A program made the translations under genes and the position numbers. DNA of 64,000 nucleotides from Gracilibacillus sp. YIM 98692 (lineage in GTDB: Bacteria > Bacillota > Bacilli > Bacillales > Amphibacillaceae), in the NCBI RefSeq assembly GCF_010993965.1, contig NZ_WIXM01000006.1, positions 4,529 to 68,528 of the forward strand, written 5' to 3'. A model generated the notes under the pieces. The model was not told the DNA's origin. It saw only the letters and a list, made by a program, of their open reading frames with translations, and did no database searches. Positions 1 through 64,000 of the stretch are shown here, in pieces (position 1 is the stretch's first letter; every line of letters starts with the position of its first letter).

Positions 1-1
1 T

Positions 2-151
2 ATGGCTGACGAACCAAAGGTTGATGACAAAAATGTTTGGGAAATGTTACAGATAATTAGTGGAATTGATATTTTAGATTCACCCAAAACCTATCTACAT
101 AACGAAGAAGATATAAAGGAATGGATTGAAAAAGCAAAAGATTTGTTGTGA
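2..151 (+). CDS. C-terminal part of, or small, hypothetical protein
   Basis: An open frame from ATG at 2 to TGA at 149-151 encodes 49 residues that start MADEPKVDDKN and end EWIEKAKDLL. It is acidic and probably helical. Because it begins one base from the window edge, the true gene may start further left. I do not recognise a family. Confidence 0.4.
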   Translation: MADEPKVDDKNVWEMLQIISGIDILDSPKTYLHNEEDIKEWIEKAKDLL

Positions 152-254
152 AGCTAACGGGTGCTTATCTGGATTTAGCCCTTATTGTGTTAATGAAGCA
201 AATAATGAAGGATGCGATTTAAGAATAATTTATAACTACGAGGAGGTACATCAC

Positions 255-550
255 ATGAACTATCTATTACTTATTGTTGCTTTTTTTGTTTTGTTATTCT
301 CCTTGAGAAGAATTTCTATGATTAAATATCATAAAAAGCCTTCTGCTTTAAAAGAGGCTAAACAAAATGCATTTCGATGTTATGGGGAATTTTAGTAATT
401 TCAGCAATTATATTTATCCCTTATCAAGTTTGGGTATTAACTGGAAGGTCTCATTACTTTGATGCAGTATATATTATCGGCGGAACAGCTCTTTTAATAA
501 TAGCTCTAAGTTTTCTTTATTATTATAAAAGTGCTGTAAAATTTAACTAA
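255..550 (+). pseudogene. Frameshifted small membrane protein
   Basis: An AGGAGGT site at 241-247 lies 7 bases before ATG 255. The frame starts MNYLLLIVAFFVLLFSLRR, one membrane segment, and stops at 393-395. From about 385 a second frame continues without a start: WGILVISAIIFIPYQVW, then a polar stretch, then GGTALLIIALSFLYYYK, ending at TAA 548-550. The pieces join naturally into one protein of about 98 residues with three membrane segments, so a one-base shift near 383-388 has broken it. Function unknown. A sequencing error in the short G/A run near 385 cannot be excluded. Confidence 0.6.
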
Positions 551-555
551 TGGGT

Positions 556-1181
<626 letters not shown>

Positions 1182-1341
1182 ATTCAGCCAATATTTTAAA
1201 AGAGAATGTGAAAGTCGTTAACAAGTCACTCTAGTAATTTGAGTATATAAAAAGCGCTGAAGAGTAGGTTTCTGGTAAATTAAGAAACAGTAAAATCTCC
1301 AGGGCATATACTGAATTATAAAATTACCTGGGGGAATTGTT

Positions 1342-1542
1342 GTGATCGATCCTATTCAGATTATCTTATTACTGCTTTACCTACTGTTGATCATCATTTT
1401 ACAAAAACCGCTTTTTAACGACCATCATTCAAATTCAAATCAGAATCCAATTACGATTGTCGGAAACATAGGACCAACAAGCTATGAGGACGGGACATTA
1501 AATATCCAGTATATCGGATATCCTTTTATTCCGTTTCAATGA
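1342..1542 (+). CDS. Small membrane-anchored protein
   Basis: This 66-residue product begins at GTG 1342 with GGGGGA about 7 bases upstream. Residues 5-22 (PIQIILLLLYLLLIIILQ) are one membrane segment. The rest is polar, rich in Asn, Gln, Gly, Pro and Tyr, and ends with the hydrophobic YIGYPFIPFQ. The shape suggests a small envelope protein. I recognise no family. It stands alone, with no terminator visible just downstream. Confidence 0.5.
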   Translation: MIDPIQIILLLLYLLLIIILQKPLFNDHHSNSNQNPITIVGNIGPTSYEDGTLNIQYIGYPFIPFQ

Positions 1543-1714
1543 GGAATCCTTAGAGCTGACTTATTGTCAAATGAGTAAAAAAACTAAAAATGTATATATA
1601 AAAAATGGTTTCAGCTGAAAAGGCTAATAACATAGATGAAGAAGAAAGATGCGATCATTAGTGTAAAAGCTCAGATACCTTCTACCACATCAATACACAT
1701 GGAAGGAGCTAATA

Positions 1715-1852
1715 ATGGATAAACAAAGACGAGCTTTAACAGAAAAGAATGCGGCCCCGACAGCCTTGATGAAGAAGATTCCTATAGAAAAGATGCAACA
1801 AATAAGAGATTCGAAAAGGCGAATCTTCAAAAGTCACGAGACTCGTTTATAA
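1715..1852 (+). CDS. Small basic protein, 45 residues
   Basis: GGAAGGAGCT lies 4-6 bases before ATG 1715. The frame encodes 45 residues starting MDKQRRALTEKN and ending FKSHETRL, rich in Lys and Arg with no membrane segment. The good ribosome site supports expression. It is followed by a strong hairpin at 1903-1937. Family unknown; the size and charge resemble small Bacillus regulatory basic proteins, but I could not match it to one. Confidence 0.4.
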   Translation: MDKQRRALTEKNAAPTALMKKIPIEKMQQIRDSKRRIFKSHETRL

Positions 1853-1902
1853 CGAGTATAATGCAAGTGAACCGGAATAAAGGGTATGAATATGAGAAAA
1901 AA

Positions 1903-1941
1903 GTGGGTGTCCCAAGCGCAGATATTGGGACACCCACTTTT
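1903..1941. terminator. Perfect 13-bp hairpin
   Basis: GTGGGTGTCCCAA (1903-1915) pairs exactly with TTGGGACACCCAC (1925-1937) around a 9-base loop, flanked by A-runs on the left and T-runs on the right. It fits a factor-independent terminator for the small gene ending at 1852. It could also be a folded insertion sequence end. Confidence 0.7.
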
Positions 1942-1949
1942 ACTTATAG

Positions 1950-2114
1950 TCTAGTAATTTTATTTTTAGAAAAATTTATATCATACCGTTCTTAGTCTTT
2001 ATTGTTTCTGTGATTACGACATATACAATATTTAATCCAACGTTTTGGGTTTGGGTAGTTATCTATACATTGGGACGAACAATCATTTCATTAATGTCTG
2101 CATCCATTAAATAA
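1950..2114 (+). pseudogene. Small membrane protein remnant lacking a start codon
   Basis: The frame from just after TAG 1947-1949 to TAA 2112-2114 reads NFIFRKIYIIPFLVFIVS, then TYTIFNPTFWVWVVIYTLGR, then LMSASIK. This is two hydrophobic segments of a short membrane protein, about 54 residues. There is no ATG, GTG or TTG near the expected start, and a terminator hairpin ends just upstream, so the 5' end is missing. It weakly resembles the DUF2651 group, which I could not confirm. Confidence 0.4.
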
Positions 2115-2244
2115 CTTGTATCGTTGGGTGAATTAAGATTTCGCTTATTGTAACAGTTTCAGATGTACTAATCACATCAGCTTCTACATCTGCGGGTATA
2201 GCTTGATTTCAAGGAAAAACTTTCTTCTGTGTCCATAAGCTTCT

Positions 2245-2472
2245 TTACCCATTCTCGGTTGGGTGCCCTATACTTATTATTTCATCTTCTAAGATAGTTA
2301 AAAGTGTACCTTTAGGAACATCTTCAAAGCCTGTTGTAACAACTCTCATTAAATCATCATCATCAACTACAGTGACAAGCGTACCTTCTATTGTATGACC
2401 ACTTCGCAAAAGGACTACGATTTGGTCCTCAACTTCGATGCCACTATTTTCTAATATTTCATTTATATCCAT
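2245..2472 (-). CDS. Small acidic protein, possibly Sm-like
   Basis: The ATG at 2472 is preceded by AAAGGAGAG about 7 bases upstream, which favours this start over the longer frame to 2547. The 75-residue product (MDINEILENSGIEVEDQIVV, then HTIEGTLVTVVDDDDLMRVV, then GTLLTILEDEIISIG) alternates short beta-like strands with an acidic turn. That pattern is reminiscent of small Sm/Hfq-like barrels, but this is only a guess from strand spacing. It looks intact among broken neighbours. Confidence 0.6.
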   Translation of the reverse strand: MDINEILENSGIEVEDQIVVLLRSGHTIEGTLVTVVDDDDLMRVVTTGFEDVPKGTLLTILEDEIISIGHPTENG

Positions 2473-2936
2473 ATTATATCTCTCCTTTTGTGTTATGTAG
2501 TAACAATTTATGCAACTACAAACAAAATGTTTGAACAAATAAATCATGTTAAATATGGATTTTTCTTTAAAAACAACTAAGCCGATGGGGGCTGACCCAC
2601 TTTCAGTAGATATATAATCAATCCGTCGGAATGTTTATGATGGGTCATATATTGATAAAGAATGCTTGAGTAGAGTTGTAACTGAATATTGTGAGGGTTG
2701 TAGGTTGTCGTTCTTCTTTCCATTGAAAAAAAGGAGATGAACGTAACTTAGTTGTTCAAAAAGCGAAAGGTAGTCCTAGTCTATCAGTAGAGAGCTAGAT
2801 TTTAAAAAGGCAATCAATGATTGTCTTTTCTTTTTTGAATAAAAAATTGGAATATTATGTTATTATTGAATGGGGAGATATTGAGCTAACTGGCAGTTTA
2901 GTTTAAGTAGATAAAAAGGATAAAGGGGATAACATA
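2473..2936. other. Intergenic stretch without a gene
   Basis: No supported gene. It has a hairpin (AAAGGCAATC/GATTGTCTTT, about 2807-2829) followed by a T-run, which looks like a terminator left from a lost gene. The segment near 2573-2610, with ATGGGGGCTGACCCAC, looks like mobile-element debris but is too short to assign. Confidence 0.5.
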
Positions 2937-3770
2937 ATGCTAACAGAAAAAGTTCATATTGCTGTGCCAACAGCTTTTTTTGAAGATGAATCTTTAAATA
3001 TTCAAGGAACCATAAGCCATATAAGAGACCTGTATAAACAAGGAGTAAAATCTGTTCTTGTCTCTGGAACTACAGGAGAACAGCATAGTCTAAAGCTCCA
3101 AGAGAAAATTGAAATAATAAACGGTTTAGAATTGGAAGAAGAACTCATTAGTAATATGGAAATTATATTTGGGGTGGCTTCAGTTAGACAGAAAGAAGCA
3201 GAGGAATTAGCTGAAAAGATTCGTCACACAAAAATATCAGGTATCATGCTTGGGTATCCACCGTATGTTATACCGACACAAGAAGAAGCATTCGTTTATA
3301 CAAAAAAGATTATGGATATTAGTAATAAATCTACAATTTTATATAACAATCCAAAAAGAACTGGATTTGATTTATCAGAGAAGAGTATTATTCAATTAAG
3401 TAAGATAGACTTAGTGGTTGGAATAAAAGATGCTGGGAACAAAGAAAAAGTTGAACGAATAAAAAACAGTATGTATAGAAATGATTTTTATTTTTATGCT
3501 GGTGGAGAAGTAGGTTTAGAAGAAAAAGTATTACATGGATATGATCGCCTTTCTTCCATTGCTGGGAATGTTTCACCGACAGAAATTAGTCAATGGTTTC
3601 AAAAAATTCTTATGAAGCAAGAAGTAAGTAAACAAGAAAGCGAAAAAATAGAAAATATTATGGAAAAAGTTTATCAAGGAAATGCTATTGGGAATCTGAA
3701 AAAAATCATTAATCATAAGGGTATTCTAATTGGGACTTGCAGGAGCCCAATAGGTAATATTTTAGACTGA
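2937..3770 (+). CDS. DapA-family aldolase (dihydrodipicolinate synthase-like)
   Basis: The 277-residue protein is a class I pyruvate-dependent aldolase of the DHDPS/NAL family, a TIM barrel that forms a Schiff base with pyruvate. Visible family marks are the VSGTTGEQHSL pyruvate-binding loop near residue 42, the catalytic Tyr in ILYNNPKRTG near 135, and the Schiff-base Lys in VVGIKDAG near 162. Housekeeping DapA proteins are about 290 residues; this one is slightly short and diverged. With no lysine-pathway neighbours it may act on another 2-oxo acid aldol. An AAAGGGG site precedes the ATG. It is the one clearly intact metabolic gene in the left 5 kb. Confidence 0.8.
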   Translation: MLTEKVHIAVPTAFFEDESLNIQGTISHIRDLYKQGVKSVLVSGTTGEQHSLKLQEKIEIINGLELEEELISNMEIIFGVASVRQKEAEELAEKIRHTKISGIMLGYPPYVIPTQEEAFVYTKKIMDISNKSTILYNNPKRTGFDLSEKSIIQLSKIDLVVGIKDAGNKEKVERIKNSMYRNDFYFYAGGEVGLEEKVLHGYDRLSSIAGNVSPTEISQWFQKILMKQEVSKQESEKIENIMEKVYQGNAIGNLKKIINHKGILIGTCRSPIGNILD

Positions 3771-3874
3771 TTATTAAAATGTTTATCTAATCATGTAATA
3801 TTTTTGTGAATTGCTGCACTTAAAGTAACAGGTAGCATTCTTCAAGAAGGAGTATCCTTTTCATAAGGAGGGTG

Positions 3875-4021
3875 GTGAGTGAGAAACAAAAATTTAAGAA
3901 CGAAAATCAGCAACTAGCTATCGATCAAGCGAAGATTACGATGCAGGATTTTGTGGCACTCATGAAAACCAATCCGCAGCTAGCACAAAAACTTGCAGCA
4001 ATGAATATGGTTGAGATGTAG
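3875..4021 (+). CDS. Small helical protein beside a recombinase
   Basis: A 48-residue frame begins at GTG 3875 (another GTG is at 3872) directly after AAGGAGG 3865-3871. Spacing is only 0-3 bases, so the start is uncertain. The product reads VSEKQKFKNENQQLAIDQAK, then ITMQDFVALMKTNPQLAQKL and ends NMVEM. It is strongly helical and ends 55 bases from the 3' end of the convergent recombinase gene, so it may be an accessory factor of the same mobile element. Family not recognised. Confidence 0.4.
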   Translation: MSEKQKFKNENQQLAIDQAKITMQDFVALMKTNPQLAQKLAAMNMVEM

Positions 4022-4029
4022 TAGAGTAG

Positions 4030-4076
4030 TAGAACAGACAGAAAGCTACCAAGTATCGGTAGCTTTCTGATTTTTC
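4030..4076. terminator. Hairpin between convergent genes
   Basis: GAAAGCTACC and GGTAGCTTTC (about 4041-4067) flank a short loop. A T-rich tail (TGATTTTTCC) follows on the plus strand and A-rich sequence precedes it. The position between the convergent small gene and the recombinase suggests a bidirectional terminator. Confidence 0.6.
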
Positions 4077-5027
4077 CTAATCCAATCGAAACGAATCAAT
4101 AGCACGCTTTTTCGATTCAAAGTCAATATGGGTATATACCTGTGTGGTTGCTAATGATTCATGCCTTAACAACTCCTGCAGGGTTTTCAAATCGACTTTT
4201 TCTTTCGGTAAATACGCAATATTTCCTTGTTTATCATTGGTCTCCGTTTTTACTTGCTGCAAGAATAACGTGGCAAAAGTATGCCTTAAATGATGTAACG
4301 TAAACCGAGCAGGAGGGAGGCCGGCTTTTTTCAAGACCTCTTTAAAGATATAATGAACGCCTTTTGAATTGAGCTTTTTTCCATGCTAATTTAAGAACAC
4401 GGGCTCCGATGGATAGGTTTGATATTCTCACAAAGAAGCTTTATAACGCTTCAAAACAGGAACAACAACCGAATGGAGGGGGAGGAGGCGCTCCTTTTTT
4501 CCTTTCCCATAAATACGAATGGTTTCGTTATAGAAGTCAAGTTGTTCCCAAGTAAGATCGATGATTTCTTGCCGTCTCATCCCAGTGGTGGCAAGCAACT
4601 TAAACATGGATTCACTCCGAAGTGAAAGGGGGTGTTCAGTTTGCTCCAGGGAAGTAAACAGCTGTTTTAATTCTTCCATATTCATGTAGACAGGGAGCTT
4701 CGTCTCCGATTTTGGTGCTTTGACTCCGGCCATAAAGTTCGTGTCGATCATACGTTCCTTTAAACAGTAGTTACAAAAGGACTTTAAGCTGGAAATGCGC
4801 CGCTGCATGGTTCGCGGTTTCATTTTGCCACCGGCCATCTGATCCTGGATAAATCGTCTCACGACGGATCGGTTGAGATCCTGTAAATCGTTAGAACGCT
4901 TGTGACGTTCTAAAAATTGATGAAATACGGTGAGATCATATTCATAACTACGAAGTGTATGATCTGAATAATTTTGTTCAATTTTCAAATACAAGAGAAA
5001 TTCATCCATTGCTTGCTGAAAATGCAT
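4077..5027 (-). pseudogene. Tyrosine recombinase (XerC/XerD-like) with two nonsense codons
   Basis: One frame runs from ATG 5027 (site CTGGAGG upstream) to 4077, interrupted by TGA at 4430-4428 and TAG at 4388-4386. Ignoring these, it encodes a full integrase of about 316 residues: an N-terminal core-binding domain (MDEFLLYLKIEQNYSDHTLR), then catalytic TGMRRQEIIDLTWEQ with Arg I, the GKGKKER beta-hairpin Lys, HHLRHTFAT with His and Arg II, LLRHESLATTQVYTH with the last His, and the Tyr nucleophile. All catalytic residues survive, so inactivation looks recent. The spacer between the stops still reads as good family sequence (EYQTYPSEPVFLN, HGKKLNSKGVHYIF), so no bases were lost. A longer frame to 5069 exists but lacks a ribosome site. 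Confidence 0.9.
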
Positions 5028-5159
5028 GGGTAACGACCTCCAGAGTTTTTTGTTATTTGGACGCACCAAGCAATTAAATCCCGACCCATGAAGTTATCGT
5101 GACGACAACGGAAGTTATCCGGACGGCCCAATTAATTATCGTCAAGTGGGGAAGCAACA

Positions 5160-5188
5160 ACTTCCTTATAATAATTATTACAGGAAGT
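5160..5188. repeat. 29-bp palindrome, copy 1 (putative recombinase core site)
   Basis: The arms ACTTCCT and AGGAAGT flank an AT-rich, nearly palindromic centre (TATAATAATTATTAC). It lies 133 bp before the start of the recombinase at 4077-5027. A second version with compensating changes occurs at 26832-26860 beside the second recombinase fragment. Confidence 0.7.
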
Positions 5189-5223
5189 AGGCAAATAAGT
5201 TATTGTTCTGTTCACGTTTTATC

Positions 5224-5241
5224 TAGTTAACATAATATATA
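5224..5241. repeat. 18-bp direct repeat, copy 1 (possible attachment site or element end)
   Basis: TAGTTAACATAATATATA occurs here and identically at 26897-26914 in the same orientation. Similarity between the two loci ends right after this 18-mer, as expected for a crossover site or element terminus. Confidence 0.65.
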
Positions 5242-6127
5242 GTGAAGGGCGTAAATTGAAGATTAGAGGAAGTTGACATAATTTATCGTTCAAATTTTGA
5301 TAAGAAGTAGAAAAGTTGATAATTATCGTTCAATCTTTTAATGTAATTCTAGCACATATGTTCTTACATGTCTAATACAATTCTTATATTTTTTAAAGCT
5401 AATAAATTCTGTCATGAAACAGTAGTTAATGAATTAGCTGACCTCCATATTCATAAATATAAAACCCGCTCCTGGTTTTAGTAGAAAAATTCGGTAGAAT
5501 GGATATTGTATAAAAGTTTAGATGGGGCCCATCTAAGGAATATATTTACATAATGAAAGTACAATTCAATTGAAAAAACAAGATAAGCTCGTGATATTCT
5601 AGATGATTAATTGAGTAATAATAGTTAAAAACTATCAGTAGACCATATTAGTAAAGTGGTCTTTTTTAAATGTTATACAGTATTCTAGCCAGAATGCGCG
5701 ATTGTGGAGAAACTCTTATATTACGTAGTAGACCTATACTACGTAACAAAGATCTTCATTTATAGAAGACTTTGCAATAAAATATGAATAAACAACATTT
5801 ACATGGAGATCCGTAAGCTTTGGCGAATTTTTTTCTTTTATGATTGAATCATTTTTATTTTAAAAAGTAAAGTATCCATTTCTTTATTGGTGAATAGTTC
5901 AACACATTGCCCATTTAATTAAGTACATTAATACATACTATGGTTGCTCCTATTCAATATCACATTTTGGTGAGTTTTGCGAGAGTTTATGCAAGTGTTT
6001 AAAAGTTTGATACAATCTTAATACTCGTAAACTAGAATCTTGCAAAATATGTTTACGATTGATTATCTTAATATGGTAAAATATTACCATTGAATATTGT
6101 AGTAATAATAGATTAGGAGGAAAAATA
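5242..6127. other. Gene-free stretch with hairpins and a MITE-end remnant
   Basis: No supported coding frame. It contains AAACCCGCTCCT at 5462-5473, identical to the outer end of the 306-bp element at 9326-9631. There is a terminator-like hairpin AGACCA/TGGTCT followed by TTTTTT at about 5640-5667. A perfect 10-bp hairpin TTACGTAGTA/TACTACGTAA sits at 5721-5746. The last 150 bp before 6128 are AT-rich and probably hold the CBASS promoter, but no single -35/-10 pair stands out. Confidence 0.5.
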
Positions 6128-7213
6128 TTGCAGTTTAAGCGTTTTATAAAGTACAAAGCTTACCCTTATGTAAAAATTTATTTGAAGAATAAAGCTTATA
6201 ATAAAACTCCATTAGTGATCCTTGGTGTTGGTGTCTCTATTATTCCCGGGTTTGACTGGTTTCCTTATTTAGCTCACTTCTTATTTCCTGAAATTGAGAA
6301 CACCGGTACTTATATCAATATTATATCCATTTTAGTCTCCTTAGCTCTTATATTGTTCTCCTTATATTGGATAAATAGGCAAATGACCCAGCGTGAGAAA
6401 GGCCTTGGCTTTCAATCCAAAGTTATACTAAAACAATTCTCTATTGATTCTTCTGAGAAAAACAAAACTTCACTAAACCCTAAAGATGTATCTTATGTAA
6501 TTTTAGATCAGAGACCTAAATTGTCAGAATCTAAGTTAACTTGGATCAAAAACAACCTTGTTAAACAAAAGGAAGCAATTGGAGATTATTTATATGTAGT
6601 CGAAAGATGGGACCAACCAAAATCACAATATGAAGGATTGGCACATATACCTTTCGTATTCTTATTAGGTTATCAGGTTTCTGATAAAAGAAATTTTATT
6701 TTCTCGGAATGGGATGAACATAAACTCAAGTGGAATGAATTACCCGAAAATGGTGACTATGCCAAGTTACAATTAGTGAGAGATTTAAACTCTGATAAGT
6801 ATGAGGCCACTGATGTTAATATATTGATATCCCTTACAGCAGAAATCAAAAAAAGTCAATTAAAGGGCAGTACTACTGAACACAACGATATCTACCATTT
6901 AAAACTTGTAAAATGTAAAAGACATGCAATTAAGTGTTCAACCCAGTTAAGTGAGTATAAGGAACAATTTCGATCGCTATTAGATGAACTTTATGAACTT
7001 TATCCAAAATTAACAAGAGTAAATGTCTTTATTTCTGCTCAAACCTCCCTAGTTTTTAATATCGGAAGTTCATTAACAAGGAATGATAAAGTAGTATTCA
7101 TTTACAACTTTGAGAGTAAAAACCCTATTAATTATCCGTGGTCATTAAAGGTTCATAAAGAGACAGAAGTAAGTAAGCTTAGTTCTTATATTGAACACCA
7201 AGGGGGAGTATAA
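6128..7213 (+). CDS. cap14: CBASS effector: two-transmembrane SAVED protein (Cap14-like)
   Basis: The start is TTG 6128, with TAGGAGG 8 bases upstream. The 361-residue protein has two membrane segments (residues 27-50 and 61-82), then a cytosolic SAVED domain. The C-terminal core (residues 298-335) shows the family pattern VNVFISAQTSLVFNIGSS followed by KVVFIYNFES. SAVED domains bind cyclic oligonucleotides. In 2TM-SAVED (Cap14) proteins, binding is thought to trigger membrane disruption and abortive cell death. The next gene, which starts directly after the TAA, encodes the matching cyclase, so this is a two-gene operon. No Cap2/Cap3 or HORMA genes are present, which fits a type I CBASS. SAVED sequences are very diverse, so the call rests on the C-terminal motif and the operon. 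Confidence 0.85.
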   Translation: MQFKRFIKYKAYPYVKIYLKNKAYNKTPLVILGVGVSIIPGFDWFPYLAHFLFPEIENTGTYINIISILVSLALILFSLYWINRQMTQREKGLGFQSKVILKQFSIDSSEKNKTSLNPKDVSYVILDQRPKLSESKLTWIKNNLVKQKEAIGDYLYVVERWDQPKSQYEGLAHIPFVFLLGYQVSDKRNFIFSEWDEHKLKWNELPENGDYAKLQLVRDLNSDKYEATDVNILISLTAEIKKSQLKGSTTEHNDIYHLKLVKCKRHAIKCSTQLSEYKEQFRSLLDELYELYPKLTRVNVFISAQTSLVFNIGSSLTRNDKVVFIYNFESKNPINYPWSLKVHKETEVSKLSSYIEHQGGV

Positions 7214-8569
7214 ATGTTAAATCTACACAATGAAATGAAAGACTTTCATGATTACGAGGTCAAGTTATCTGAAGATGAAGCAAATAAATTAAGAGACTTA
7301 AAAGGTACAAATATCAAGAATCTCAAAAGTGGATTAAGTGCAATTAATGACGAAAAAAAGAAAAATTACGCATTAGTGGATGATGTAGTCCAAGGAAGTA
7401 TGGCTATGCACACAGTTACTCAAAATGATGAGAATGACTATGATATCGATGTTGCGGTAATATTTGATAAAGATAACATCCCCTCTTCAGCATTGGATTG
7501 TAGGAAGTTAGTGGAAGATGCATTAAGGAGGAAGTGTACAAATTTTGTTGTACCTCCAACTACCGGAAAGAATGCCGTAAGAGTACAATATCAAGCTGGC
7601 TATCATATTGACTTTGCTGTGTACAGAAAATACAAAGAAAATGAAGAAGATGAAGAATTTGTTTTTGAGCATGCAGGACCTTCTTGGAACTCCAGACACC
7701 CCAAAGAGATTAGAGATTATTTTAATCAACAAATTAGAGAGGATAGTCCTAAAGAAGATGATGAAGGAGTTGTTGTAAAGAAAAATCAAATGAGAAGAAT
7801 TATACGACTGCTAAAAATGTTTTGTCGCTCTCGAAGTAATTGGAGTTTACCAGGAGGAATAATATTAACCACGTTAGTAGATGAATGCTATGTTCCCAAT
7901 TCTAAAAGGGATGACAAATCTTACTATGATACGTTAGTCGCTATAAAAAATCGAATAATGTTGTCCAACAATGTTAACAATCCAACTGATCCTTCTCTTT
8001 CCCTGACACCAAAAGAAAACCACAAAAAGAAAGTAACAAGATTAAAAAATTATATAGAAGAGAAACTCATTCACTTAGACGTTTTGTTTGAAAGTGATTG
8101 TACAATCGAAAAAGGTAAAAAAGCATGGAAAAAATTTTTAAAACATGATTACTGGACACCTGAAGAGATTTCTAAATCTGCTACAAATGAAATGTTTACC
8201 GAAAGAACACAATATCCAGAAACTTATCGTTTAGAAGTAAGATATGTATTATATAATAATAGTAAGACAAGCAGAATCAACTATATAACTAACCGAAGAA
8301 AAGAAAGACTGAATCCCAAACACTGTAATTTGCATTTTGAAGCTATTCATAATGTCCCTGTACCTTATGAAATATTATGGGAAGTAAACAACAACGGTGA
8401 TGAGGCACAAGACAAAAATGACATATCACATTCAACAAAATATCAAAGTTATGAGGGGAACTACCACTGGGAAGGAACTAGCTATAAAGGAACTCATTCA
8501 ATGACTGTAAAAATATTGAGAAGTAATAATGTTGTAGCTAAAAGAGAAGTTAAAATCAACATCGTGTAA
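7214..8569 (+). CDS. CBASS CD-NTase with AGS-C sensor domain
   Basis: This 451-residue cGAS/DncV-like nucleotidyltransferase makes the cyclic nucleotide signal of CBASS. Motifs: G61-S62 in VVQGSMAMHT, the metal-binding D77-I-D79 in DYDIDVAVIF, and the third acid D133 in GYHIDFAVYR. An OAS1-C-like helical region follows (MRRIIRLLKMFCR, LPGGIILTTLVDE). The last 90 residues (FEAIHNVPVPYEILWEVNNN, then SMTVKILRSNNVVAKREV) match the beta-sandwich AGS-C domain thought to sense an infection cue. The ATG follows the effector stop with no gap, and GGGGGA serves as ribosome site. AGS-C cyclases paired with SAVED effectors usually make trinucleotides, but the product here cannot be read from sequence. 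Confidence 0.92.
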   Translation: MLNLHNEMKDFHDYEVKLSEDEANKLRDLKGTNIKNLKSGLSAINDEKKKNYALVDDVVQGSMAMHTVTQNDENDYDIDVAVIFDKDNIPSSALDCRKLVEDALRRKCTNFVVPPTTGKNAVRVQYQAGYHIDFAVYRKYKENEEDEEFVFEHAGPSWNSRHPKEIRDYFNQQIREDSPKEDDEGVVVKKNQMRRIIRLLKMFCRSRSNWSLPGGIILTTLVDECYVPNSKRDDKSYYDTLVAIKNRIMLSNNVNNPTDPSLSLTPKENHKKKVTRLKNYIEEKLIHLDVLFESDCTIEKGKKAWKKFLKHDYWTPEEISKSATNEMFTERTQYPETYRLEVRYVLYNNSKTSRINYITNRRKERLNPKHCNLHFEAIHNVPVPYEILWEVNNNGDEAQDKNDISHSTKYQSYEGNYHWEGTSYKGTHSMTVKILRSNNVVAKREVKINIV

Positions 8570-8661
8570 TGAAGAAAATGATAGATGTATTATATAGTCA
8601 ATGTAAATAGCTGCACAGTACAATGAAACTGTGTGATAGATAGACAGTTTTGTATTTAATT

Positions 8662-8690
8662 TAAGACGATTACATTAAGTAATCGTCTTA
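8662..8690. terminator. Perfect 12-bp hairpin after the CBASS operon
   Basis: TAAGACGATTAC pairs with GTAATCGTCTTA around a 5-base loop, 93 bp after the cyclase stop. It probably terminates the CBASS transcript, although the T-run is weak (TTTAG). Confidence 0.7.
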
Positions 8691-8902
8691 TTTAGCATTA
8701 AAAAGCCAGAAAATCCATAAACAATATTTAACAGAAAATATTATGTTAAGGGAGGAGTAACATACTTTAGACTTAATTAAATATTATAGAGATCTTATAT
8801 GTTTTAGGAGGTACCCCCAACTCAGGCTTTTAAAAGGCCTTTAATAGTAATCAAAATCCCCTGGTAAACTCAAACAAAATTGGAAAGAAGGGAGAGATAA
8901 AA

Positions 8903-9132
8903 ATGACTATTTGGCTTAATGCCGATAAGCCTACGAAGCTACACATTCGCAATGTAGATTTACTAAAAGTCTAAAAGAAACAGCATTAAAAGGAGTAGGA
9001 AAAGAAAAACAAGATGGAGGCTGGTTTCAGTTTAGTAGTCGTGAAGAAGCTCGGGAATTTCTTAACTATCAATATCCAAATTTTACTCTTAAAAGCATTG
9101 TTAAAAGTGGAATAAAACTACAATACAAATAA
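8903..9132 (+). pseudogene. Frameshifted small protein
   Basis: ATG 8903 follows GGGAGAG. The first frame reads MTIWLNADKPTKLHIRN and stops at 8974. The second frame, from about 8960, reads FTKSLKETALKGVGKEKQDG, then GWFQFSSREEAREFLNYQYP, and ends IVKSGIKLQYK at TAA 9130-9132. Joined, they give a protein of about 76 residues. The WLN-DKPTK opening followed by KETALKG and a GGW-F segment recalls small hypothetical proteins seen in Bacillaceae islands. Function unknown; it is inactive unless the shift is a sequencing error. Confidence 0.6.
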
Positions 9133-9325
9133 CTACACCAGCTATGCTTATACTGCAAGATGTAATGATTGGGTGATTAAATTATGTGCCTTTTAAATAA
9201 CGCTGTTCCTATCTTGTGTACTTAAAAATTTAAACAGTCTACTTTACTTTGATGTTTTTTTCACAAGCATTCAATTCTATACTAAAGCACAGTTTTAATG
9301 TACATAATAGCTACCAGGTCTCTAG
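9133..9325. other. Intergenic stretch, nothing identified
   Basis: AT-rich DNA between the frameshifted small gene and the 306-bp element. I see no coding frame, repeat or hairpin of note. Confidence 0.4.
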
Positions 9326-9631
9326 AAACCCGCTCCTTTTTGACAATTAACTGGTTCAATTGAGACTTAGAATAGCGAGTCTTTCAGATGGGAAATTAGC
9401 AAGCTAATTCTGACTTCCTTTTAGTTGTTGTTATACCAGCTATAACATGCTATTCAGCCCCTTTCACTATCGACATACGTACACGATTTTATGTGTTAAT
9501 TTCTATACTAAATCAGCAAAAATATTGATATTGCAACAAATATAGCAGTACGAATTGTACTGCTATATCATATGTTATTTTATTTTTTCTCCCCACGCAC
9601 AACCAGTTAATTTGACAATAGGAGCGGGTTT
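9326..9631. mobile_element. MITE-like element with 29-bp terminal inverted repeats
   Basis: The left end (9326-9354, AAACCCGCTCCT and on to AATTAACTGG) matches the reverse complement of the right end (9603-9631) at 24 of 29 bases. The 306-bp interior has no coding frame. It contains a strong hairpin, TATAGCAGTAC/GTACTGCTATA, at about 9541-9567. These are the marks of a non-autonomous miniature transposon. I see no clear target duplication, so its class is unknown. A lone copy of the outer 12 bases occurs at 5462-5473. Confidence 0.6.
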
Positions 9632-9809
9632 TTTAAATTGGATTACTTGCTTTATAAATGACAAAAGAATAAAAGTAAGCACATTTTCAAAATCAGGCAG
9701 TAGAACTTAAACTAACTTCCCATAATATTAGGATTATTGAGTACATACTCTTTAAAATGAAGATTAATAAATGTAAAATAATGTATAGATAACAAGAGAG
9801 GTGTTCGAT

Positions 9810-12800
9810 TTGGAAACAAACTTTGCTATTGAAAAGGCCAAAAACTTTTTTGAGTATTTACTCGAATTAAATAATCTGGTTGGAAAAGTAACTAGAGATT
9901 ATAGAGAATTCGAAAAGAATTGGCATATTGAAGAGTTTGCTGATTTAAACGGTTGTTATTTATACGAAGATTGCCATAATGAAGAAAGTATTTTTGAAAT
10001 ACATAGGCCAAATATAACTGAAAAGGATAAACAACCTCCAAGACCACCTGATTTGATTAAAGAGTGGATTGATTTTAATTTCTTGAATGAAAACTCTAAG
10101 CCATCTTTTATTAAAGAAAAGTTATTCATAAATGATGAAGACGAAGTAACAGAATATTTTTTAGATAGTGAAGAGCGAAAATCAAATTATACAGGGTGGA
10201 TCTCTGAATGGAGCAAATGGTCTGAGTTTTTAAAGGAAAAAAAACAAGTACTAAAAATATATGAAGAATTCTTTGAACTAATTTCTAGATTAGAAAAGGA
10301 AGGGGAGTCACTAGAATTTATTTTAGGAAGTGGACTTTTGTGTTGGCAACATCCAGATGCAAAGGTAGGATCAATACGATCACCACTTTTAACCTCTAAA
10401 TTGGAACTTGATCTAAATGCCGAAAAAGGGGTTATTTCAGCTAGGCTAGTGGATAAAACAATAAAGATCGAACGGGAAATATTCACAGGAGTTCACTTAC
10501 CAAATATAAATCAATTTTATAAGCTCTTTAGAAATCTTGATTCTAGGGATATTAATGAAGATCTAACTGATTTCTATACTCAATTTATTCATTTACTTGA
10601 TGCAAACGGGAAGTTCGTAGATGAACCAAAAACAATTAAAACAAATGAGGATCCTATAATATATAATTTTTCTTTGTTCTCATTAAGAAGTAAAAATGTA
10701 AGAGTGCTAAGAGAAGATCTACAGCAAATTATTTCTGGTATTTCAGACGGTTACTTAGAACTGACGGATACCGTATCTGCGATAGTCGGAGATGAAATCA
10801 AATCTAAACAAAGAGACGAAAATAAATTAAGTGAGAATAAAACCGTTGTAGCGGATAACAGTTTGTATTTTCCTTTGGAATCAAATGAACAACAAAAAGA
10901 GATTATTAACAGAATCGAACGTCATCATGGAGTTACTGTTCAAGGACCACCTGGAACTGGTAAGACACATACAATAGCAAATTTAGTGTCTCATTTTTTA
11001 TCAGAAGGTAAAAAAGTTTTGATTACAAGTCAAAAAGAAAGCCCTTTAAAAGTCTTAAAAAATAAAATCCCAAAAGAAATCAGAGATTTATGTGTTCCTG
11101 TTTTGGGTGGAGGCAGAGAATCTCTTCAAGAGATAGAACAATCTATTCGTTCGATAGGGGAAAAATTAGGCGAGCTAGATGTTCAAAATCTACAAGTTGA
11201 AATTCAACGGAATAAAGAATACCTAGATAAAAGTAAACGAACAGAAGCACAGTTGAAAAATCAACTTAAAGATTATGCAGAAAAAGAGGGTGATGAACTT
11301 CATTATAAAGGAGAAAAACTATATAAATATGATGTTGCAAAACGTTTAGCAGAATCGAAAATTGATTATTCTTGGTTACATGATGATATTGATATGAAAG
11401 AGAATTTCCCATTAAATGAAACTGAGTTCAAAGAACTCTGGAAAATTAGGGGAGAATTAAGAGTAGAATACTTACCTCTAAAAGATCAAATGCTGCCTGA
11501 CGTAGATACTCATATAAAAAATAAAGTGTCATTCAGTTCGTTCATAGAAAATGGTAATGATTTACTACAGTTTAATAAGATTGGTCAGGAAGTGTTTTTA
11601 AAATACGACCTTCCAAAAGATGAGAACTTTCTAAAATCCCTTTTAGCTGACATTAGGGGAATTTTAGGTATGGCTGCAATCTTAAATAACAAGAGCTATG
11701 ATGCAATTATTGAAGACTGTAAAGCTGGAGGAATTCGTGAAGAACGGTGGCGGAATTTATTAAATGATATGGAGTCTTCAAAGCAAAAACTATTTGGACT
11801 TTATAATAACCTTGTTACACACAAGATTAGTTTACCTGATAAATACTTTTCATTAGTAAAAGAAGATTTAAAAATTGCAAAAGAAAGGTTAGATAGTGGT
11901 AAAAAACCTAATCTAGTCTTTAACCTCTTTAAAGGAAAGCAAGCTAAGTATCTATTTGAGGATCCTGTCTTAAATGACAAGCCATTAAAAAGCTCTGAAG
12001 ATGTAATCCCAATAAACGAATATATTGAGTATGAAGAATTAAAGAATGAAACAGCTCGTGTATTCAATGGAAACATGGACGAAATCGGACACTCGATTAT
12101 TGAAGAAACAGAGAAAAGGTTTCCTCATCTTTTGGAAGAACGATTATATGAACTTAAACTAATAACAAAAGCTGTAGATGCTATCGATGCATTAACTGAG
12201 AAGTTAAAACCATATAAATTTAATAATGTTGATTATTACTCAACAGACGTGAATAAACAATTAATAGTTGAAGTTGAAAATGCCATCAAACACCTAGAGT
12301 TTGAAAATTGGAATGAGAACTTTGTGAATGAACTTCAATACCTAAAAGAGTTGAATTCAAAAGAAAATGTGCATCCAATTCTCCAAGATTTAATCTATGC
12401 TTATGAAAAGAAAGATACATCAGAATGGGGAAAATTGTTAAATCATCTTCAAAACTTACATCAAGCAAAAGAGGTTGTATATAGATTTTATGAATTACTT
12501 GAAAAAATAGCAAAATTGCTACCTTTCACTAGTAAATCTATAGAAATGATAGTTGGAGAACAGGTGGATTTACCTGAACAACATGAGGATGCTTTTGAAT
12601 TAAGAAAACTACAAACTTGGTTAGATGAAACGAAAGATATGAACATTACTCTTTTAAAGAAACAAATTGAAGAAGAGCACAAAAAGCAAAAAAGGCTAAT
12701 TCGTGAAATTGTTAGTGCATCTACTTGGAAGAACCAAGTGGAGAGAATTACTAATGAGGAGAAAAGGGCTTTATCCGCTTGGAAAACGTATATAAAACGT

Positions 12801-14621
12801 TTTGGTAAAGGTGGAGGGAAATATGCTCATGTTCATCTTCAGGGTGCAAGAGAAGAAATGAAAACAGCTCAAAGCGCTATTCCTGTTTGGATCATGCCTG
12901 TAAATCAAGTTTTAGAGAATTTCCCAGTAGCAAATGAAAAGTTTGATGTCATTATCTTTGACGAAAGCAGTCAATGTGATTTATTCTCTATTAATGTTTT
13001 ATTACGTGGAAAGAAGACAATTGTAGTAGGGGATGACGAACAAATTAGCCCTCAAGCAATTGGAACAAATCTTGAAGATGTATATGAGTTGGTACGTCGT
13101 CATTTAAAAGGCATTCCAAATGCCAACTTGTTTGATGGGAATATCTCATTATATGAAATTGCAGAACAGACATTCCCAAAAGAAGGAAAGCTAATGTTGA
13201 GAGAACATTTCAGATGCGTACCCGAAATTATTCAATTTTCCAATGACCTTAGTTATGGTGGTGAAATGATACCACTACGGCTACCATTAGAAGAAGAGAA
13301 AATAGATCCGCCAGTAACTGCAATCAAGGTCCAAGATGGATACAATGATGAAAAGGATAAAGATTTAAATGTTGCTGAAGTTGATTCAATTGTATCAGAC
13401 ATGGTTGAGATGGTAGATAATCCAAAGTACGCAGATCAAACATTTGGGGTTATAACTTTACAAGGGCAAAAGCAGCATAAACTTCTTGAAACAAAGATAA
13501 GAGAAAAAATAGGAGACAAGGAATTTGTAAACAGAAAAGTAATTTGTGGGAATCCTTATACTCTCCAAGGTGACGAAAGAGATATCATCTTTCTCTCGAT
13601 GGTAGTTGCGCCAAATCGTAATTTCAGAGCTTTAACTAAGCCGTCAGAAAAACAAAGATTTAATGTTGCAGCAAGTCGTGCTAAAAATCAAATGAGGCTT
13701 TATCATTCAGTCGACTTAGAAGAGTTAAGTTCATCTGATTTACGTTATCGTTTATTAAGTTACTGCAAAAATCCAACTAGAATTAATGAAGAAATTGAAA
13801 ACTTAGAGGAGAAATGTGATTCTCCTTTTGAAATTGATGTTCTTCGCATGATTCTCGCTAGAGGTTATCGTGTAACACCACAAGTTGAAGTTGGTCGATA
13901 TAGAATTGACCTTGTAATAGAGGGGTTACGTGACAGATTAGCTGTTGAATGCGATGGTGAAAAATGGCATGGACCTGAAAAGTTTGAAGAAGATATGCAA
14001 TGTCAGGAGTCATTAGAAAGAGCAGGCTGGAAATTCTGGAGAATTAGAGGAAGAGAGTTTTATTTTGACCGGATAAAGGCGATGGAAAGTCTTTGGAAAG
14101 AGCTTACTAACATGGGAATAGACCCTGTATATTCAACTTCAACATTAAAAAACAATAACAATACTCAGAGACAGACATCAACTTTAAAAGTGGCCAAAAT
14201 GCAAGAGGATAAAAGAAAACAGTCGTCACTATTAAGTAAAGATAATGATGCTAATATAGAGAAAGATAACAAGTGTAGAACAAATGTTGGGGTTCAATCG
14301 GAGTTATTTGATTCATCTATGGAAGAATTCCACCAACAAATTAATTTATTTGAAGATATTATTGATGTAGAAAATGAAAGTTCACACCAAACAACAGATA
14401 ATAATTCTAATGATGATTCCCTTTATAATTTTTTGGTAAATAAAGGTTTATACGTAATTGATCAAAGGGAAAAAGGAGGAAGTCTTTGGGTTATTGGTGG
14501 AAGTGAACTGAAACCATTAATGAGTGAACTCGCACGAAAGAATATTCAATTTACCTTTGCACAAAGTGGAAGTCGATCTACTAAACGAAAACCTGGTTGG
14601 TATTCAAAATATAGAGGATAA
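9810..14621 (+). CDS. Giant SF1 helicase fused to a DUF559/Vsr-like nuclease (Hhe-like)
   Basis: TTG 9810 is preferred because AGAGGTG lies 6 bases upstream; the GTG at 9801 has no spacing. The product has about 1,603 residues. An N-terminal region of about 370 residues is unrecognised. Walker A GPPGTGKTHTIANL lies near 380, then about 660 residues with charged coiled-coil stretches. Walker B IIFDESSQCD is near 1050, followed by VVGDDEQISPQAIG, LREHFRCVPEII, GDERDIIFLSMV and RFNVAASRAKNQ. These are AAA_11/AAA_12-type SF1 helicase motifs. A PD-(D/E)XK nuclease at about 1340-1440 (GRYRIDLVIEG, LAVECDGEKWHG) is of the MTES_1575/DUF559 type. The last 65 residues form a separate domain (KGLYVIDQREKGGSLWVIGG). 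Helicase-nuclease proteins such as Hhe defend against phage. Fragmented neighbours contrast with this long intact frame. Confidence 0.85.
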   Translation: METNFAIEKAKNFFEYLLELNNLVGKVTRDYREFEKNWHIEEFADLNGCYLYEDCHNEESIFEIHRPNITEKDKQPPRPPDLIKEWIDFNFLNENSKPSFIKEKLFINDEDEVTEYFLDSEERKSNYTGWISEWSKWSEFLKEKKQVLKIYEEFFELISRLEKEGESLEFILGSGLLCWQHPDAKVGSIRSPLLTSKLELDLNAEKGVISARLVDKTIKIEREIFTGVHLPNINQFYKLFRNLDSRDINEDLTDFYTQFIHLLDANGKFVDEPKTIKTNEDPIIYNFSLFSLRSKNVRVLREDLQQIISGISDGYLELTDTVSAIVGDEIKSKQRDENKLSENKTVVADNSLYFPLESNEQQKEIINRIERHHGVTVQGPPGTGKTHTIANLVSHFLSEGKKVLITSQKESPLKVLKNKIPKEIRDLCVPVLGGGRESLQEIEQSIRSIGEKLGELDVQNLQVEIQRNKEYLDKSKRTEAQLKNQLKDYAEKEGDELHYKGEKLYKYDVAKRLAESKIDYSWLHDDIDMKENFPLNETEFKELWKIRGELRVEYLPLKDQMLPDVDTHIKNKVSFSSFIENGNDLLQFNKIGQEVFLKYDLPKDENFLKSLLADIRGILGMAAILNNKSYDAIIEDCKAGGIREERWRNLLNDMESSKQKLFGLYNNLVTHKISLPDKYFSLVKEDLKIAKERLDSGKKPNLVFNLFKGKQAKYLFEDPVLNDKPLKSSEDVIPINEYIEYEELKNETARVFNGNMDEIGHSIIEETEKRFPHLLEERLYELKLITKAVDAIDALTEKLKPYKFNNVDYYSTDVNKQLIVEVENAIKHLEFENWNENFVNELQYLKELNSKENVHPILQDLIYAYEKKDTSEWGKLLNHLQNLHQAKEVVYRFYELLEKIAKLLPFTSKSIEMIVGEQVDLPEQHEDAFELRKLQTWLDETKDMNITLLKKQIEEEHKKQKRLIREIVSASTWKNQVERITNEEKRALSAWKTYIKRFGKGGGKYAHVHLQGAREEMKTAQSAIPVWIMPVNQVLENFPVANEKFDVIIFDESSQCDLFSINVLLRGKKTIVVGDDEQISPQAIGTNLEDVYELVRRHLKGIPNANLFDGNISLYEIAEQTFPKEGKLMLREHFRCVPEIIQFSNDLSYGGEMIPLRLPLEEEKIDPPVTAIKVQDGYNDEKDKDLNVAEVDSIVSDMVEMVDNPKYADQTFGVITLQGQKQHKLLETKIREKIGDKEFVNRKVICGNPYTLQGDERDIIFLSMVVAPNRNFRALTKPSEKQRFNVAASRAKNQMRLYHSVDLEELSSSDLRYRLLSYCKNPTRINEEIENLEEKCDSPFEIDVLRMILARGYRVTPQVEVGRYRIDLVIEGLRDRLAVECDGEKWHGPEKFEEDMQCQESLERAGWKFWRIRGREFYFDRIKAMESLWKELTNMGIDPVYSTSTLKNNNNTQRQTSTLKVAKMQEDKRKQSSLLSKDNDANIEKDNKCRTNVGVQSELFDSSMEEFHQQINLFEDIIDVENESSHQTTDNNSNDDSLYNFLVNKGLYVIDQREKGGSLWVIGGSELKPLMSELARKNIQFTFAQSGSRSTKRKPGWYSKYRG

Positions 14622-14627
14622 ATATAT

Positions 14628-14678
14628 CCCCTTGAGAGCAAGTATATTTTTTATACAAAATCTTGAGGGGATAATTTC
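14628..14678. terminator. Hairpin after the helicase-nuclease gene
   Basis: ATCCCCT and AGGGGAT form the outer stem, with an inner AAGTATA/TATAC stem in the loop. It lies within 50 bp of the helicase stop and likely ends its transcript. Confidence 0.55.
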
Positions 14679-14771
14679 ATTGTATAATTATTAGAAGTTT
14701 TATTTATTAAATGAATTACTGAAACAATGGATTTAATAAAAAATAACCATTGGCAAAATGAGGTGATAAAA

Positions 14772-15604
14772 TTGCTTACAATTGAAGAATATGTTGCGCG
14801 AAGAAAAAAAGAAGACAAGATAGATGAATTTAATGTAGAAGAACGAAATGAAAATATGAGATTGTGTGTTAATTATGTTTTCGAATACTTTAATAACTAT
14901 TTAAACATTACAGAGGCTGAAGAAAAAACTGCATTAAAAGATGAAAAACTGGAAAAGTACCGAAACAACTTAAGGATTATGACCCTGAAATAATTGAGTG
15001 GTTGACTGATATTTATTCAAAGTATGGCAAACAAATAAATAAAAACATAGGAAATATTTTAAAAGCAGATGAATTTTTTTATTTATATAGCTCTGATAAA
15101 GAGTTCAGGTCATTGTCATACGACTGCTATTCAAAATTAATCAAAAAGCTACCTTTTATAAAAGACCAAACTGAAATGTTATTTTTATTTATAAAGGATT
15201 ATCACCGAGTAATGAGTCAAAAAGGAATGGAAAATGATGATTTTTTTATTTCTGATGAAATAAGTGAATGGATCCAACGAACTTGGAAAAAGTATCAGGT
15301 TAATTTAAATAAATTCGCGTTCCATTGGGTGAATTTTTTTTGGGAAAATGACCATTTGTGGCCAGCTTCTCATAGGAGAAAGAGTAATACTAACTATAGG
15401 AAATATGATTACGATATTAAAAAAAATAATTTATTTAACCTGGATTCCCTTTATAGAAAAATGCCAAAGAGGTCATATACCAAGGGGAGAAAACAAGAGT
15501 TTGAGATTTTGATGATGTATTATTGGATTCATGATATAGAAGGTGATGAAAATTACTGGCAGGAATACTTAGAAAAGACATTACCTTATCTTAATTCAAA
15601 ATAA
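14772..15604 (+). pseudogene. Frameshifted unknown gene next to the helicase-nuclease
   Basis: TTG 14772 follows GAGGTG with 6-base spacing. Frame one reads MLTIEEYVARRKKEDKIDEF and so on to EKYRNN, and stops at 14993. Frame two is open from before 14960 and reads KQLKDYDPEIIEWLTDIYSK, then the body to LPYLNSK at 15604, with no start of its own. Joining at about 14958-14966 gives one protein of about 277 residues, helical and charged with several Trp/Tyr-rich stretches (FAFHWVNFFWEND). No known domain seen. It lies 150 bp downstream of the helicase on the same strand and may have been its partner. A lost base, or a sequencing error, explains the break. Confidence 0.6.
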
Positions 15605-15795
15605 AAATCATATATTCAATTGTGAAACGTTGCTGGTTGAAGTTGATGAAATACTAAAACCGATTCTTTTATTAGGATAACTCAATTTGTATGGGAATAT
15701 ATAGTTGATATACTATTGGAAAGATTTATAATTACATTAGAGTAATACAGTTTATTTAGAGAGGGATACTTATAGAGCGGGATATTGTTAGCCAA

Positions 15796-16794
15796 GTGAA
15801 TGAGGTAAAGGTGAATGCATTAAAAACTGAATTTAAAGAGTATTTAAATAAAAAGTTTAGTCATCTTAAAGATAAAAGTGTCATTGTAAGTGATGCATTT
15901 TATCTCAATAGATACGATATTGGAATTAGTTTATGGGAAGCTCTTAATAGTGAAAAGTCAATGAACCTTTGCCGAGAACTACTAGTAGATTATTTTACAA
16001 ACGTACATAAAGTGAAAAATCCTTCCAGTAATTCTTCCGTATATATGAGATCTATGAAAATATTAAAAGATTTTATAGATAAAACATATGGAAGCGTAAC
16101 ATTATATATAGAGAGTGAATTAGCTAATTATAACACACACGCGTCAAGTTTCTAGAGAAATAATCGAGAAAGAAACAGAAACGAAAAGAGTATATACACC
16201 AATAGCCGCCGAAGATATTCTTCCCCCTTCTCATACAGAGATCAAAAAGTATTTACATGTCTGGGACAATTTAGAGCATTCTTCCGTACAGGAAAGTGCC
16301 CTTGAAAAATTATTTTTAAGAACTTATCCAAAGAATGATGACATTAATGATGTACTAATAAAAGTATCTGTTTTAAATGACTTTTACAGTACCAATATAT
16401 TCTCACCATTCAATGTTGCAAAACACATCGTTTATTTGAGTATCGACGATAGACTTTATAAAGGGGATGTAACGCTTGTAGACAAAGTTGCTAGAGTACA
16501 AATGGATAATGGAAAAGTAAAGAACTTTTATTCTTTTGCTACCAAATACTGCAGCCACCATAAACCTCTTGAATTTCCTATTTACAATAGCTATGTTGAT
16601 AAAGTTCTTCGTTATTTCAGGAATGTAGACAAGTTCTATCATTTCAAAAACGATGATTTAAAAAATATAAAGAGTTTAAAAACATTCTTTTAGAATTTAG
16701 AGCATTTTATAAGCTTGAACCATACAACTTGAAGGATATTGACAAATACTTATGGCTATTAGGAAAAGAAAAGTTCCCTAATAAATATAATTAA
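15796..16794 (+). pseudogene. Unknown gene with two frameshifts
   Basis: The frame opens at GTG 15796 or 15811 and stops at 16153-16155. The reading continues in the next frame from about 16142 (TRQVSREIIEKETETKRVYT and on), with NFYSFATKYCSHHKPLEFPI and YNSYVDKVLRYFRN. It shifts again in an A-run near 16666 and ends with LEPYNLKDIDKYLWLLGKEK at TAA 16792-16794. The intact protein would have about 330 residues. The F-ATKYCS-H-P---PIY-S-VDK core recalls a conserved family of uncharacterised bacterial proteins, with a vague likeness to HhH DNA glycosylase cores. I cannot assign a function. Confidence 0.55.
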
Positions 16795-17005
16795 GCACTA
16801 ATTAAACCAATAATAGCGAAATTTTTGAGTATAAGAAACATATATGATACGAAAATGATATTGAGGAAATCTTTTGTGTTTTGGGTATATTCTTGGGTAA
16901 CTTACATCTTATTAAATGGATACTTATGGTAATATATAGATATGACTTCAGAATATTTTTCATAGATTTGAAATTAGTAAAATGTTAGAGAGAGGAAAGT
17001 AACTA

Positions 17006-17650
17006 ATGTCTCAAGAACTATTTTATATTTTATCTCTAATTATTACATTTAGTTCTGTAATAGTCGCAATAGTAACTTTAAGGGAAAACATAACAACTAA
17101 AAAAGCATCAGTGAAACCTCTATTGAACCCAAGTAGAATTGATAAGTTTAATAGCGATGATAATTTGTTTTCGTGTAATTTTGAATATCCTATTTCAGAG
17201 GAGTTAGGTGCAACTGCTCTGGTCCACTTTGGCATAAAAAATATTGGCAAAGGACCAGCAAAAAATGTCCATGTTCTGTCTTTTCAGACTGATGGGGATG
17301 ATCTTGAAAACTTTAGAGTTGGAAGTAATTCAATTAGTATACCAGAGGGCGGTTCAATTCCATTTGTTATAAGAGTTGGAAAGAAGGATGAAACAGATTA
17401 TTATTTCGGCACTTACAATACAACGATCTATTATGAAGACATTTTTAATAATGGTTTTTATTTGAGTATCCGACTTTGGATTCAACAGTCTGGAGTTACA
17501 GTCATTGAGTATGATGATTCTAAGGAACCTGAATGGCGTGACTTTTCAAGTGTTGTTTCTAGAGAAGTAGAGTCTCATGGATATTTTGAGATGTTAAAGT
17601 TAGAAAAAACGTTGCAGCAAAATGATTCAAATCCCGATAAATATTCCTGA
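17006..17650 (+). CDS. Membrane-anchored beta-sandwich protein
   Basis: The 214-residue product starts at ATG 17006, with AGAGAGG about 10 bases upstream. Residues 5-25 (LFYILSLIITFSSVIVAIVT) form one membrane segment. The rest, about residues 55-170, alternates strands (ALVHFGIKNIGKGPAKNVHV, GSIPFVIRVG, TTIYYEDIFNNGFYLSIRLW) like an Ig-type or CARDB-like fold. Such one-TM beta-sandwich proteins are common in islands as sensors or scaffolds, but this role is inferred. It stands alone, intact, with an inverted repeat downstream. Confidence 0.6.
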   Translation: MSQELFYILSLIITFSSVIVAIVTLRENITTKKASVKPLLNPSRIDKFNSDDNLFSCNFEYPISEELGATALVHFGIKNIGKGPAKNVHVLSFQTDGDDLENFRVGSNSISIPEGGSIPFVIRVGKKDETDYYFGTYNTTIYYEDIFNNGFYLSIRLWIQQSGVTVIEYDDSKEPEWRDFSSVVSREVESHGYFEMLKLEKTLQQNDSNPDKYS

Positions 17651-17704
17651 TTATAGGTATAAATTTATTTAAAGAAAATCCAGTAATAAAAGTTAGTCAA
17701 TAAC

Positions 17705-17736
17705 AAGACGTTTTAATTGAATTTAATCAAACGCCT
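17705..17736. terminator. Inverted repeat after the beta-sandwich gene
   Basis: AAGACGTTT pairs with AAACGCCTT with one mismatch, 54 bp after the stop at 17650. No T-run follows, so it is a weak terminator candidate. Confidence 0.4.
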
Positions 17737-17899
17737 TCTGAAAATACAAGAACTTATTCATTTCTGTTTTTATATAAACTTTTTAGTTGTATTTTCAGTT
17801 CCTTTTTACATAGTTAAATGATGAATATTTTGTTGTTATAGTTATAGCGTATAATGTACTTTAACATTAGTTTACATAAGTTTACATAATCTTTCGAAG

Positions 17900-17938
17900 C
17901 GGCTTAAACCTTGATATGATAGGGTTGAGCCGTTTTTT
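17900..17938 (+). terminator. Terminator immediately before the truncated S-layer gene
   Basis: CGGCTTAAACC and GGTTGAGCCG form a stem followed by TTTTTTG. The nominal ATG of the S-layer frame (17916) lies inside the loop, so transcription entering from the left would stop here. Confidence 0.75.
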
Positions 17939-17942
17939 GATT

Positions 17943-20273
17943 TTTGTTGTTGACAGGGAAAGTGCGAATAACTTGAAATCAATACAGGTAACTTTCAATC
18001 AAGAGATTAATGAAGATACAATTGATAATGTTACAGCAACTGATGCTTCAGGTAATGATGTAGCGACTACTAACTACCTATCAGAAGACGGTGAAACAAT
18101 TACATTAGTTAAAAACTCAGCTAGCTTCAACCAGCATGACAAAGTTACGGTAACTGTAGACGGCGTAGAAAACACTGATGGTGATGCAGTTGAATATGAA
18201 GAAGTAGTTACAGTAACAGATGTTAAGGCTCCAGAAGTAGTGAGCGCTACAGCAACTTCTTCTAAAACTATTGATGTTTACTTCAGTGAACCAGTTGATT
18301 TGACTGAAGAGCAAAAAGTTTGGTCAGACGTATTTGAACTTGATGGTGTTGACCTGTTCGCTGACTTAACAAACCATCCTGAAGATAATAAGATCACATT
18401 AAATTTATCAAGCAGTATGGATGTTGGAGCACATATATTAGTTGTTAAAGATACAATTAAAGACTATGGTACATTCCCAGTTTCTGAGAAGGAATTAGGA
18501 ATTGATGTTGCTGAAGATTCAGAAGCTCCTTATATCTCTTCTGCAGAATTAAGAGCTCCTGGTACTGTTAGAGTAGTATTCAGTGAACCAGTTGTTGAAT
18601 CGTCAATTGCAACTTCTTCAAATGACTTTACAGTTAAAGCAGCTGGTCAAAGTGCTACTCAAATCAGCTCAGTAACCAAGGTTAATAGCACAACATTTGA
18701 TTTAGACCTTGTTACTGCATTAGACGCAGGTGCTATTGTTAATACTGAAATCACTTATAAAGGTGTTACAGATCTAGAGGGTAATGATGTTGAAGACGCA
18801 TTATCATATGAATTTGTTGCACCAAATGATACAGATGAACCTACTGCATCTGTTACAAAAGTAGAGAATGGAAATGTTTATGTACAATTCTCAGAGCCTG
18901 TTGATTCTACAGCAGTAACAAACGCTTTTGAACTATACGATAGTAACGATACTAAAGTACGTGCAACTGGTGATATCTCAGCTTCAGCAGATCCTGATGT
19001 AGAAAATGGATATATTTTATCTCCAAATTCTAAAGCTGACTTAGATGGTAATTATACATTAAAATTACTAGATGACGTAGTAAGCGATACTTCTATCCGT
19101 TCAAACTTTGCAAGTGGAGATACATTTGCAGTGACATTTGAAGATACTAAAGCACCAGGAATTGTTAACTCTGAATTAACTGGTGAACTTAAAACAAATG
19201 ATGACAGTGAATATACTGCATTAGAATTGAAAGTTCCATTTAATGATAAAATGGACGCTGAAACTGCAACAGACTTAGACAACTACATTCTTAATAACGG
19301 AACTGGAACAGATATCATTCTAAGTAATGTAACTGGTGCTGAAGCAACGTTATCTGCAGATGGTACTTTTGTTACAGTAAATGTTCCATCAACTGAGAGC
19401 ACACTATCTACAACTAAACTAGTTGTAAATAGTCAGGACTTCACACCTGCTGATTTAACAGCTACAAACTATGACTTAAAAGTATTAGGTGTAAATGACG
19501 ATGCAGGTAACACACTAGTTGCTTCTGACATCAATTCAGCTAAAACAGTTAACGAATTTGATGCAAGTTCACTAACATTAACATCAGCTGAAGTAACTGG
19601 AAAGCGTACTGTTGTAATCTCTAGTAATACTGCATTCAAATCAATTAAAGCTAACCAAATTAGATTTGTTGAAAGAGCATCTGGTACTGATGTAGCTCAA
19701 GAAATCTTGGTAGCAGGTGTAACATTCAGTGATGATATGAAGAAAGCTACATTATCACTTAACACTGACCTTAAGGCAGATGGTACAGGCGATACTGATG
19801 AAAGTGATGGTTACAATAGTTTAGACCTTGTTACTATTTCTGACGATGCAATTGTTGATAGCATGAGTCGTTATGTAGCTAATGGTTCACTAACTGACTC
19901 AAACACATTTGATAACACTGGTGCAGTTGCTACAAATGTAACTGATGCTATTAATCCTTCAGTATCTGTAACATCAGAAACTGCTACTGACTTAACACTA
20001 TCTTTCTCTGAAGAAGTTAACGCAACATCTACTGCTGAATTGGCATCTGATATTATCATCAGAGATGAAGACGGCACAATCGTACCATTAGACTTCAGTG
20101 GTGGTGCTTCTGACAACACTGAATTCAGTAATAGTGATGCAGATGATGAGTCTGGATTTACTTCACTTACAATCTCTGATCTAACTTCTGGTGAAGAGTA
20201 CACGGTAGAAGTAATCTCAAGATACATTGAGGATGCTAATACTAATGGTCTTGATGCTTTAACTGAAACGTAG
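17943..20273 (+). pseudogene. Headless S-layer-type protein gene with SbsA-like Ig repeats
   Basis: The frame is open for about 780 codons but has no signal peptide, no SLH domains and no ribosome site; its nominal start is inside a terminator. The sequence is acidic, Thr/Ser/Asp-rich and nearly Cys-free. It consists of repeated Ig-like domains marked by similar strands: SKTIDVYFSEPV, GTVRVVFSEPV, GNVYVQFSEPV, ALELKVPFNDKM and TDLTLSFSEEV, each after an APxVxS or similar lead. These are SbsA/Big_5-type repeats found in Bacillaceae S-layer and surface proteins. The 3' end is also abrupt (NGLDALTET). It is a gene body without head or tail, either dead or a silent cassette. Confidence 0.8.
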
Positions 20274-20345
20274 AATAATTGATTAAATATCATTAATATA
20301 GAAAAGGTGCCAGTCACTTTCCTGCTATATGTCAAATGACTGATT

Positions 20346-20380
20346 AAAACCCTGTGAGTCTAAAATACTCGCAGGGTTTT
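20346..20380. terminator. Bidirectional terminator hairpin
   Basis: AAAACCCTG-GAG pairs with CTC-CAGGGTTTT around a 9-base loop with one internal mismatch, followed by T-rich sequence. It follows the S-layer fragment by about 70 bp. Confidence 0.75.
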
Positions 20381-20519
20381 ATTTCTGTGTACGCAACATT
20401 TGCGCAGACTAAAGATAAGGTGCTTTTCTTTTTAATTGATATTTTTGCTTTAACCTACTGGTTCATATTAGTAAATAAGTTGTAAGGGATTAATTATCCC
20501 CGTTGGCTGTTGATGTTTC

Positions 20520-20632
20520 AATTGTTGAAAAGTAGAACGAACCTAGCAAATATATACTCCTGAGAAAGAAAAGGAATGATGATTCCTATTACGATTGCTA
20601 AGACCCATATTGGAAGTAAAGACCAACCATTT
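20520..20632 (-). pseudogene. Possible C-terminal remnant of a membrane protein
   Basis: On the minus strand one frame reads GWSLLPIWVLAIVIGIIIPF followed by LSQEYIFARFVLLFNN and a stop. This resembles the last membrane helix of a permease-like protein. It has no start, and a stop codon lies just upstream, so it is at best a fragment. The assignment is weak. Confidence 0.25.
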
Positions 20633-20886
20633 TAGGTGAAGCGGTTGATGCTGACATTATCTCACGTTACACATTTGAAGTTGATGGTAATAAAGTAACT
20701 TCTGTTGGTGATAATGCCGATGATGAAACTATAACATTTTCCTTAGAAGATAATATTGATACAGATGATACTCCAGATGTATCTCAAGTACTAGATCTAG
20801 AAGATATTAGAAGCAATGTACTTGAAGCAGATAATGATGTTCTATCAATGATTGATAATTTAGCTACAGAATCCTCAAGTGCTTAA
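20629..20886 (+). pseudogene. Detached 3' end of an S-layer-type gene
   Basis: The frame reads ILGEAVDADIISRYTFEVDG, NKVTSVGDNADDETITFSLE, then an acidic tail ending MIDNLATESSSA at TAA 20884-20886. There is no start codon or ribosome site. Composition and fold style match the repeat gene at 17943-20273, and a terminator follows. It looks like the true C-terminus of such a gene, separated from the repeat body by about 350 bp of unrelated DNA. Confidence 0.65.
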
Positions 20887-20895
20887 ATTTGGGAT

Positions 20896-20936
20896 AAGAA
20901 TCCATTATCAAGCTTTTTTCAAAATGGATTCTTTTT
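20896..20936 (+). terminator. Terminator after the S-layer 3' fragment
   Basis: AAGAATCCATT pairs with AATGGATTCTT, followed by TTTTT. It is 10 bp after the stop codon, as expected for the native terminator of a highly expressed gene. Confidence 0.8.
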
Positions 20937-21385
20937 GATGCAGGCTTGTGAGGAATTTTTGGTCAAACTTTATTTTAAAGCAACACGACTAACATTGCTA
21001 ATCACATATCTTATCTTTAAAGCAGGGGAGGCTGCTAAAATTATACTTCCTTTATGGTTTAGATCTCCTACTACTGTTAACATAGCCTTCAGGGGATCAA
21101 TCTATGCTAACACATTCAACACTTGCATAAAAAGAACACATATCGTAACAGATAATGTTGTTTCTAGGCAATTGTGAATAATTTACTTATAACACCCCTT
21201 CAAAGAACATGCGTTCTCGTCATACACAACGCAATATTATTTGTATACTGGTTTTTTTATCCTTTGAAAATATAGTTTAATTTGTTTTTTTTTACATTAA
21301 ATGGTTTAAAAGTTATATATAATATGGTACTATTGAATTGTATAAATAGAAAATTTTTCTATTTGAAAAGGTAGGTGAATAAATA
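20937..21385. other. Gene-free stretch upstream of the secreted-protein operon
   Basis: An 80-codon frame at 20935-21177 has no ribosome site and no protein-like composition, so I do not call it. The AT-rich end (21260-21360) includes TATATATAATATGG and probably carries the promoter of the downstream small gene. Confidence 0.4.
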
Positions 21386-21517
21386 ATGCGAAAAAGTAAT
21401 GGACTCAGCATCCAACGAGCATTAGGTCACTATTTAGTAAGGACTATATTTTCTAAACTTTCTTTAACACCAAGATATAGCACTTACAAACTTATTAGTA
21501 TATCTTACATAGTTTAA
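21386..21517 (+). CDS. Small basic peptide ahead of a secreted protein
   Basis: ATG 21386 follows AAAAGGTAGGTG. The 43-residue product (MRKSNGLSIQRALGHYLVRT, then IFSKLSLTPRYSTYKLISIS) is basic and amphipathic. Its stop lies 13 bp before the ATG of the exported protein gene, and the next ribosome site overlaps its end, so the two are probably co-transcribed. It could be a leader peptide, a chaperone or a peptide signal. No family recognised. Confidence 0.45.
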   Translation: MRKSNGLSIQRALGHYLVRTIFSKLSLTPRYSTYKLISISYIV

Positions 21518-21530
21518 AGGAGGAACTGTA

Positions 21531-22505
21531 ATGAAAAAGATTATTTTATTATCGATGTGTATGTTAGTTTTACCATTTAGCTCAGTGCTAGCTTCAAACG
21601 AAGAAAATACACAAAAAACTACGATTGATCAACTTAAAGATAAAGGGATAAACATTCCTGAAAATAGTTTACTATTTAGAGATGATATTTCTGAAACGCG
21701 AAAAAATATTATGCGTGAGGAAAGTAAATTAATCAATGACTACCTAAATGAAATGTATGATGCACGAGCTAAAGCAAGAGTTATTGATAATAGGCTAAAA
21801 GACGAGAGAGATGAGTTAATGAAAAGTGAAATTGCTACTCTTGAAGCAGAAAGAAATCAACTGTTTAATAAATTCACTAACATGAGTCGTAACTTTAGTT
21901 ACAATTTAGGATTTGAAGAAGTGACTACTTCTTCTGAAGATAGTACGATGTCTATAGCTGATACGCATTCTGGAATGGTAGGGAAAAGTGTAAGCAAAAT
22001 TTATTATTCTAGCGACTCCAATGCTTATGTAGCATGGGGAGACTTCGCGTGGATAGATAATCAATGGATGAATGATCTTCCAGGTACACGGTATGGTTAT
22101 GATATTGGAGGTTATGATGGCTTTTATATAGGGATAGAAGAAGACATTGATCCTGTTTCAGCATACTTTAGAACTACCTCTAATGAAGGTAATTCAACTA
22201 ATTGGTCATGTGATTTATGTGCTGGTGATAGAGATTGGACTCCAAATGGGTGGCATATCAAATGGCAAGATAGTTTTGAGCCTTATCCAAGTGAGTACAA
22301 CACAGATTCAGGGTATGGACACATATATTTTACGTTTGACAATAGTCCATTAGGAGAGAACATTACCAGTTACATGGGATATGGTCACACATGGGAAAAT
22401 ACAAGTATTTCCAGTATATCGGTTGGACCCTATAGTGGTGGCTTTAGTTGGCATAATCAAGGGGAGAATTGGGATGATGAGGTCTTCGAGAATACCCAAT
22501 ATTAG
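21531..22505 (+). CDS. Secreted protein of unknown function
   Basis: The 324-residue protein starts at ATG 21531 with AAAGGAGGAACTG upstream. Residues 1-22 (MKKIILLSMCMLVLPFSSVL, cut near ALA-S) form a signal peptide. About residues 25-115 are charged and helical, probably a coiled coil. Residues 140-324 form a Trp-, Tyr- and Gly-rich domain (YVAWGDFAWIDNQWMND, GYDIGGYDGFYIGIEEDIDP, NWSCDLCAGDRDWTPNGWHI) with a CDLC pair that could make a disulfide. The aromatic richness suggests an extracellular carbohydrate- or surface-binding domain, which is inference. It is intact, with a terminator after it. Confidence 0.6.
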   Translation: MKKIILLSMCMLVLPFSSVLASNEENTQKTTIDQLKDKGINIPENSLLFRDDISETRKNIMREESKLINDYLNEMYDARAKARVIDNRLKDERDELMKSEIATLEAERNQLFNKFTNMSRNFSYNLGFEEVTTSSEDSTMSIADTHSGMVGKSVSKIYYSSDSNAYVAWGDFAWIDNQWMNDLPGTRYGYDIGGYDGFYIGIEEDIDPVSAYFRTTSNEGNSTNWSCDLCAGDRDWTPNGWHIKWQDSFEPYPSEYNTDSGYGHIYFTFDNSPLGENITSYMGYGHTWENTSISSISVGPYSGGFSWHNQGENWDDEVFENTQY

Positions 22506-22520
22506 GAAATATAAAAATGG

Positions 22521-22556
22521 CCTAATAGGGACTCTTTTCCTATTATAACCTTTTTT
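22521..22556 (+). terminator. Terminator after the secreted-protein gene
   Basis: TAATAGG pairs with CCTATTA across a 9-base loop, followed by TTTTTT, 16 bp after the stop codon. Confidence 0.7.
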
Positions 22557-22660
22557 ACTGTAGCCAAGTGGTAAAAAGTCAAGAGGTGGGGGAACAATCC
22601 CCTAAAAAAGTTCTGTCTCTATTATTGTCCTATAGGCACGTCTGAAAGTCTATCAAAAAA

Positions 22661-22697
22661 ATGGCGCAGGATGGGGCTTTCCCCATCCTGCGCCATT
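22661..22697. terminator. Very strong GC-rich hairpin
   Basis: ATGGCGCAGGATGGGG pairs perfectly with CCCCATCCTGCGCCAT around a 4-base loop. It is far more GC-rich than its surroundings. It may be a terminator or a foreign repeat; nothing transcribed toward it is obvious except the secreted protein gene 150 bp upstream. Confidence 0.7.
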
Positions 22698-22895
22698 TCA
22701 CCTATTTAATTTTTAGCATTTTTAATAAGTAGTATGAGACATCTTAACTGCGACTTACAAAGGAAAATATTTTGTTAAATTCATTGTCACGCCTCCCTAT
22801 TCACAGTAAAATACGAAGAGGGCATTCAATGAGATCCGGATCCAATTGGAAATTCCTCTAAGAAGAGCTCTTAAACATATCATACGAGGAGGGAT
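22698..22895. other. Intergenic stretch, nothing identified
   Basis: No coding frame or strong hairpin. The last 10 bases carry the GAGGAGGG ribosome site of the next gene. Confidence 0.4.
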
Positions 22896-22898
22896 ATT

Positions 22899-23417
22899 AT
22901 TTCTAAAAAAAGTATAGTATTCTTATTCATTACGATTATAATGGTTTTAGTTATAGTCTTATTTGTTCGCGAAACGAATTCTTCCGAAGGAAACGTTATA
23001 AAAAATATAAACGCTGTTATAACACCTAAGATATTAAAGCCTGCCACCGTATTATATGAAGAAGAACAAACCTTGGTAATTGGAAAGAATGTACACAACA
23101 GCTTTCTTATTCATCATGTTAGTGATAACGGGAAGGAAATTTTAAGCTCTACCTCAATACCAAAAAACGATTCAGATATGAGTATATCATATGGAGACTT
23201 CACCGGTGATCAAAGAATTCTCGCAGGAATCATATACAATCCACATATTCATGAGGTTAAAATAGAAGGCTTACCAAATGAGAATACTCGATATGCCATC
23301 ATAGACGGAAAGAAGTTATTTATTAATATTACGGATGGACGACTTACCAATGACAATCTGCAAATTAAGGTGCTTGGTCTATCTGCAGATGGAGAAATTC
23401 TTTATGAGGACTTTTGA
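22899..23417 (+). CDS. Exported or membrane-anchored protein with non-standard start
   Basis: GAGGAGGG at 22886-22893 points to a start at ATT 22899 (ATT 22896 is next to it). That start gives SKKSIVFLFITIIMVLVIVL, a complete signal anchor. The first ATG, at 22941, would begin inside this hydrophobic segment and has no ribosome site. The rest, about 145 residues, looks like a beta-rich exported domain (PATVLYEEEQTLVIGKNVHN, NLQIKVLGLSADGEILYEDF). Either ATT is used as a rare start codon or ATG has mutated and the gene is dying. Family unknown. Confidence 0.5.
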   Translation: MSKKSIVFLFITIIMVLVIVLFVRETNSSEGNVIKNINAVITPKILKPATVLYEEEQTLVIGKNVHNSFLIHHVSDNGKEILSSTSIPKNDSDMSISYGDFTGDQRILAGIIYNPHIHEVKIEGLPNENTRYAIIDGKKLFINITDGRLTNDNLQIKVLGLSADGEILYEDF

Positions 23418-23698
23418 GACCACATCATTATAAAAATAACCAGCTAAACTTCGTATAAAGGCTATTCACCACAATTCTATAAAATATGCCCAACGGCATA
23501 AACAAATCTCTGTTTCTCCCAAGACATTTGTAACTACATGTTCAGTGGTAGAACAAAGAAACACAAAAACCTAAGAGCGATTAATAAAAATGTACTAAGT
23601 TATGTCATGAAAAATTTTAATCTAAACCGAAAGATTGAGTATTGCCTAGTTCAATACCTGTTACGGCACATTTTCCATATTGGGCAATAAACTTGCTA
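23418..23698. other. Intergenic stretch, nothing identified
   Basis: AT-rich DNA with no supported gene, repeat or terminator. Confidence 0.4.
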
Positions 23699-23821
23699 AT
23701 GCGGTTTGACACACATCAACAAGCACAAGATTTTTTAATTGCAGCTGGCGGGTCAGAAAGTGACCCTCACCGTCTCGATGGAAATGATAATGATGGGTTA
23801 GCCTGTGAAAGTTTACCTTAG
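23699..23821 (+). pseudogene. Excalibur calcium-binding domain fragment
   Basis: The frame ends with THQQAQDFLIAAGGSESDPH, then RLDGNDNDGLACESLP. The DxDxDGxxCE pattern is diagnostic of the excalibur domain, which usually sits at the C-terminus of secreted nucleases and surface proteins. Only about 40 codons remain, with no signal peptide and no ribosome site. A terminator hairpin follows at 23827-23855. Confidence 0.8.
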
Positions 23822-23826
23822 ATGTA

Positions 23827-23855
23827 AGACAGTCCTCAAGGATTGTCTTTTTTTA
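23827..23855 (+). terminator. Terminator after the excalibur fragment
   Basis: AGACAGTCCT and GGATTGTCT pair around CAA and are followed by TTTTTTT. Confidence 0.75.
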
Positions 23856-24035
23856 TTGCATGTTATACTTGGTTTAATCTATGTTAGGAACAAATGTTCT
23901 GTTCGAGAAGGATTGGGATGAAAGCTAACAAGCGAATTTATTCTTCCATTTTATAAATGAGTTAAATAATCAATTATCTATTATATTAACTTCTATCAAG
24001 AGGACAAGTGATTGATAAGTAGCATGATGATTTTA

Positions 24036-24153
24036 GGCAAGGTCGTCCAAGAAAGATAGTAAGAAACAAATTAAACATGCGCTTATGTTGAAGAAAAGTT
24101 ATTCTTATAAGCAAGTGGAAGAAATGACTGGAATTAACGCGGATAAGGGCTAA
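24036..24153 (+). pseudogene. Serine recombinase C-terminal HTH remnant
   Basis: Two overlapping frames read QGRPRKIV and KKQIKHALMLKKSYSYKQVE, then EMTGINADKG before a stop. Together they match the C-terminal helix-turn-helix of resolvase/invertase-type serine recombinases (GRPxK, K-QI--AL, Y-Y----E-TGI). The catalytic domain is missing and a frameshift separates the pieces. It is a scrap of a mobile element. Confidence 0.5.
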
Positions 24154-24231
24154 AATATAATGAATTTAAGCTAATTTATATATATGGTAAAATAGTAATA
24201 GTCACAATTTACTTTTTAGGGATGGGATAAA

Positions 24232-24400
24232 ATGGTGAATATCAAACAAGTTTTCAATGATATTAAGAGCACAAAAAAATTACCCATAATGTTTGTTGGG
24301 TCTGGCATAAGTAAAAGATATACAACCAATGATTATGATTGGAAAGAATTACTTATTAAGTGTATAAGTCAATATGATTCAAACCCTGAAAGAAAGTACA
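24232..24400 (+). pseudogene. N-terminal remnant of a SIR2-family defence protein
   Basis: ATG 24232 follows AGGGATGGG. The first 52 residues (MVNIKQVFNDIKSTKKLPIM, FVGSGISKRYTTNDYDWKEL) carry the nucleotide-binding LPIMFVGSGIS motif and the following R-Y----W-ELL pattern of bacterial SIR2-like NADases in anti-phage systems. After about 24400 the frame runs into the IS21 remnant and stops at 24429. Full proteins are several hundred residues, so this one is dead. Confidence 0.7.
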
Positions 24401-24401
24401 A

Positions 24402-24631
24402 ATGGTACCATCACCCTTGCCATTCCTAATTTCTTAGCAATCTTACTTTTTGAAAACCCTAATTCTCTTAGTTGAGAAATTTGGTTATACATTCTCCACT
24501 TTTCCACCTTTGTTTCCTCCACATACGATAATAATTCTACCTATCTATCATATATGGAAGGAGTAATGTTTTGGGCGAAAAGTGTTCAATTTTATTGAGC
24601 AATAATTGACTATTTTAGTTTAGCAGTTACA
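24402..24631 (-). mobile_element. IS21-family remnant: left end and IstA N-terminus
   Basis: On the minus strand, a GTG-started frame (about 24520) reads VEETKVEKWRMYNQISQLRE, then LGFSKSKIAKKLGMARV. This is the N-terminal helix-turn-helix of IS21 IstA transposases (W-MY-EI--L---GFSKS-IAK-LG). It ends after about 47 codons by running into the SIR2 fragment. Upstream lie the typical IS21 end sequence (GTCAATTATTGCTCAATAAA) and a terminal TGTAACTGC at 24631-24623, which marks the element end with its TGT. The end abuts the phage gene at 24632 in frame, so the element had inserted into that gene. The rest of the element is deleted. Confidence 0.65.
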
Positions 24632-25459
24632 TGGAAATCCATGCGAGTTAAGTGCTATAGCAGTAATAAAGATAATCACCATAAAAAGGGCAAAATATGG
24701 ATCTGCGATGAATGGAAAGATGACCCTGTAGCTTTTGTGAATTGGGCTAAAGAAAATGGTTATAAAGAAGGTTTACAATTAGTTAGGAAAGACAAGGAAG
24801 AGGGGTATTACCCCGAAAACTGCGCTTTTCTTAAAATAGAAGAGGCAAATAAAACGCATGGAATGAGGCGGACAAGATTATATAACATTTGGACTCAAAT
24901 GCTCCAAAGATGCAAGAATCAAACCCTTGATCACTATGATAGATATGGTGGAAGAGGGATAACAGTATGTGATGAATGGGGAGATTTTGAGGTTTTTGCA
25001 AAATGGGCAAAGGAAAATGGCTATAAAGATGGTTTAACAATTGATCGCATAGATGTAGATGGTAATTACGAACCGAAAAACTGTAAATGGAGTACAAACC
25101 TAGAACAAGCAAGAAACAAAAGGACAAGTCGATATATAACAATTAATGGAGAAGCTAAAACAGTAGCTAAATGGGCGGAAATAAGCGGATTACCATATAA
25201 GACACTACAAAGAAGGCTTTATACCGGATGTAAAGAAGAAGATTTGTTAGCTCCAGTAGGAACAATATATGAGCATAAATTCCTTATTGAAATAAATGGT
25301 GTAACAAAAACAATCAATGCTTGGGCAAAAGAAGCTGGGTTACCTTTCTCTACTGTTAAAAGAAGATATCAAAGAGGTGTTAGAGGGGAAGATTTGATTA
25401 AAAAAGGAAGATTAACTAATAACAATAATAATCAATTATCTTTTGATTTTGATTGCTAA
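24632..25459 (+). pseudogene. HNH-like phage protein with NUMOD-type repeats, 5'-truncated
   Basis: The frame is open from the IS21 end: WKSMRVKCYSSNKDNHHKKG and so on. It contains two copies of a module with ICDEW, FVNWAKENGYK and YYPENCAFLK in the first and TVCDEW, FAKWAKENGYKDGLTIDRID and NYEPKNCKWS in the second. The second is preceded by LYNIWTQMLQRC, which is how the first module should also begin, so the N-terminus is lost. The C-terminal half has two ITINGEAKTVAKWA-type helix-turn-helix repeats, like NUMOD DNA-binding modules of homing endonucleases. The ATG at 24641 has no ribosome site. Phage or homing-endonuclease origin is likely. Confidence 0.65.
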
Positions 25460-25501
25460 TGTCCACTTCAGCGTATAATACGCAAAAGTGGGCATTTTTA
25501 T
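25459..25501 (+). terminator. Terminator after the HNH-like gene
   Basis: TGTCCACTT pairs with AAGTGGGCA (one G-U), with an inner GCGTAT/ATACGC stem, followed by TTTTT. It begins at the stop codon of the gene. Confidence 0.75.
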
Positions 25502-25553
25502 GTGGGAGATAAAAGTGTAGGGGATATATTTCGGAACCAAGGAGCGGGTGACA

Positions 25554-25854
25554 ATGGTTAATCCCAATAGCCCGTTTATGGAACAACAGGTGACATTATT
25601 ACTGAAGGTTTATAAAGACGGGAATCCCTTTTGTTACAATATCAATCTATGATGAAAATATCATCGCAAAATCTGACAAAATACAGGTGATTTGGGAAGA
25701 TAGCCATCAATCAACTGAGTAAATAAATAATAAAACAAATTTTATAATTCCGTATAACTCAAGTGAAGGTAATATAAATGAGAATTTATCTAGAACCACA
25801 TCAGAAATACTTTTTTTGAATCAAAAAGGTGAGGTAATTTACTCATTAGATTAA
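25554..25854 (+). pseudogene. Small broken gene (frameshift and nonsense codon)
   Basis: ATG 25554 follows AAGGAGCGGG. Frame one reads MVNPNSPFMEQQVTLLLKVY then KDGNPFC. After a one-base shift in a T-run near 25632 it continues VTISIYDENIIAKSDKIQVI, then WEDSHQSTE, a TAA at 25720-25722, and NKTNFIIPYNSSEGNINENL in the same frame to TAA 25852-25854. The joined product would be about 99 residues, beta-rich, perhaps one Ig-like domain. Function unknown. Confidence 0.5.
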
Positions 25855-26064
25855 TAATAAATTACTTTTTTAATTTCTTAACAACGATACCTAAAAGTTA
25901 GGTAAGCTCCAATCAATGAACCAATTTGCAAGACACTGGATGCCTGCTATCCGAGACACTTCCGAATGACAGTGATTAATCCTGAAGGTTATTTGATAAA
26001 ATGAATATAAGGCAGGAGCACTGAAGATTTCATATCTTTGGCGCTTTTTTACGGAGGTGGTGTC

Positions 26065-26572
26065 ATGACTAAAAGGGTTACTATTAATGATATGCGACTA
26101 TTAGCATTATCTAAAGGAGGTAAATGCATATCAACGAAATATGTGAACGGTAACACGGAATTGGAATGTATAAAAGGGCATAGGTGGTTTGCTAAACCCT
26201 CAAAAGTTAAGCGTGGAAATTGGTGTGAAAAATGTGCGAGTAATACCGATAAAAATATAGAGGATATGCATAAACTAGCTGAACAGTACGGAGGAAAATG
26301 TATTTCTGCGGTATATATTAATAATCATTCATCTCTTTAATGGATTTGTGATATACGCCATCATTTTATTGCTTCGTATTCAGAAATTAAAGAATTAATA
26401 AGTAATGGCTGCTTTTGTTCCAAATGCTATCATATAGTAAAAACGCAAAAGAAACCTCGAGGAAATGAGGAAAATCGCAGAATCAAGAGGTGGCCAATTT
26501 CTATCTAATAAATACCTTCATGCGCATGAAGTTTTGATTTGGGAATGCGCTAAAGGGCATACATTTCAGTAA
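26065..26572 (+). pseudogene. Zinc-ribbon repeat protein, broken and truncated
   Basis: ATG 26065 follows CGGAGGTGG. The frame encodes tandem modules built as CIKGHRWFAKPSKVKRGN followed by WCEKC. The first is intact; the second has lost its C-G-H start to a TAA at 26338-26340 and continues WICDIRHHFIASYSEIKE then CFCSKC. The third, in a shifted frame, reads ESRGGQFLSNKYLHAHEVLI then WECAKGHTFQ and is cut at 26572. Each module has two Cys pairs that should bind zinc. Such repeats occur in phage and island proteins related to homing-endonuclease zinc ribbons. The truncation point abuts the recombinase fragment on the other strand. Confidence 0.7.
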
Positions 26573-26714
26573 GCTCCAAAGCACGATTATGCCTAACCAA
26601 AAATTCTTCAAAGGTTTTTAAATCGTAAGAGTACCCGTTAACCGTATTTTCTGAATAATTCTTTTCGATAGCTAAATACATTAAAAAATCATCGACTGCA
26701 TGTTTAACATTCAT
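26573..26714 (-). pseudogene. Tyrosine recombinase N-terminal fragment, second copy of the locus
   Basis: ATG 26714, with CCGGAGGTG upstream, opens a frame MNVKHAVDDFLMYLAIEKNY then SENTVNGYSYDLKTFEEFLV and ends at the junction with the zinc-ribbon gene. It aligns with the start of the recombinase at 4077-5027 (AMDEFLLYLKIEQNYSDHTL, RSYEYDLTVFHQFL). Only the core-binding domain survives; the catalytic domain is gone. It has the same orientation as the first copy. Confidence 0.85.
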
Positions 26715-26831
26715 AAATAAACACCTCCGGAAGTTTAAACGAAATAAAATAACTGGTTGAAAAAGAGATAATTATCGTTCATAATTTGATAATTGGTTCA
26801 AACGAAAAATTATGATCAACTTGAGGATAGA

Positions 26832-26860
26832 AGTTCCTAATAGTAGTTATTATGGGAACT
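26832..26860. repeat. 29-bp palindrome, copy 2
   Basis: Arms AGTTCCT and GGGAACT flank TAGTAGTTATTA-type AT-rich sequence. It lies 118 bp before the second recombinase start. Relative to copy 1, the second base pair C-G is replaced by G-C, keeping the pairing. Confidence 0.7.
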
Positions 26861-26896
26861 TGAGGAGGTAAAGCTTATAAATTCGGGGAAATCATT

Positions 26897-26914
26897 TAGT
26901 TAACATAATATATA
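26897..26914. repeat. 18-bp direct repeat, copy 2
   Basis: TAGTTAACATAATATATA, identical to 5224-5241 and in the same orientation, 36 bp after palindrome copy 2 (35 bp in copy 1). Core genes begin right after it. Confidence 0.65.
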
Positions 26915-26940
26915 TTATCAGAAGTCATTGTAGAAAATAC

Positions 26941-26979
26941 CTCAATATCTCAAAAAGCTAGTATACTTGAGATATTGAG
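26941..26979 (-). terminator. Terminator of the Rieske oxidoreductase gene
   Basis: CTCAATATCTCAA pairs perfectly with TTGAGATATTGAG around a 13-base loop. It is 9 bp after the minus-strand stop at 26988. Confidence 0.75.
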
Positions 26980-26987
26980 ATAGAAAA

Positions 26988-28523
26988 TTAATTTTTATCT
27001 TCATACATGTCATGTATTTGATCTAAATCCTTAATTGCTGGACCTTCAATTACTCTTCCTTTATAAGTAAATCGTGATCCATGGCACGGACAATCCCATG
27101 ATTTTTCTGTATCATTCCAATTTAATTCACATCCAAGATGCGTACATGTTGTATCAACAGCATGCAATTCATCATTTTCATCCTTATATATACCAATATT
27201 TTGACCGTTTTGTTTCTTTTTAATGGCTGATCCTCTTTGTAATGTTTTGTTCCTGTCATTTGTTGTCAGTTTTCCTTGTATAAACTTACTTGCAACATTT
27301 GTATTAATACTTGTAAATTTCTTTAAATCTGGATCGGCGTGGAATCTCGTTGGCTGATATAATGCTGTATATGGATTATCTTTTTCTAAGATGAGATCAC
27401 TTAAAAGTTTTGCTGCAACTGTACTGTTTGTCATTCCCCATTTCCTGTAACCGGTCGCAACTAATATTTCTGGACGATCCTTATTTAACCTTCCGATATA
27501 TGGTATTTTATCCAATGTTGTGTAATCTTGAGCAGACCATTCATAGTGAAACTGTGATGGTTCTAGATGTTTCTTCGCAAAATCTTTTAAAATTTTGTAA
27601 GGCGTATCGCTGTTTTTATATTGCCCTGTTTTATGAGCTTCACCAGCTAGTAACCATATCGGCTGATTATTATGTTTAATAGTACGTAATGATCGCTTAG
27701 GCTGGTCGATATCAAGGTACATACCCCCAGGAAATTCTTGCTCCGAGGTAAAACTGACAATATAAGATCTGCTTGGATACATACGAGCACTATAAAAAGC
27801 AGTACCCTCATAAAATGGAAAGTGGGATGCAATTACCACATGGTTACTAACAATATTACATTGTACTTGCTGTTCATTTATTGTTCTCACAATAGAATGT
27901 GCTCCATTTTCAATATCTGTTGCAACCGTATTTTGATAAATTTCTCCGCCATTTTTTTTAATTTCATCTACAAGTGTTTTCAAGTAATAAATAGGATGAA
28001 ACTGTGCTTGTTGTTTCATTTTTAAAGCATATTTAGCTGGAATAGAAAATGGAATTCGGTCCATCTCCTCTCCTTTTATCCCTAACTTTTGATATGCTTT
28101 ATATTCTTTTTCTAATTTGTCTCTATTTTTTTCATTATTTGTATATAATATCGCGTCTTGTTCTTCCAATTGGCAATCGATGTCATGATCTTGAACTAGT
28201 GATTGAATTAATTCTATTGCATCTATTTGACTTCTATAATATTGTAGAGCTTTTTCTTCACCAAAATGTTGAATAAATTCATCGTAGATTATACCATGCT
28301 GTGCTGTTACTTTAGCAGTTGTATTACCAGTTGTTCCATTTGCTACTTTATCCCTATCTATAACTATTACTTTTACACCCTTTTTTGCTAATAAATAGGC
28401 AGTGGTTATACCAGTAATACCTGCTCCAACTATTGTAACCTCCGTTTTTTTATTCTCTTGTAGTGAAGGAAACTCATCCAATATTTGATCGACTTGCCAT
28501 AATGGTACATGTTGAAATTCCAC
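26988..28523 (-). CDS. FAD-dependent oxidoreductase with Rieske domain (YhfW-like)
   Basis: GTG 28523 is chosen because GGAAGGGG lies 7 bases upstream; a longer frame to 28568 has only a weak site. The 511-residue protein has an N-terminal DAO-type FAD fold with VTIVGAGITGITTAYLLAKK, and TTAKVTAQHG typical of glycine-oxidase-like enzymes. The C-terminal Rieske [2Fe-2S] domain (CTHLGCELNW, CPCHGSRF) supplies two Cys and two His. It resembles B. subtilis YhfW, a cytosolic enzyme of unknown substrate. It is the first intact core gene to the right of the island. Confidence 0.88.
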   Translation of the reverse strand: MEFQHVPLWQVDQILDEFPSLQENKKTEVTIVGAGITGITTAYLLAKKGVKVIVIDRDKVANGTTGNTTAKVTAQHGIIYDEFIQHFGEEKALQYYRSQIDAIELIQSLVQDHDIDCQLEEQDAILYTNNEKNRDKLEKEYKAYQKLGIKGEEMDRIPFSIPAKYALKMKQQAQFHPIYYLKTLVDEIKKNGGEIYQNTVATDIENGAHSIVRTINEQQVQCNIVSNHVVIASHFPFYEGTAFYSARMYPSRSYIVSFTSEQEFPGGMYLDIDQPKRSLRTIKHNNQPIWLLAGEAHKTGQYKNSDTPYKILKDFAKKHLEPSQFHYEWSAQDYTTLDKIPYIGRLNKDRPEILVATGYRKWGMTNSTVAAKLLSDLILEKDNPYTALYQPTRFHADPDLKKFTSINTNVASKFIQGKLTTNDRNKTLQRGSAIKKKQNGQNIGIYKDENDELHAVDTTCTHLGCELNWNDTEKSWDCPCHGSRFTYKGRVIEGPAIKDLDQIHDMYEDKN

Positions 28524-28586
28524 TAATAATCCCCTTCCATTTAAGACATATATTTTCATTGTCTCCAAATAGAAAGGGATTATGTA

Positions 28587-29537
28587 TCATAGATAACCAG
28601 GTATTCCTGCTTCTGATTTAGCCTTTTTCACACCATCGATAATGGCTTCTTCTACAACTTTTGGAGCTAATACAGCTAATACATTTATGTCTATTTTGAT
28701 ATTTCCTGAAGACATGGTAAAAATAGTGTCTCCGTCTAAAAACGTGTGAGAAGGCCGTACTATTCGTGCTATCCCATCTTGACCAATAGATGCAATTTTT
28801 TTGGCTTGTGCTTTCGTCAACGATGCATTGGTCATAATGGTTCCAATTGTCGTATTTTCCAATTGACTAGGTTTAAGTATAGAGTGAAGTATTTTATTCT
28901 CTGTGTTTAAAAATTTCTGATTCTTTTGGTCATATAAACCTGCTAAAACTTGATTGGATGCAGGTTCCATAATATCTCCAAATGCATTCACAGCTACTAC
29001 TGCAGCAATATAAAAATCACCAATTTGATAACCTGCAAATCCAACACCTGTTTTCATCATATAATCAGTTCCTAACAACTTTCCTACTGTTGCTCCAGTT
29101 CCTGCGCCAATATTTCCAAAAGATAGCCTATTGCCATAAGCATTTTCACACGCATGATAACCCATATTTTTATCAGGACGTACATGAGCATCACCTATCA
29201 TGAAATCAAAAAGAATAGCACCTGGTACAATTGGTACCTTTGCCATTGTCGTGTCATAACCAATCCTCTTTTCTTCTAAATAAGCCATAATTCCTGCTCC
29301 TACTTCTAATCCATATGCACTTCCACCCGATAAAAACGTTGCATGAACACGCTCTATTGTATTTTCTGGCTTCAATAGATCTGTTTCCCTTGTACCTGGT
29401 GCGCCGCCTCTTACATCAACCCCTGTTACAGCACCATTTTCACATAATATAACTGTACATCCTGTCAGGCCACGAAAACTTTGAGCATTTCCTATTTTGA
29501 AATCCTTTAACTCGTGTGGTTCTATAGATTTCATCAT
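28587..29537 (-). CDS. P1/S58-family peptidase (DmpA/NylC-type)
   Basis: The 316-residue protein belongs to the self-processing N-terminal nucleophile family that includes L-aminopeptidase DmpA and nylon oligomer hydrolase NylC. Key segments: GVDVRGGAPGTRETDLL, HATFLSGGSAYGLEVG, GAGTGATVGK and the cleavage region LENTTIGTIMTNASL. Autocleavage should occur at N228-T229, freeing Thr as nucleophile. Likely cytosolic. It starts at ATG 29537 (or the next ATG), with AAAGGGAG upstream. It is divergent from acyP and lies about 64 bp upstream of the Rieske gene on the same strand. Confidence 0.88.
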   Translation of the reverse strand: MMKSIEPHELKDFKIGNAQSFRGLTGCTVILCENGAVTGVDVRGGAPGTRETDLLKPENTIERVHATFLSGGSAYGLEVGAGIMAYLEEKRIGYDTTMAKVPIVPGAILFDFMIGDAHVRPDKNMGYHACENAYGNRLSFGNIGAGTGATVGKLLGTDYMMKTGVGFAGYQIGDFYIAAVVAVNAFGDIMEPASNQVLAGLYDQKNQKFLNTENKILHSILKPSQLENTTIGTIMTNASLTKAQAKKIASIGQDGIARIVRPSHTFLDGDTIFTMSSGNIKIDINVLAVLAPKVVEEAIIDGVKKAKSEAGIPGYL

Positions 29538-29612
29538 TTATACTCCCTTTCATCAAGATGTTTTGAACTCTATGACAGATTTGATATGATCAACATAAAA
29601 GAGGTGATCTAA

Positions 29613-29888
29613 TTGAAAGCCATACATGTAATTGTAACTGGACGTGTTCAAGGTGTTGGATTTCGTTATTTTACACAACATACAGCAATAGAATACAATG
29701 TTACAGGCTGGGTCAAAAACAAAGATGATGGATCCGTGGAGTTAGTAGCTAAAGGCGCAGAATCTGACGTAACCAAGTTTTTAGCTAACATCGAAGAAGG
29801 ACCTTCCCTTTTTGCTAAAGTGAAAGATGTGCACATCAAAGAATTAAACGATCCTCAAGATTTTCAGTCCTTTGAAATCATTTATTAA
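29613..29888 (+). CDS. acyP: Acylphosphatase
   Basis: The 91-residue enzyme hydrolyses acyl phosphates. The start is TTG 29613 with AGAGGTG 8 bases upstream. The signature GRVQGVGFRYFT carries the catalytic R18, and GWVKN carries N36. Length is normal for the family. It is a single gene, divergent from the peptidase and convergent with the ferredoxin, with a shared terminator. Confidence 0.95.
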   Translation: MKAIHVIVTGRVQGVGFRYFTQHTAIEYNVTGWVKNKDDGSVELVAKGAESDVTKFLANIEEGPSLFAKVKDVHIKELNDPQDFQSFEIIY

Positions 29889-29903
29889 TGTATATAGGTA
29901 TAT

Positions 29904-29934
29904 AAAAAAAGCCACTATTAATAGTGGCTTTTTT
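29904..29934. terminator. Bidirectional terminator between acyP and ferredoxin
   Basis: AAAAAAGCCACTAT pairs perfectly with ATAGTGGCTTTTTT, so it has a T-run on both strands. Confidence 0.9.
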
Positions 29935-30172
29935 AGCTTTCTTCAAAAAATTTACGGTTTAAAGAAATATATTCATGTTCTTCATCTGGTACTTCATCTT
30001 CCATATAAATAGCTTCAACTGGACAAACAGCTTCACAAGCACCACAATCAATACAGATATCAGGATCAATATAGAACATATCTTTCCCTTCTTCTATACA
30101 ATCTACAGGGCAAACTTCTACACACTCACCTGCTTTTTCTTCTTTACATGGTGATGTAATGACAAATGCCAA
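29933..30172 (-). CDS. Seven-iron ferredoxin
   Basis: The 79-residue electron carrier has cysteines at C9, C17, C21, C25 and C40, C43, C46, C50. The spacing fits one [3Fe-4S] plus one [4Fe-4S] cluster, as in Bacillus schlegelii ferredoxin (CVEVCPVDCI, CIDCGACEAVCPVEAI). It therefore differs from the shorter single-cluster B. subtilis Fer. AGGAGGGG lies just before the ATG. Confidence 0.92.
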   Translation of the reverse strand: MAFVITSPCKEEKAGECVEVCPVDCIEEGKDMFYIDPDICIDCGACEAVCPVEAIYMEDEVPDEEHEYISLNRKFFEES

Positions 30173-30313
30173 GACTGTCCCCTCCTTTTATAAATTCAAC
30201 GTTTATGTATCTACATAAATACATGCTTTCATTAAAAAAAGTACGATTATCATTATAACGCATTTAAAAAAATTTTCAAATATTATCACAAAAAGAAGTT
30301 TTTTGGAGAACAT

Positions 30314-30874
30314 TTAAACATTGCTGTCTTCCCAAATTCTTTCTGTTACAAATTCTCCACCAATACGTTCAATTAAGTATACATCTGGATTAGTTAGAGA
30401 TTTCCATTCTTGGAATCCGAAATCGACATTAAATTTTTTCAGCATCAAAGCCAACAAGTTACCATGAGTAACAATCAGAATATTTTCATTGTCTTTGTCT
30501 GCAAGACACTCTGATAGTACATTGTCTGCACGATGAAAAGCATCATTCGATGATTCTCCCCCAGGCAGCCTCAGATGATAATCATGAAAAGATTCCTCTA
30601 ACATATCCATCCAATCATCCATTGGTTGTTCGCTCAATAAACGTTCTTTCAGACGATCATCTATTTCTAATTCAATACTAGCTTTCAGAGCAAAAGGTTT
30701 AATACTTTCACGCGCTCTTAAATGAGGGCTAGTTAATATTCTATCAATAGAATAACTTAAGGATGTTAACATATGAGAAAGTTGATACGCTTGTTGGTTT
30801 CCTTTTTTAGACAAAGGGGAATCTTTATGTTGTGCTAATGCATGGCAATGCCGGATCAACAAAATTCTTTTCAT
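30314..30874 (-). CDS. Histidine phosphatase (phosphoglycerate mutase-like)
   Basis: This 186-residue protein has LLIRHCHALAQ with the phospho-accepting His (RHC where most have RHG), SPHLRARES with the second Arg, the acid region LPGGESSNDAF and the second His in ILIVTHGNLLALML. It resembles Bacillus YhfR/PhoE-like phosphatases more than glycolytic mutases. The substrate is unknown. It is monocistronic with TAGGAGC upstream. Confidence 0.85.
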   Translation of the reverse strand: MKRILLIRHCHALAQHKDSPLSKKGNQQAYQLSHMLTSLSYSIDRILTSPHLRARESIKPFALKASIELEIDDRLKERLLSEQPMDDWMDMLEESFHDYHLRLPGGESSNDAFHRADNVLSECLADKDNENILIVTHGNLLALMLKKFNVDFGFQEWKSLTNPDVYLIERIGGEFVTERIWEDSNV

Positions 30875-30964
30875 ATTATCAGCTCCTAAGGAGAATCTTT
30901 GAAAAATCTATAATAACATAGTAAGCTATTAATGAATCTTTCCCTTATTCATCTATTTTTAAAC

Positions 30965-31168
30965 TTATACTTCTTCAAAATATTCTTTTTTAAACCCAGC
31001 GATACGATTTGTATTATCTATTACAAAATAGAATTCTTCTGTTTCATTTTTTACATTGTATGTTTTTCCTTCAGTTAACACATTATTTACTTTATATTTC
31101 TTTGCTTTGGTATGCATACATTTTATTTGCTTTATTGTTGTATTTTGTTCCCAATTTTGATGAATCAT
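30965..31168 (-). CDS. DUF6501 family protein
   Basis: ATG 31168 is chosen because AAGGAGG lies about 8 bases upstream; the frame to 31201 is spurious. The 67-residue product (MIHQNWEQNTTIKQIKCMHT, VLTEGKTYNVKNETEEFYFV, IAGFKKEYFEEV) matches the DUF6501 pattern of small Bacillus proteins, probably a beta-barrel. Function unknown. Confidence 0.75.
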   Translation of the reverse strand: MIHQNWEQNTTIKQIKCMHTKAKKYKVNNVLTEGKTYNVKNETEEFYFVIDNTNRIAGFKKEYFEEV

Positions 31169-31247
31169 AAAAGAACCTCCTTCTCTCCTTATCATAAACA
31201 TTTAAATAAGAGAATACAAGTATCGCATTTTAGTTTACATAATAATA

Positions 31248-32294
31248 TTATTGTTCACTTTTTATCAGACCATACTTTTTCAATATAATTGGCAGTAATA
31301 ATATGATAAATAACATTCGAAACAATTGTAATGAACCTACAATAGCAGGGTCTGCTTCTACCTCATTTGCTGTAATAGCCATTTCTACTAATCCACCGGG
31401 GGCTAAACTTAAAATGGCAGTTGCTGCCGTTAATTCTGAAAAATAAGAAAAGATATATCCAAATACGATAGACAGTAAAATGATGAAGCAGGAAAACACA
31501 ATAAAAAGCCAAGTTATCTTTCCTGCTATTTTTAAATCATGGAGTTTTATCGATAAACCTAAATGAATGCCAATGGTTAATTGTGCAAAATGATACAAAG
31601 ATGGATGTACATCGATAATTGGAAAATCTATTATATATATTAAAGCTATGATAAACATTGGTATCAAAACAAATGATGCTGGCACTTTGTTTCGAAAAAG
31701 GTAGGCAATCCAAATTGTAACGAAATAAATAAGCACTGTCCACCAAGGGCCTGATAGGGTATTGGAAGTATGAATTTCTTGGATAGTCTCACTTTTTGCA
31801 AATAATATAGTGGCTAAAAATGGAACAATAAAGATCACAGTTAACAAGCGAATAGTATGAAAGATAGCCACTAAACCTGTGTTGGCATTATATGAATCAC
31901 TCATCGCTACCATTACTGATAATCCACCTGGTACACTGCCTAACACACTTGTCGATGTTTTTATAGAAGAATATTTAGATAAAAGCATCCCACTTATTAT
32001 ACAAATACCAATTATCAAAAATGTAAAAAAGAGAAATGGAATGAAATACGGAATAACTTTACCCAAAGTGGATGCTGTAAAAGTTGCACCAATTTGTACC
32101 CCGGTAATGACAAAGCTTACATTTTTAAGAGCAGGATGCAATACCATATCCAATTTTGTAAATATTTGGATGAACATAACAACTAATAACGGCCCTAAAA
32201 TCCAAGCCAAAGGAATATACAGCACTAAAAAAATAAATGCAACAATACATGACACACTATATAAGATAAAATAATTTTTAAAAGGGAAATACAT
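31248..32294 (-). CDS. AbrB-family membrane protein (AbrB duplication)
   Basis: ATG 32294, with AGGTG 8 bases upstream, gives 348 residues with about ten membrane segments. Two homologous halves each carry a GxxPGGL/APGGL motif (VLGSVPGGLSVMVAMSDSYN in the first, LSLAPGGLVEMAITANEVEA in the second), the mark of the AbrB (ammonia monooxygenase-like) family, Pfam PF05145. Despite the name it is not a DNA-binding AbrB. The transport or regulatory role is unclear. Confidence 0.85.
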   Translation of the reverse strand: MYFPFKNYFILYSVSCIVAFIFLVLYIPLAWILGPLLVVMFIQIFTKLDMVLHPALKNVSFVITGVQIGATFTASTLGKVIPYFIPFLFFTFLIIGICIISGMLLSKYSSIKTSTSVLGSVPGGLSVMVAMSDSYNANTGLVAIFHTIRLLTVIFIVPFLATILFAKSETIQEIHTSNTLSGPWWTVLIYFVTIWIAYLFRNKVPASFVLIPMFIIALIYIIDFPIIDVHPSLYHFAQLTIGIHLGLSIKLHDLKIAGKITWLFIVFSCFIILLSIVFGYIFSYFSELTAATAILSLAPGGLVEMAITANEVEADPAIVGSLQLFRMLFIILLLPIILKKYGLIKSEQ

Positions 32295-32345
32295 GTATGT
32301 GAACACCTACTAAACAAGATTCAAAAGACGAATTTGTACAAGGAA

Positions 32346-32380
32346 AGCTTCCCAGCAAGACTCGCTTGAAATGGGAAGCT
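32346..32380 (-). terminator. Terminator of msrAB
   Basis: AGCTTCCCA pairs with TGGGAAGCT, with an inner CAAG/CTTG. On the minus strand it follows the msrAB stop and leads into a T-rich run. Confidence 0.75.
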
Positions 32381-32385
32381 ATAAA

Positions 32386-33348
32386 TTAATGAAAAAGAGA
32401 TAAGTATTCTTCTAAACCTTCTTCCTTTAGTTTATGTTTTGGAACAAACCTCAATGCTGCTGAATTGATACAATACCTCATTCCTCCTTTATCTATAGGG
32501 CCATCGTCAAATACATGACCTAAGTGAGAATCAGCATCTTCACTGCGAACTTCAATTCTTCTCATACCATGAGAAGTGTCTAGATTTTCCTTTAAAGATT
32601 GACGATCCAAAGGTTTTGTGAAGCTTGGCCACCCGCAACCTGCATCATATTGATCTAATGATGAAAATAAAGGTTCACCACTCACAATATCTACATAAAC
32701 ACCTTCTTCTTGATTATCCCAGTATTCATTATGAAACGGTTGCTCTGTTCCATTCTCTTGTGTGACAAAATATTGAGTGGCTGTTAGTTTATCTTTCAAC
32801 TCTTCTTTTGTATATTGTTTTTTCCAATGTTGTTTTATAAAATCTGCACGACCTGATCCTTTTTTATAGAGTTGATAATGAAAACTTTGCTTTTTATAAT
32901 AATCTTGATGTTCATTTTCAGCAGGATAAAAAGGCTTAGCAGGCAATATATCTGTTGCGATCGGCTTAGTGAATTTCCCACTATTTTCTAGTTCTTTCTT
33001 GGATGCTTGAGCATGTTCACGTTGCGTTTCGTTTAAGTAATAAATAGCCGTTTTATATGACTCTCCCCTATCATTAAATTGGCCACCTGAATCAGTAGGA
33101 TCGATTTGTTGCCAAAAAATATCTAATAATTTACTGTACGGAAAAACATTCGGATCAAATGTGATTTCCACCGCTTCCCGATGACCAGTTGTATTTGTAC
33201 AAACTTCTTTATAGGTAGGGTTAGGTTTATCACCACCTGTATAACCTGATAAAACTTTCTGGATGCCTGGTTTTTTATCAAATGGTTCCACCATACACCA
33301 AAAGCAGCCACCTGCAAAAATTGCTTTTTCGTAAGTTACTTCATCCAT
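32386..33348 (-). CDS. msrAB: Fused peptide methionine sulfoxide reductase MsrA/MsrB
   Basis: The 320-residue bifunctional enzyme repairs both epimers of oxidised methionine using thioredoxin. The MsrA part has [11 protein letters not shown] with catalytic C15 and second C18, and [13 protein letters not shown]. The MsrB part (about 175-320) has [21 protein letters not shown] and [11 protein letters not shown] with catalytic C293. Usual zinc CxxC pairs of MsrB are not evident. The order A then B is common in Firmicutes. AAGGAGGC lies before the ATG. Confidence 0.95.
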
Positions 33349-33434
33349 GAAAAAGCCTCCTAATTATATGAGATTTTAATTTTATTCTGATTGCTTAATT
33401 TGAAAAATGCAAGCGGTCTGCCTTTCATGTTGTA

Positions 33435-33932
33435 TTAAATAAACAGCTTGGGCTGTGATGCACCTGAGTTTTTCGAAACAGTTGAACTTTCACCTTCATC
33501 AAATTCTGTTGTCTCTAGATCATCTATATCGTCTAATTCCTCATCTAATATATCAACGTCTGTTTCTTTTCCATCATTCACATTATCCTCATCTTCATCT
33601 TGTTCCTCGTCATCATCCATCTCATTTAATGCTTTCATCATACTCATTAATTTTGGTGCATTTTTTATCATCGGTCCATATTCTTTTATAAGTGGTGTAG
33701 CAGATTGTGCTACTCGTAATACTTGTTGCACATTATTTAACGCACCCATTATATTGCTCCCTCCGCTACCGCTTGCTATATTAGAAGAAGCAGATGGTAA
33801 CAATCTTTGAATAATTCCCTGTAATCCACTTGAAGGCATTGCCTGATTACCCAAAGGAACTCGAGTTGGCAAAAACGGAGGTCCGGATTGCTGTGGTGGT
33901 ATAAAAGGTCCTTGACTCGGTGGTTGAAACAT
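33435..33932 (-). CDS. VrrA/YqfQ family protein
   Basis: The 165-residue protein has a Pro/Gln-rich N-terminus (MFQPPSQGPFIPPQQSGPPF), a central conserved helical block (NIMGALNNVQQVLRVAQSAT, PLIKEYGPMIKNAPKLMSMM) typical of YqfQ, and a long acidic Asp/Glu tail. YqfQ/VrrA proteins are Bacillus-specific and often linked to spores; function unknown. The low-complexity tail gives false frames on the other strand. Confidence 0.8.
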   Translation of the reverse strand: MFQPPSQGPFIPPQQSGPPFLPTRVPLGNQAMPSSGLQGIIQRLLPSASSNIASGSGGSNIMGALNNVQQVLRVAQSATPLIKEYGPMIKNAPKLMSMMKALNEMDDDEEQDEDEDNVNDGKETDVDILDEELDDIDDLETTEFDEGESSTVSKNSGASQPKLFI

Positions 33933-34104
33933 GGAAATCCCCTTTCTTTACGACTTTATATATAATATATGTAACCTGCTATAGAAGTGTATAGGCAAAA
34001 TGGCAGCAGGCAATATTTCCGTTAATATTTCCTGGGAAAGCGCATGTTTTGACATTTCCGATTTATATCTTGTAGAACCTTGGCAGGTAATCTGTGATTT
34101 CGTC

Positions 34105-37100
34105 TTATTCTATCGAAAAGCTTGCGGTTGAACCTTCATGTGAAGTCTGAATAATAAGTTTCGCTTTTATTTCTTCTTTTAATTGTTGAACATGTGAAAT
34201 AACCCCTATCACTCGATGGTCCTGCTGCAATTCTTTTAAACACTGAATCGCTTGCTCAAGTGAGATCTCATCTAAAGTTCCAAAGCCTTCATCTATAAAT
34301 AATGTATCTAATTGAATCCCGCCAGCATGTGCCTGTATAATATCAGCCATTCCCAAAGCAAGGCTCAAAGCAGCTTTAAAACCTTCTCCTCCAGATAATG
34401 TCTTAACAGATCGCTTTTTACCTGTATAATGATCTAACACTTCTAAATCTAATCCACTTTGTGCTCCTCTTTTTGCTATTTCTTCACTTCTTACTAATTG
34501 ATATCGATGATCCGTCATCTTATCAAATCGTAGATTAGCTTGTAATAATATTTCGTCTAAAAACGTAGATAACACAAAACGTTCAAAAGATAATCTAGCA
34601 GCATTGTCCCCACGAGCTAAAGCAGCTAATTCACCAATATGATAATATTTTTCATTTAAGTCCTGTAATTCTCTATCCAAAGCCTTAATACTTTGTAATG
34701 CATTTTTTATTTGTTTGATATCACTGTATATTGCTTGTATGCGCTTCGTTGTATTCGTTTTATCATGCTCTAATGTTTCAATTTGTTGTTCAATAGAAGT
34801 TAAATTCGGCTTACTTACTCCTTCCACTTTTTCCTTTAATTCTATTATTCTTTGTCGTACAAATTGAAGTTGTTGATCATATGATTTAATCTCTATTTCC
34901 ATTTGCTCTTGTTCTTCATTACTCTTTAGTGCATTATGATAATCATCCAATGAAGAAAAATGGTGTTTTTTCAAGGATTCAAACAAATGATCTTTTTGAT
35001 GATGGTACCGTTTAGATAGTTGTTCACTAAAATGATCTGCTTGCTCGTATCGAGTATAGGAATTGTTCATTTCGTTATATTGATATTCATATTGTTTTTG
35101 TATCTCAGTCCACCTTTGTATCATCTGTTGATAATGTTTCTCTTGTTTGATAACTTGTTGTTGAAACTTATCAACAGAAATATTGTAATTAGGTAATGTT
35201 TCTTGCAAAGCTGACAACTTGATTTGATACTGTTGAGAGTCTTTTAATTTCTTTTCGTACTGTTTTTTCATTTCTTTAAAGTTTAACTTTTTATTTTCCA
35301 GTTGTTGAAGTAACTTATCTGTTTCTTCTACTTTTACTGTTAACTCATTTAACTCCTTTTGTTTCTGGTTGTAATTAGATTGTAATTCCGTAAGGTGTAA
35401 GTTGATCTCATGATTGTATTTAGCAATTTGATCGAGTGGCATATTCTTGTCATAACTAGATATGGAATGACGCAGGTGTTCTACTAGTTCTGCCTTGGCT
35501 TCCCCTTTTTCTTTTACTTGTAACAGTTGAAACTCCAAATTTTTAAATTCTTCTTCCATTTCTAGCTTATTGCTTCGTTCTTTTTCAACTGTCTGCTCAG
35601 TAACTATATCAGAAAGGAGCTGTACTTTATTAGGATGTTCTGTTGAACCACAAACAGGGCAAGGGGTCCCATCTGTTAATTGATGAGCCAGTTCTTTTGC
35701 TAATTGAGTCTTTCGTTTTTCTTCTACCTGCTGCAATTCTTCAGATTGCTCTAATACTTTTTGTTTTAGCTTTTGAGATACGTTGTATAGCTGTTTGTAA
35801 TCCTTTCGGTATATCATTAATTGTTGGTACTCTTTTGATACTTCTTGTAGCACTTTTTGATCTTGTATTTTTTTTTCGATTTGATAATGCAGCTCTTGTA
35901 AATGTTGCTGCTTCTGATAAATCAGTTCTTTTTGTTTGAAATTTTCCTCTTTCTTTTTTTCTAAAGATACGATTTCGTTATCGATCTGGGTTATAGTTGA
36001 TTCTTGTTTTTCAATCGCTTCCGTCATCTTATCTAGTTGTCTCTTAAGTTCATGGTATTCCTGTAATTTTTGGAGAGTATCACGTTGTTGCTCTACTATT
36101 TTTCGTAATTGTTCCCGCTCTTGTTCTTTATCCTTTTCATTCAGATATTCTATTTCTATGGTGGTAAATTTCTCTTTTTGTTGCGTAAATGTAGATTTTA
36201 AATTTAATGCAACAGCTTCTTGATCCTTCCACTCTTTTTCTCGATCAAGCATTTGTTTTTCAATTGGATATATTTTATCTGCTTGATAAGCTAGCTGAAT
36301 CATAGACTTTTTATTTTCAATATCTTTAGATTGCTCTAACAATTTCTCGTTGTCTATTTTTCTTTGTTCATACTCTTCAAACCAATCTAGTAATTGTTTA
36401 CCTTTATAGTATTGTTCATATATATCTTTTAATTGACTCTCCAATTTTATAAGTTTAGCATCAACCGTTGCTTTTTCTCGCTCTAATTCCTCTACTTTTT
36501 TTTCAATTCCCTCTGTATCTATTGGATCCTGTTGCTTTATATCATCATCGTTACCATCTAGTACCTTTTCGATTTCTTGCTCTATTTTCCAACGAATTTG
36601 TTCCATTGATTCTTGTAAACTTTTCGAGTCACTTTTCATTTTTTCCGTTAAATCTTGATAAAAGTAAGTTCTAAAAATTTTTTGCAGTACGTCTTCTCTT
36701 TCACGACTGTTTTCAGAAATTAATTTTCGAAACTCTCCTTGTGGAATCATCATCATTTTTCGGAACTGTTCATAATCTAGTCCTATAAGTGCATGTATAT
36801 TTTCATTTACTTCTTTTATTTTAGATTGAATCAGCTGCCAGTCTCCTTCGCTATTTTTAATGTAAAGGGAAGCACTTGCCGGTTCTTCCGTATATCCTTG
36901 TCCTCTAGCTTTCCTTTTCCATTGCTTAGGAGATCTGGTAATTTTGTATAATTTCTCATGTAGCATGAAAATAAAAGTGACAGTTGTTATTTCATCTGCT
37001 GATGCGAAATGACTTCGAAAAACATCCTGATCACGATCTGTACCGCTAGCCTTTCCGTATAAGCTATAACAAATGGCATCAAAGATAGTTGTCTTTCCAG

Positions 37101-37215
37101 CCCCTGTTGGACCAGTTATTAGAAAGATAGGTTCATTACCTAATTGATTAAAATCAATGACCTGTTTTTTTCGATATGGACCAAAAGCTTCGAGTTCCAT
37201 TTGGATGGCGCGCAT
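34105..37215 (-). CDS. sbcC: Exonuclease subunit SbcC
   Basis: The 1,036-residue SMC-like ATPase works with SbcD to cleave hairpins and protein-blocked DNA ends. The N-terminal Walker A (ITGPTGAGKTTIFDAI) and the C-terminal ABC signature (KTLSGGEGFKAALSLALG) and Walker B (LDTLFIDEGFGTLD) flank long coiled coils. The zinc hook DGTPCPVCGSTEHP lies midway near residue 525. Length is normal. Its ATG follows the sbcD TAA directly, so the two are translationally coupled. Confidence 0.96.
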   Translation of the reverse strand: MRAIQMELEAFGPYRKKQVIDFNQLGNEPIFLITGPTGAGKTTIFDAICYSLYGKASGTDRDQDVFRSHFASADEITTVTFIFMLHEKLYKITRSPKQWKRKARGQGYTEEPASASLYIKNSEGDWQLIQSKIKEVNENIHALIGLDYEQFRKMMMIPQGEFRKLISENSREREDVLQKIFRTYFYQDLTEKMKSDSKSLQESMEQIRWKIEQEIEKVLDGNDDDIKQQDPIDTEGIEKKVEELEREKATVDAKLIKLESQLKDIYEQYYKGKQLLDWFEEYEQRKIDNEKLLEQSKDIENKKSMIQLAYQADKIYPIEKQMLDREKEWKDQEAVALNLKSTFTQQKEKFTTIEIEYLNEKDKEQEREQLRKIVEQQRDTLQKLQEYHELKRQLDKMTEAIEKQESTITQIDNEIVSLEKKKEENFKQKELIYQKQQHLQELHYQIEKKIQDQKVLQEVSKEYQQLMIYRKDYKQLYNVSQKLKQKVLEQSEELQQVEEKRKTQLAKELAHQLTDGTPCPVCGSTEHPNKVQLLSDIVTEQTVEKERSNKLEMEEEFKNLEFQLLQVKEKGEAKAELVEHLRHSISSYDKNMPLDQIAKYNHEINLHLTELQSNYNQKQKELNELTVKVEETDKLLQQLENKKLNFKEMKKQYEKKLKDSQQYQIKLSALQETLPNYNISVDKFQQQVIKQEKHYQQMIQRWTEIQKQYEYQYNEMNNSYTRYEQADHFSEQLSKRYHHQKDHLFESLKKHHFSSLDDYHNALKSNEEQEQMEIEIKSYDQQLQFVRQRIIELKEKVEGVSKPNLTSIEQQIETLEHDKTNTTKRIQAIYSDIKQIKNALQSIKALDRELQDLNEKYYHIGELAALARGDNAARLSFERFVLSTFLDEILLQANLRFDKMTDHRYQLVRSEEIAKRGAQSGLDLEVLDHYTGKKRSVKTLSGGEGFKAALSLALGMADIIQAHAGGIQLDTLFIDEGFGTLDEISLEQAIQCLKELQQDHRVIGVISHVQQLKEEIKAKLIIQTSHEGSTASFSIE

Positions 37216-38370
37216 TTATAGCTCCCTCTCTTTCTTTATTAATGATTGAATACATTCTTTTACATATTCTGACCTTTGCTCAGGTATATGTTCCCCCTTC
37301 ATTTCACGATAGAAGGCCTCAAATAATTGCTCATGGGTCATCTCCTGCTTTTGGCGAATCTGGTTTAACTCTTTTAAGGACTCGTGTACTCGATATTGTT
37401 TGCGATTCAGTCGTAATATATTTGGAAATAATTTTCTTAATTTAGATACAGGATCCATGAGTTGTCCATCATCTAGCAACTCTACTTGTAAATAGTCATC
37501 TGTACGTTCTATTACTTTTTCCTCAATAATATCTTGAAAATACCCCTCTACAACTTTCATATCTCTTTTAGGTATTAGATTTCTTTGATTAACATTACAT
37601 AATCCTTTTTCATCCATATCGATGATGGTAATAGATTTTCTATGATTCGCCTCTGAAAAAGAGTATTTTAAAATCGATCCGCTATAACGTAGGGTTTCTT
37701 TGGCAATTTTTTGCGGACGATGTAAGTGTCCTAATGCTACGTAATCAAAATATGTAAATAATGAGGAATCAATATATGGGGTTCCTCCAACCATGGTTAA
37801 ACGTTCTTCAGATTCTGATTCCATACCACCAGCAATAAATGCATGCGCAATTAAAATATGCCGTGTTTCCTTATCCATTTGTACTGAGATCTCATCTATG
37901 ACTTTCTGCATAGCTTGTTGATGGCTTTCTATTTTTTCATCCGGGAAGGAAGCCTGTACATCCGAGGGCTCTAAATAAGGCACTAGATGAAAATAAATAT
38001 CACCATATTCATCACGCATTTTAATTGGGGAAAAGGCTTGTTTGATCGAGGTTGCTAAATAAAATTGTTGAGAGCGAAACAATGATGTACCAAAACTTAA
38101 ACGATCAGGACTATCATGGTTTCCTGAAATAGCGAGGACTGGTATTTGCATGTCCATGCATACAGTTGTTATCGTACGGTTCAATAGCTCTACCGCTTCT
38201 TTCGGTGGTATAGCTCTGTCATATAAATCTCCTGCAATAATAACAACATCCGGGGATTCTTCCATTATTATGTTAATAAGTTGCTGTAGGATAAAGTCTT
38301 GATCATCTGTCATATGAAGACCATGCACTAGTTTACCTAAATGCCAGTCAGCAGTATGTAGTATTTTCAT
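37216..38370 (-). CDS. sbcD: Exonuclease subunit SbcD
   Basis: The start is ATG 38370, with GGAAGGGTGAAAGG upstream; 23 extra codons in the open frame are not coding. The 384-residue Mre11-like nuclease shows the phosphoesterase motifs HTADWHLGKLV, IAGDLYDRAIPP, ISGNHDSPDRL, LIAHAFIAGG and VALGHLHRPQ, which bind the two metals. It is the first gene of the sbcDC operon. Confidence 0.96.
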   Translation of the reverse strand: MKILHTADWHLGKLVHGLHMTDDQDFILQQLINIIMEESPDVVIIAGDLYDRAIPPKEAVELLNRTITTVCMDMQIPVLAISGNHDSPDRLSFGTSLFRSQQFYLATSIKQAFSPIKMRDEYGDIYFHLVPYLEPSDVQASFPDEKIESHQQAMQKVIDEISVQMDKETRHILIAHAFIAGGMESESEERLTMVGGTPYIDSSLFTYFDYVALGHLHRPQKIAKETLRYSGSILKYSFSEANHRKSITIIDMDEKGLCNVNQRNLIPKRDMKVVEGYFQDIIEEKVIERTDDYLQVELLDDGQLMDPVSKLRKLFPNILRLNRKQYRVHESLKELNQIRQKQEMTHEQLFEAFYREMKGEHIPEQRSEYVKECIQSLIKKEREL

Positions 38371-38552
38371 CCTTTCACCCTTCCATTTCCAATATTTTTC
38401 TTTTATTATACACGAACATACAATCGGTGTCCACCACAAAACAGAACATACGTTTCGGTGTAATGGTATGATGAATGATCACAATAGTCTTTACTAACAT
38501 TACTTCCATGTTTCAATGTATCCACTGCCATTCTCTATATCATGTTCATGTA

Positions 38553-38583
38553 GAAAGCCATGAGGTTTTAGACTCATGGCTTT
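38553..38583 (-). terminator. Terminator overlapping the yozE stop codon
   Basis: AAAGCCATGAG pairs perfectly with CTCATGGCTTT around a 9-base loop. The stop codon of the YozE gene lies inside the stem. Confidence 0.8.
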
Positions 38584-38795
38584 ACTTCTTCAATATATTG
38601 ATCCCACATTTCATCAAAGGTTGATATTGCTTGAGGAAACGGGACATTCCATTCTAAATAATCACTTATTTCATCATAATTTGTTGCATGTTTAGGGAAG
38701 CTATGATCTTTAAACATCCATTCAGCTAATTGACGCGAATCATCATGTTCTTTATTTCCTCTAAACCGCATCATGAAGTGATAAAAAGTTTGCAC
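38574..38795 (-). CDS. yozE: YozE family protein (UPF0346)
   Basis: The 73-residue helical protein (MQTFYHFMMRFRGNKEHDDS, RQLAEWMFKDHSFPKHATNY, DEISDYLEWNVPF) matches YozE/UPF0346, a SAM-like fold of unknown function conserved in Bacillales. It follows tatC by 24 bp on the same strand. Confidence 0.9.
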   Translation of the reverse strand: MQTFYHFMMRFRGNKEHDDSRQLAEWMFKDHSFPKHATNYDEISDYLEWNVPFPQAISTFDEMWDQYIEEVKP

Positions 38796-38819
38796 AACCT
38801 GTAACTCCTTTATCTTTTC

Positions 38820-39575
38820 TTAATCATTCATAAATGTACGACGTTTTTCTTCCTTCTTTTTAAATACAACATTTGATAATAGAATACTAATTTCATAAAG
38901 AATAATTAATGGAATAGCTACAACTATTTGTAAAATGAAATCAGGTGGTGAAATCATTGTACCAATAATAATTAGTATAAAATAAGCATATTTTCTTGTT
39001 TTATGCAAAAAGTGTGGTGTTACGATACCTATACTTGTAAGAAACATTGTAATGACAGGTATCTCAAAAAATATAGCAAAAGGTAACGTGACACGAAATA
39101 TAAAACGGAAATAATTCTCTACGGTAAACATTGTATCGAACATACCATCATTTAATGATAAAACGAAAGGCAAAATAAGCTTAATAAAAATAAAATAACC
39201 AAATAACAGACCTGTCAAAAATAAAATAAAAATGACTGGTATATAAGCTAATGAAATACGCTGTTCTCGTTTAGTCAGAGCTGGTCTTACAAATAGCCAT
39301 AACTGTAAACATAAAAATGGTAATGTGCCAGCAAATGCAACCGTAAAGGCAATGGTAAAGATGACCCATATTATCTCTTCGGGAGATATCAAATTTAATG
39401 TTATATCAATATCATTTAGAAAGAAATTACGTATTTCCTCTACGAAATAAATACCTAATGCAAAAAACAATACGAAAACAAGTGCAGTCCATAACAAACG
39501 TTTTCGGAGCTCAGCAAAATGATCGAGATATCCCATCTCTTTATCGTTTGGTAATGATTTATCTTGCGTCATCAA
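38820..39575 (-). CDS. tatC: Sec-independent translocase TatC
   Basis: The 251-residue, six-span membrane protein is the substrate receptor of twin-arginine export. It has the conserved N-terminal motif YLDHFAELRKRLLWTALVFV, and FEIPVITMFLTSIG near the fifth helix. It follows two tatA genes, and a strong hairpin separates it from them. Confidence 0.95.
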   Translation of the reverse strand: MMTQDKSLPNDKEMGYLDHFAELRKRLLWTALVFVLFFALGIYFVEEIRNFFLNDIDITLNLISPEEIIWVIFTIAFTVAFAGTLPFLCLQLWLFVRPALTKREQRISLAYIPVIFILFLTGLLFGYFIFIKLILPFVLSLNDGMFDTMFTVENYFRFIFRVTLPFAIFFEIPVITMFLTSIGIVTPHFLHKTRKYAYFILIIIGTMISPPDFILQIVVAIPLIILYEISILLSNVVFKKKEEKRRTFMND

Positions 39576-39621
39576 TCCTTAACTTCCCTTCATCCACAAA
39601 CATCACTGTAACATAAAAGAG

Positions 39622-39660
39622 AAAGAAGATGTAAAAGGTTCCATCTTTTACACCTTCTTT
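39622..39660 (-). terminator. Hairpin between tatA and tatC
   Basis: AAAGAAG-TGTAAAAG pairs with CTTTTACA-CTTCTTT with one mismatch and a 7-base loop. On the minus strand it overlaps the tatA stop and is followed by TCTCTTTTATG. It looks like a partial terminator inside the operon. Confidence 0.7.
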
Positions 39661-39859
39661 ATTTTTCTGAACGATCTGTATGTTTAGATTGATCTTCTTT
39701 CATAATATCATTTGTGGCTTTTTTAAATTCACGTAATGAGCTACCCACCGCTTTTCCAATTTCAGGTAATTTGGATGGTCCAAAAATAACCAAAGCAATG
39801 ATAAGAATAAGTATTAATCCTGGAAAACCTATATTAGATAGCATAGTTAAATTTTTCAC
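39659..39859 (-). CDS. tatA: Twin-arginine translocase TatA, copy 1
   Basis: The 66-residue pore protein has a short membrane helix ([20 protein letters not shown]), the FGP hinge, and an amphipathic helix with [16 protein letters not shown]. Its gene follows a close homologue by 24 bp. Confidence 0.93.
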
Positions 39860-39883
39860 CTCTATCCATTAACCAATTTGGTA

Positions 39884-40054
39884 TTACTCTTTCTTTTGTT
39901 CATTTTCATCCGTTATGTCTTGAGCAGATTTTTTAAATTCACGCAATGTTTCTCCGGTAGCCTTCCCGATTTCAGGTAATTTTTTTGGCCCAAAAATAAC
40001 GAGCGCAATAATTAATATCAAAATTAATCCTGGAATTCCGATAGATGATAACAT
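39884..40054 (-). CDS. tatA: Twin-arginine translocase TatA, copy 2
   Basis: The 56-residue product ([40 protein letters not shown], then [16 protein letters not shown]) is a second TatA. CAAGGGTGGG lies upstream of the ATG. It is about 75% identical to copy 1 across the helix and hinge, so the pair arose by tandem duplication, perhaps giving distinct substrate or dosage roles. Confidence 0.93.
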
Positions 40055-40139
40055 CAATTTCCCACCCTTGTTCTAAACATTCTGTTACAAACTATCTTAT
40101 CATGTTTTTTTTGGCTTGTCTTCCTATACTATTTAATAA

Positions 40140-40631
40140 TTATTTATTTCGATCATACTGAATATAATAGTAGTCATACTTATTTTTTTCATCTTTTGGT
40201 CCTTTAGTCTTTTTCGATATTTGCCATTGTGCTTCATCAAAATTTGGGAAGAAAGTATCTCCATCAAAACTCTCGTCTATATAAGTCATATATATCCTAT
40301 CCGCTATATGCAAGGTTTGTTTAAAGATTTCTTCGCCACCTATTACGAAAATTTCCTCTTCAGAAGATTCCTTTTCTAATTGTTTGATGTCTTCAATTTC
40401 ATCGATAACAGTACAACCATCTGCTGTAAATGATTTGTTTTTTGTAAGCACAACATTCTTTCGATTAGGTAAAGGGCCGTTCATAGAATCAAAAGTCTTT
40501 CTCCCCATCACAATTGTCTTAGATGTCGTTAGTTGTTTAAAAAACTTTAAGTCATCTGGCAAGTACCATGGCAATGTATTGTTCTTTCCGATTACTCGGT
40601 TTTTCCCCATTGCAAATAATAAAGATATCAT
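40140..40631 (-). CDS. folA: Dihydrofolate reductase
   Basis: The 163-residue enzyme reduces dihydrofolate to tetrahydrofolate with NADPH. Visible: MISLLFAMGKNRVIGKNNTL, PWYLPDDLKFFK with the acidic active-site residue, TIVMGRKTFDSM and IFVIGGEEIFKQTL. It lies 17 bp after thyA on the same strand, the usual thyA-folA pair, which recycles the dihydrofolate made by thymidylate synthase. Confidence 0.97.
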   Translation of the reverse strand: MISLLFAMGKNRVIGKNNTLPWYLPDDLKFFKQLTTSKTIVMGRKTFDSMNGPLPNRKNVVLTKNKSFTADGCTVIDEIEDIKQLEKESSEEEIFVIGGEEIFKQTLHIADRIYMTYIDESFDGDTFFPNFDEAQWQISKKTKGPKDEKNKYDYYYIQYDRNK

Positions 40632-40648
40632 TATTATATTCTCCTTCC

Positions 40649-41614
40649 TTATACCGCAACAGGTGCTTTAATAGCTGGATGCGGATCATAGTTGTTTAAC
40701 TCAATATCTTGTACATCCATGTCAAAGATAGAATCTTTTTGCTCATTAATTTTTAATGTTGGCTGCTGACGAATCTCTCGTTTTAGTTGTTTTTTCACTT
40801 GTTCAACATGATTTAAATAAATATGAGCATCTCCTAATGTATGTATAAATTCACCTGGTTCTAGATTACATTCATGAGCTATGAGGTGTGTTAGCAATGC
40901 GTAACCAGCAATATTAAATGGGACACCTAAAAATATATCCCCGCTGCGTTGATATAATTGACAGCTTAGCTTTCCATTAGCAACATAAAATTGAAACATC
41001 GTATGACATGGAGGAAGCGCCATGTTAGTTGGAACATCTTCTGGATTCCATGCTGTTACAATATGCCTTCTAGAATAAGGATTCTTTTTAATCGACTCAA
41101 TTACGTTTTTTAATTGATCTATAGTGTCTCCTTTTGATGTTTTCCAGTCCCGCCATTGCGCGCCATATACGAATCCTAAATCACCAAATTTTTCAGCAAA
41201 TTTATCATCTTTTAAGATTCGGTCCTTGAACAATGACATTTGGTGTTCATATTCTAACTTAAATACTTCATCTTGATTTGCGCGATGACCAAAATTCGTC
41301 ATATCAGGACCATCGTATTCAGCGCTTTCTACCCAATTTTTAAAAGCCCACTCATTCCAAATATTATTATTATGCTCTAACAAGTAACGAATATTGGTAT
41401 CTCCTTTTATAAACCATAATAATTCACTGACAATTAGCCGAAAAGGAACATATTTCGTTGTAAGCAGCGGAAAACCTTCCTCTAGGCTAAAGCGCATTTG
41501 ATGACCGAATAGAGATACTGTTCCAGTATTAGTTCGATCATCTTTCATTACCCCTTCTGAAAGAGCCTTTTGGCACAAATCTAAATAGGCTTGTTCACTT
41601 GTATTCAAATTCAT
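40649..41614 (-). CDS. thyA: Thymidylate synthase
   Basis: The 321-residue enzyme methylates dUMP. Catalytic C203 is in [13 protein letters not shown]; other blocks are [35 protein letters not shown] and [12 protein letters not shown]. The length matches the longer ThyA class with an insertion after residue 85 ([20 protein letters not shown]). AAGGGGAAG lies before the ATG. It is divergent from the wall hydrolase gene. Confidence 0.97.
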
Positions 41615-41728
41615 CTTCCCCTTTTAACATTACTAATATTACAAAATCGTAACAAAACATTCAATTCCTCATATTTCATTTATTCTAACATAAATTTTTG
41701 TAAAGCAATAACCTATAGGGGTGATTTT

Positions 41729-42763
41729 ATGTTTTTACAAGATAATTTGTCACAGGTAGTAAAACACTCCGTTGTCTATACTTTTGCTTTTAGCCAACCA
41801 TTTTCCTTTTATGTGGATGCATATCCCATTATGCAAAATGAAATATTAGAACAATCTTCTGTTTTAAAATATGGCATGCAGCATGAATCCATAAGAGTAT
41901 TACAACATAAGCTTCACAAATTATCCTACTATGATTCATCATTAAACGGTGATTTCGATGTATTAACAGAGTACGCTTTAAAGAAATTTCAAGAAGAACA
42001 TGAATTGGAGCAGCACGGTCAAGCAGATAAAGCCACTATAGAACGTATTTTAGATAAAGAAAAAGAAAGCTACTTAGATTATTTAAATGACCACCCATTA
42101 GATTTTACTGTTGGAGATAATGGCGAAGAAGTTGTAGAACTGCAAGAGGCTTTATTCTACCTAGGCTACTATACAGATAGTTTAGATGGAATATTTGGAC
42201 CACGTACAGAAGGAGCATTACGTGCTTATAAACAAGATAGAGGATTAGAATCCAAACATATAGAAAAAGAACCAGTTACATTAAGTGCAACTACAACTCA
42301 AGCAGTTTCTACAACTAGTGAAAGGTCAAACATGATAAAATCACAGGCACCGGAAAATAATCAATCGCAAAAAAGTACACAGATTGAACATATCTCTTCT
42401 AATAGACAATCTCTTATTGGAAAAGCTAAATTCTACATCGGTGTACCCTATCAATGGGGAGGTGCTACACCTAGTGGATTTGACTGTAGTGGATACCTGC
42501 AATTTGTCTTTCAAGAACTTAATATTTCATTGCCACGAACAGTAAGTGATATTTGGAATGCTACTATACCTATAAATAGCCCATCTATCGGTGATTTAGT
42601 CTTTTTTGAAACTTATAAGCCAGGTCCTTCACATGCAGGAATTTACTTAGGCAATGGTCAATTTATTCATGCTGGGCTGTCAAATGGAGTGGAAATCAGT
42701 CAGTTAAGCCAGGATTATTGGTCTAAAAGATATATAGGTGCAAAAAGAGTTAACCTACATTAA
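41729..42763 (+). CDS. Cell-wall hydrolase: two PG-binding domains and NlpC/P60
   Basis: The start is ATG 41729 with AGGGGTG 7 bases upstream; the upstream codons are not coding. The 344-residue product begins with a short, poor hydrophobic segment (SVVYTFAFSQPFSFYVDAYP) that may act as a signal. Two peptidoglycan-binding_1 domains follow (MQHESIRVLQHKLHKLSYYD, DNGEEVVELQEALFYLGYYT), then a Ser/Thr/Gln linker. The catalytic C-terminus is NlpC/P60: Cys in GFDCSGYLQFVF, His in PSHAGIYLGNG and FIHAG. It probably cleaves the D-Glu to diamino-acid bond of stem peptides. Its 3' end overlaps the convergent DUF72 gene by 9 bp. Confidence 0.9.
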   Translation: MFLQDNLSQVVKHSVVYTFAFSQPFSFYVDAYPIMQNEILEQSSVLKYGMQHESIRVLQHKLHKLSYYDSSLNGDFDVLTEYALKKFQEEHELEQHGQADKATIERILDKEKESYLDYLNDHPLDFTVGDNGEEVVELQEALFYLGYYTDSLDGIFGPRTEGALRAYKQDRGLESKHIEKEPVTLSATTTQAVSTTSERSNMIKSQAPENNQSQKSTQIEHISSNRQSLIGKAKFYIGVPYQWGGATPSGFDCSGYLQFVFQELNISLPRTVSDIWNATIPINSPSIGDLVFFETYKPGPSHAGIYLGNGQFIHAGLSNGVEISQLSQDYWSKRYIGAKRVNLH

Positions 42764-43606
42764 ATCAAAAAAGTCCATTTGTTTCGGATGTAAATGCTTG
42801 TACTCGATATTTAACATTTGTTGAAGTTGCTTTGCATTATCACTCGCATCACCACCAGAATTGTTGTTAAAAAGAATGGTAATTTGATTCACTTGCTTTT
42901 GAAGTTCTCGAATTCGCTCTACCCATTCCTGTAATTCTATTTCGTTATATCGATATAGAAACCGAACTTCCCTCCAATTTTCTTGTCCATGATTATTCCA
43001 GCCATGAACGTTTCTACCGTGCATCCGAATTAAAGATTGGTAGGATGAAGCTTCCAATACAACAGGAATTGATCCTTCTCCAGCTTGCGGCTCATCACAT
43101 ATGGTATGAATCCACCCCTCTTGTTCTAAAAAAGAGATGGTGTCTGCTGTATGCTCTCCATACCATGTGCGATTTCGAAATTCAACCGAGACAGGTATAT
43201 CTTCCATCCATTTTTTTAACTTTTTCAATTTGTTAATATTTTTAGATGTTAGATGGAACCATGGCGGAAATTGGAACAGTACAGAATGCAGCTTATTTGC
43301 ATCTACCACTGGTTTTATAGATTTTTTAAAATTATTTACAATGTCCTTGGCTTCTAAATTTGTTAATAGCTTACGATCATGTCCTGTTAATGATTGATAT
43401 GCTTTTATAACAAAAGAGAAATGTTCAGGAGTCTGTTCTACCCATTTTTGATAATTCTTTATCGGCTGTATCGCATAAAAAGAACTGTCGATTTCAACTA
43501 CTGGGAAATGCGAGCTATAAGTCCATAGTTTATGTTTAGAACGATTATTGTCATTATACAACGTATGGTGATCTCCCCACCCAGTTAGTCCAATAAGAAT
43601 GGTCAT
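42755..43606 (-). CDS. DUF72 family protein (YecE-like)
   Basis: The 283-residue TIM-barrel-like protein has the family marks IGLTGWGDH, FPVVEIDSSFYAI, FSFVIKAYQSLTGH, FQFPPWFH, VSVEFRNRTWY, RMHGRNVHGW and ILFNNNSGGDASDNAKQL. DUF72/YecE proteins are widespread, of unknown biochemical role, sometimes linked to Fe-S assembly loci. AAGGAGA lies just before the ATG. Confidence 0.9.
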   Translation of the reverse strand: MTILIGLTGWGDHHTLYNDNNRSKHKLWTYSSHFPVVEIDSSFYAIQPIKNYQKWVEQTPEHFSFVIKAYQSLTGHDRKLLTNLEAKDIVNNFKKSIKPVVDANKLHSVLFQFPPWFHLTSKNINKLKKLKKWMEDIPVSVEFRNRTWYGEHTADTISFLEQEGWIHTICDEPQAGEGSIPVVLEASSYQSLIRMHGRNVHGWNNHGQENWREVRFLYRYNEIELQEWVERIRELQKQVNQITILFNNNSGGDASDNAKQLQQMLNIEYKHLHPKQMDFFDLM

Positions 43607-43748
43607 ACATTTTTCTCCTTAGCGGAAAGTTTAAATTTACTAAGATGTCAATATGTTTATAAAATAGCATTAATGAATATTATTGAAAAGAATAAAACGA
43701 TTGTTCACCGTGATAAATTTTTTGTAATCGCTTTTTAACATGATATTC

Positions 43749-43777
43749 TTGACGTTTATGGAAAAATAAGCTATAGT
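43749..43777 (+). promoter_or_regulatory. Sigma-A promoter upstream of the cold-shock gene
   Basis: TTGACG (43749-43754) and TATAGT (43772-43777) are separated by 17 bp. A transcript starting near 43784 would give a leader of about 160 bases before the cold-shock gene. Confidence 0.7.
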
Positions 43778-43815
43778 GAACTCAAGCAAAGAAGATGTTT
43801 GGGTTCATTGTTACA

Positions 43816-43878
43816 GGTAGCTTCTATAGAAGTAAATGGAAATGGTGATCCTATACTTCTGTAGTTGCTACCTTTTTT
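43816..43878 (+). ncRNA. Structured leader with internal terminator before the cold-shock gene
   Basis: GGTAGC and CTATAGAAGTA pair with TACTTCTGTAG and GCTACC to make a long stem. The loop holds AATGGAAATGGTGATCC, and TTTTTT follows at 43873-43878. It sits between the promoter and the csp ribosome site. The RNA could be a small terminated transcript or an attenuated leader, as often found with temperature-responsive csp genes. Function inferred. Confidence 0.55.
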
Positions 43879-43944
43879 ATTAACCGTCATCTTGTTTGTA
43901 ATTACCACGTCTTTTGCGTGAAAGGTTTTAGGAGGAAGAAAAAC

Positions 43945-44145
43945 ATGGAAAACGGTGTAGTAAAATGGTTCAATGCTGAAAAAGGTTATGGATTCATTCA
44001 ATTGGAAGAAGGAAATGATGTATTTGTACATTATTCTGCAATCCAAGTAGAAGGTTTCAAAACACTTGAAGAAGGACAAGAAGTGGAATTTGAAATTGTT
44101 GAAGGTGAAAGAGGACCACAGGCAGCTAATGTAGTAAAAAAATAA
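43945..44145 (+). CDS. cspD: Cold-shock protein (CspD/CspB type)
   Basis: The ATG at 43945 follows TAGGAGG, and the 66-residue product has the usual RNP1 motif KGYGFIQLE and RNP2 motif [10 protein letters not shown] of single-stranded RNA-binding cold-shock domains. [17 protein letters not shown] is the classic opening. It acts as an RNA chaperone in the cytosol. It has a long structured leader and its own terminator. Confidence 0.95.
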
Positions 44146-44156
44146 ATGGAACAGTC

Positions 44157-44186
44157 AGGCGGTGATCTTAAGGTCATCGCCTTTTC
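44157..44186 (+). terminator. Terminator of the cold-shock gene
   Basis: AGGCGGTGA pairs with TCATCGCCT (one G-U) and is followed by TTTTCTT. Confidence 0.8.
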
Positions 44187-44335
44187 TTGTAGGATAAATA
44201 GGAAGAGTTAAGAGATTATAACAGTAATGCGAGGTTCATTTTTCTTGGCACATCATCAAAAAGCTACTAATAACATGTACGAGTTGGTGAACATCTTTTC
44301 TCAGTTATTTAGTATATCAAGTAGGAGGGTCTTCC

Positions 44336-44725
44336 TTGATTGAAGTTTATACAGATGCAGCTAGTCAAGGCAATCCAGGTCCAAGTAGTGTTGGCATTTA
44401 TATTAAGAAGGATAAAGAAAAATTTTATCAGAAAAAATATATTGGAACCTATTCTAACCATGAAGCAGAATTTATCGCAGTTTTAGAAGCATTAAATTTT
44501 TGCAGAAGAATGTTTCCAAAGGAAATTTTATCTTTTCGATCAGATTCGAAAACCGTCGTAGAAGCGGTGGAGAAAAATTATGTAAAAAATGATGTATTCT
44601 ATCCATACTTGCAACAGATTAACGAACAGACCGAGTATTTCCCTTATGTATTTTTTAAATGGATACCAGAAAAGCAAAACAAACAAGCAGATAAATTAGC
44701 ACGTGAAGCGTTATTCGACCAATGA
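44336..44725 (+). CDS. RNase H-like protein (YpeP/YpdQ family)
   Basis: The start is TTG 44336, with TAGGAGG about 7 bases upstream. The 129-residue RNase HI fold keeps the four acidic residues: Asp in VYTDAASQGNPGPSS, Glu in HEAEFIAVLEAL, Asp in FRSDSKTVVEAV and Asp in NKQADKLAREAL. B. subtilis YpeP/YpdQ are the nearest type. It probably cleaves RNA in RNA/DNA hybrids, although some relatives are inactive. Confidence 0.88.
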   Translation: MIEVYTDAASQGNPGPSSVGIYIKKDKEKFYQKKYIGTYSNHEAEFIAVLEALNFCRRMFPKEILSFRSDSKTVVEAVEKNYVKNDVFYPYLQQINEQTEYFPYVFFKWIPEKQNKQADKLAREALFDQ

Positions 44726-44730
44726 CCTAA

Positions 44731-45009
44731 TTATAGCAAGTTGTGTTTTGCTAATATCCGTGTGGCCTCTTTCCATGACTTTATTTGATGTTTCTCAAAT
44801 AACTCTAATAAGCTGATATAAAAACTGCGATCAAAACTAAGTTGTAACTGCAAGGTTAGCAAAACGGCTAATTTCACATGTTTAACAGAGGTGTTCGTAT
44901 ATTTCTTACCAAAAAAAATAAAATGAACTTCCTCGTCTGTTAATTTAAACCCTTTTGTCCATAAATTTTCTAAAAAATATGCCAGTTCTTCATTATCAGT
45001 CACATCCAT
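44731..45009 (-). CDS. Small conserved protein, likely DUF6123
   Basis: The 92-residue product has a helical pattern (AYFLENLWTKGFKLTDEEVH, FIFFGKKYTNTSVKHVKLAV, SFYISLLELFEKHQIKSWKE) that matches my memory of the DUF6123 family found beside ypsC in Bacillus. Function unknown. It converges on the RNase H gene with only 5 bp between stops. Confidence 0.65.
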   Translation of the reverse strand: MDVTDNEELAYFLENLWTKGFKLTDEEVHFIFFGKKYTNTSVKHVKLAVLLTLQLQLSFDRSFYISLLELFEKHQIKSWKEATRILAKHNLL

Positions 45010-45127
45010 CCCTCACTCATGACCTCTGTTTTAATAAAATGATTGATCTAACGCCAGTATAGAGATTTTTTCATCATGCGTCCAGTTAATATATGGATAA
45101 TCTTTGTGATTCACATAAATATGAATA

Positions 45128-45152
45128 AAGCCAAACATAAATGTTTGGCTTA
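45128..45152 (-). terminator. Hairpin at the 3' end of rlmL
   Basis: AAGCCAAACAT pairs with ATGTTTGGCTT around AA; the stop codon of the methyltransferase lies at its edge. On the minus strand TATTCAT follows, so the T-run is weak. Confidence 0.65.
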
Positions 45153-46292
45153 AGATTTACTGTGGTTTCTTCCAAAATATTGATAAAAATCTGTTTTAAT
45201 AAATCCATTAAACAGCTTTCTTTTCTTTGTTGCCTTACTTCCAAAGCAATTTTCAAAATTTTCATTTGCTGTTAACATGTAAATGCTCCATGTAGGATAT
45301 TTTGAAAGCACTGTTCCTAATTTTTTATATAAGAGTTCTACTTCCTTCTTATCCCCAATTCTTTCACCATAAGGTGGATTACTAATCACATATCCCCCTT
45401 CTTCTTCTACCGAGAAGTCTGTTGCTTGCATTTGCTTCCATTGAACCAAATCACCTAAACCTGCTTCCAACGCATTATCTTGAGAAATGGAAATCATTTT
45501 ATGATCTATATCTGTTCCAAAAATAGTCAATGGCTGATCATAATTAGCTAGGTCTTCTGCCTCTTCTAAAGCCTCTTCCCACATTTTCGCTGATAATAAA
45601 TCCCACTCTTCTGAAACAAAAGAGCGGTTAAAGCCAGGTGCAATGTTTTGACCAATTAAAGCCGCTTCGATTGGAATAGTTCCGGAACCACAAAACAAAT
45701 CATATAACGGCTTATCTGGTGTCCAATTGGTTAGTTGGACTAGGGCAGCAGCAAGAGTTTCTTTTAATGGTGCATCCCCTTGACCAACTCGATATCCACG
45801 TTTATGAAGACCAGTTCCAGATGTATCGATCGTTAACGTAACTTTATCTTTTAATAGTGCCACTTCTACTCGGTAAAACGCACCTGTTTCTTTTAACCAC
45901 TTAGCAATCCCATGCTTTTGTTTTAACTTTTCCACAATCGCCTTTTTAACAATTTTTTGGCAGTCAGGTACACTGTATAACTTAGACTTCACTGACTTTC
46001 CAATAACAGGAAACTCCCCGTCTTCAGGTATAAACTGTTCCCAAGGTAATGCTTTGGTTTGTTCAAACAACTCATCATATGATTTAGCTTCAAATTCACC
46101 GACACATAATTTTAATCGGTCTGCTGTTCGCAGCCATAAGTTACATCTAGGAATTGCTTTTGTATCTGCCTGAAAAAAGACTTTTCCGTTTTCAACAGTA
46201 ACTTGCTCATAGCCCAAGTCTTTTACTTCATTAGCAACGACTGATTCTAATCCCATGGCTGCTGTAGCAATAAACGTTAAATTTTGATTCAT
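45150..46292 (-). CDS. ypsC: THUMP-domain rRNA methyltransferase (RlmL/YpsC-like)
   Basis: ATG 46292, with GAAGGGA upstream, gives 380 residues. An N-terminal THUMP RNA-binding domain (ATAAMGLESVVANEVKDLGY) is followed by a Rossmann methyltransferase with YDLFCGSGTIPIEAALIG for SAM binding and the catalytic NPPYGERIG motif, which indicates N2-guanine methylation. It corresponds to B. subtilis YpsC, similar to the N-terminal part of E. coli RlmL. The position next to rnpB and gpsB is as in B. subtilis. Confidence 0.92.
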   Translation of the reverse strand: MNQNLTFIATAAMGLESVVANEVKDLGYEQVTVENGKVFFQADTKAIPRCNLWLRTADRLKLCVGEFEAKSYDELFEQTKALPWEQFIPEDGEFPVIGKSVKSKLYSVPDCQKIVKKAIVEKLKQKHGIAKWLKETGAFYRVEVALLKDKVTLTIDTSGTGLHKRGYRVGQGDAPLKETLAAALVQLTNWTPDKPLYDLFCGSGTIPIEAALIGQNIAPGFNRSFVSEEWDLLSAKMWEEALEEAEDLANYDQPLTIFGTDIDHKMISISQDNALEAGLGDLVQWKQMQATDFSVEEEGGYVISNPPYGERIGDKKEVELLYKKLGTVLSKYPTWSIYMLTANENFENCFGSKATKKRKLFNGFIKTDFYQYFGRNHSKS

Positions 46293-46354
46293 TTCGTTAA
46301 GGTCCCTTCTATTATTATTCCATTTCATGTTGGTTAAATGTTATGTATAAAAGC

Positions 46355-46384
46355 AAAACCCCTTTTTTGAAAAAAGGGGTTTTT
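46355..46384 (-). terminator. Terminator of rnpB
   Basis: AAAACCCCTTTTTT pairs with AAAAAAGGGGTTTT around GA, just after the 3' end of the RNase P RNA on the minus strand. Confidence 0.85.
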
Positions 46385-46402
46385 ATGACATATGTGAAAA
46401 AC

Positions 46403-46814
46403 CGAATGAATGTCCGTAAGCCATGTTCTGTCCTTTTCGTACTACAAACGGTGGTTAGCCTCGTACCAAAGGGATAATCATCTGTCTACAAGCATTATGA
46501 ATACTTGTCCTTCGTTCGGTTCTAATTTCCCTACTAAAAGATGCCCCTACCAATATTTGGGTTGCTCACTCGAGGGGTTTACCGCGTTCCACCTAAGTAG
46601 TTTCCTACTTAGCTACGTCACTGTGGCACTTTCAAGGTATTCATACCATATCGAAAAGACTTAGGTATTTTCCCTGCCGTTAACCTTTTAGGTTAGGTTA
46701 CCTTGACTTATGACTTCGTCAAGCACGAACACTACAAGCATCACAGCCTGTGTGAGCATGGACTTTCCTCTACACATTTTGATAATGTGCAGCGATTATC
46801 TCAACATTCATTCT
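46403..46814 (-). ncRNA. rnpB: RNase P RNA, Bacillus type B
   Basis: On the minus strand the sequence contains the conserved blocks GAGGAAAGTCCATGCTC, ACGGCAGGGAAAATACC, GAAAGTGCCACAGTGACG, TGGAACGCGGTAAACCCC, GAACCGAACGAAGGACA and ACATGGCTTACGGACATT. The ends pair as GAATGAATGT/ACATTCATTC, forming helix P1 and fixing the bounds to within a few bases. It cleaves the 5' leader from tRNA precursors together with RnpA. Location next to gpsB is as in B. subtilis. Confidence 0.97.
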
Positions 46815-46890
46815 ATTATCATCTTTTTTAAGACCATTTCTAATTGTAACATGAATTGCAGCTTAGTCAATGGTAAATGTTACATTTATT

Positions 46891-47175
46891 TTATTCTTCA
46901 TACTTTTTTCCAAAAACCGCTTTTTCTAAATTTGATAATCGTTTCAAAATATCATAATTGACTTGATGGTTAGATGGTGCTGACCGCACTCTCGTGTCTG
47001 ATTGCTTCTTGACCCTATCATTTTCTTGTCGTAATCGATTGATCTCATGTTGGAAATATTCATAATCCTGAATAATGACATCTAAAAACTCATCGACCTC
47101 TTCTTGATTGTAGCCTCGCATAGAAGTTTTAAAATTCTTTTCTAAAATATCTTTTCCATTTAATTGGTTAGACAT
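46891..47175 (-). CDS. gpsB: Cell-division regulator GpsB
   Basis: The 94-residue DivIVA-like protein has the lipid-binding N-terminal signature [33 protein letters not shown], a coiled coil ([20 protein letters not shown]) and the C-terminal trimer region [18 protein letters not shown]. It shuttles PBP1 (PonA, encoded 3.4 kb away) between septum and side wall. TTGAGGTGAAAAGG lies before the ATG. Confidence 0.95.
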
Positions 47176-47227
47176 ACCTTTTCACCTCAATTGATTCCTA
47201 ATAATTTTTTAATGTGTTTATTCTCTA

Positions 47228-47791
47228 TCATTCTGTTTCGTAAAAATCATTGGCACTTAAACAATCTTGCACCACTTCTTCCAAATCATTCGGAGTTATA
47301 TATTGAATACTATAATTAGATTGATAAGCCGAATGCTTTGCTTTTTCTAAAAAATATTTTACACTGCCTGGATGCTCCTCATCTACTAATATTAAACTAC
47401 CATCGGATTTATGAATCAACCATAAATCTTTATTAATAAATTGATGAGGACCTTGGTATGTTTGTTGATATAGCGGTTGATAAAAATCTGCTTGTGCTAT
47501 CATTTCTTGAAAAAGGGCTTGATACCCATCAGGCCATCTTGCTTCAAATTCCATGAATGGAGGGAAAATACCGAGCTTGATATCATATTGCTTCTTTAAA
47601 TCGAGCACAACTTGGCATGTCCAAAGCTCAACTCCCATTTGGCCTGTAACTAATACCCAATGAAGTCCTTCATCTAATAAAGAGATGAGTCTTTGCTGTA
47701 TAGCTTGTTTGATATATGCAATTCTTGAATCATTTTCATTCATGATATTAAGCTCCATCGGCTTATTACCAGTAACTGTCAAAATCCTCAT
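47228..47791 (-). CDS. ypsA: YpsA family protein (SLOG domain)
   Basis: The 187-residue product, counting from ATG 47791 (MRILTVTGNKPMELNIM), has LVTGQMGVELWTCQVVLDLK and the later MEFEARWPDGYQALF and QADFYQPLYQQTYQGPHQF blocks of YpsA/UPF0398. The SLOG-like Rossmann fold should bind a nucleotide-type ligand. In B. subtilis, YpsA affects cell division together with GpsB, which fits the adjacency here. Confidence 0.9.
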   Translation of the reverse strand: MRILTVTGNKPMELNIMNENDSRIAYIKQAIQQRLISLLDEGLHWVLVTGQMGVELWTCQVVLDLKKQYDIKLGIFPPFMEFEARWPDGYQALFQEMIAQADFYQPLYQQTYQGPHQFINKDLWLIHKSDGSLILVDEEHPGSVKYFLEKAKHSAYQSNYSIQYITPNDLEEVVQDCLSANDFYETE

Positions 47792-47930
47792 CATATACAT
47801 AACTCCAATATTTTAATGTCTATACCTATGTAAGTTGAATACACCCATTATAAAGGATTTAAAACAGATAATCTACCGACATATGTATCAATCTTTGCTA
47901 AAAAGTACTGTTACTGATTACTTATGAGAA

Positions 47931-47961
47931 AAGAGACTGTCATCAAAATGACAGCCTCTTT
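47931..47961 (-). terminator. Terminator of cotD
   Basis: AAGAGACTGTCAT pairs with ATGACAGCCTCTT (one mismatch) around CAAA, 5 bp after the CotD stop on the minus strand, followed by T-rich sequence. Confidence 0.85.
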
Positions 47962-47965
47962 CTTC

Positions 47966-48319
47966 TTATCGTCGATTGTTGAATGGGTTTTGCTGAAATG
48001 GTTGTTGGCCGCCCATTGTACCAGGTCCATTCATCATACCAGGCCCACCTGGACCTCCTGGGCCTCCTAGACCTCCTGGGCCACCTGGGCCTCCATAAAT
48101 ATTTACTTCGTCTACTGTGTTTTGATAGGACGTTGTGTGCGGATAGAAATGCTTATTTTTTACTAAATGATGATTTACAACATTAGTATGAGAAGGGTGT
48201 ATATGGTTAACTTCACTCTCGCTGCATGTGTGTACCTCGTTACATTTAGTTGGGTATACAATGTTTTTCGCCGGCATTCCACAAGGATTCGGCATTCCAA
48301 ATGGTGGTCGATGTCTCAT
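47966..48319 (-). CDS. cotD: Spore coat protein CotD
   Basis: The 117-residue protein starts MRHRPPFGMPNPCGMPAKNI and has the CotD core VYPTKCNEVHTC, HIHPSHTNVVNHHLVKNKHF, YPHTTSYQNTVDEVNIYG. A collagen-like run of GGPGGPGG repeats and a Gln/Asn-rich tail follow. It is an inner coat protein made in the mother cell and so shows that the organism sporulates. TAGTGAGGTGAC lies before the ATG. It lies between ypsA and cdd. Confidence 0.92.
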   Translation of the reverse strand: MRHRPPFGMPNPCGMPAKNIVYPTKCNEVHTCSESEVNHIHPSHTNVVNHHLVKNKHFYPHTTSYQNTVDEVNIYGGPGGPGGLGGPGGPGGPGMMNGPGTMGGQQPFQQNPFNNRR

Positions 48320-48417
48320 ATATAGTCACCTCACTATTAATTGTATTCTATACTAACGTATGTCTCTATGTAAGATGTGTATAAGACAACCACCTAAAGC
48401 AGACGGATTTCTCTCAT

Positions 48418-48816
48418 TTATTTATCCATATCACTTGCTGCAAACGAATAAGGTAACAAGTCATTCATCGTGACTGTTTTAACCTCATTTTCTAAATTGC
48501 ATGTATGGATTGAAAAAGATGGGGAGAAAAACTCACTCATAACTTGACGGCATGATCCACATGGAGGGACTGGCCTTTTCGTATCCGCGACTACTGCTAA
48601 TTGATCAAAGTCTGTTTCTCCTGCGGCAATTGCCTTAAATATTGCCACTCTTTCCGCACAAATAGTCACAGGGTATGCCGCATTTTCAATATTACACCCT
48701 TCATAAATTTTACCTGATGTCATAAGCAATGCAGCGCCAACTTTAAATTCAGAATACGGTGTATAGGCCTTTTCTCGCGCTTTTTGTGCAAATAAAATTA
48801 ATTCAGACTTATTCAT
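48418..48816 (-). CDS. cdd: Cytidine deaminase
   Basis: The 132-residue homotetrameric-type enzyme converts cytidine to uridine. It has YTPYSEFKVGAALL, CNIENAAYPVTICAERVAIF with the zinc Cys and catalytic Glu, and RPVPPCGSCRQVMSEF with the second Cys pair. The ATG overlaps the yppE stop codon by 4 bp. Cdd is usually found next to dgkA and era, so this location is unusual for a Bacillus. Confidence 0.95.
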   Translation of the reverse strand: MNKSELILFAQKAREKAYTPYSEFKVGAALLMTSGKIYEGCNIENAAYPVTICAERVAIFKAIAAGETDFDQLAVVADTKRPVPPCGSCRQVMSEFFSPSFSIHTCNLENEVKTVTMNDLLPYSFAASDMDK

Positions 48817-49175
48817 GATTGCACCTCTTCAAGATCATTTTTCAGTAAGTCAAAAACATACAGTACGGATTTATATAATTCCATATATCTTTTTCTGCGA
48901 ACATCTATATAATAGCTATGAAGCAGTATTAATTTTAAATTTTCTGCTGTTGATTCAATTTGTTGTGGATGAACATAAACATTTCGATTTTGAACAAATG
49001 AAATAGCCGCTTCATACCATTGATCAATGATTTCAAAAATAGGCTCTGTTTGCTCTCTGACAAATTGGAAAAACTCTGGATCTTTTTTGTTTTCTGGTTT
49101 TTCATGTTCTAGATAATATTTTTTTAAATATTCTAATGAATTCGTCAGTTTATTAATAGATGTGTTTAATAACAT
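48813..49175 (-). CDS. yppE: YppE family protein (DUF1798)
   Basis: The 120-residue, mostly helical protein (NSLEYLKKYYLEHEKPENKK, DPEFFQFVREQTEPIFEIID, YVHPQQIESTAENLKLILLH) corresponds to B. subtilis YppE, a four-helix bundle of unknown role. GGCGGG lies before the ATG. Its stop overlaps the cdd start (ATGA), so the two are coupled. Confidence 0.88.
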   Translation of the reverse strand: MLLNTSINKLTNSLEYLKKYYLEHEKPENKKDPEFFQFVREQTEPIFEIIDQWYEAAISFVQNRNVYVHPQQIESTAENLKLILLHSYYIDVRRKRYMELYKSVLYVFDLLKNDLEEVQS

Positions 49176-49271
49176 CTAGACCCGCCTTTCTAATAAAAGC
49201 ATGATTAAATATATTTTATCTATAATGTATCATGCTTATCAGAAAAAACATACTAATAAAGTCCATTCTAA

Positions 49272-49436
49272 TTAAAATGCTTCTAAATATTCAGATGGAT
49301 TTATCAAATAATTCGAAGAACATTGCTGTATTTGATGTTCTTCCCAAAGACTTTCTATTGTCTCCACCTTTTCTATTAACTGATCTAAAGATAACTGAAT
49401 TGTCTTTTTTGAAACAAACTGTTCTGGTTTATTCAA
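49272..49436 (-). CDS. Small hypothetical protein
   Basis: TTG 49436 follows GGAGAGG with 6-base spacing. The 54-residue product (MNKPEQFVSKKTIQLSLDQL, IEKVETIESLWEEHQIQQCS, then SNYLINPSEYLEAF) is acidic and helical. Its place between yppE and sspM fits one of the small ypp genes of B. subtilis, but I could not match it to a named one. The plus-strand frame over it is a shadow. Confidence 0.6.
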   Translation of the reverse strand: MNKPEQFVSKKTIQLSLDQLIEKVETIESLWEEHQIQQCSSNYLINPSEYLEAF

Positions 49437-49613
49437 CCTTATCCCTCTCCTTCCAAAGTTCTACTAAAACGAACACAAATTTATGATGCTTATTCTTTAA
49501 CATTCAGCTTTTTATTAAAAACTCCTGCAACGTTGACAAAACTAGAAAAAACATGTTTCTTTTTGTATTTTTTCTACAATTTCAGTCAAACTATTTGTAA
49601 AAGGAGGGAGCCT

Positions 49614-49727
49614 ATGCGCGTAAATAAAAAGAAACGAGCAACTTTAAAGAGAGAAAAAATTCAAAACAAGGAAATTCCAACACAAAATGATAAGAAGTTG
49701 AACGGGCCTAATCGCCCCTCAACTTAA
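49614..49727 (+). CDS. sspM: Small acid-soluble spore protein M
   Basis: ATG 49614 follows AAAGGAGGGAG. The 37-residue product starts MRVNKKKRATLKREK and ends DKKLNGPNRPST, almost the same tail as B. subtilis SspM (KKLGGPNRPST). Such minor basic SASPs are made in the forespore. It is a single gene with its own terminator. The longer frame upstream to 49533 is not used. Confidence 0.85.
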   Translation: MRVNKKKRATLKREKIQNKEIPTQNDKKLNGPNRPST

Positions 49728-49735
49728 GAAAAACT

Positions 49736-49768
49736 ACTCGGTATTGTATATGCAATACCGAGTTTTTC
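49736..49768 (+). terminator. Terminator of sspM
   Basis: ACTCGGTATTG pairs perfectly with CAATACCGAGT around TATATG, followed by TTTTT. Confidence 0.9.
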
Positions 49769-49790
49769 AATTACCCCTATAAAAAAATAG

Positions 49791-49914
49791 CACACTTCGA
49801 ATGTATAAGTTAGGAATGTTATCCTAATCCATAGAAGATTCACATTTTTATTGAAGAAATAAAAGCCTTGACGTATGATATATCTATCCAAGGCTTCTAA
49901 AAATTAGAAGTGTG
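49791..49914 (+). promoter_or_regulatory. Structured leader upstream of recU-ponA
   Basis: Outer inverted repeat CACACTTC/GAAGTGTG (49791-49798, 49907-49914) encloses TTAGGA/TCCTAA and AAGCCTTG/CAAGGCTT (49863-49896). No T-run follows the last stem, so this is not a simple terminator. It may fold as a multi-stem leader or serve as operator sites; the arrangement is suggestive only. Confidence 0.4.
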
Positions 49915-49933
49915 TGATTTCTATGGAGGAGGA

Positions 49934-50530
49934 ATGAAATTGCAATACCCGAATGGCACCAAATCATCGTTTAATGGTAGAAAGCAAGTATCATCTAAGC
50001 AGACTATTTACAGTAATCGGGGGATGACTTTAGAGGAAGATATTAATGAAACAAATCAATATTATATGCAGCAAAGCATAGCAGTCATTCATAAGAAGCC
50101 TACTCCTGTACAAATTGTTCAGGTTGACTATCCTAAACGAAGTGCAGCTGTTATTAAAGAAGCATATTTTAAACAGCCATCAACTACAGATTATAATGGC
50201 GTTTATAATGGAAAATATATAGACTTTGAAGCAAAAGAAACAAGAAATAAAAACTCTTTTCCGTTAAATAATATACACCAACATCAAATCGATCATATTA
50301 AGCAAGTAATGAAACAAGGCGCTATTTGCTTTCTGTTAATACGCTTTAGTATGTACCAGGAAACATACTTTTATCCAGCTAATCAACTGCTTAAGCATTG
50401 GGGAAATCAATTTTTAGGTGGTAGAAAATCAATAAAGTACGATACACTTAAGGAAGAAGGTTATATAATACCGATTCAATATCAAGCTCGAGTTGATTAC
50501 TTAAGCATTATTGATAAGTATTATATGTAG
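49934..50530 (+). CDS. recU: Holliday junction resolvase RecU
   Basis: The start is ATG 49934 or TTG 49940. GGAGGAGG lies directly before the ATG but 7-8 bases before the TTG, so TTG is plausible. The product of about 198 residues resolves four-way junctions during recombination and segregation. It matches B. subtilis RecU closely: [74 protein letters not shown] with the DxE-K metal site. It precedes ponA by 13 bp in the usual order. Confidence 0.95.
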
Positions 50531-50543
50531 ATCGGAGGAAGAC

Positions 50544-53300
50544 ATGATGGCGAACAACGGCCAAACAAGAATGGAAAGAAGACAACATCGAAAAAACAAT
50601 ATAAAACAAAAGAACTCAGTATGGAAAAAGATTTTAAAGCTTCTCATATTGGCAGTCTTATTAATTGGAATAGGGGTTGGTGCCCTTTTCAGTTATTACA
50701 TTGCTTCAGCTCCCGATTTAGATGCAACATTATTATCTGATCCTGCTTCTACCGAAATTCTAGATATTAATGAAGAAGTTTTTGCAACATTAGGTGCCGA
50801 AAAAAGAACCAAAATTGATAATAATGACATTCCCGAAGTATTAAGAAATGCTATCATTGCAACAGAGGACGCTCGATTTTATGATCATATAGGAATTGAC
50901 TTTAGAAGAATTGGTGCAGCTGTTATCGCTAATTTTAGAGATGGGTTTGGTTCCCAAGGAGCAAGTACTATTACACAACAAGTTGTGAAAGGCTCTTTTT
51001 TATCTAATGACAAAAACTTAAAAAGAAAAGTTCAAGAACAGTGGCTTGCCCTTAAATTAGATCGAAACTATTCAAAAGAAGAAATTTTAGAGATGTATGT
51101 AAACAAAATATATTACGGAGCAGGTGCCTACGGAGTTGCTACTGCTGCTGAAGTCTATTTTGGGAAGGAAGATTTGGATAACTTAACATTAGCTGAAGCA
51201 GCCATTCTTGCTGGGTTACCACAACGACCTACTGCTTATGATCCTTTTGTGGATCCTGAATTAACAGACGAGAGAAAAAATACAGTACTAGACTTGATGG
51301 TACATCATAATAAAATTAGTCAAGATCAAGCAGAAGAGGCAAAGAATATATCTGTAAGTTCCTTGATTGTTAAGAAGAAAACTGATTTTGTTAGGTATGA
51401 AGGATTTATTCAACAGGTTCGTAAAGAAGTAATGGAGAAAACAGGTGCAGATATTTATAAAGATAGTTTAAAAGTTTACACAACGCTAGATCCTGATGCA
51501 CAAGAACGTGTCGAATTTTTACTAAGTAACCGTGAAGACAATCCGATTGATTATAGTTCAGATGAGGAAATGCAAGTAGGTGTTACCGTATTAGACACAC
51601 AAACTGGCGCCATTCGTGCTATAGGTGGCGGCAGAAATCGAGAAAATGATGGATGGAACTATGCAATTGATGGGAATGGTCGCCAGCCTGGTTCTACTAT
51701 GAAACCTATCGTTGCTTATGGGCCAGCAATTGAGCACTTACAATGGTCTACCTATCACCAACTGAACGATGATAAACCCTACCCAATTGGAGGGACTTCT
51801 AAGGTTATTGAAAACTGGAACCAGAGTTATCAAGGATGGATGACAGCTAGATATGCTTTAAAAAAATCTCTAAACGTACCTGCTGTTAAAACATTGGAAG
51901 AAGTTGGATATTCTAAAGCGAAAAAATTTGCAGAAGGATTAGGTATTTCATTTGCTGATGATCAGATAACGATTGGGGATGCAATTGGCGGTACTGCTAC
52001 TGGTGTGACTCCACTCCAAATGGCAGGAGCATATGCTGCATTTGGAAATGAGGGAATGTATCATGAACCCTATTCTGTTCTGCGTATAGAATATCCTGAT
52101 AATAGAACAGAAGAACTTCAATCAGAACCTGTTGTAGCGATGTCTGATTATACAGCATATATGATAACAGATATGCTTAAGTCCGTTGTAAGCAGTTCTG
52201 GTACAGGAGCTAGAGCAAATGTCAATGGACTTCCATTGGTAGGTAAAACCGGGACAACAAATGTAGAAGGAAAAGATGGCAGTCCTGATTCGTGGTTTAC
52301 AGGATATACAACCAATTATACTGTTTCCGTATGGACAGGTTATGATCAAGATCAAAAAATCATTAACAATACGAAGACTGCTCTCGACATCTTTAGAGAA
52401 ACCATACAAGATATTTCTACTGATGAGGAGACGAATGATTTTGTACAACCTGACAGCGTAGTGGAAGTTTCGGTAGAGAAAGGTTCCAATCCAGCTAAAA
52501 GGCCAAGTGAATACACACCGAACTCTGAAATTATAACAGAGCTATTTGTTAAAGGAACAGAACCAGATCAAGTATCTGAAAAATTTGATCAGCTGGAACC
52601 AGTTCAAAACTTGGAGGCAGAATATAACGAAGATAATGAAGAAATAGTCGTAGAATGGGAACATGAAGAAGAAGACATCCAATTTGATGTATCTGCTGGA
52701 ACAAATGGATCGCTAAATCATTTAACAACAACAGACAAAAGAATAGTAGAAATATCAAACGTTGAAAAAGGAGAAACGTATACCATAGAAGTCATTGCAA
52801 TTAATGAAAACCAAGAAAGCGAACCCGTATCAACAACTATAGAAATTCAAGAGGAAGAAGAAAGAGAATTACCGGCCGTAGAACAACTTCATCAAACATT
52901 TGACCCTGTAAATCGATCTGCGTTAGTTAGTTGGAGTTATAGCGAGAATGGCCCTATCGAATTTAATGTAGAGATCGAAGAAGCAGGAAGCACTGTAGAT
53001 CAATTAACGACTAATAAGACTTCAGTCAATTTAACTCAATTACAACCAAATACAACGTATACGATTCATGTGACTCCAACTCTAAAAAATGAAGATATTC
53101 AAGGCCCATCGTCAACCATTCAATTATCAACCGAAGGACTAGAAAATAGTGAAGGTGACAATACGGATGAAGGCGATCAGGAAGAGCAACAAAATGATCC
53201 ACAACAAGATGGTGAACAGCAAAATGATGATGACGATGAAACAGAAGATACGGAAGAAAACAATCCAGTAGAACAGCAGATAGAAGATACAGTTGAGTAA
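50544..53300 (+). CDS. ponA: Class A penicillin-binding protein 1
   Basis: ATG 50544 (or 50547), with CGGAGGA upstream, gives 918 residues. A basic cytosolic tail, one membrane segment (ILKLLILAVLLIGIGVGALF), a GT51 glycosyltransferase with E108 in IATEDARFYDHIGID and GASTITQQVVK, then a transpeptidase with S384 in PGSTMKP, SLN, and KTGTTN (Lys 568). Two fibronectin type III-like domains and an Asp/Glu/Gln-rich tail follow. It polymerises and crosslinks peptidoglycan; GpsB controls its position. B. subtilis PBP1 has a similar layout. Confidence 0.95.
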   Translation: MMANNGQTRMERRQHRKNNIKQKNSVWKKILKLLILAVLLIGIGVGALFSYYIASAPDLDATLLSDPASTEILDINEEVFATLGAEKRTKIDNNDIPEVLRNAIIATEDARFYDHIGIDFRRIGAAVIANFRDGFGSQGASTITQQVVKGSFLSNDKNLKRKVQEQWLALKLDRNYSKEEILEMYVNKIYYGAGAYGVATAAEVYFGKEDLDNLTLAEAAILAGLPQRPTAYDPFVDPELTDERKNTVLDLMVHHNKISQDQAEEAKNISVSSLIVKKKTDFVRYEGFIQQVRKEVMEKTGADIYKDSLKVYTTLDPDAQERVEFLLSNREDNPIDYSSDEEMQVGVTVLDTQTGAIRAIGGGRNRENDGWNYAIDGNGRQPGSTMKPIVAYGPAIEHLQWSTYHQLNDDKPYPIGGTSKVIENWNQSYQGWMTARYALKKSLNVPAVKTLEEVGYSKAKKFAEGLGISFADDQITIGDAIGGTATGVTPLQMAGAYAAFGNEGMYHEPYSVLRIEYPDNRTEELQSEPVVAMSDYTAYMITDMLKSVVSSSGTGARANVNGLPLVGKTGTTNVEGKDGSPDSWFTGYTTNYTVSVWTGYDQDQKIINNTKTALDIFRETIQDISTDEETNDFVQPDSVVEVSVEKGSNPAKRPSEYTPNSEIITELFVKGTEPDQVSEKFDQLEPVQNLEAEYNEDNEEIVVEWEHEEEDIQFDVSAGTNGSLNHLTTTDKRIVEISNVEKGETYTIEVIAINENQESEPVSTTIEIQEEEERELPAVEQLHQTFDPVNRSALVSWSYSENGPIEFNVEIEEAGSTVDQLTTNKTSVNLTQLQPNTTYTIHVTPTLKNEDIQGPSSTIQLSTEGLENSEGDNTDEGDQEEQQNDPQQDGEQQNDDDDETEDTEENNPVEQQIEDTVE

Positions 53301-53301
53301 T

Positions 53302-53333
53302 AAAAAAAGCAGCACTTATAAAGTGCTGCTTTT
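53302..53333. terminator. Bidirectional terminator between ponA and nth
   Basis: AAAAGCAGCACTT pairs with AAGTGCTGCTTTT around ATA, with A- and T-runs on both sides. Confidence 0.9.
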
Positions 53334-53972
53334 CTTTATTCTCTTTTTTCCTTCTCTGCAGATATCTAATAAGGGACAAATTTCGCATTGTGGCGCTTTT
53401 GCTTTGCAATGGTATCTTCCAAAAAAAATAAAGCGATGATGTGTATTACTCCACTCTTCCTTTGGTATTTTATGCATTAAAGTTTTCTCAACCTCTAATA
53501 CACTATCCTTCCAGCGACAAATCCCTAATCTTTTTGATACTCTTTCAACATGTGTGTCAACAGCAATAGCAGGTTCATGAAATGCTACAGATGCTACAAC
53601 ATTAGCTGTTTTACGCCCTACTCCTGCTAATTTTTCTAATTCCTGTTTTGTAACAGGAACTTGCCCATCATATTCTTCAATTAACGTCTGACACATTTTA
53701 CGAATATTTTTTGATTTATTTCGATATAATCCAATAGAACGAATGTCTTGTTGTAATTCTTCCAGCGGTACATTAATATAGTCTTCTGGAGCTTTATATT
53801 TTTGAAATAAATCTTTTGTCACCTTATTAACAAGATTGTCTGTACATTGGGCAGATAATACAACAGCGACTAAAAGCTCAAACGGATTATCATGATTTAA
53901 TTCACACTCTGCACGCGGAAACATTTTTTCCATCTCTTCCATCACTGTATCGATTTGTTTTTTAGTTAACAT
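53316..53972 (-). CDS. nth: Endonuclease III
   Basis: The 218-residue base-excision glycosylase/lyase has the helix-hairpin-helix LEKLAGVGRKTANVVA with the catalytic Lys, AIAVDTHVERVSKRLG with the catalytic Asp, and CEICPLLDICREG plus an upstream Cys for the [4Fe-4S] cluster. The stop lies inside the shared terminator. It follows dnaD by 12 bp. Confidence 0.96.
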   Translation of the reverse strand: MLTKKQIDTVMEEMEKMFPRAECELNHDNPFELLVAVVLSAQCTDNLVNKVTKDLFQKYKAPEDYINVPLEELQQDIRSIGLYRNKSKNIRKMCQTLIEEYDGQVPVTKQELEKLAGVGRKTANVVASVAFHEPAIAVDTHVERVSKRLGICRWKDSVLEVEKTLMHKIPKEEWSNTHHRFIFFGRYHCKAKAPQCEICPLLDICREGKKRIKKSSTL

Positions 53973-53984
53973 CTACATCCCCCC

Positions 53985-54662
53985 TTACTCCTCTAACCAA
54001 TTATAATATAATGATTTATCGTATGGATTGTTTTGCTTTACTTCACTTTTCGTTTTGGAACGATGAAAAGATTTACTTGTTTGCTTTGCTTCAACGGCAG
54101 AATGAATCCCCTTCTTTTTCCATTCTATTAATATTCGGTCAATATATTTTAAATTAAGTTTACTCATTAATACCGCTTCACGTAAAGCGGCATATATCAA
54201 GGAAATCTCATGGTTTTCTTCATCAATCCAATTGTTTATTAGCTCTATTTCAAAAGGAGATAAAGGTCTTCCAAATTCCCTTTCAAACCTCTGAAAAATC
54301 TCCCCTATTTCTTTATCTTCAGTAAATTCCTCCACTTCGTTATCTTCTTCAAAAAGTTTGACCCATAATGGTTCTAATGAGTATGCTTCCTGTATTCGCT
54401 CGTTATTTTGATCTTCTTCAATAGACAAATAACCTTGTTGAATTAATTGTCTTAATATCTGTGTACATTCTTCTTTATCCATTGTCACATGCTCAGCCAA
54501 CTCCTCAGGGGTCGGAAAATCATTCCCTTTACTTTGAGAAGCATGAATCTGTAAAATGAGCGCTAATTGTTTCTCATTCAGATTGATATCCGTATATCTC
54601 TCCATTAAAATAGAAGGAATGGATAGCTGCTGGTGTAACATTTGTTGTATGTTAAATTCCAT
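53985..54662 (-). CDS. dnaD: Replication restart protein DnaD
   Basis: The 225-residue protein has an N-terminal winged helix (EKQLALILQIHASQSKGNDF, PTPEELAEHVTMDKEECTQI) and the C-terminal DnaD/DnaB helical domain with the end motif LKYIDRILIEWKKKGI. It helps load DnaC at origins and restarted forks. In B. subtilis asnS lies upstream; here asnS is absent and aspB is next. Confidence 0.93.
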   Translation of the reverse strand: MEFNIQQMLHQQLSIPSILMERYTDINLNEKQLALILQIHASQSKGNDFPTPEELAEHVTMDKEECTQILRQLIQQGYLSIEEDQNNERIQEAYSLEPLWVKLFEEDNEVEEFTEDKEIGEIFQRFEREFGRPLSPFEIELINNWIDEENHEISLIYAALREAVLMSKLNLKYIDRILIEWKKKGIHSAVEAKQTSKSFHRSKTKSEVKQNNPYDKSLYYNWLEE

Positions 54663-54746
54663 AATATAAACGCACCTCTATTCCATCTCTATTTTAGTAT
54701 AAAAAATCCCTTTAATCCAATTAGGCTTTCTTTTAAACAAAAAAAG

Positions 54747-54781
54747 GATAATCCTTTGCAAAAACAAAGCAAAGGATTATC
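54747..54781. terminator. Terminator of aspB
   Basis: GATAATCCTTTGC pairs perfectly with GCAAAGGATTATC around a 9-base A-rich loop, with an A-run on the left giving a T-run on the minus strand. Confidence 0.88.
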
Positions 54782-54849
54782 TAATATCGCATATAAAGCC
54801 GAATAAACTAAACAAAAGTGCTCTTATTCGTACCATATTTTCGGAATCA

Positions 54850-56031
54850 CTATTGATGTTTTTCAACAAATCGCTTAATACGCTTTGCTGCTTCTTCAAG
54901 CTGATCCAATGATATAGCATACGATAATCGAACGTTTTCAGGAGCTCCAAATCCCGTACCTGGTACTAAAGCTACTTTCTCTTCTTCTAATAGTGCGGTA
55001 ACCCATTCATCAACACTATCGAAACCGTTCATTTCAACTGCTTTACTTACATTGGGGAATAAATAAAAAGCTCCTTTAGGTTTAACACATTCTACTCCAG
55101 GTATATCTAATAACCATTCATATAGCTTTTCCAGTCTTTCACTGAAAGCCTCTTTCATTTCGGTTACTTTTTCTTGAGATTGTGTGTAAGCTGCTTCTGC
55201 CGCAACTTGTGCAATAGAAGTAGGATTGGATGTCGAATGGGACGCTAAATTTGTCATTGCTTTTATAATTTGTTGATTCCCAACAGCATATCCAATTCTC
55301 CAACCAGTCATAGAATGTGACTTAGAAACCCCGTTAACAATAATAGTGCTTTCTTTTAAATCATTAGAAATTTCTGCTATGGAAATATGTTCAGTAGAAG
55401 TATATGTCAATTTTTCGTAAATTTCATCGGAAACAATGAAAATATTATGTTTTAAACAAATCTTTCCTAAAGCTTCTAACTCCTCTTTGTCATACATAAC
55501 ACCAGTTGGGTTACTAGGTGAATTAATAATGACGGCTTTTGTTTTATCTGTAATAGCTTCTTCAAGCTGCTCAGGCGTTAATTTAAATTCATTTTCTTCC
55601 TTTGCTTTTACAACGACCGGTTTCCCTTCCGCCAATTTAACTTGTTCTGGATAACTAACCCAATATGGAGCAGGTATGATGACTTCATCCCCTTTATTTA
55701 ATAAAACTTGAAATAAGGTAAATAAAGCATGTTTAGCTCCTGATGTAACAATCACTTGTTCTGGACCATATTCTAAACCATGGTCTTTTTTCATTTTATT
55801 TGAGATAGCATCTTTTAATTCAACAGTACCGCCAGATGGCGTATACTTCGTAAATCCAGCATACATTGCTTTAGCTGCAGCTTCTAAAATATGTTCTGGT
55901 GTATTAAAGTCCGGTTCTCCTGCTCCAAGACCAATAACATCATGACCTTCTTGTTTTAATGCTTTCGCTTTTGCTGTTATAGCTAAAGTTGAAGATGGAG
56001 TTAATGTTTGAACTCTATTTGCTAATTCCAT
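54850..56031 (-). CDS. aspB: Aspartate aminotransferase (class I, Igamma)
   Basis: ATG 56031 (MELANRVQTLTPSSTLAITA) is chosen because AAAGGTG lies 8 bases upstream. The 393-residue PLP enzyme shows VIGLGAGEPDFNTPEHI, INSPSNPTGVMYDKEEL, IVSDEIYEKL, GVSKSHSMTGWRIGYAVG with the PLP Lys, and ENVRLSYAIS. It makes aspartate from oxaloacetate and glutamate. The start is 4 bp after the ypmB stop, so it is co-translated. Confidence 0.95.
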   Translation of the reverse strand: MELANRVQTLTPSSTLAITAKAKALKQEGHDVIGLGAGEPDFNTPEHILEAAAKAMYAGFTKYTPSGGTVELKDAISNKMKKDHGLEYGPEQVIVTSGAKHALFTLFQVLLNKGDEVIIPAPYWVSYPEQVKLAEGKPVVVKAKEENEFKLTPEQLEEAITDKTKAVIINSPSNPTGVMYDKEELEALGKICLKHNIFIVSDEIYEKLTYTSTEHISIAEISNDLKESTIIVNGVSKSHSMTGWRIGYAVGNQQIIKAMTNLASHSTSNPTSIAQVAAEAAYTQSQEKVTEMKEAFSERLEKLYEWLLDIPGVECVKPKGAFYLFPNVSKAVEMNGFDSVDEWVTALLEEEKVALVPGTGFGAPENVRLSYAISLDQLEEAAKRIKRFVEKHQ

Positions 56032-56035
56032 TATA

Positions 56036-56575
56036 TTAATCACCTTTCTCGTCATATGATGGTTTTAATGTTAATCGATAGCTAGACTTATCCTCTAGCA
56101 AAACATGTTCATATACAAGTCGTTCTGAGCTGTTTAAGTATTTAATTTCTAATAGTGGATAATCATTCATAATACCAACGGTTGCTCCTAATAATTGGCA
56201 TGATGAGCATTTTTCTTTCCAATCGTTAAGTATTTCCTTTTCCGTAAAATAGGCATCTGACTCATAAGTTTGATATACCCACCCTTGATTTTCATCCTCG
56301 TGAACGAAAACTAGCACTTCTTCTTCCTGTGTTTCTGCTTTTAACACATAGTATAAAGTACCCCCATGATAGCGTTCTATATTATGTATTTGAACAACAT
56401 CTGTTTCTTGTAAAACATAGCTCTTCACTTGATCAAAATAACTGGTTTTTGTGTGCATAATATCTTTGTAAATTTTCACTCCGAAAAAAATCATAATGAT
56501 GGATAGCAATAATAATATGCTTATCAGCCATATGCGGGTTTTATGTTCTATAAATAGTAAAAATTGCTTTTTCAT
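56036..56575 (-). CDS. ypmB: YpmB/TseB: cell-wall elongation regulator
   Basis: ATG 56575 gives 179 residues: one membrane anchor (WLISILLLLSIIMIFFGVKI) and two extracellular cystatin-like units typical of the YpmB/TseB family (SYFDQVKSYVLQETDVVQIH). TseB helps target a wall-elongation transpeptidase in B. subtilis. Its start overlaps the end of ypmA, and its end is 4 bp from aspB, giving a ypmA-ypmB-aspB operon. Confidence 0.88.
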   Translation of the reverse strand: MKKQFLLFIEHKTRIWLISILLLLSIIMIFFGVKIYKDIMHTKTSYFDQVKSYVLQETDVVQIHNIERYHGGTLYYVLKAETQEEEVLVFVHEDENQGWVYQTYESDAYFTEKEILNDWKEKCSSCQLLGATVGIMNDYPLLEIKYLNSSERLVYEHVLLEDKSSYRLTLKPSYDEKGD

Positions 56576-56714
56576 GATTATCCTCATTTAACGTTAATCC
56601 GAACATTAAATCATCCTCTTTCAAGGTTCGATTTAGATTATCCACTATTTTATATAGATCATCACTGTAGTTTATTTGTACAGTTGATAATGTAGTAATG
56701 TTAGATTGACTCAA
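56541..56714 (-). CDS. ypmA: YpmA family protein (DUF4264)
   Basis: TTG 56714 follows GGAGGTG. The 57-residue product (MSQSNITTLSTVQINYSDDL, YKIVDNLNRTLKEDDLMFGL, then TLNEDNHEKAIFTIYRT) closely matches B. subtilis YpmA, including the DDLYKIVD-LNRTLK core and the FTIYRT end. Function unknown. It overlaps ypmB by 35 bp. Confidence 0.92.
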   Translation of the reverse strand: MSQSNITTLSTVQINYSDDLYKIVDNLNRTLKEDDLMFGLTLNEDNHEKAIFTIYRT

Positions 56715-56830
56715 TTCAACACCTCCAACTTTTAGATGGATAACCTTCCTTATTTATTTTGATGTAAATAGCGGGAATTTTCAACTATAAACTGGTCAAT
56801 CTTGAAAAAATCCTAAATTAAATGGAAGGA

Positions 56831-57619
56831 TTATGATAAAATTTCATAATCCTTCTCGGTAATTCTCACAAAGACGGTACCTGTTTGTTTAAGAAAGTAC
56901 ACATCAATCCATGTTGCATTTAATCTTTCGACAAGTTCTTCATTTATCGGATCCTTTTGGCTATGGAAAATGATACTCATATATGGATCTATATGTTCAA
57001 GGAAATGTTGAGTGGGAGAAAATCCATTGCCAAAACCAGCTATCTTAAGAATGTCTACTTGTAAATCAATCGACAATAATTTCTTTTCAACCGAAGTGTT
57101 TTTGTTGTTTAAAAATAGAATGGTTTCATCTCCGTATGTTAGTAAAAAGGAAATATCCCCTTCTTGACTTTGATCAATTGGTTCAATGGTTAAATTTTCC
57201 CATACAGTAATGTTTTTTTCAAGTGTCCAGTTGGTTACTGTCACATCATGTGGTGTATCGATAGAAGCATGGTTAGGTAACAATATTTCTTCTACACCAT
57301 AATATTTCATAAAATAGTGAACATTTCCACTATATTCCTCTGAATGATTGGTTAATATAAGCATATCTATGTGTGACACACCTAATTCTTTCATTTGATG
57401 CGCTAAATTTTTTTGACTTTTACGGGAGGCCGTATTAATTAAGATATGCTCACCCTTACTATTCGTAAGCAATGTCGCTTCTCCATGTGGGACGTTGAAA
57501 AATACAACATCTACCTCACCTGTGTTCATCGAAGGGGTAACACTTGTATATACTGGGGTTATACTGAAAATATAACAAATCCATACACATAGTAAACCAA
57601 ACCATACTTTAGCTCTCAT
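56831..57619 (-). CDS. Exported metallo-beta-lactamase-fold protein with degenerate metal motif
   Basis: The 262-residue protein has a signal peptide (VWFGLLCVWICYIFSITPVY) and a ComEC-type MBL fold: VDVVFFNVPHGEATLLTNSK, LGVSHIDMLILTNHSEEYSG, GDISFLLTYGDETILFLNN. Active relatives have HxHxDH after LxLT; here it reads TNHSEEYSGN, so most metal ligands are gone. It may be a non-catalytic or altered hydrolase. In B. subtilis ypmA and dinG are adjacent, so this gene is an insertion in that block. Confidence 0.75.
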   Translation of the reverse strand: MRAKVWFGLLCVWICYIFSITPVYTSVTPSMNTGEVDVVFFNVPHGEATLLTNSKGEHILINTASRKSQKNLAHQMKELGVSHIDMLILTNHSEEYSGNVHYFMKYYGVEEILLPNHASIDTPHDVTVTNWTLEKNITVWENLTIEPIDQSQEGDISFLLTYGDETILFLNNKNTSVEKKLLSIDLQVDILKIAGFGNGFSPTQHFLEHIDPYMSIIFHSQKDPINEELVERLNATWIDVYFLKQTGTVFVRITEKDYEILS

Positions 57620-57685
57620 GTAAAACCCAACCTTTATGCTGATTTCATCTCCTATATAGTAGCTTAACTCAAAATAGGTACATTA

Positions 57686-60427
57686 TCAGAGCCAATCTTC
57701 TACTTCTTTTAACAATTCCTGCATGGGTGCATACTGAATTGGAATACTTGGAATGGACTGTAAAAAGTAATCTCCATATTTTTTCGTCATCAATCTGTCA
57801 TCAAATACAAAAACAACCCCTCTATCGCTTTGCTTTCTAATTAGCCTGCCAAAACCTTGTTTAAATTGTAGTACAGCTTTCGGAAGGGATAATTCCATAA
57901 ACGGATTCCTACCTTTTGCTTTGAGAAAATCACTCTTTTTTTGGAAAAGTGGATTATTGGGTGATTGAAACGGTAATTTAACAATAACTAAACAAGAAAG
58001 ATCTTCTCCAGGTATATCAATACCTTCCCAATAAGCATTTGTTCCTAATAAGATAGACTTTTCGAAAGACTGAAAATGTTTAATCAACCTATTCCTGCTG
58101 CCTGATGTTACCCCTTGACCTATCACTAAATATTCGGATAATTCTTCTTGTTCTTTTAGAATATAATAGCAATTTCTAAGCATTTCATATGAAGTAAATA
58201 GTACGAGAATTTTCCCTTTTAATTGAAATGCTAAAGACAAAATGCTTTCACAAATGGCATATATAAACCAATCATTATTAGGGTAGGAAATTTTAGGTAA
58301 ATCATTAGGAATCATTAATTTTACATTTTGTTCATATGGGAAATGGTTATCCATCTTATAACATTCTATCTCATCTGTTTCAATCCCTAATTGTTTTATT
58401 ATATACTGAAATGAATTGTTCATCGTTAAGGTAGCACTCATTAATATGACACTTTCTTTAGTATCAAATAAGTATTTTTTTAATTGTTCGTTTACCGAAA
58501 AAGGTTCATGGTATAGATAAACAGCATTCTCTGCACCATATTGATCAATTTCTAGCCATGTAATGGCTTGAGGGTCTGATTGAAGCAGTAATGACCTTAA
58601 ATCTAACGATAATTGTCTTATTTCAACATAAACTCCCTCAAGTTGATTTTGCAAAAATTTATTCTTATTAATTTCTAAGACCTTAGAAATGCTCAAAATT
58701 AGTTGATCAAGAATTAAGATTACTCGTCTTGTCATATCTTTAATTGTAATAATTTGTGCATCGTTTTGTTGGCTGTCCCAAACTTTCTGAAGCCTGCCAA
58801 TATCATTTAATGACCGATTTTGAACAGAATCACGTCGAACATAATGAAATAATTGACGAAACATCTGATCCAACTCAAATTTCATATCTGCTAACTTTTT
58901 GTGACCATTCTCTAGCATAGGTTCATCTAATTCTTTTTCGCTTTGTAAAAATAAAAATAACTTTTCTAATCGTTGTAAAAAAGCAGTGCATTGAAAGTAA
59001 CTAATCGACCTGCCTAAAAAATTAGTTGCGACAGACTCCAAATGATGCGCTTCATCTATAATTAACTTACTGTAAGAAGGGAGTACTTTGTTTTCATTTA
59101 TCATATCCATACATAATAATGCGTGATTGGTCACAATAATTTGGGATTGACTAGCTTTTTTCTTCATTCGTTGATAAAAACAATATTCAACCCAAGTTGG
59201 GGCTGTATATTCTTGATCCACAACAAGTTGCTGCATCATTTGCTGATCCTTTAATGGTAATTGAATCTCATCTAGGTCCCCAGTATTCGTTTCCGTTAAC
59301 CAGACTAAAATCATTGCTTTTAGTAGTGTATGGTGATAGCCAGATTGTGTCTCATCTTTAAGATATTGTTCAAATTTAGCTAAGCTTAAGTAATGATTTT
59401 TCCCCTTTACAATCGTAGCGGTTATCGGTTTACTAAAAAAACGGTTCAATTTCTTAATATCATTAAATAATAGCTGTTCTTGTAAATTTGTACTAGCTGT
59501 GCTAATGACAATTGGACGCTGTGATCCTATCACCTCATATATTACAGGAATTAAATAGGCAATAGTTTTACCTATACCTGTTTCTGCTTCTATCATCGCA
59601 TGTTTATGTAAACGAAAATGGTCATAAATCTTTTCACTAATAGCTTGTTGCGCTTTTCTTCGTTCATAAGTGCGGAACATTTGGGAAAGGTAACCATTTG
59701 ATTGATAAAATTGTTCGATATAATCTTGAAATGGCATATGTAACATCGATGAGTGAAAATGTTTTTCTGTCTCGTCCAGTTTTTTAATCATAATACCACG
59801 ATGATACTGTAAGTCATTTCTTTTCTCTTTTATTTTTAATAATGGTATTAATTGAGAAAAGTCCGATTTTAAATGCTCAGAAAGTGGCATTAATGTTTCT
59901 ATTACTTCTTTTGATAAACTTTGCCATTTTTTTAATATTAATAAAAATAAATCTGCCGTAACAAGTGCATCAGCAATAGCACGATGAGGATCTTCGTGAC
60001 TAAGCATGAGATAGTCAGCAATGTCACTTAATTTATAGCTAGGAGCTTTTGGGAAGAAAATTCTAGCTAATTCAACAGTGTCAATAACTGGTGGATTTAT
60101 TTTATCTTTTCCAATGCGCTCTAATTCTTCATTTAAAAAATTTAAATCGAAGGTAATATTATGCGCTACAATGACTGCGTCTTGTAAAATAGGTAAAAAC
60201 TCGTTCGTTAACTCTTTTAATGTTGGTTCATTCTCTACATCTTTATTTTGAATGGATGTTAATTGAGATATAAATTCAGGAATACGCTGCTCAGGATTAA
60301 CTAACCTGCTATATTGTTTCGTAATCTGGTGGTTTTGGATGACTACAAGCCCTATTTCGATAATTCGATCCCCTTTTTTCGGAGCATGACCTGTCGTTTC
60401 TATATCTATAATGACATACTTGTCCAC
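57686..60427 (-). CDS. dinG: DinG-type exonuclease-helicase
   Basis: The 913-residue protein joins an N-terminal DEDDh exonuclease (VIIDIETTGHAPKKGDRIIE, AHNITFDLNFLNEELERIG, HRAIADALVTADLF) to an XPD-like SF2 helicase with Walker A IEAETGIGKTIAYLIP, DEAH in LIIDEAHHLE, and QGFGRLIRKQSDRGVV. The four Fe-S cysteines of E. coli DinG are not seen. In Firmicutes this form has mainly 3'-5' exonuclease activity. It lies upstream of nothing else in its own operon. Confidence 0.93.
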   Translation of the reverse strand: MDKYVIIDIETTGHAPKKGDRIIEIGLVVIQNHQITKQYSRLVNPEQRIPEFISQLTSIQNKDVENEPTLKELTNEFLPILQDAVIVAHNITFDLNFLNEELERIGKDKINPPVIDTVELARIFFPKAPSYKLSDIADYLMLSHEDPHRAIADALVTADLFLLILKKWQSLSKEVIETLMPLSEHLKSDFSQLIPLLKIKEKRNDLQYHRGIMIKKLDETEKHFHSSMLHMPFQDYIEQFYQSNGYLSQMFRTYERRKAQQAISEKIYDHFRLHKHAMIEAETGIGKTIAYLIPVIYEVIGSQRPIVISTASTNLQEQLLFNDIKKLNRFFSKPITATIVKGKNHYLSLAKFEQYLKDETQSGYHHTLLKAMILVWLTETNTGDLDEIQLPLKDQQMMQQLVVDQEYTAPTWVEYCFYQRMKKKASQSQIIVTNHALLCMDMINENKVLPSYSKLIIDEAHHLESVATNFLGRSISYFQCTAFLQRLEKLFLFLQSEKELDEPMLENGHKKLADMKFELDQMFRQLFHYVRRDSVQNRSLNDIGRLQKVWDSQQNDAQIITIKDMTRRVILILDQLILSISKVLEINKNKFLQNQLEGVYVEIRQLSLDLRSLLLQSDPQAITWLEIDQYGAENAVYLYHEPFSVNEQLKKYLFDTKESVILMSATLTMNNSFQYIIKQLGIETDEIECYKMDNHFPYEQNVKLMIPNDLPKISYPNNDWFIYAICESILSLAFQLKGKILVLFTSYEMLRNCYYILKEQEELSEYLVIGQGVTSGSRNRLIKHFQSFEKSILLGTNAYWEGIDIPGEDLSCLVIVKLPFQSPNNPLFQKKSDFLKAKGRNPFMELSLPKAVLQFKQGFGRLIRKQSDRGVVFVFDDRLMTKKYGDYFLQSIPSIPIQYAPMQELLKEVEDWL

Positions 60428-60470
60428 TTTTTCACCCCCTGTTATATATGAGGCTTACTATATAAAGAAA

Positions 60471-60496
60471 ACTCTTATCAACAGATTGATAAGAGT
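60471..60496 (-). terminator. Terminator of the pan operon
   Basis: ACTCTTATCA pairs perfectly with TGATAAGAGT around ACAGAT, 7 bp after the panD stop, followed on the minus strand by TTTTCTTT. Confidence 0.88.
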
Positions 60497-60502
60497 GTCG
60501 AA

Positions 60503-60886
60503 TTAATAAGTTGATAATGGTGGTTCTTGTTCTAAAATTTGCTTTACGTTATTATCTTCATCCATAATGGCTACTTTTGGTTTAAAATTTACCAGTTCTT
60601 CATCTGATACCATTGCATAAGAAACAACGATAATAACATCTTCTGGTTGAACCAATCGAGCTGCAGCACCATTAAGACAAAAAACTTTGCTATTTCTCTT
60701 GCCGGGAATAACATATGTTTCCAACCTCGCGCCATTATTATTATTTACAATTTGAACTTTTTCATGTGGAAGAATGCCTACCTTTTCTAAAATAGCTTCA
60801 TCAATCGTAATACTTCCTACATAATTTAAATTTGCTTCTGTTACTCTTGCACGATGAATTTTAGACTTCATCATAGTACGTAACAT
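60503..60886 (-). CDS. panD: Aspartate 1-decarboxylase
   Basis: The 127-residue proenzyme has the self-cleavage site G24-S25 in [10 protein letters not shown], which makes the pyruvoyl cofactor, and R54/Y58-type residues in [12 protein letters not shown]. It supplies beta-alanine for pantothenate. It follows panC by 11 bp in the operon birA-panB-panC-panD. Confidence 0.97.
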
Positions 60887-60897
60887 ATGATTTCCCC

Positions 60898-61770
60898 CTA
60901 AAAATAAGCTTCAGGTATATTTCCATTTTTATCTAATATTATATTATCAATAAGCCTTGCACCTTCAAAATGAACAGCAACAGCAATAATTATTTGTTGA
61001 TTAATTTCATCAACACGCTCTAATTCCGGGTATGATAATAATTCTACATATTCAATGCTACCATCTGTGTTTTGTTTAATAAATTTAGTAACTTCCTCTA
61101 TTATCATAACAGGATTTTTATTTCCGTCAATAATAAAATGTTGCGCTTGTTGGAGCGCTTTAAAAATATGAGCTGCTTGGTTCCTTTCGCTCTTTGATAA
61201 GTACACATTACGACTACTTTTCGCTAAACCACTGCTCTCTCGCACAGTAGGCACTGGGATAATGGATAATGGAAAATTAAAATCATCCACCATACCTTGT
61301 ACAACGGCAACTTGTTGGGCATCCTTTAGTCCAAAATAAGCATAATCTGCACGCGTAATATGAAACAATTTAACAAGAACAGTAGCTACACCATCAAAAT
61401 GACCAGGTCTATTTTTCCCGCATAGTACATCTGTTCTTCGTTTCACTGTTAATTCTATATTTGTTTTTTGGGGGTACATATCATGCACATCAGGGAGAAA
61501 TAAGTAATCAACACCATGTTCTTGTGCTACAGCCGTGTCGTGTTGTTCATCTCTTGGATATCGATCAAAGTCTTCATTCGGGCCAAATTGTAGTGGATTA
61601 ACGAATATACTCACAACAACATAATCTGCTTCTTTTTTACATTGATCGATTAGACTGGTATGACCTTCATGTAAATACCCCATAGTCGGAACAAATCCAA
61701 TTGTTTTACCTGATTTCTTTAGTTCAGATGCAATCCCTTCCATATCTGTTATATTCCTTACTATTTGCAT
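60898..61770 (-). CDS. panC: Pantothenate synthetase
   Basis: The 290-residue enzyme joins pantoate and beta-alanine with ATP. The family motifs are visible: [16 protein letters not shown] with [32 protein letters not shown] with the KMSKS-like region [13 protein letters not shown]. The start follows panB by 5 bp. Confidence 0.97.
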
Positions 61771-61775
61771 CTATA

Positions 61776-62612
61776 TTACTCCTCCAATTTCAACTCTTTT
61801 GCAACAGATTCCTCCAAAGAAAAACTATGTGATGCTTCTGGAAAAGAGCCAGATTTCACTTCGTTTGTATATTCTACTAATGCATTAGAAACAAGATTGT
61901 TTAAATCACTATAGGATTTCACAAACGACGGTGTGAAATTAACTCCATATTGTAAAATATCGTGATAAACTAATACTTGTCCATCACAGCCTTTACCAGC
62001 ACCTATACCAATGGTAGATATGTCTAATTTATTAGTTATATATTCTGCTAACTTATCTGGGACACACTCTAATACAACACTAACCGCACCACTTTTTTCC
62101 AACTTATAGGCATCTTCAATAAGTTTCATAGCAGTTTCTTTATCTTTTCCTTGAATACGATAACCACCTAGAACGTGCACAGATTGGGGTGTTAAGCCTA
62201 AATGGCCTACAACCGGAACTCCAGCATCCGTTAAGCGCTTCACAAGCTCAAGTGTAATATCTGATGCTCCTTCTACTTTGATTGATTGAGCATTTGTTTG
62301 TTGTATCATAAGTTGCGCCGTTTTCATCGCATCTTCTAATGAAATATGATAAGACATAAACGGCATATCTACTACAACAAATGTTTCTTTTGCTCCCCGA
62401 GTAACAGCTTTTGCATGATGAATCATATCATCAACGGTAACTTCAATAGTAGAATCATACCCTAATACAACGTTTCCTAATGAGTCTCCTACTAGTATCA
62501 TATCTACCTTTGCTTTTTCAGCTAATTTAGCACTTGGATAGTCATATGCTGTTAACATCGCTATTTTTTCACCTTGTTTTTTCATTTGCTTTAACTTAAC
62601 GGTATTTAACAT
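61776..62612 (-). CDS. panB: 3-methyl-2-oxobutanoate hydroxymethyltransferase
   Basis: The 278-residue TIM-barrel enzyme makes ketopantoate. Motifs: [40 protein letters not shown]-type block [35 protein letters not shown] and [22 protein letters not shown] lies before the ATG, 12 bp after birA. Confidence 0.97.
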
Positions 62613-62624
62613 AAATATTTCCCC

Positions 62625-63602
62625 TTACCAATTAATTTCTGCACTATATACCCTAACAAGCTCTTCCTCATCACTAAAAACCAATAACGCTCCGTCTTCT
62701 GTTATACCTTTTATCGTAGCATCAAAAGACTGATTGGACATGGTGATATGAACCTTTTCATTTAATTTATATGCATTTTTGGTCCATTTTTGTTTAATTT
62801 GAGAAAAACCATTATCCATATATGTTTTATAAGCTTTTTCAAAGTTATCTAAAATAGCTGTAATTAACTGCTTTCTATCCCACTGTTCACCTGTTTCCAT
62901 CCGAATGGAAGTTGCCTGATGCAATAATTCTTCAGAAAAACTATGAGCGTCTTGGTTAACATTCATTCCGATACCAATAACCATATACTGAATTCCATCT
63001 AATTCTGCTTGCATTTCGGTTAAAATACCACAACATTTTTTACCATTTATAAAAAGGTCATTAGGCCATTTTATTTGAACATTCAAATTTGTCAAAGTGT
63101 TTAATGTATCAACAAGTGTAACAGCAGTAAATAAGGTCATCTGTGAGGCATTATACGGAGCCAATTTAGGTCTTAAAATAATACTCATCCAAATGCCATC
63201 TGAATGATTGGATTCCCATTTTCTATTTAACCTTCCACGACCAGATGTTTGATTATTGGTGATAACGACTGTTCCGTGTGGTGCATCGTCTTGAGCCAAC
63301 TGGTGAGCTAAAGTCTGCGTTGATCCTAGCTCTTCCTTATATATAAGATTCTTACCCAACCATTTCGTGTGCAAGTCCCATTGTAATGAACTCTCACTAA
63401 GGTGTGATGGTGTCTGTATTAACTTATATCCTTTTTTATGCACTGTTTCAAACTGATATCCATCTTTCTTTAGTTCATTTATGTGTTTCCAAACCGCAGT
63501 CCTAGAAATATTTAATATTTTGGATAATTCTGGGCCTGAAATATACTCTTGATCCATTGTGGATAAATATTCAATTAACTGATTACGTGAAGAATGCTTC
63601 AT
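62625..63602 (-). CDS. birA: Biotin ligase and biotin-operon repressor BirA
   Basis: The 325-residue protein has an N-terminal winged helix (SGPELSKILNISRTAVWKHI), the ligase loop TSGRGRLNRKWES, KWPNDLFINGKKCCGILTEM with the catalytic Lys, and a C-terminal SH3-like domain. It biotinylates acetyl-CoA carboxylase and represses biotin genes. Its start overlaps the cca stop by 20 bp, so it is translationally coupled. Confidence 0.96.
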   Translation of the reverse strand: MKHSSRNQLIEYLSTMDQEYISGPELSKILNISRTAVWKHINELKKDGYQFETVHKKGYKLIQTPSHLSESSLQWDLHTKWLGKNLIYKEELGSTQTLAHQLAQDDAPHGTVVITNNQTSGRGRLNRKWESNHSDGIWMSIILRPKLAPYNASQMTLFTAVTLVDTLNTLTNLNVQIKWPNDLFINGKKCCGILTEMQAELDGIQYMVIGIGMNVNQDAHSFSEELLHQATSIRMETGEQWDRKQLITAILDNFEKAYKTYMDNGFSQIKQKWTKNAYKLNEKVHITMSNQSFDATIKGITEDGALLVFSDEEELVRVYSAEINW

Positions 63603-64000
63603 TTTTTAACCACTCTCTAATTTTTACTTTGTTATTCGTTACTTGTCGTTCTATGACCGCTCGTTCCACTTGTTGCAAGTATTTTGCTATCCAAGGCCCT
63701 TTAGGTTTGTCAGGAAATAATGATAGTAGATCATTTCCGGTGATAGCCAACTCCTGTCGATCTTGAATAGGTAATCGTTCTTTCTCCATTCGCAACTGAT
63801 CTAAATCAAGCTGATCCTTTATATATATACCATATAGTTTTACAAAGTCTGGCAATAGATATGTGGGTGTTTGGTAGATAGTCCATGTTGATTGATTCGG
63901 ATATTGTTTTACAGAGTCACTTAAAATCATTGCTTCATTTTTTGTCTTATTAGATAATTTCCACGCTTTTATCCAATTTTGAATCGTAATGGATGGTTGG
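63583..64000 (-). CDS. cca: CCA tRNA nucleotidyltransferase, 3' part
   Basis: The frame runs off the right edge. The 139 visible codons (PSITIQNWIKAWKLSNKTKN, and the C-terminal PKGPWIAKYLQQVERAVIER) are the tail domain of the bacterial CCA-adding enzyme, just before birA as in B. subtilis. The catalytic head is outside the window. Confidence 0.9.
   Translation of the reverse strand, partial: QPSITIQNWIKAWKLSNKTKNEAMILSDSVKQYPNQSTWTIYQTPTYLLPDFVKLYGIYIKDQLDLDQLRMEKERLPIQDRQELAITGNDLLSLFPDKPKGPWIAKYLQQVERAVIERQVTNNKVKIREWLKNEAFFT

Follow-up and report, generated by a model that had tools for sequence, protein, structure and literature searches.

The window, the whole 64,000-nucleotide stretch of the Gracilibacillus sp. 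YIM 98692 genome that was analysed, holds an island of 21.7 kb lying between two copies of an 18-mer, TAGTTAACATAATATATA, at 5224-5241 and 26897-26914. The features at and around it are as follows.

4077-5027, minus strand: pseudogene for another Xer-like recombinase, distinct from that at 26562-26714 and belonging to an older neighbouring element, with one internal TGA and one internal TAG
5160-5188, plus strand: putative dif-like accessory site (29-bp near-palindrome) of the older element's right end, with a half resembling the XerC arm, 47 bp upstream of the hybrid
5225-5252, minus strand: hybrid dif, left junction of the 21.7-kb element, its XerD arm and centre the same as in dif, its XerC arm foreign
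5242-26914, no strand: body of the probable dif-integrated element, 21,673 bp between two XerD halves
5271-5287, plus strand: XerD-arm-like site by the element's left end, possibly an accessory site (AGTTGACATAATTTATC, 3 mismatches to the 17-mer core of the 18-mer)
6128-7213, plus strand: putative CBASS effector with SAVED domain, nearest to 2TM-type effectors (PF18145, 8.5e-30; PADLOC effector, 2.9e-27)
7214-8569, plus strand: putative CBASS CD-NTase, an oligonucleotide cyclase (PADLOC cyclase, 7.3e-142; DncV-like domain)
9801-14621, plus strand: large helicase-nuclease resembling anti-phage ProA/Hhe (PADLOC PDC-S37, 1.3e-57; AAA and REase_MTES_1575 domains)
26562-26714, minus strand: N-terminal remnant, by sequence match, of the 21.7-kb element's own Xer-like recombinase
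26832-26860, plus strand: putative dif-like accessory site (29-bp near-palindrome) of the 21.7-kb element's right end, with a half resembling the XerC arm, 48 bp upstream of dif
26898-26925, minus strand: chromosomal dif, right junction of the 21.7-kb element
26988-28568, minus strand: FAD/Rieske oxidoreductase, a conserved chromosomal gene flanking dif on its XerC side, outside the element

The cyclase gene directly adjoins the effector gene, the arrangement by which CBASS is recognised, and the pair probably encodes such a system. The helicase-nuclease also matches the NCBIfam ProA model (1.7e-65), with a score far under the model's cut-off. No relaxase or mating-pair genes were seen among the family matches examined for the window. 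Right after the island the chromosomal core begins, as an earlier note on this DNA had proposed: at 14 of 15 same-genus loci the FAD/Rieske gene has its end 103-124 bp away from dif, always on this side (the exception, G006, has none), and outside the genus it lies 156 bp from dif in two of three genera and on the opposite side in the third.

The 18-mer consists of the XerD arm and the centre of dif, the site of chromosome dimer resolution. The right copy is part of a dif that matches that of B. subtilis, as given in the available text of PMC3025954, at 24 of 28 positions, and the GC-skew maximum of the window (26933) falls 8 bp from it. In the 4.37-Mb draft genome the 17-mer core of the motif has just two exact occurrences; eight further matches, each with 2 mismatches, are background, a reversed control pattern likewise giving 10 matches. 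The earlier note had reported the repeated 18-mer, a 29-bp palindrome 35-36 bp from it, and an end of similarity after the 18-mer. All of this is borne out: the distance is 35 bp on the left and 36 bp on the right, and after the 18-mer the left copy continues as GTGAAGGGCGT and the right as TTATCAGAAGT. It had further taken the motifs as the ends of a mobile-element family that delivered the island, and this stands, while the 18-mer proves to be half of dif rather than private to an element. A dif site is also present in 50 of 61 genomes searched, as a single match in 45 of the 50. The motif does exist without this recombinase, a finding that had been expected to speak against an element end, and it is mostly found once per genome because it is dif itself.

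The left recombinase is dead, as had been claimed; an intact protein of Cytobacillus depressus shares 73-74% identity with it and 47-49% with the right fragment. The two window copies are themselves only about half identical over some 47 common residues (compared by eye), so that they are different members of one family and not recent duplicates. The view that two copies of a single recombinase locus bracket one unit therefore has to be given up: the right copy belongs to the 21.7-kb element, and the left probably marks where an older element ends, one that was in place before the second inserted at dif. No XerD half (with at most 2 mismatches) that could mark the left boundary of this older element was found from the contig start to the hybrid, and a search of the window for a further recombinase returned no remnant apart from the left pseudogene itself. 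A match near 26231-26347 (E 0.92) was considered as a leftover of the right recombinase's C-terminal part and is not claimed. With both copies broken, the island can probably no longer move, except through the action of a related enzyme.

The family to which these remnants belong forms a clade (support 99/98) separate from host XerC and XerD, and within the recombinase tree sister pairs cross host families. Its members are predicted to be Xer-type tyrosine recombinases, with a Xer-type length and with R152, K176, H246, R249, H290 and Y299 invariant in all 11 aligned proteins; these residues make up the R-K-H-R-H-Y series, which we take to be the catalytic set of tyrosine recombinases. The closest solved chains include XerD, XerH and XerA. 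The four members compared with the curated XerC/XerD models scored 243/210, 249/223, 236/201 and 227/211 bits, below the cut-offs of 335/330, while the host's own XerC and XerD (CodV and RipX in name, and of the same superfamily) both score above theirs. Compared with the XerC and XerD of the window genome, the family reference protein shows 35% and 32% identity, respectively, and it lacks the C-terminal HPRA tail that both of those host proteins carry. A search of plasmids and viral contigs turned up no close relatives; phage records gave only matches of 29-35%, in 9 unannotated records.

The 29-bp sites deserve separate comment. Near-palindromes are present at both ends, as stated earlier, and yet strict palindromicity across 19 right ends of the family was not above that of shuffled sequences (6.79 versus 6.57, sd 0.17), and the strict palindrome was dropped as a signal. 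In its place an XerC-arm-like half site was taken, which lies 47-49 bp from the XerD arm at 15 of the 19 right ends.

Comparison among relatives ties the recombinase family to dif. A complete or hybrid dif adjoins 24 of 31 recombinase-family loci, in the same orientation and at a distance of 0.11-0.21 kb from where the recombinase gene begins (23 loci by script, and L030 through an N-terminal piece of recombinase); two of the seven loci away from dif are accounted for by transposon insertion. Hybrid sites like that at 5225-5252 also occur in relatives, with no consensus in the foreign arms among the junctions compared. A search of up to 160 kb along the same strand and contig picked up a second XerD half in nine genomes, on the recombinase side and at a distance of 6.6-153 kb; the reversed control gives an expectation of about 0.003 per 45 kb. 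Where the centre is unusual it is common to dif and hybrid (TATTTA in G487 and G388, TATAAA in G419). Another right end of the family lies outside the hybrid in seven genomes, and in G333, G388 and G089 the hybrid has no second recombinase outside it. The search for empty sites proposed in the earlier note did yield uninterrupted sites, clearly in G462 and more weakly in G449 and G006, and all of them match the 18-mer, being dif. On the best reading, the island is a mobile element with phage-defence cargo that inserted at dif, next to what is left of an older relative.

How such an element might integrate can be outlined from its junctions. In its circular form the element would have, beside the gene for its Xer-like recombinase, the XerD arm of dif and the 6-bp centre but no XerC arm. 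Recombination inside the centre would join the recombinase-bearing end to the chromosomal XerC arm, so rebuilding a complete dif, and would leave the far end of the inserted element with a hybrid. This outcome, a dif apparently rebuilt at the recombinase end and a hybrid at the far end, is supported by the junction sequences, the empty sites and the matching centres. With dif rebuilt, dimer resolution could continue and another element could insert at the same place, and repeated insertion would stack elements on the XerD side. The tandem architecture is seen directly; the newest element would lie nearest dif. Overall the island is probably a mobile element integrated at dif, from a family with its own Xer-like integrase, with dif rebuilt at one end, and the catalyst is likely the element-encoded recombinase, acting alone or together with host XerD on the shared XerD arm, rather than host XerCD.

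The assignment of the catalyst is where the most serious alternative arises, namely a classical IMEX, integrated at dif by host XerC and XerD, its own recombinase being a passenger, a circle resolver or a regulator. The host does encode both enzymes, the element's XerD arm and centre are those of the host dif, and known IMEXs that lack a good copy of one Xer arm nevertheless use host XerCD, according to the text available of PMC5357621. Against it stand the link of the recombinase to dif at 24 of 31 loci, its apparent catalytic completeness in relatives and its place within a conserved right-end layout with accessory sites. The far hybrid, moreover, accompanies 9 of 12 intact recombinases against 4 of 18 broken ones (tallied by hand, the hybrid being on a different contig for two of the intact recombinases counted and one of the broken). 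Use of the host enzymes as sole catalysts appears unlikely, and an integrase of the element's own remains the preferred reading.

Much less probable is a composite element whose paired ends are two copies of a single recombinase locus and whose private terminal motif is the 18-mer. Two directly oriented right-end units do lie 21.7 kb apart, but the flanking copies of a composite transposon are near-identical and these are not, and the motif is that of dif and occurs in relatives without the element. The three genomes whose hybrid lacks an outer recombinase argue the same way, and the pair G333 and G462, in which one recombinase end and one hybrid are enough, contradicts this explanation. It is harder still to credit that the recombinase is a vertically inherited resident host gene at dif, as in single-recombinase Xer systems, with the islands arriving otherwise. 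In XerS and XerH systems the recombinase gene does lie near its dif (PMC5357621, in the text available), but here host XerC and XerD are present, sister recombinases come from different families, two copies occur in one genome, hybrids and empty sites exist, and the distribution is patchy (4 of 159 genomes in the family, 16 of 397 in the order and 8 of 398 in the class, the window genome being counted in each).

Like the gonococcal genetic island, EludIMEX-1 and Legionella LME-1, which, as described in the available text of PMC9765430 and PMC5357621, integrate at dif via a dif mimic and leave a complete and a modified dif, the island is integrated at the host dif with one complete and one modified dif at its ends, as expected of an IMEX. 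Unlike them, the present family brings an Xer-like recombinase of its own, encoded at the end nearest dif, and occurs in Bacillales and relatives, in stacked arrays. It also retains the XerD arm and centre and differs in the XerC arm; in TLC and the gonococcal island it is the XerC side that is retained (PMC5357621, same text). Short Xer-type recombinases without an arm-binding domain drive the elements of XerT in Helicobacter islands, IntKX and Brujita, according to the accessible portion of PMC8138268; these resemble the present family in having a simple Xer-like recombinase in a mobile element and differ in that the target here is the host dif. The Tsy and TnsF elements, described in the accessible portion of PMC10293859, likewise combine a tyrosine recombinase with a fixed chromosomal target, comM in place of dif, a comparison made by description only. 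In the open-licence papers searched, dif-targeting elements are described only outside Bacillales, mostly as users of host enzymes, and no description of dif-integrated elements in Bacillales was found there.

The finding points to dif-targeting elements with an Xer-like recombinase of their own, links phage-defence cargo to the chromosome-dimer-resolution site, and gives exact junctions by which such islands can be found elsewhere. It also offers a mechanism for the variable and nearly fixed sides of dif in these genomes: across 15 congeneric genomes 6% of ORFs are common on the XerD side and 63% on the XerC side. No member of the recombinase family was found in those 15 genomes, so that other elements must contribute there or family members must have decayed. 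A broader and more doubtful proposal is a one-sided assembly line of defence islands, in which dif-homing elements of Bacillales and a neighbouring order might use an XerC-like recombinase that teams with host XerD on the common XerD arm, Xer-arm-like accessory sites might make integration directional, and dif would be rebuilt each time, so that CBASS, BREX, type I restriction-modification and ProA/Hhe systems could stack at the replication terminus with chromosome segregation unharmed.

An XerD-like half at 17879-17895 was considered as an older internal junction and rejected, there being no adjoining recombinase match. The left ends of other elements carry sites that, judged by eye, resemble the XerD-arm-like sequence at 5271-5287.

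The 18-mer repeats described in the earlier note are both present, at 5224-5241 and 26897-26914, and their 17-mer core occurs exactly twice in the 4.37-Mb draft genome. Positions 26898-26925 share 24 of 28 bases with the Bacillus subtilis dif site, and 5225-5252 share 22 of 28; these are the top two dif matches in the window, and the query agrees with the B. subtilis sequence given in PMC3025954. A dif pattern allowing at most one mismatch, searched in 61 genomes (60 relatives and the window genome), was found in 50 and in none of the other 11, with one copy in 45 genomes, two each in G030 and G043, three in the window genome, eight in G010 and eleven in G015. Cumulative GC skew computed on the window reaches its maximum at 26933, and a GC-skew peak is the expectation for a replication terminus. 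From the dif matches, the skew peak and the occurrence of the pattern in 50 of 61 genomes it is clear that the right copy, 26898-26925, is the chromosomal dif. The left copy, 5225-5252, is a hybrid dif: it has the same XerD arm AGTTAACATAA and centre TATATA as the right copy, joined to an unrelated XerC arm.

On contig C1 of G010 and of G015, several of these matches form overlapping pairs on opposite strands and so make palindromic dif-like sites outside the main dif. On the XerC side of dif in the window, tens of bp away at 26941-26981, is a palindrome around GTATACTT able to form a hairpin; it is single in the window, recurs in varied form at the same place in the other dif loci inspected, and may be the neighbouring gene's terminator or a dif-associated site.

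The two XerD halves in the window are 21,673 bp apart, and the ends of the element and of its older neighbour are arranged as follows.

Right end of the element, in order from dif: a 36-bp spacer, a dif-like accessory site, then an Xer-like recombinase remnant (26714-26562)
Left end of the element, beginning at the foreign arm: a XerD-arm-like site (5271-5287)
Outside the hybrid: a second right end of the same family, made up of an accessory site at 5160-5188 and, at 5027-4077, a recombinase pseudogene interrupted by a TGA and a TAG

The island had been proposed to be bracketed by two copies of one recombinase locus. Both are there, but they are only about half identical over about 47 comparable residues (our reading of the alignment) and are therefore separate members of the family; identity to the intact Cytobacillus depressus protein P0004 is 73% for the pseudogene and 49% for the right remnant. 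In the simplest history the older element would have come to lie beside dif first, and the 21.7-kb element would have inserted later into the adjoining dif. Elsewhere in the region, a 306-bp stretch at 9326-9631, single in the genome, has 31-bp inverted ends that are 84% complementary and resembles a small non-autonomous element. To the left of the island, at 2937-3770, a DHDPS-family gene is 78% identical to a gene of G011 located 8-9 kb beyond dif on the other side, and five tyrosine recombinase genes unrelated to dif stand in a row on one strand of contig C34 of the window genome (23.7-28.1 kb).

Searching with P0004 detected the recombinase family in 4 of 159 genomes from the window's taxonomic family, in 16 of 397 from the order and in 8 of 398 from the class sample, with the window genome counted every time. 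Seven more family-level hits, with identities of 37-40%, were excluded: in the tree, six fall with host XerC and one was not placed, and the three that were scanned all scored above the XerC cut-off. Named genome contigs, when scanned, yielded 5 loci, comprising two new members (Cytobacillus depressus and C. citreus), one Peribacillus fragment, one record taken as the G071 genome and one 30% match that was dropped. The total is 31 family loci, counting the window's right fragment. By script, a correctly oriented XerD half lies within 0.6 kb of the recombinase start, at 119-211 bp, in 23 of the 31, and L030, added via its N-terminal piece, brings the loci beside dif to 24 of 31. In G381 and G720 a transposon stands between recombinase and dif; the half is also absent near the recombinase start at G071, G232, G515, G855 and the Peribacillus fragment, five unexplained exceptions. 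Class-level loci spell the XerC arm differently (TTATCGGACTC or TTATCGGACGT) and keep the XerD arm and centre unchanged, which is the part that the element has in common with dif.

By eye, G071 (L066) and G232 (L086) show the recombinase end, then a GTCTCA palindrome, then a dif-like site seemingly inverted relative to the usual layout. The transposon-like inserts of G381 (C4, about 77.7-113.6 kb; L078, L120, L121) and G720 (C1, about 1801.6-1817.7 kb; L159, L166) have TGT..ACA ends with repeated end motifs of about 20 bp, and lie inside the family's dif-like accessory site, splitting recombinase from dif. The G381 insert encodes TnsA-like, AAA ATPase, Cas3 and Cas7 proteins, and AATGA is, by eye, its likely 5-bp target duplication; similar end repeats appear by eye to flank other hybrids, in G824, G691 and G333. 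A site-hunting Tn7-like transposon is possible.

In a tree of 11 family rows, from which the window fragments were omitted, the family forms one clade (support 99/98) separate from host XerC and XerD; its placement relative to other groups is weakly supported. Starred sister pairs join G487 with G362 (families f40 and f29) and G381 with G089 (f22 and f1), which suggests transfer between families. All four family members scanned fall below the XerC and XerD cut-offs. All 11 aligned proteins (nine from the family and the two host enzymes) share six invariant residues, which we take to be the catalytic set of a tyrosine recombinase. Host XerC and XerD have an HPRA-containing C-terminal tail that the family does not; in Xer complexes, tails of this kind make contact with the partner subunit, and the family's choice of partner may thus differ from that of host Xer. 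Of 19 right ends, 15 have an accessory site whose XerC-arm-like half lies 47-49 bp from the XerD arm. G419, G465 and G487 carry, next to the first tyrosine recombinase, a second one facing the opposite way; the second one is about 4 kb away in G358 and about 9.5 kb away in G333.

Nine genomes have another XerD half at most 160 kb from dif, on the recombinase side and sharing strand and contig with dif.

Distance of this second half from dif, by genome (G000, window genome)
G000: 21,673 bp
G139: 6,628 bp
G419: 31,246 bp
G333: 41,108 bp
G358: 28,674 bp
G487: 39,374 bp
G465: 36,167 bp, with a further one 4,520 bp beyond
G824: 81,199 bp
G691: 153,163 bp

In G388, G089 and G539 the hybrid is on a different contig and its pairing with dif is assumed. 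Reversing the pattern as a control produced 10 hits in 19 genomes, or about 0.003 expected per strand within 45 kb by our arithmetic; scattered one-mismatch matches elsewhere, such as G139 site 117840 and a G539 site on C43, are not element hybrids. In 13 hybrids (11 + 2) the centre is retained, followed by 11 bases other than those of the XerC arm. The hybrid XerD arm is one base off the same genome's dif in G419 and at the outer G465 site, and unusual centres are common to dif and hybrid of the same species (TATTTA in G487 and G388, TATAAA in G419). On our reading, another family right end lies outside the hybrid in G000, G139, G419, G358, G487, G465 and G539; none was seen in G333, G388, G089 or at the outer G465 site. 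A hand tally that omitted the Peribacillus fragment and so covered 30 of 31 loci, some of them near contig ends, gave a far hybrid with 9 of 12 intact and 4 of 18 broken or truncated recombinases.

Empty sites in relatives had been named as a check on the insertion, and G462 is the clear case. The outer flank of G333 is 77% identical to G462 until 3 bp short of the junction, where the G462 sequence runs straight into a complete dif, and the right flanks of the two agree at 99 of 121 positions. The G388 flank matches G449 at 80% over about 90 bp, with dif 166 bp further and weak similarity between, and the G089 flank matches G006 at 73% over 265 bp, with dif about 215 bp further. Among the 13 genomes searched for each flank, the G333 flank matches only itself and G462, and the G388 flank also matches four other genomes with dif absent at the match, so that the left context is itself variable. 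Across 15 genomes of the window's genus, ORFs of at least 90 aa within 8.8 kb of dif are shared per ordered pair at 6.4% on the XerD side versus 62.7% on the XerC side, and one or more genes are common to 18 of 105 versus 91 of 105 pairs. The neighbour of dif on the XerC side is a FAD/Rieske gene, at a distance of 103-124 bp in 14 of the 15 (not G006); in other genera it is 156 bp from dif at two loci and on the opposite side at a third. Such one-sided variability is what elements would produce by inserting again and again, each time restoring dif at the XerC-proximal end. A point against this reading is that no family recombinase was found in these congeneric genomes at the threshold used, and other elements or decay must therefore contribute.

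The sequences support a dif site with junctions of two types, one clear empty site or more, elements stacked in tandem and, linked to the site, a recombinase with a complete catalytic set. The element recombinase would carry out strand exchange, accessory sites would give it direction, the rebuilt dif would be functional, and the newest elements would lie closest to dif. IMEXs retain a dif mimic and use host Xer enzymes (PMC9765430, PMC5357621), and TLC and the gonococcal island keep the XerC side and centre and differ on the XerD side (PMC5357621). The reverse applies here: the XerD arm and centre are kept and the XerC side differs. The elements resemble IMEXs in their site and differ in carrying their own integrase-type enzyme; simple Xer-like recombinases that move elements are already known (PMC8138268). 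Searches of open-licence papers turned up no account of dif-integrated elements in Bacillales.

The window element carries a CBASS cyclase (E 7e-142) with a SAVED effector (best model the 2TM type), a 1606-aa ProA/Hhe-like helicase-nuclease whose match is well below curated cut-offs, and proteins without an assigned family. For the other elements, 105 ORFs of at least 150 aa from G139, G419, G333, G358, G487 and G465 were scanned in two sets for the presence of families, with NCBIfam on the second set only. The scans gave totals per set, and the families named here are among the first 25 of 97, 232 and 176, so that at least the following are present. Type I restriction-modification subunits occur in both cargo sets, and the G358, G487 and G465 set also holds BREX-1 PglX, PglZ, BrxC, ProA/Hhe, MADS-like and DrmD-like proteins; on our reading of ORF sizes and order, there is a restriction set in each of G419, G333, G358 and G487 and a BREX set in G465. 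The 6.6-kb dif element of G139 (L106, 3923-7173) carries Vat-, Vgb- and Vga-like streptogramin-resistance genes, and the cargo is thus not only defence.
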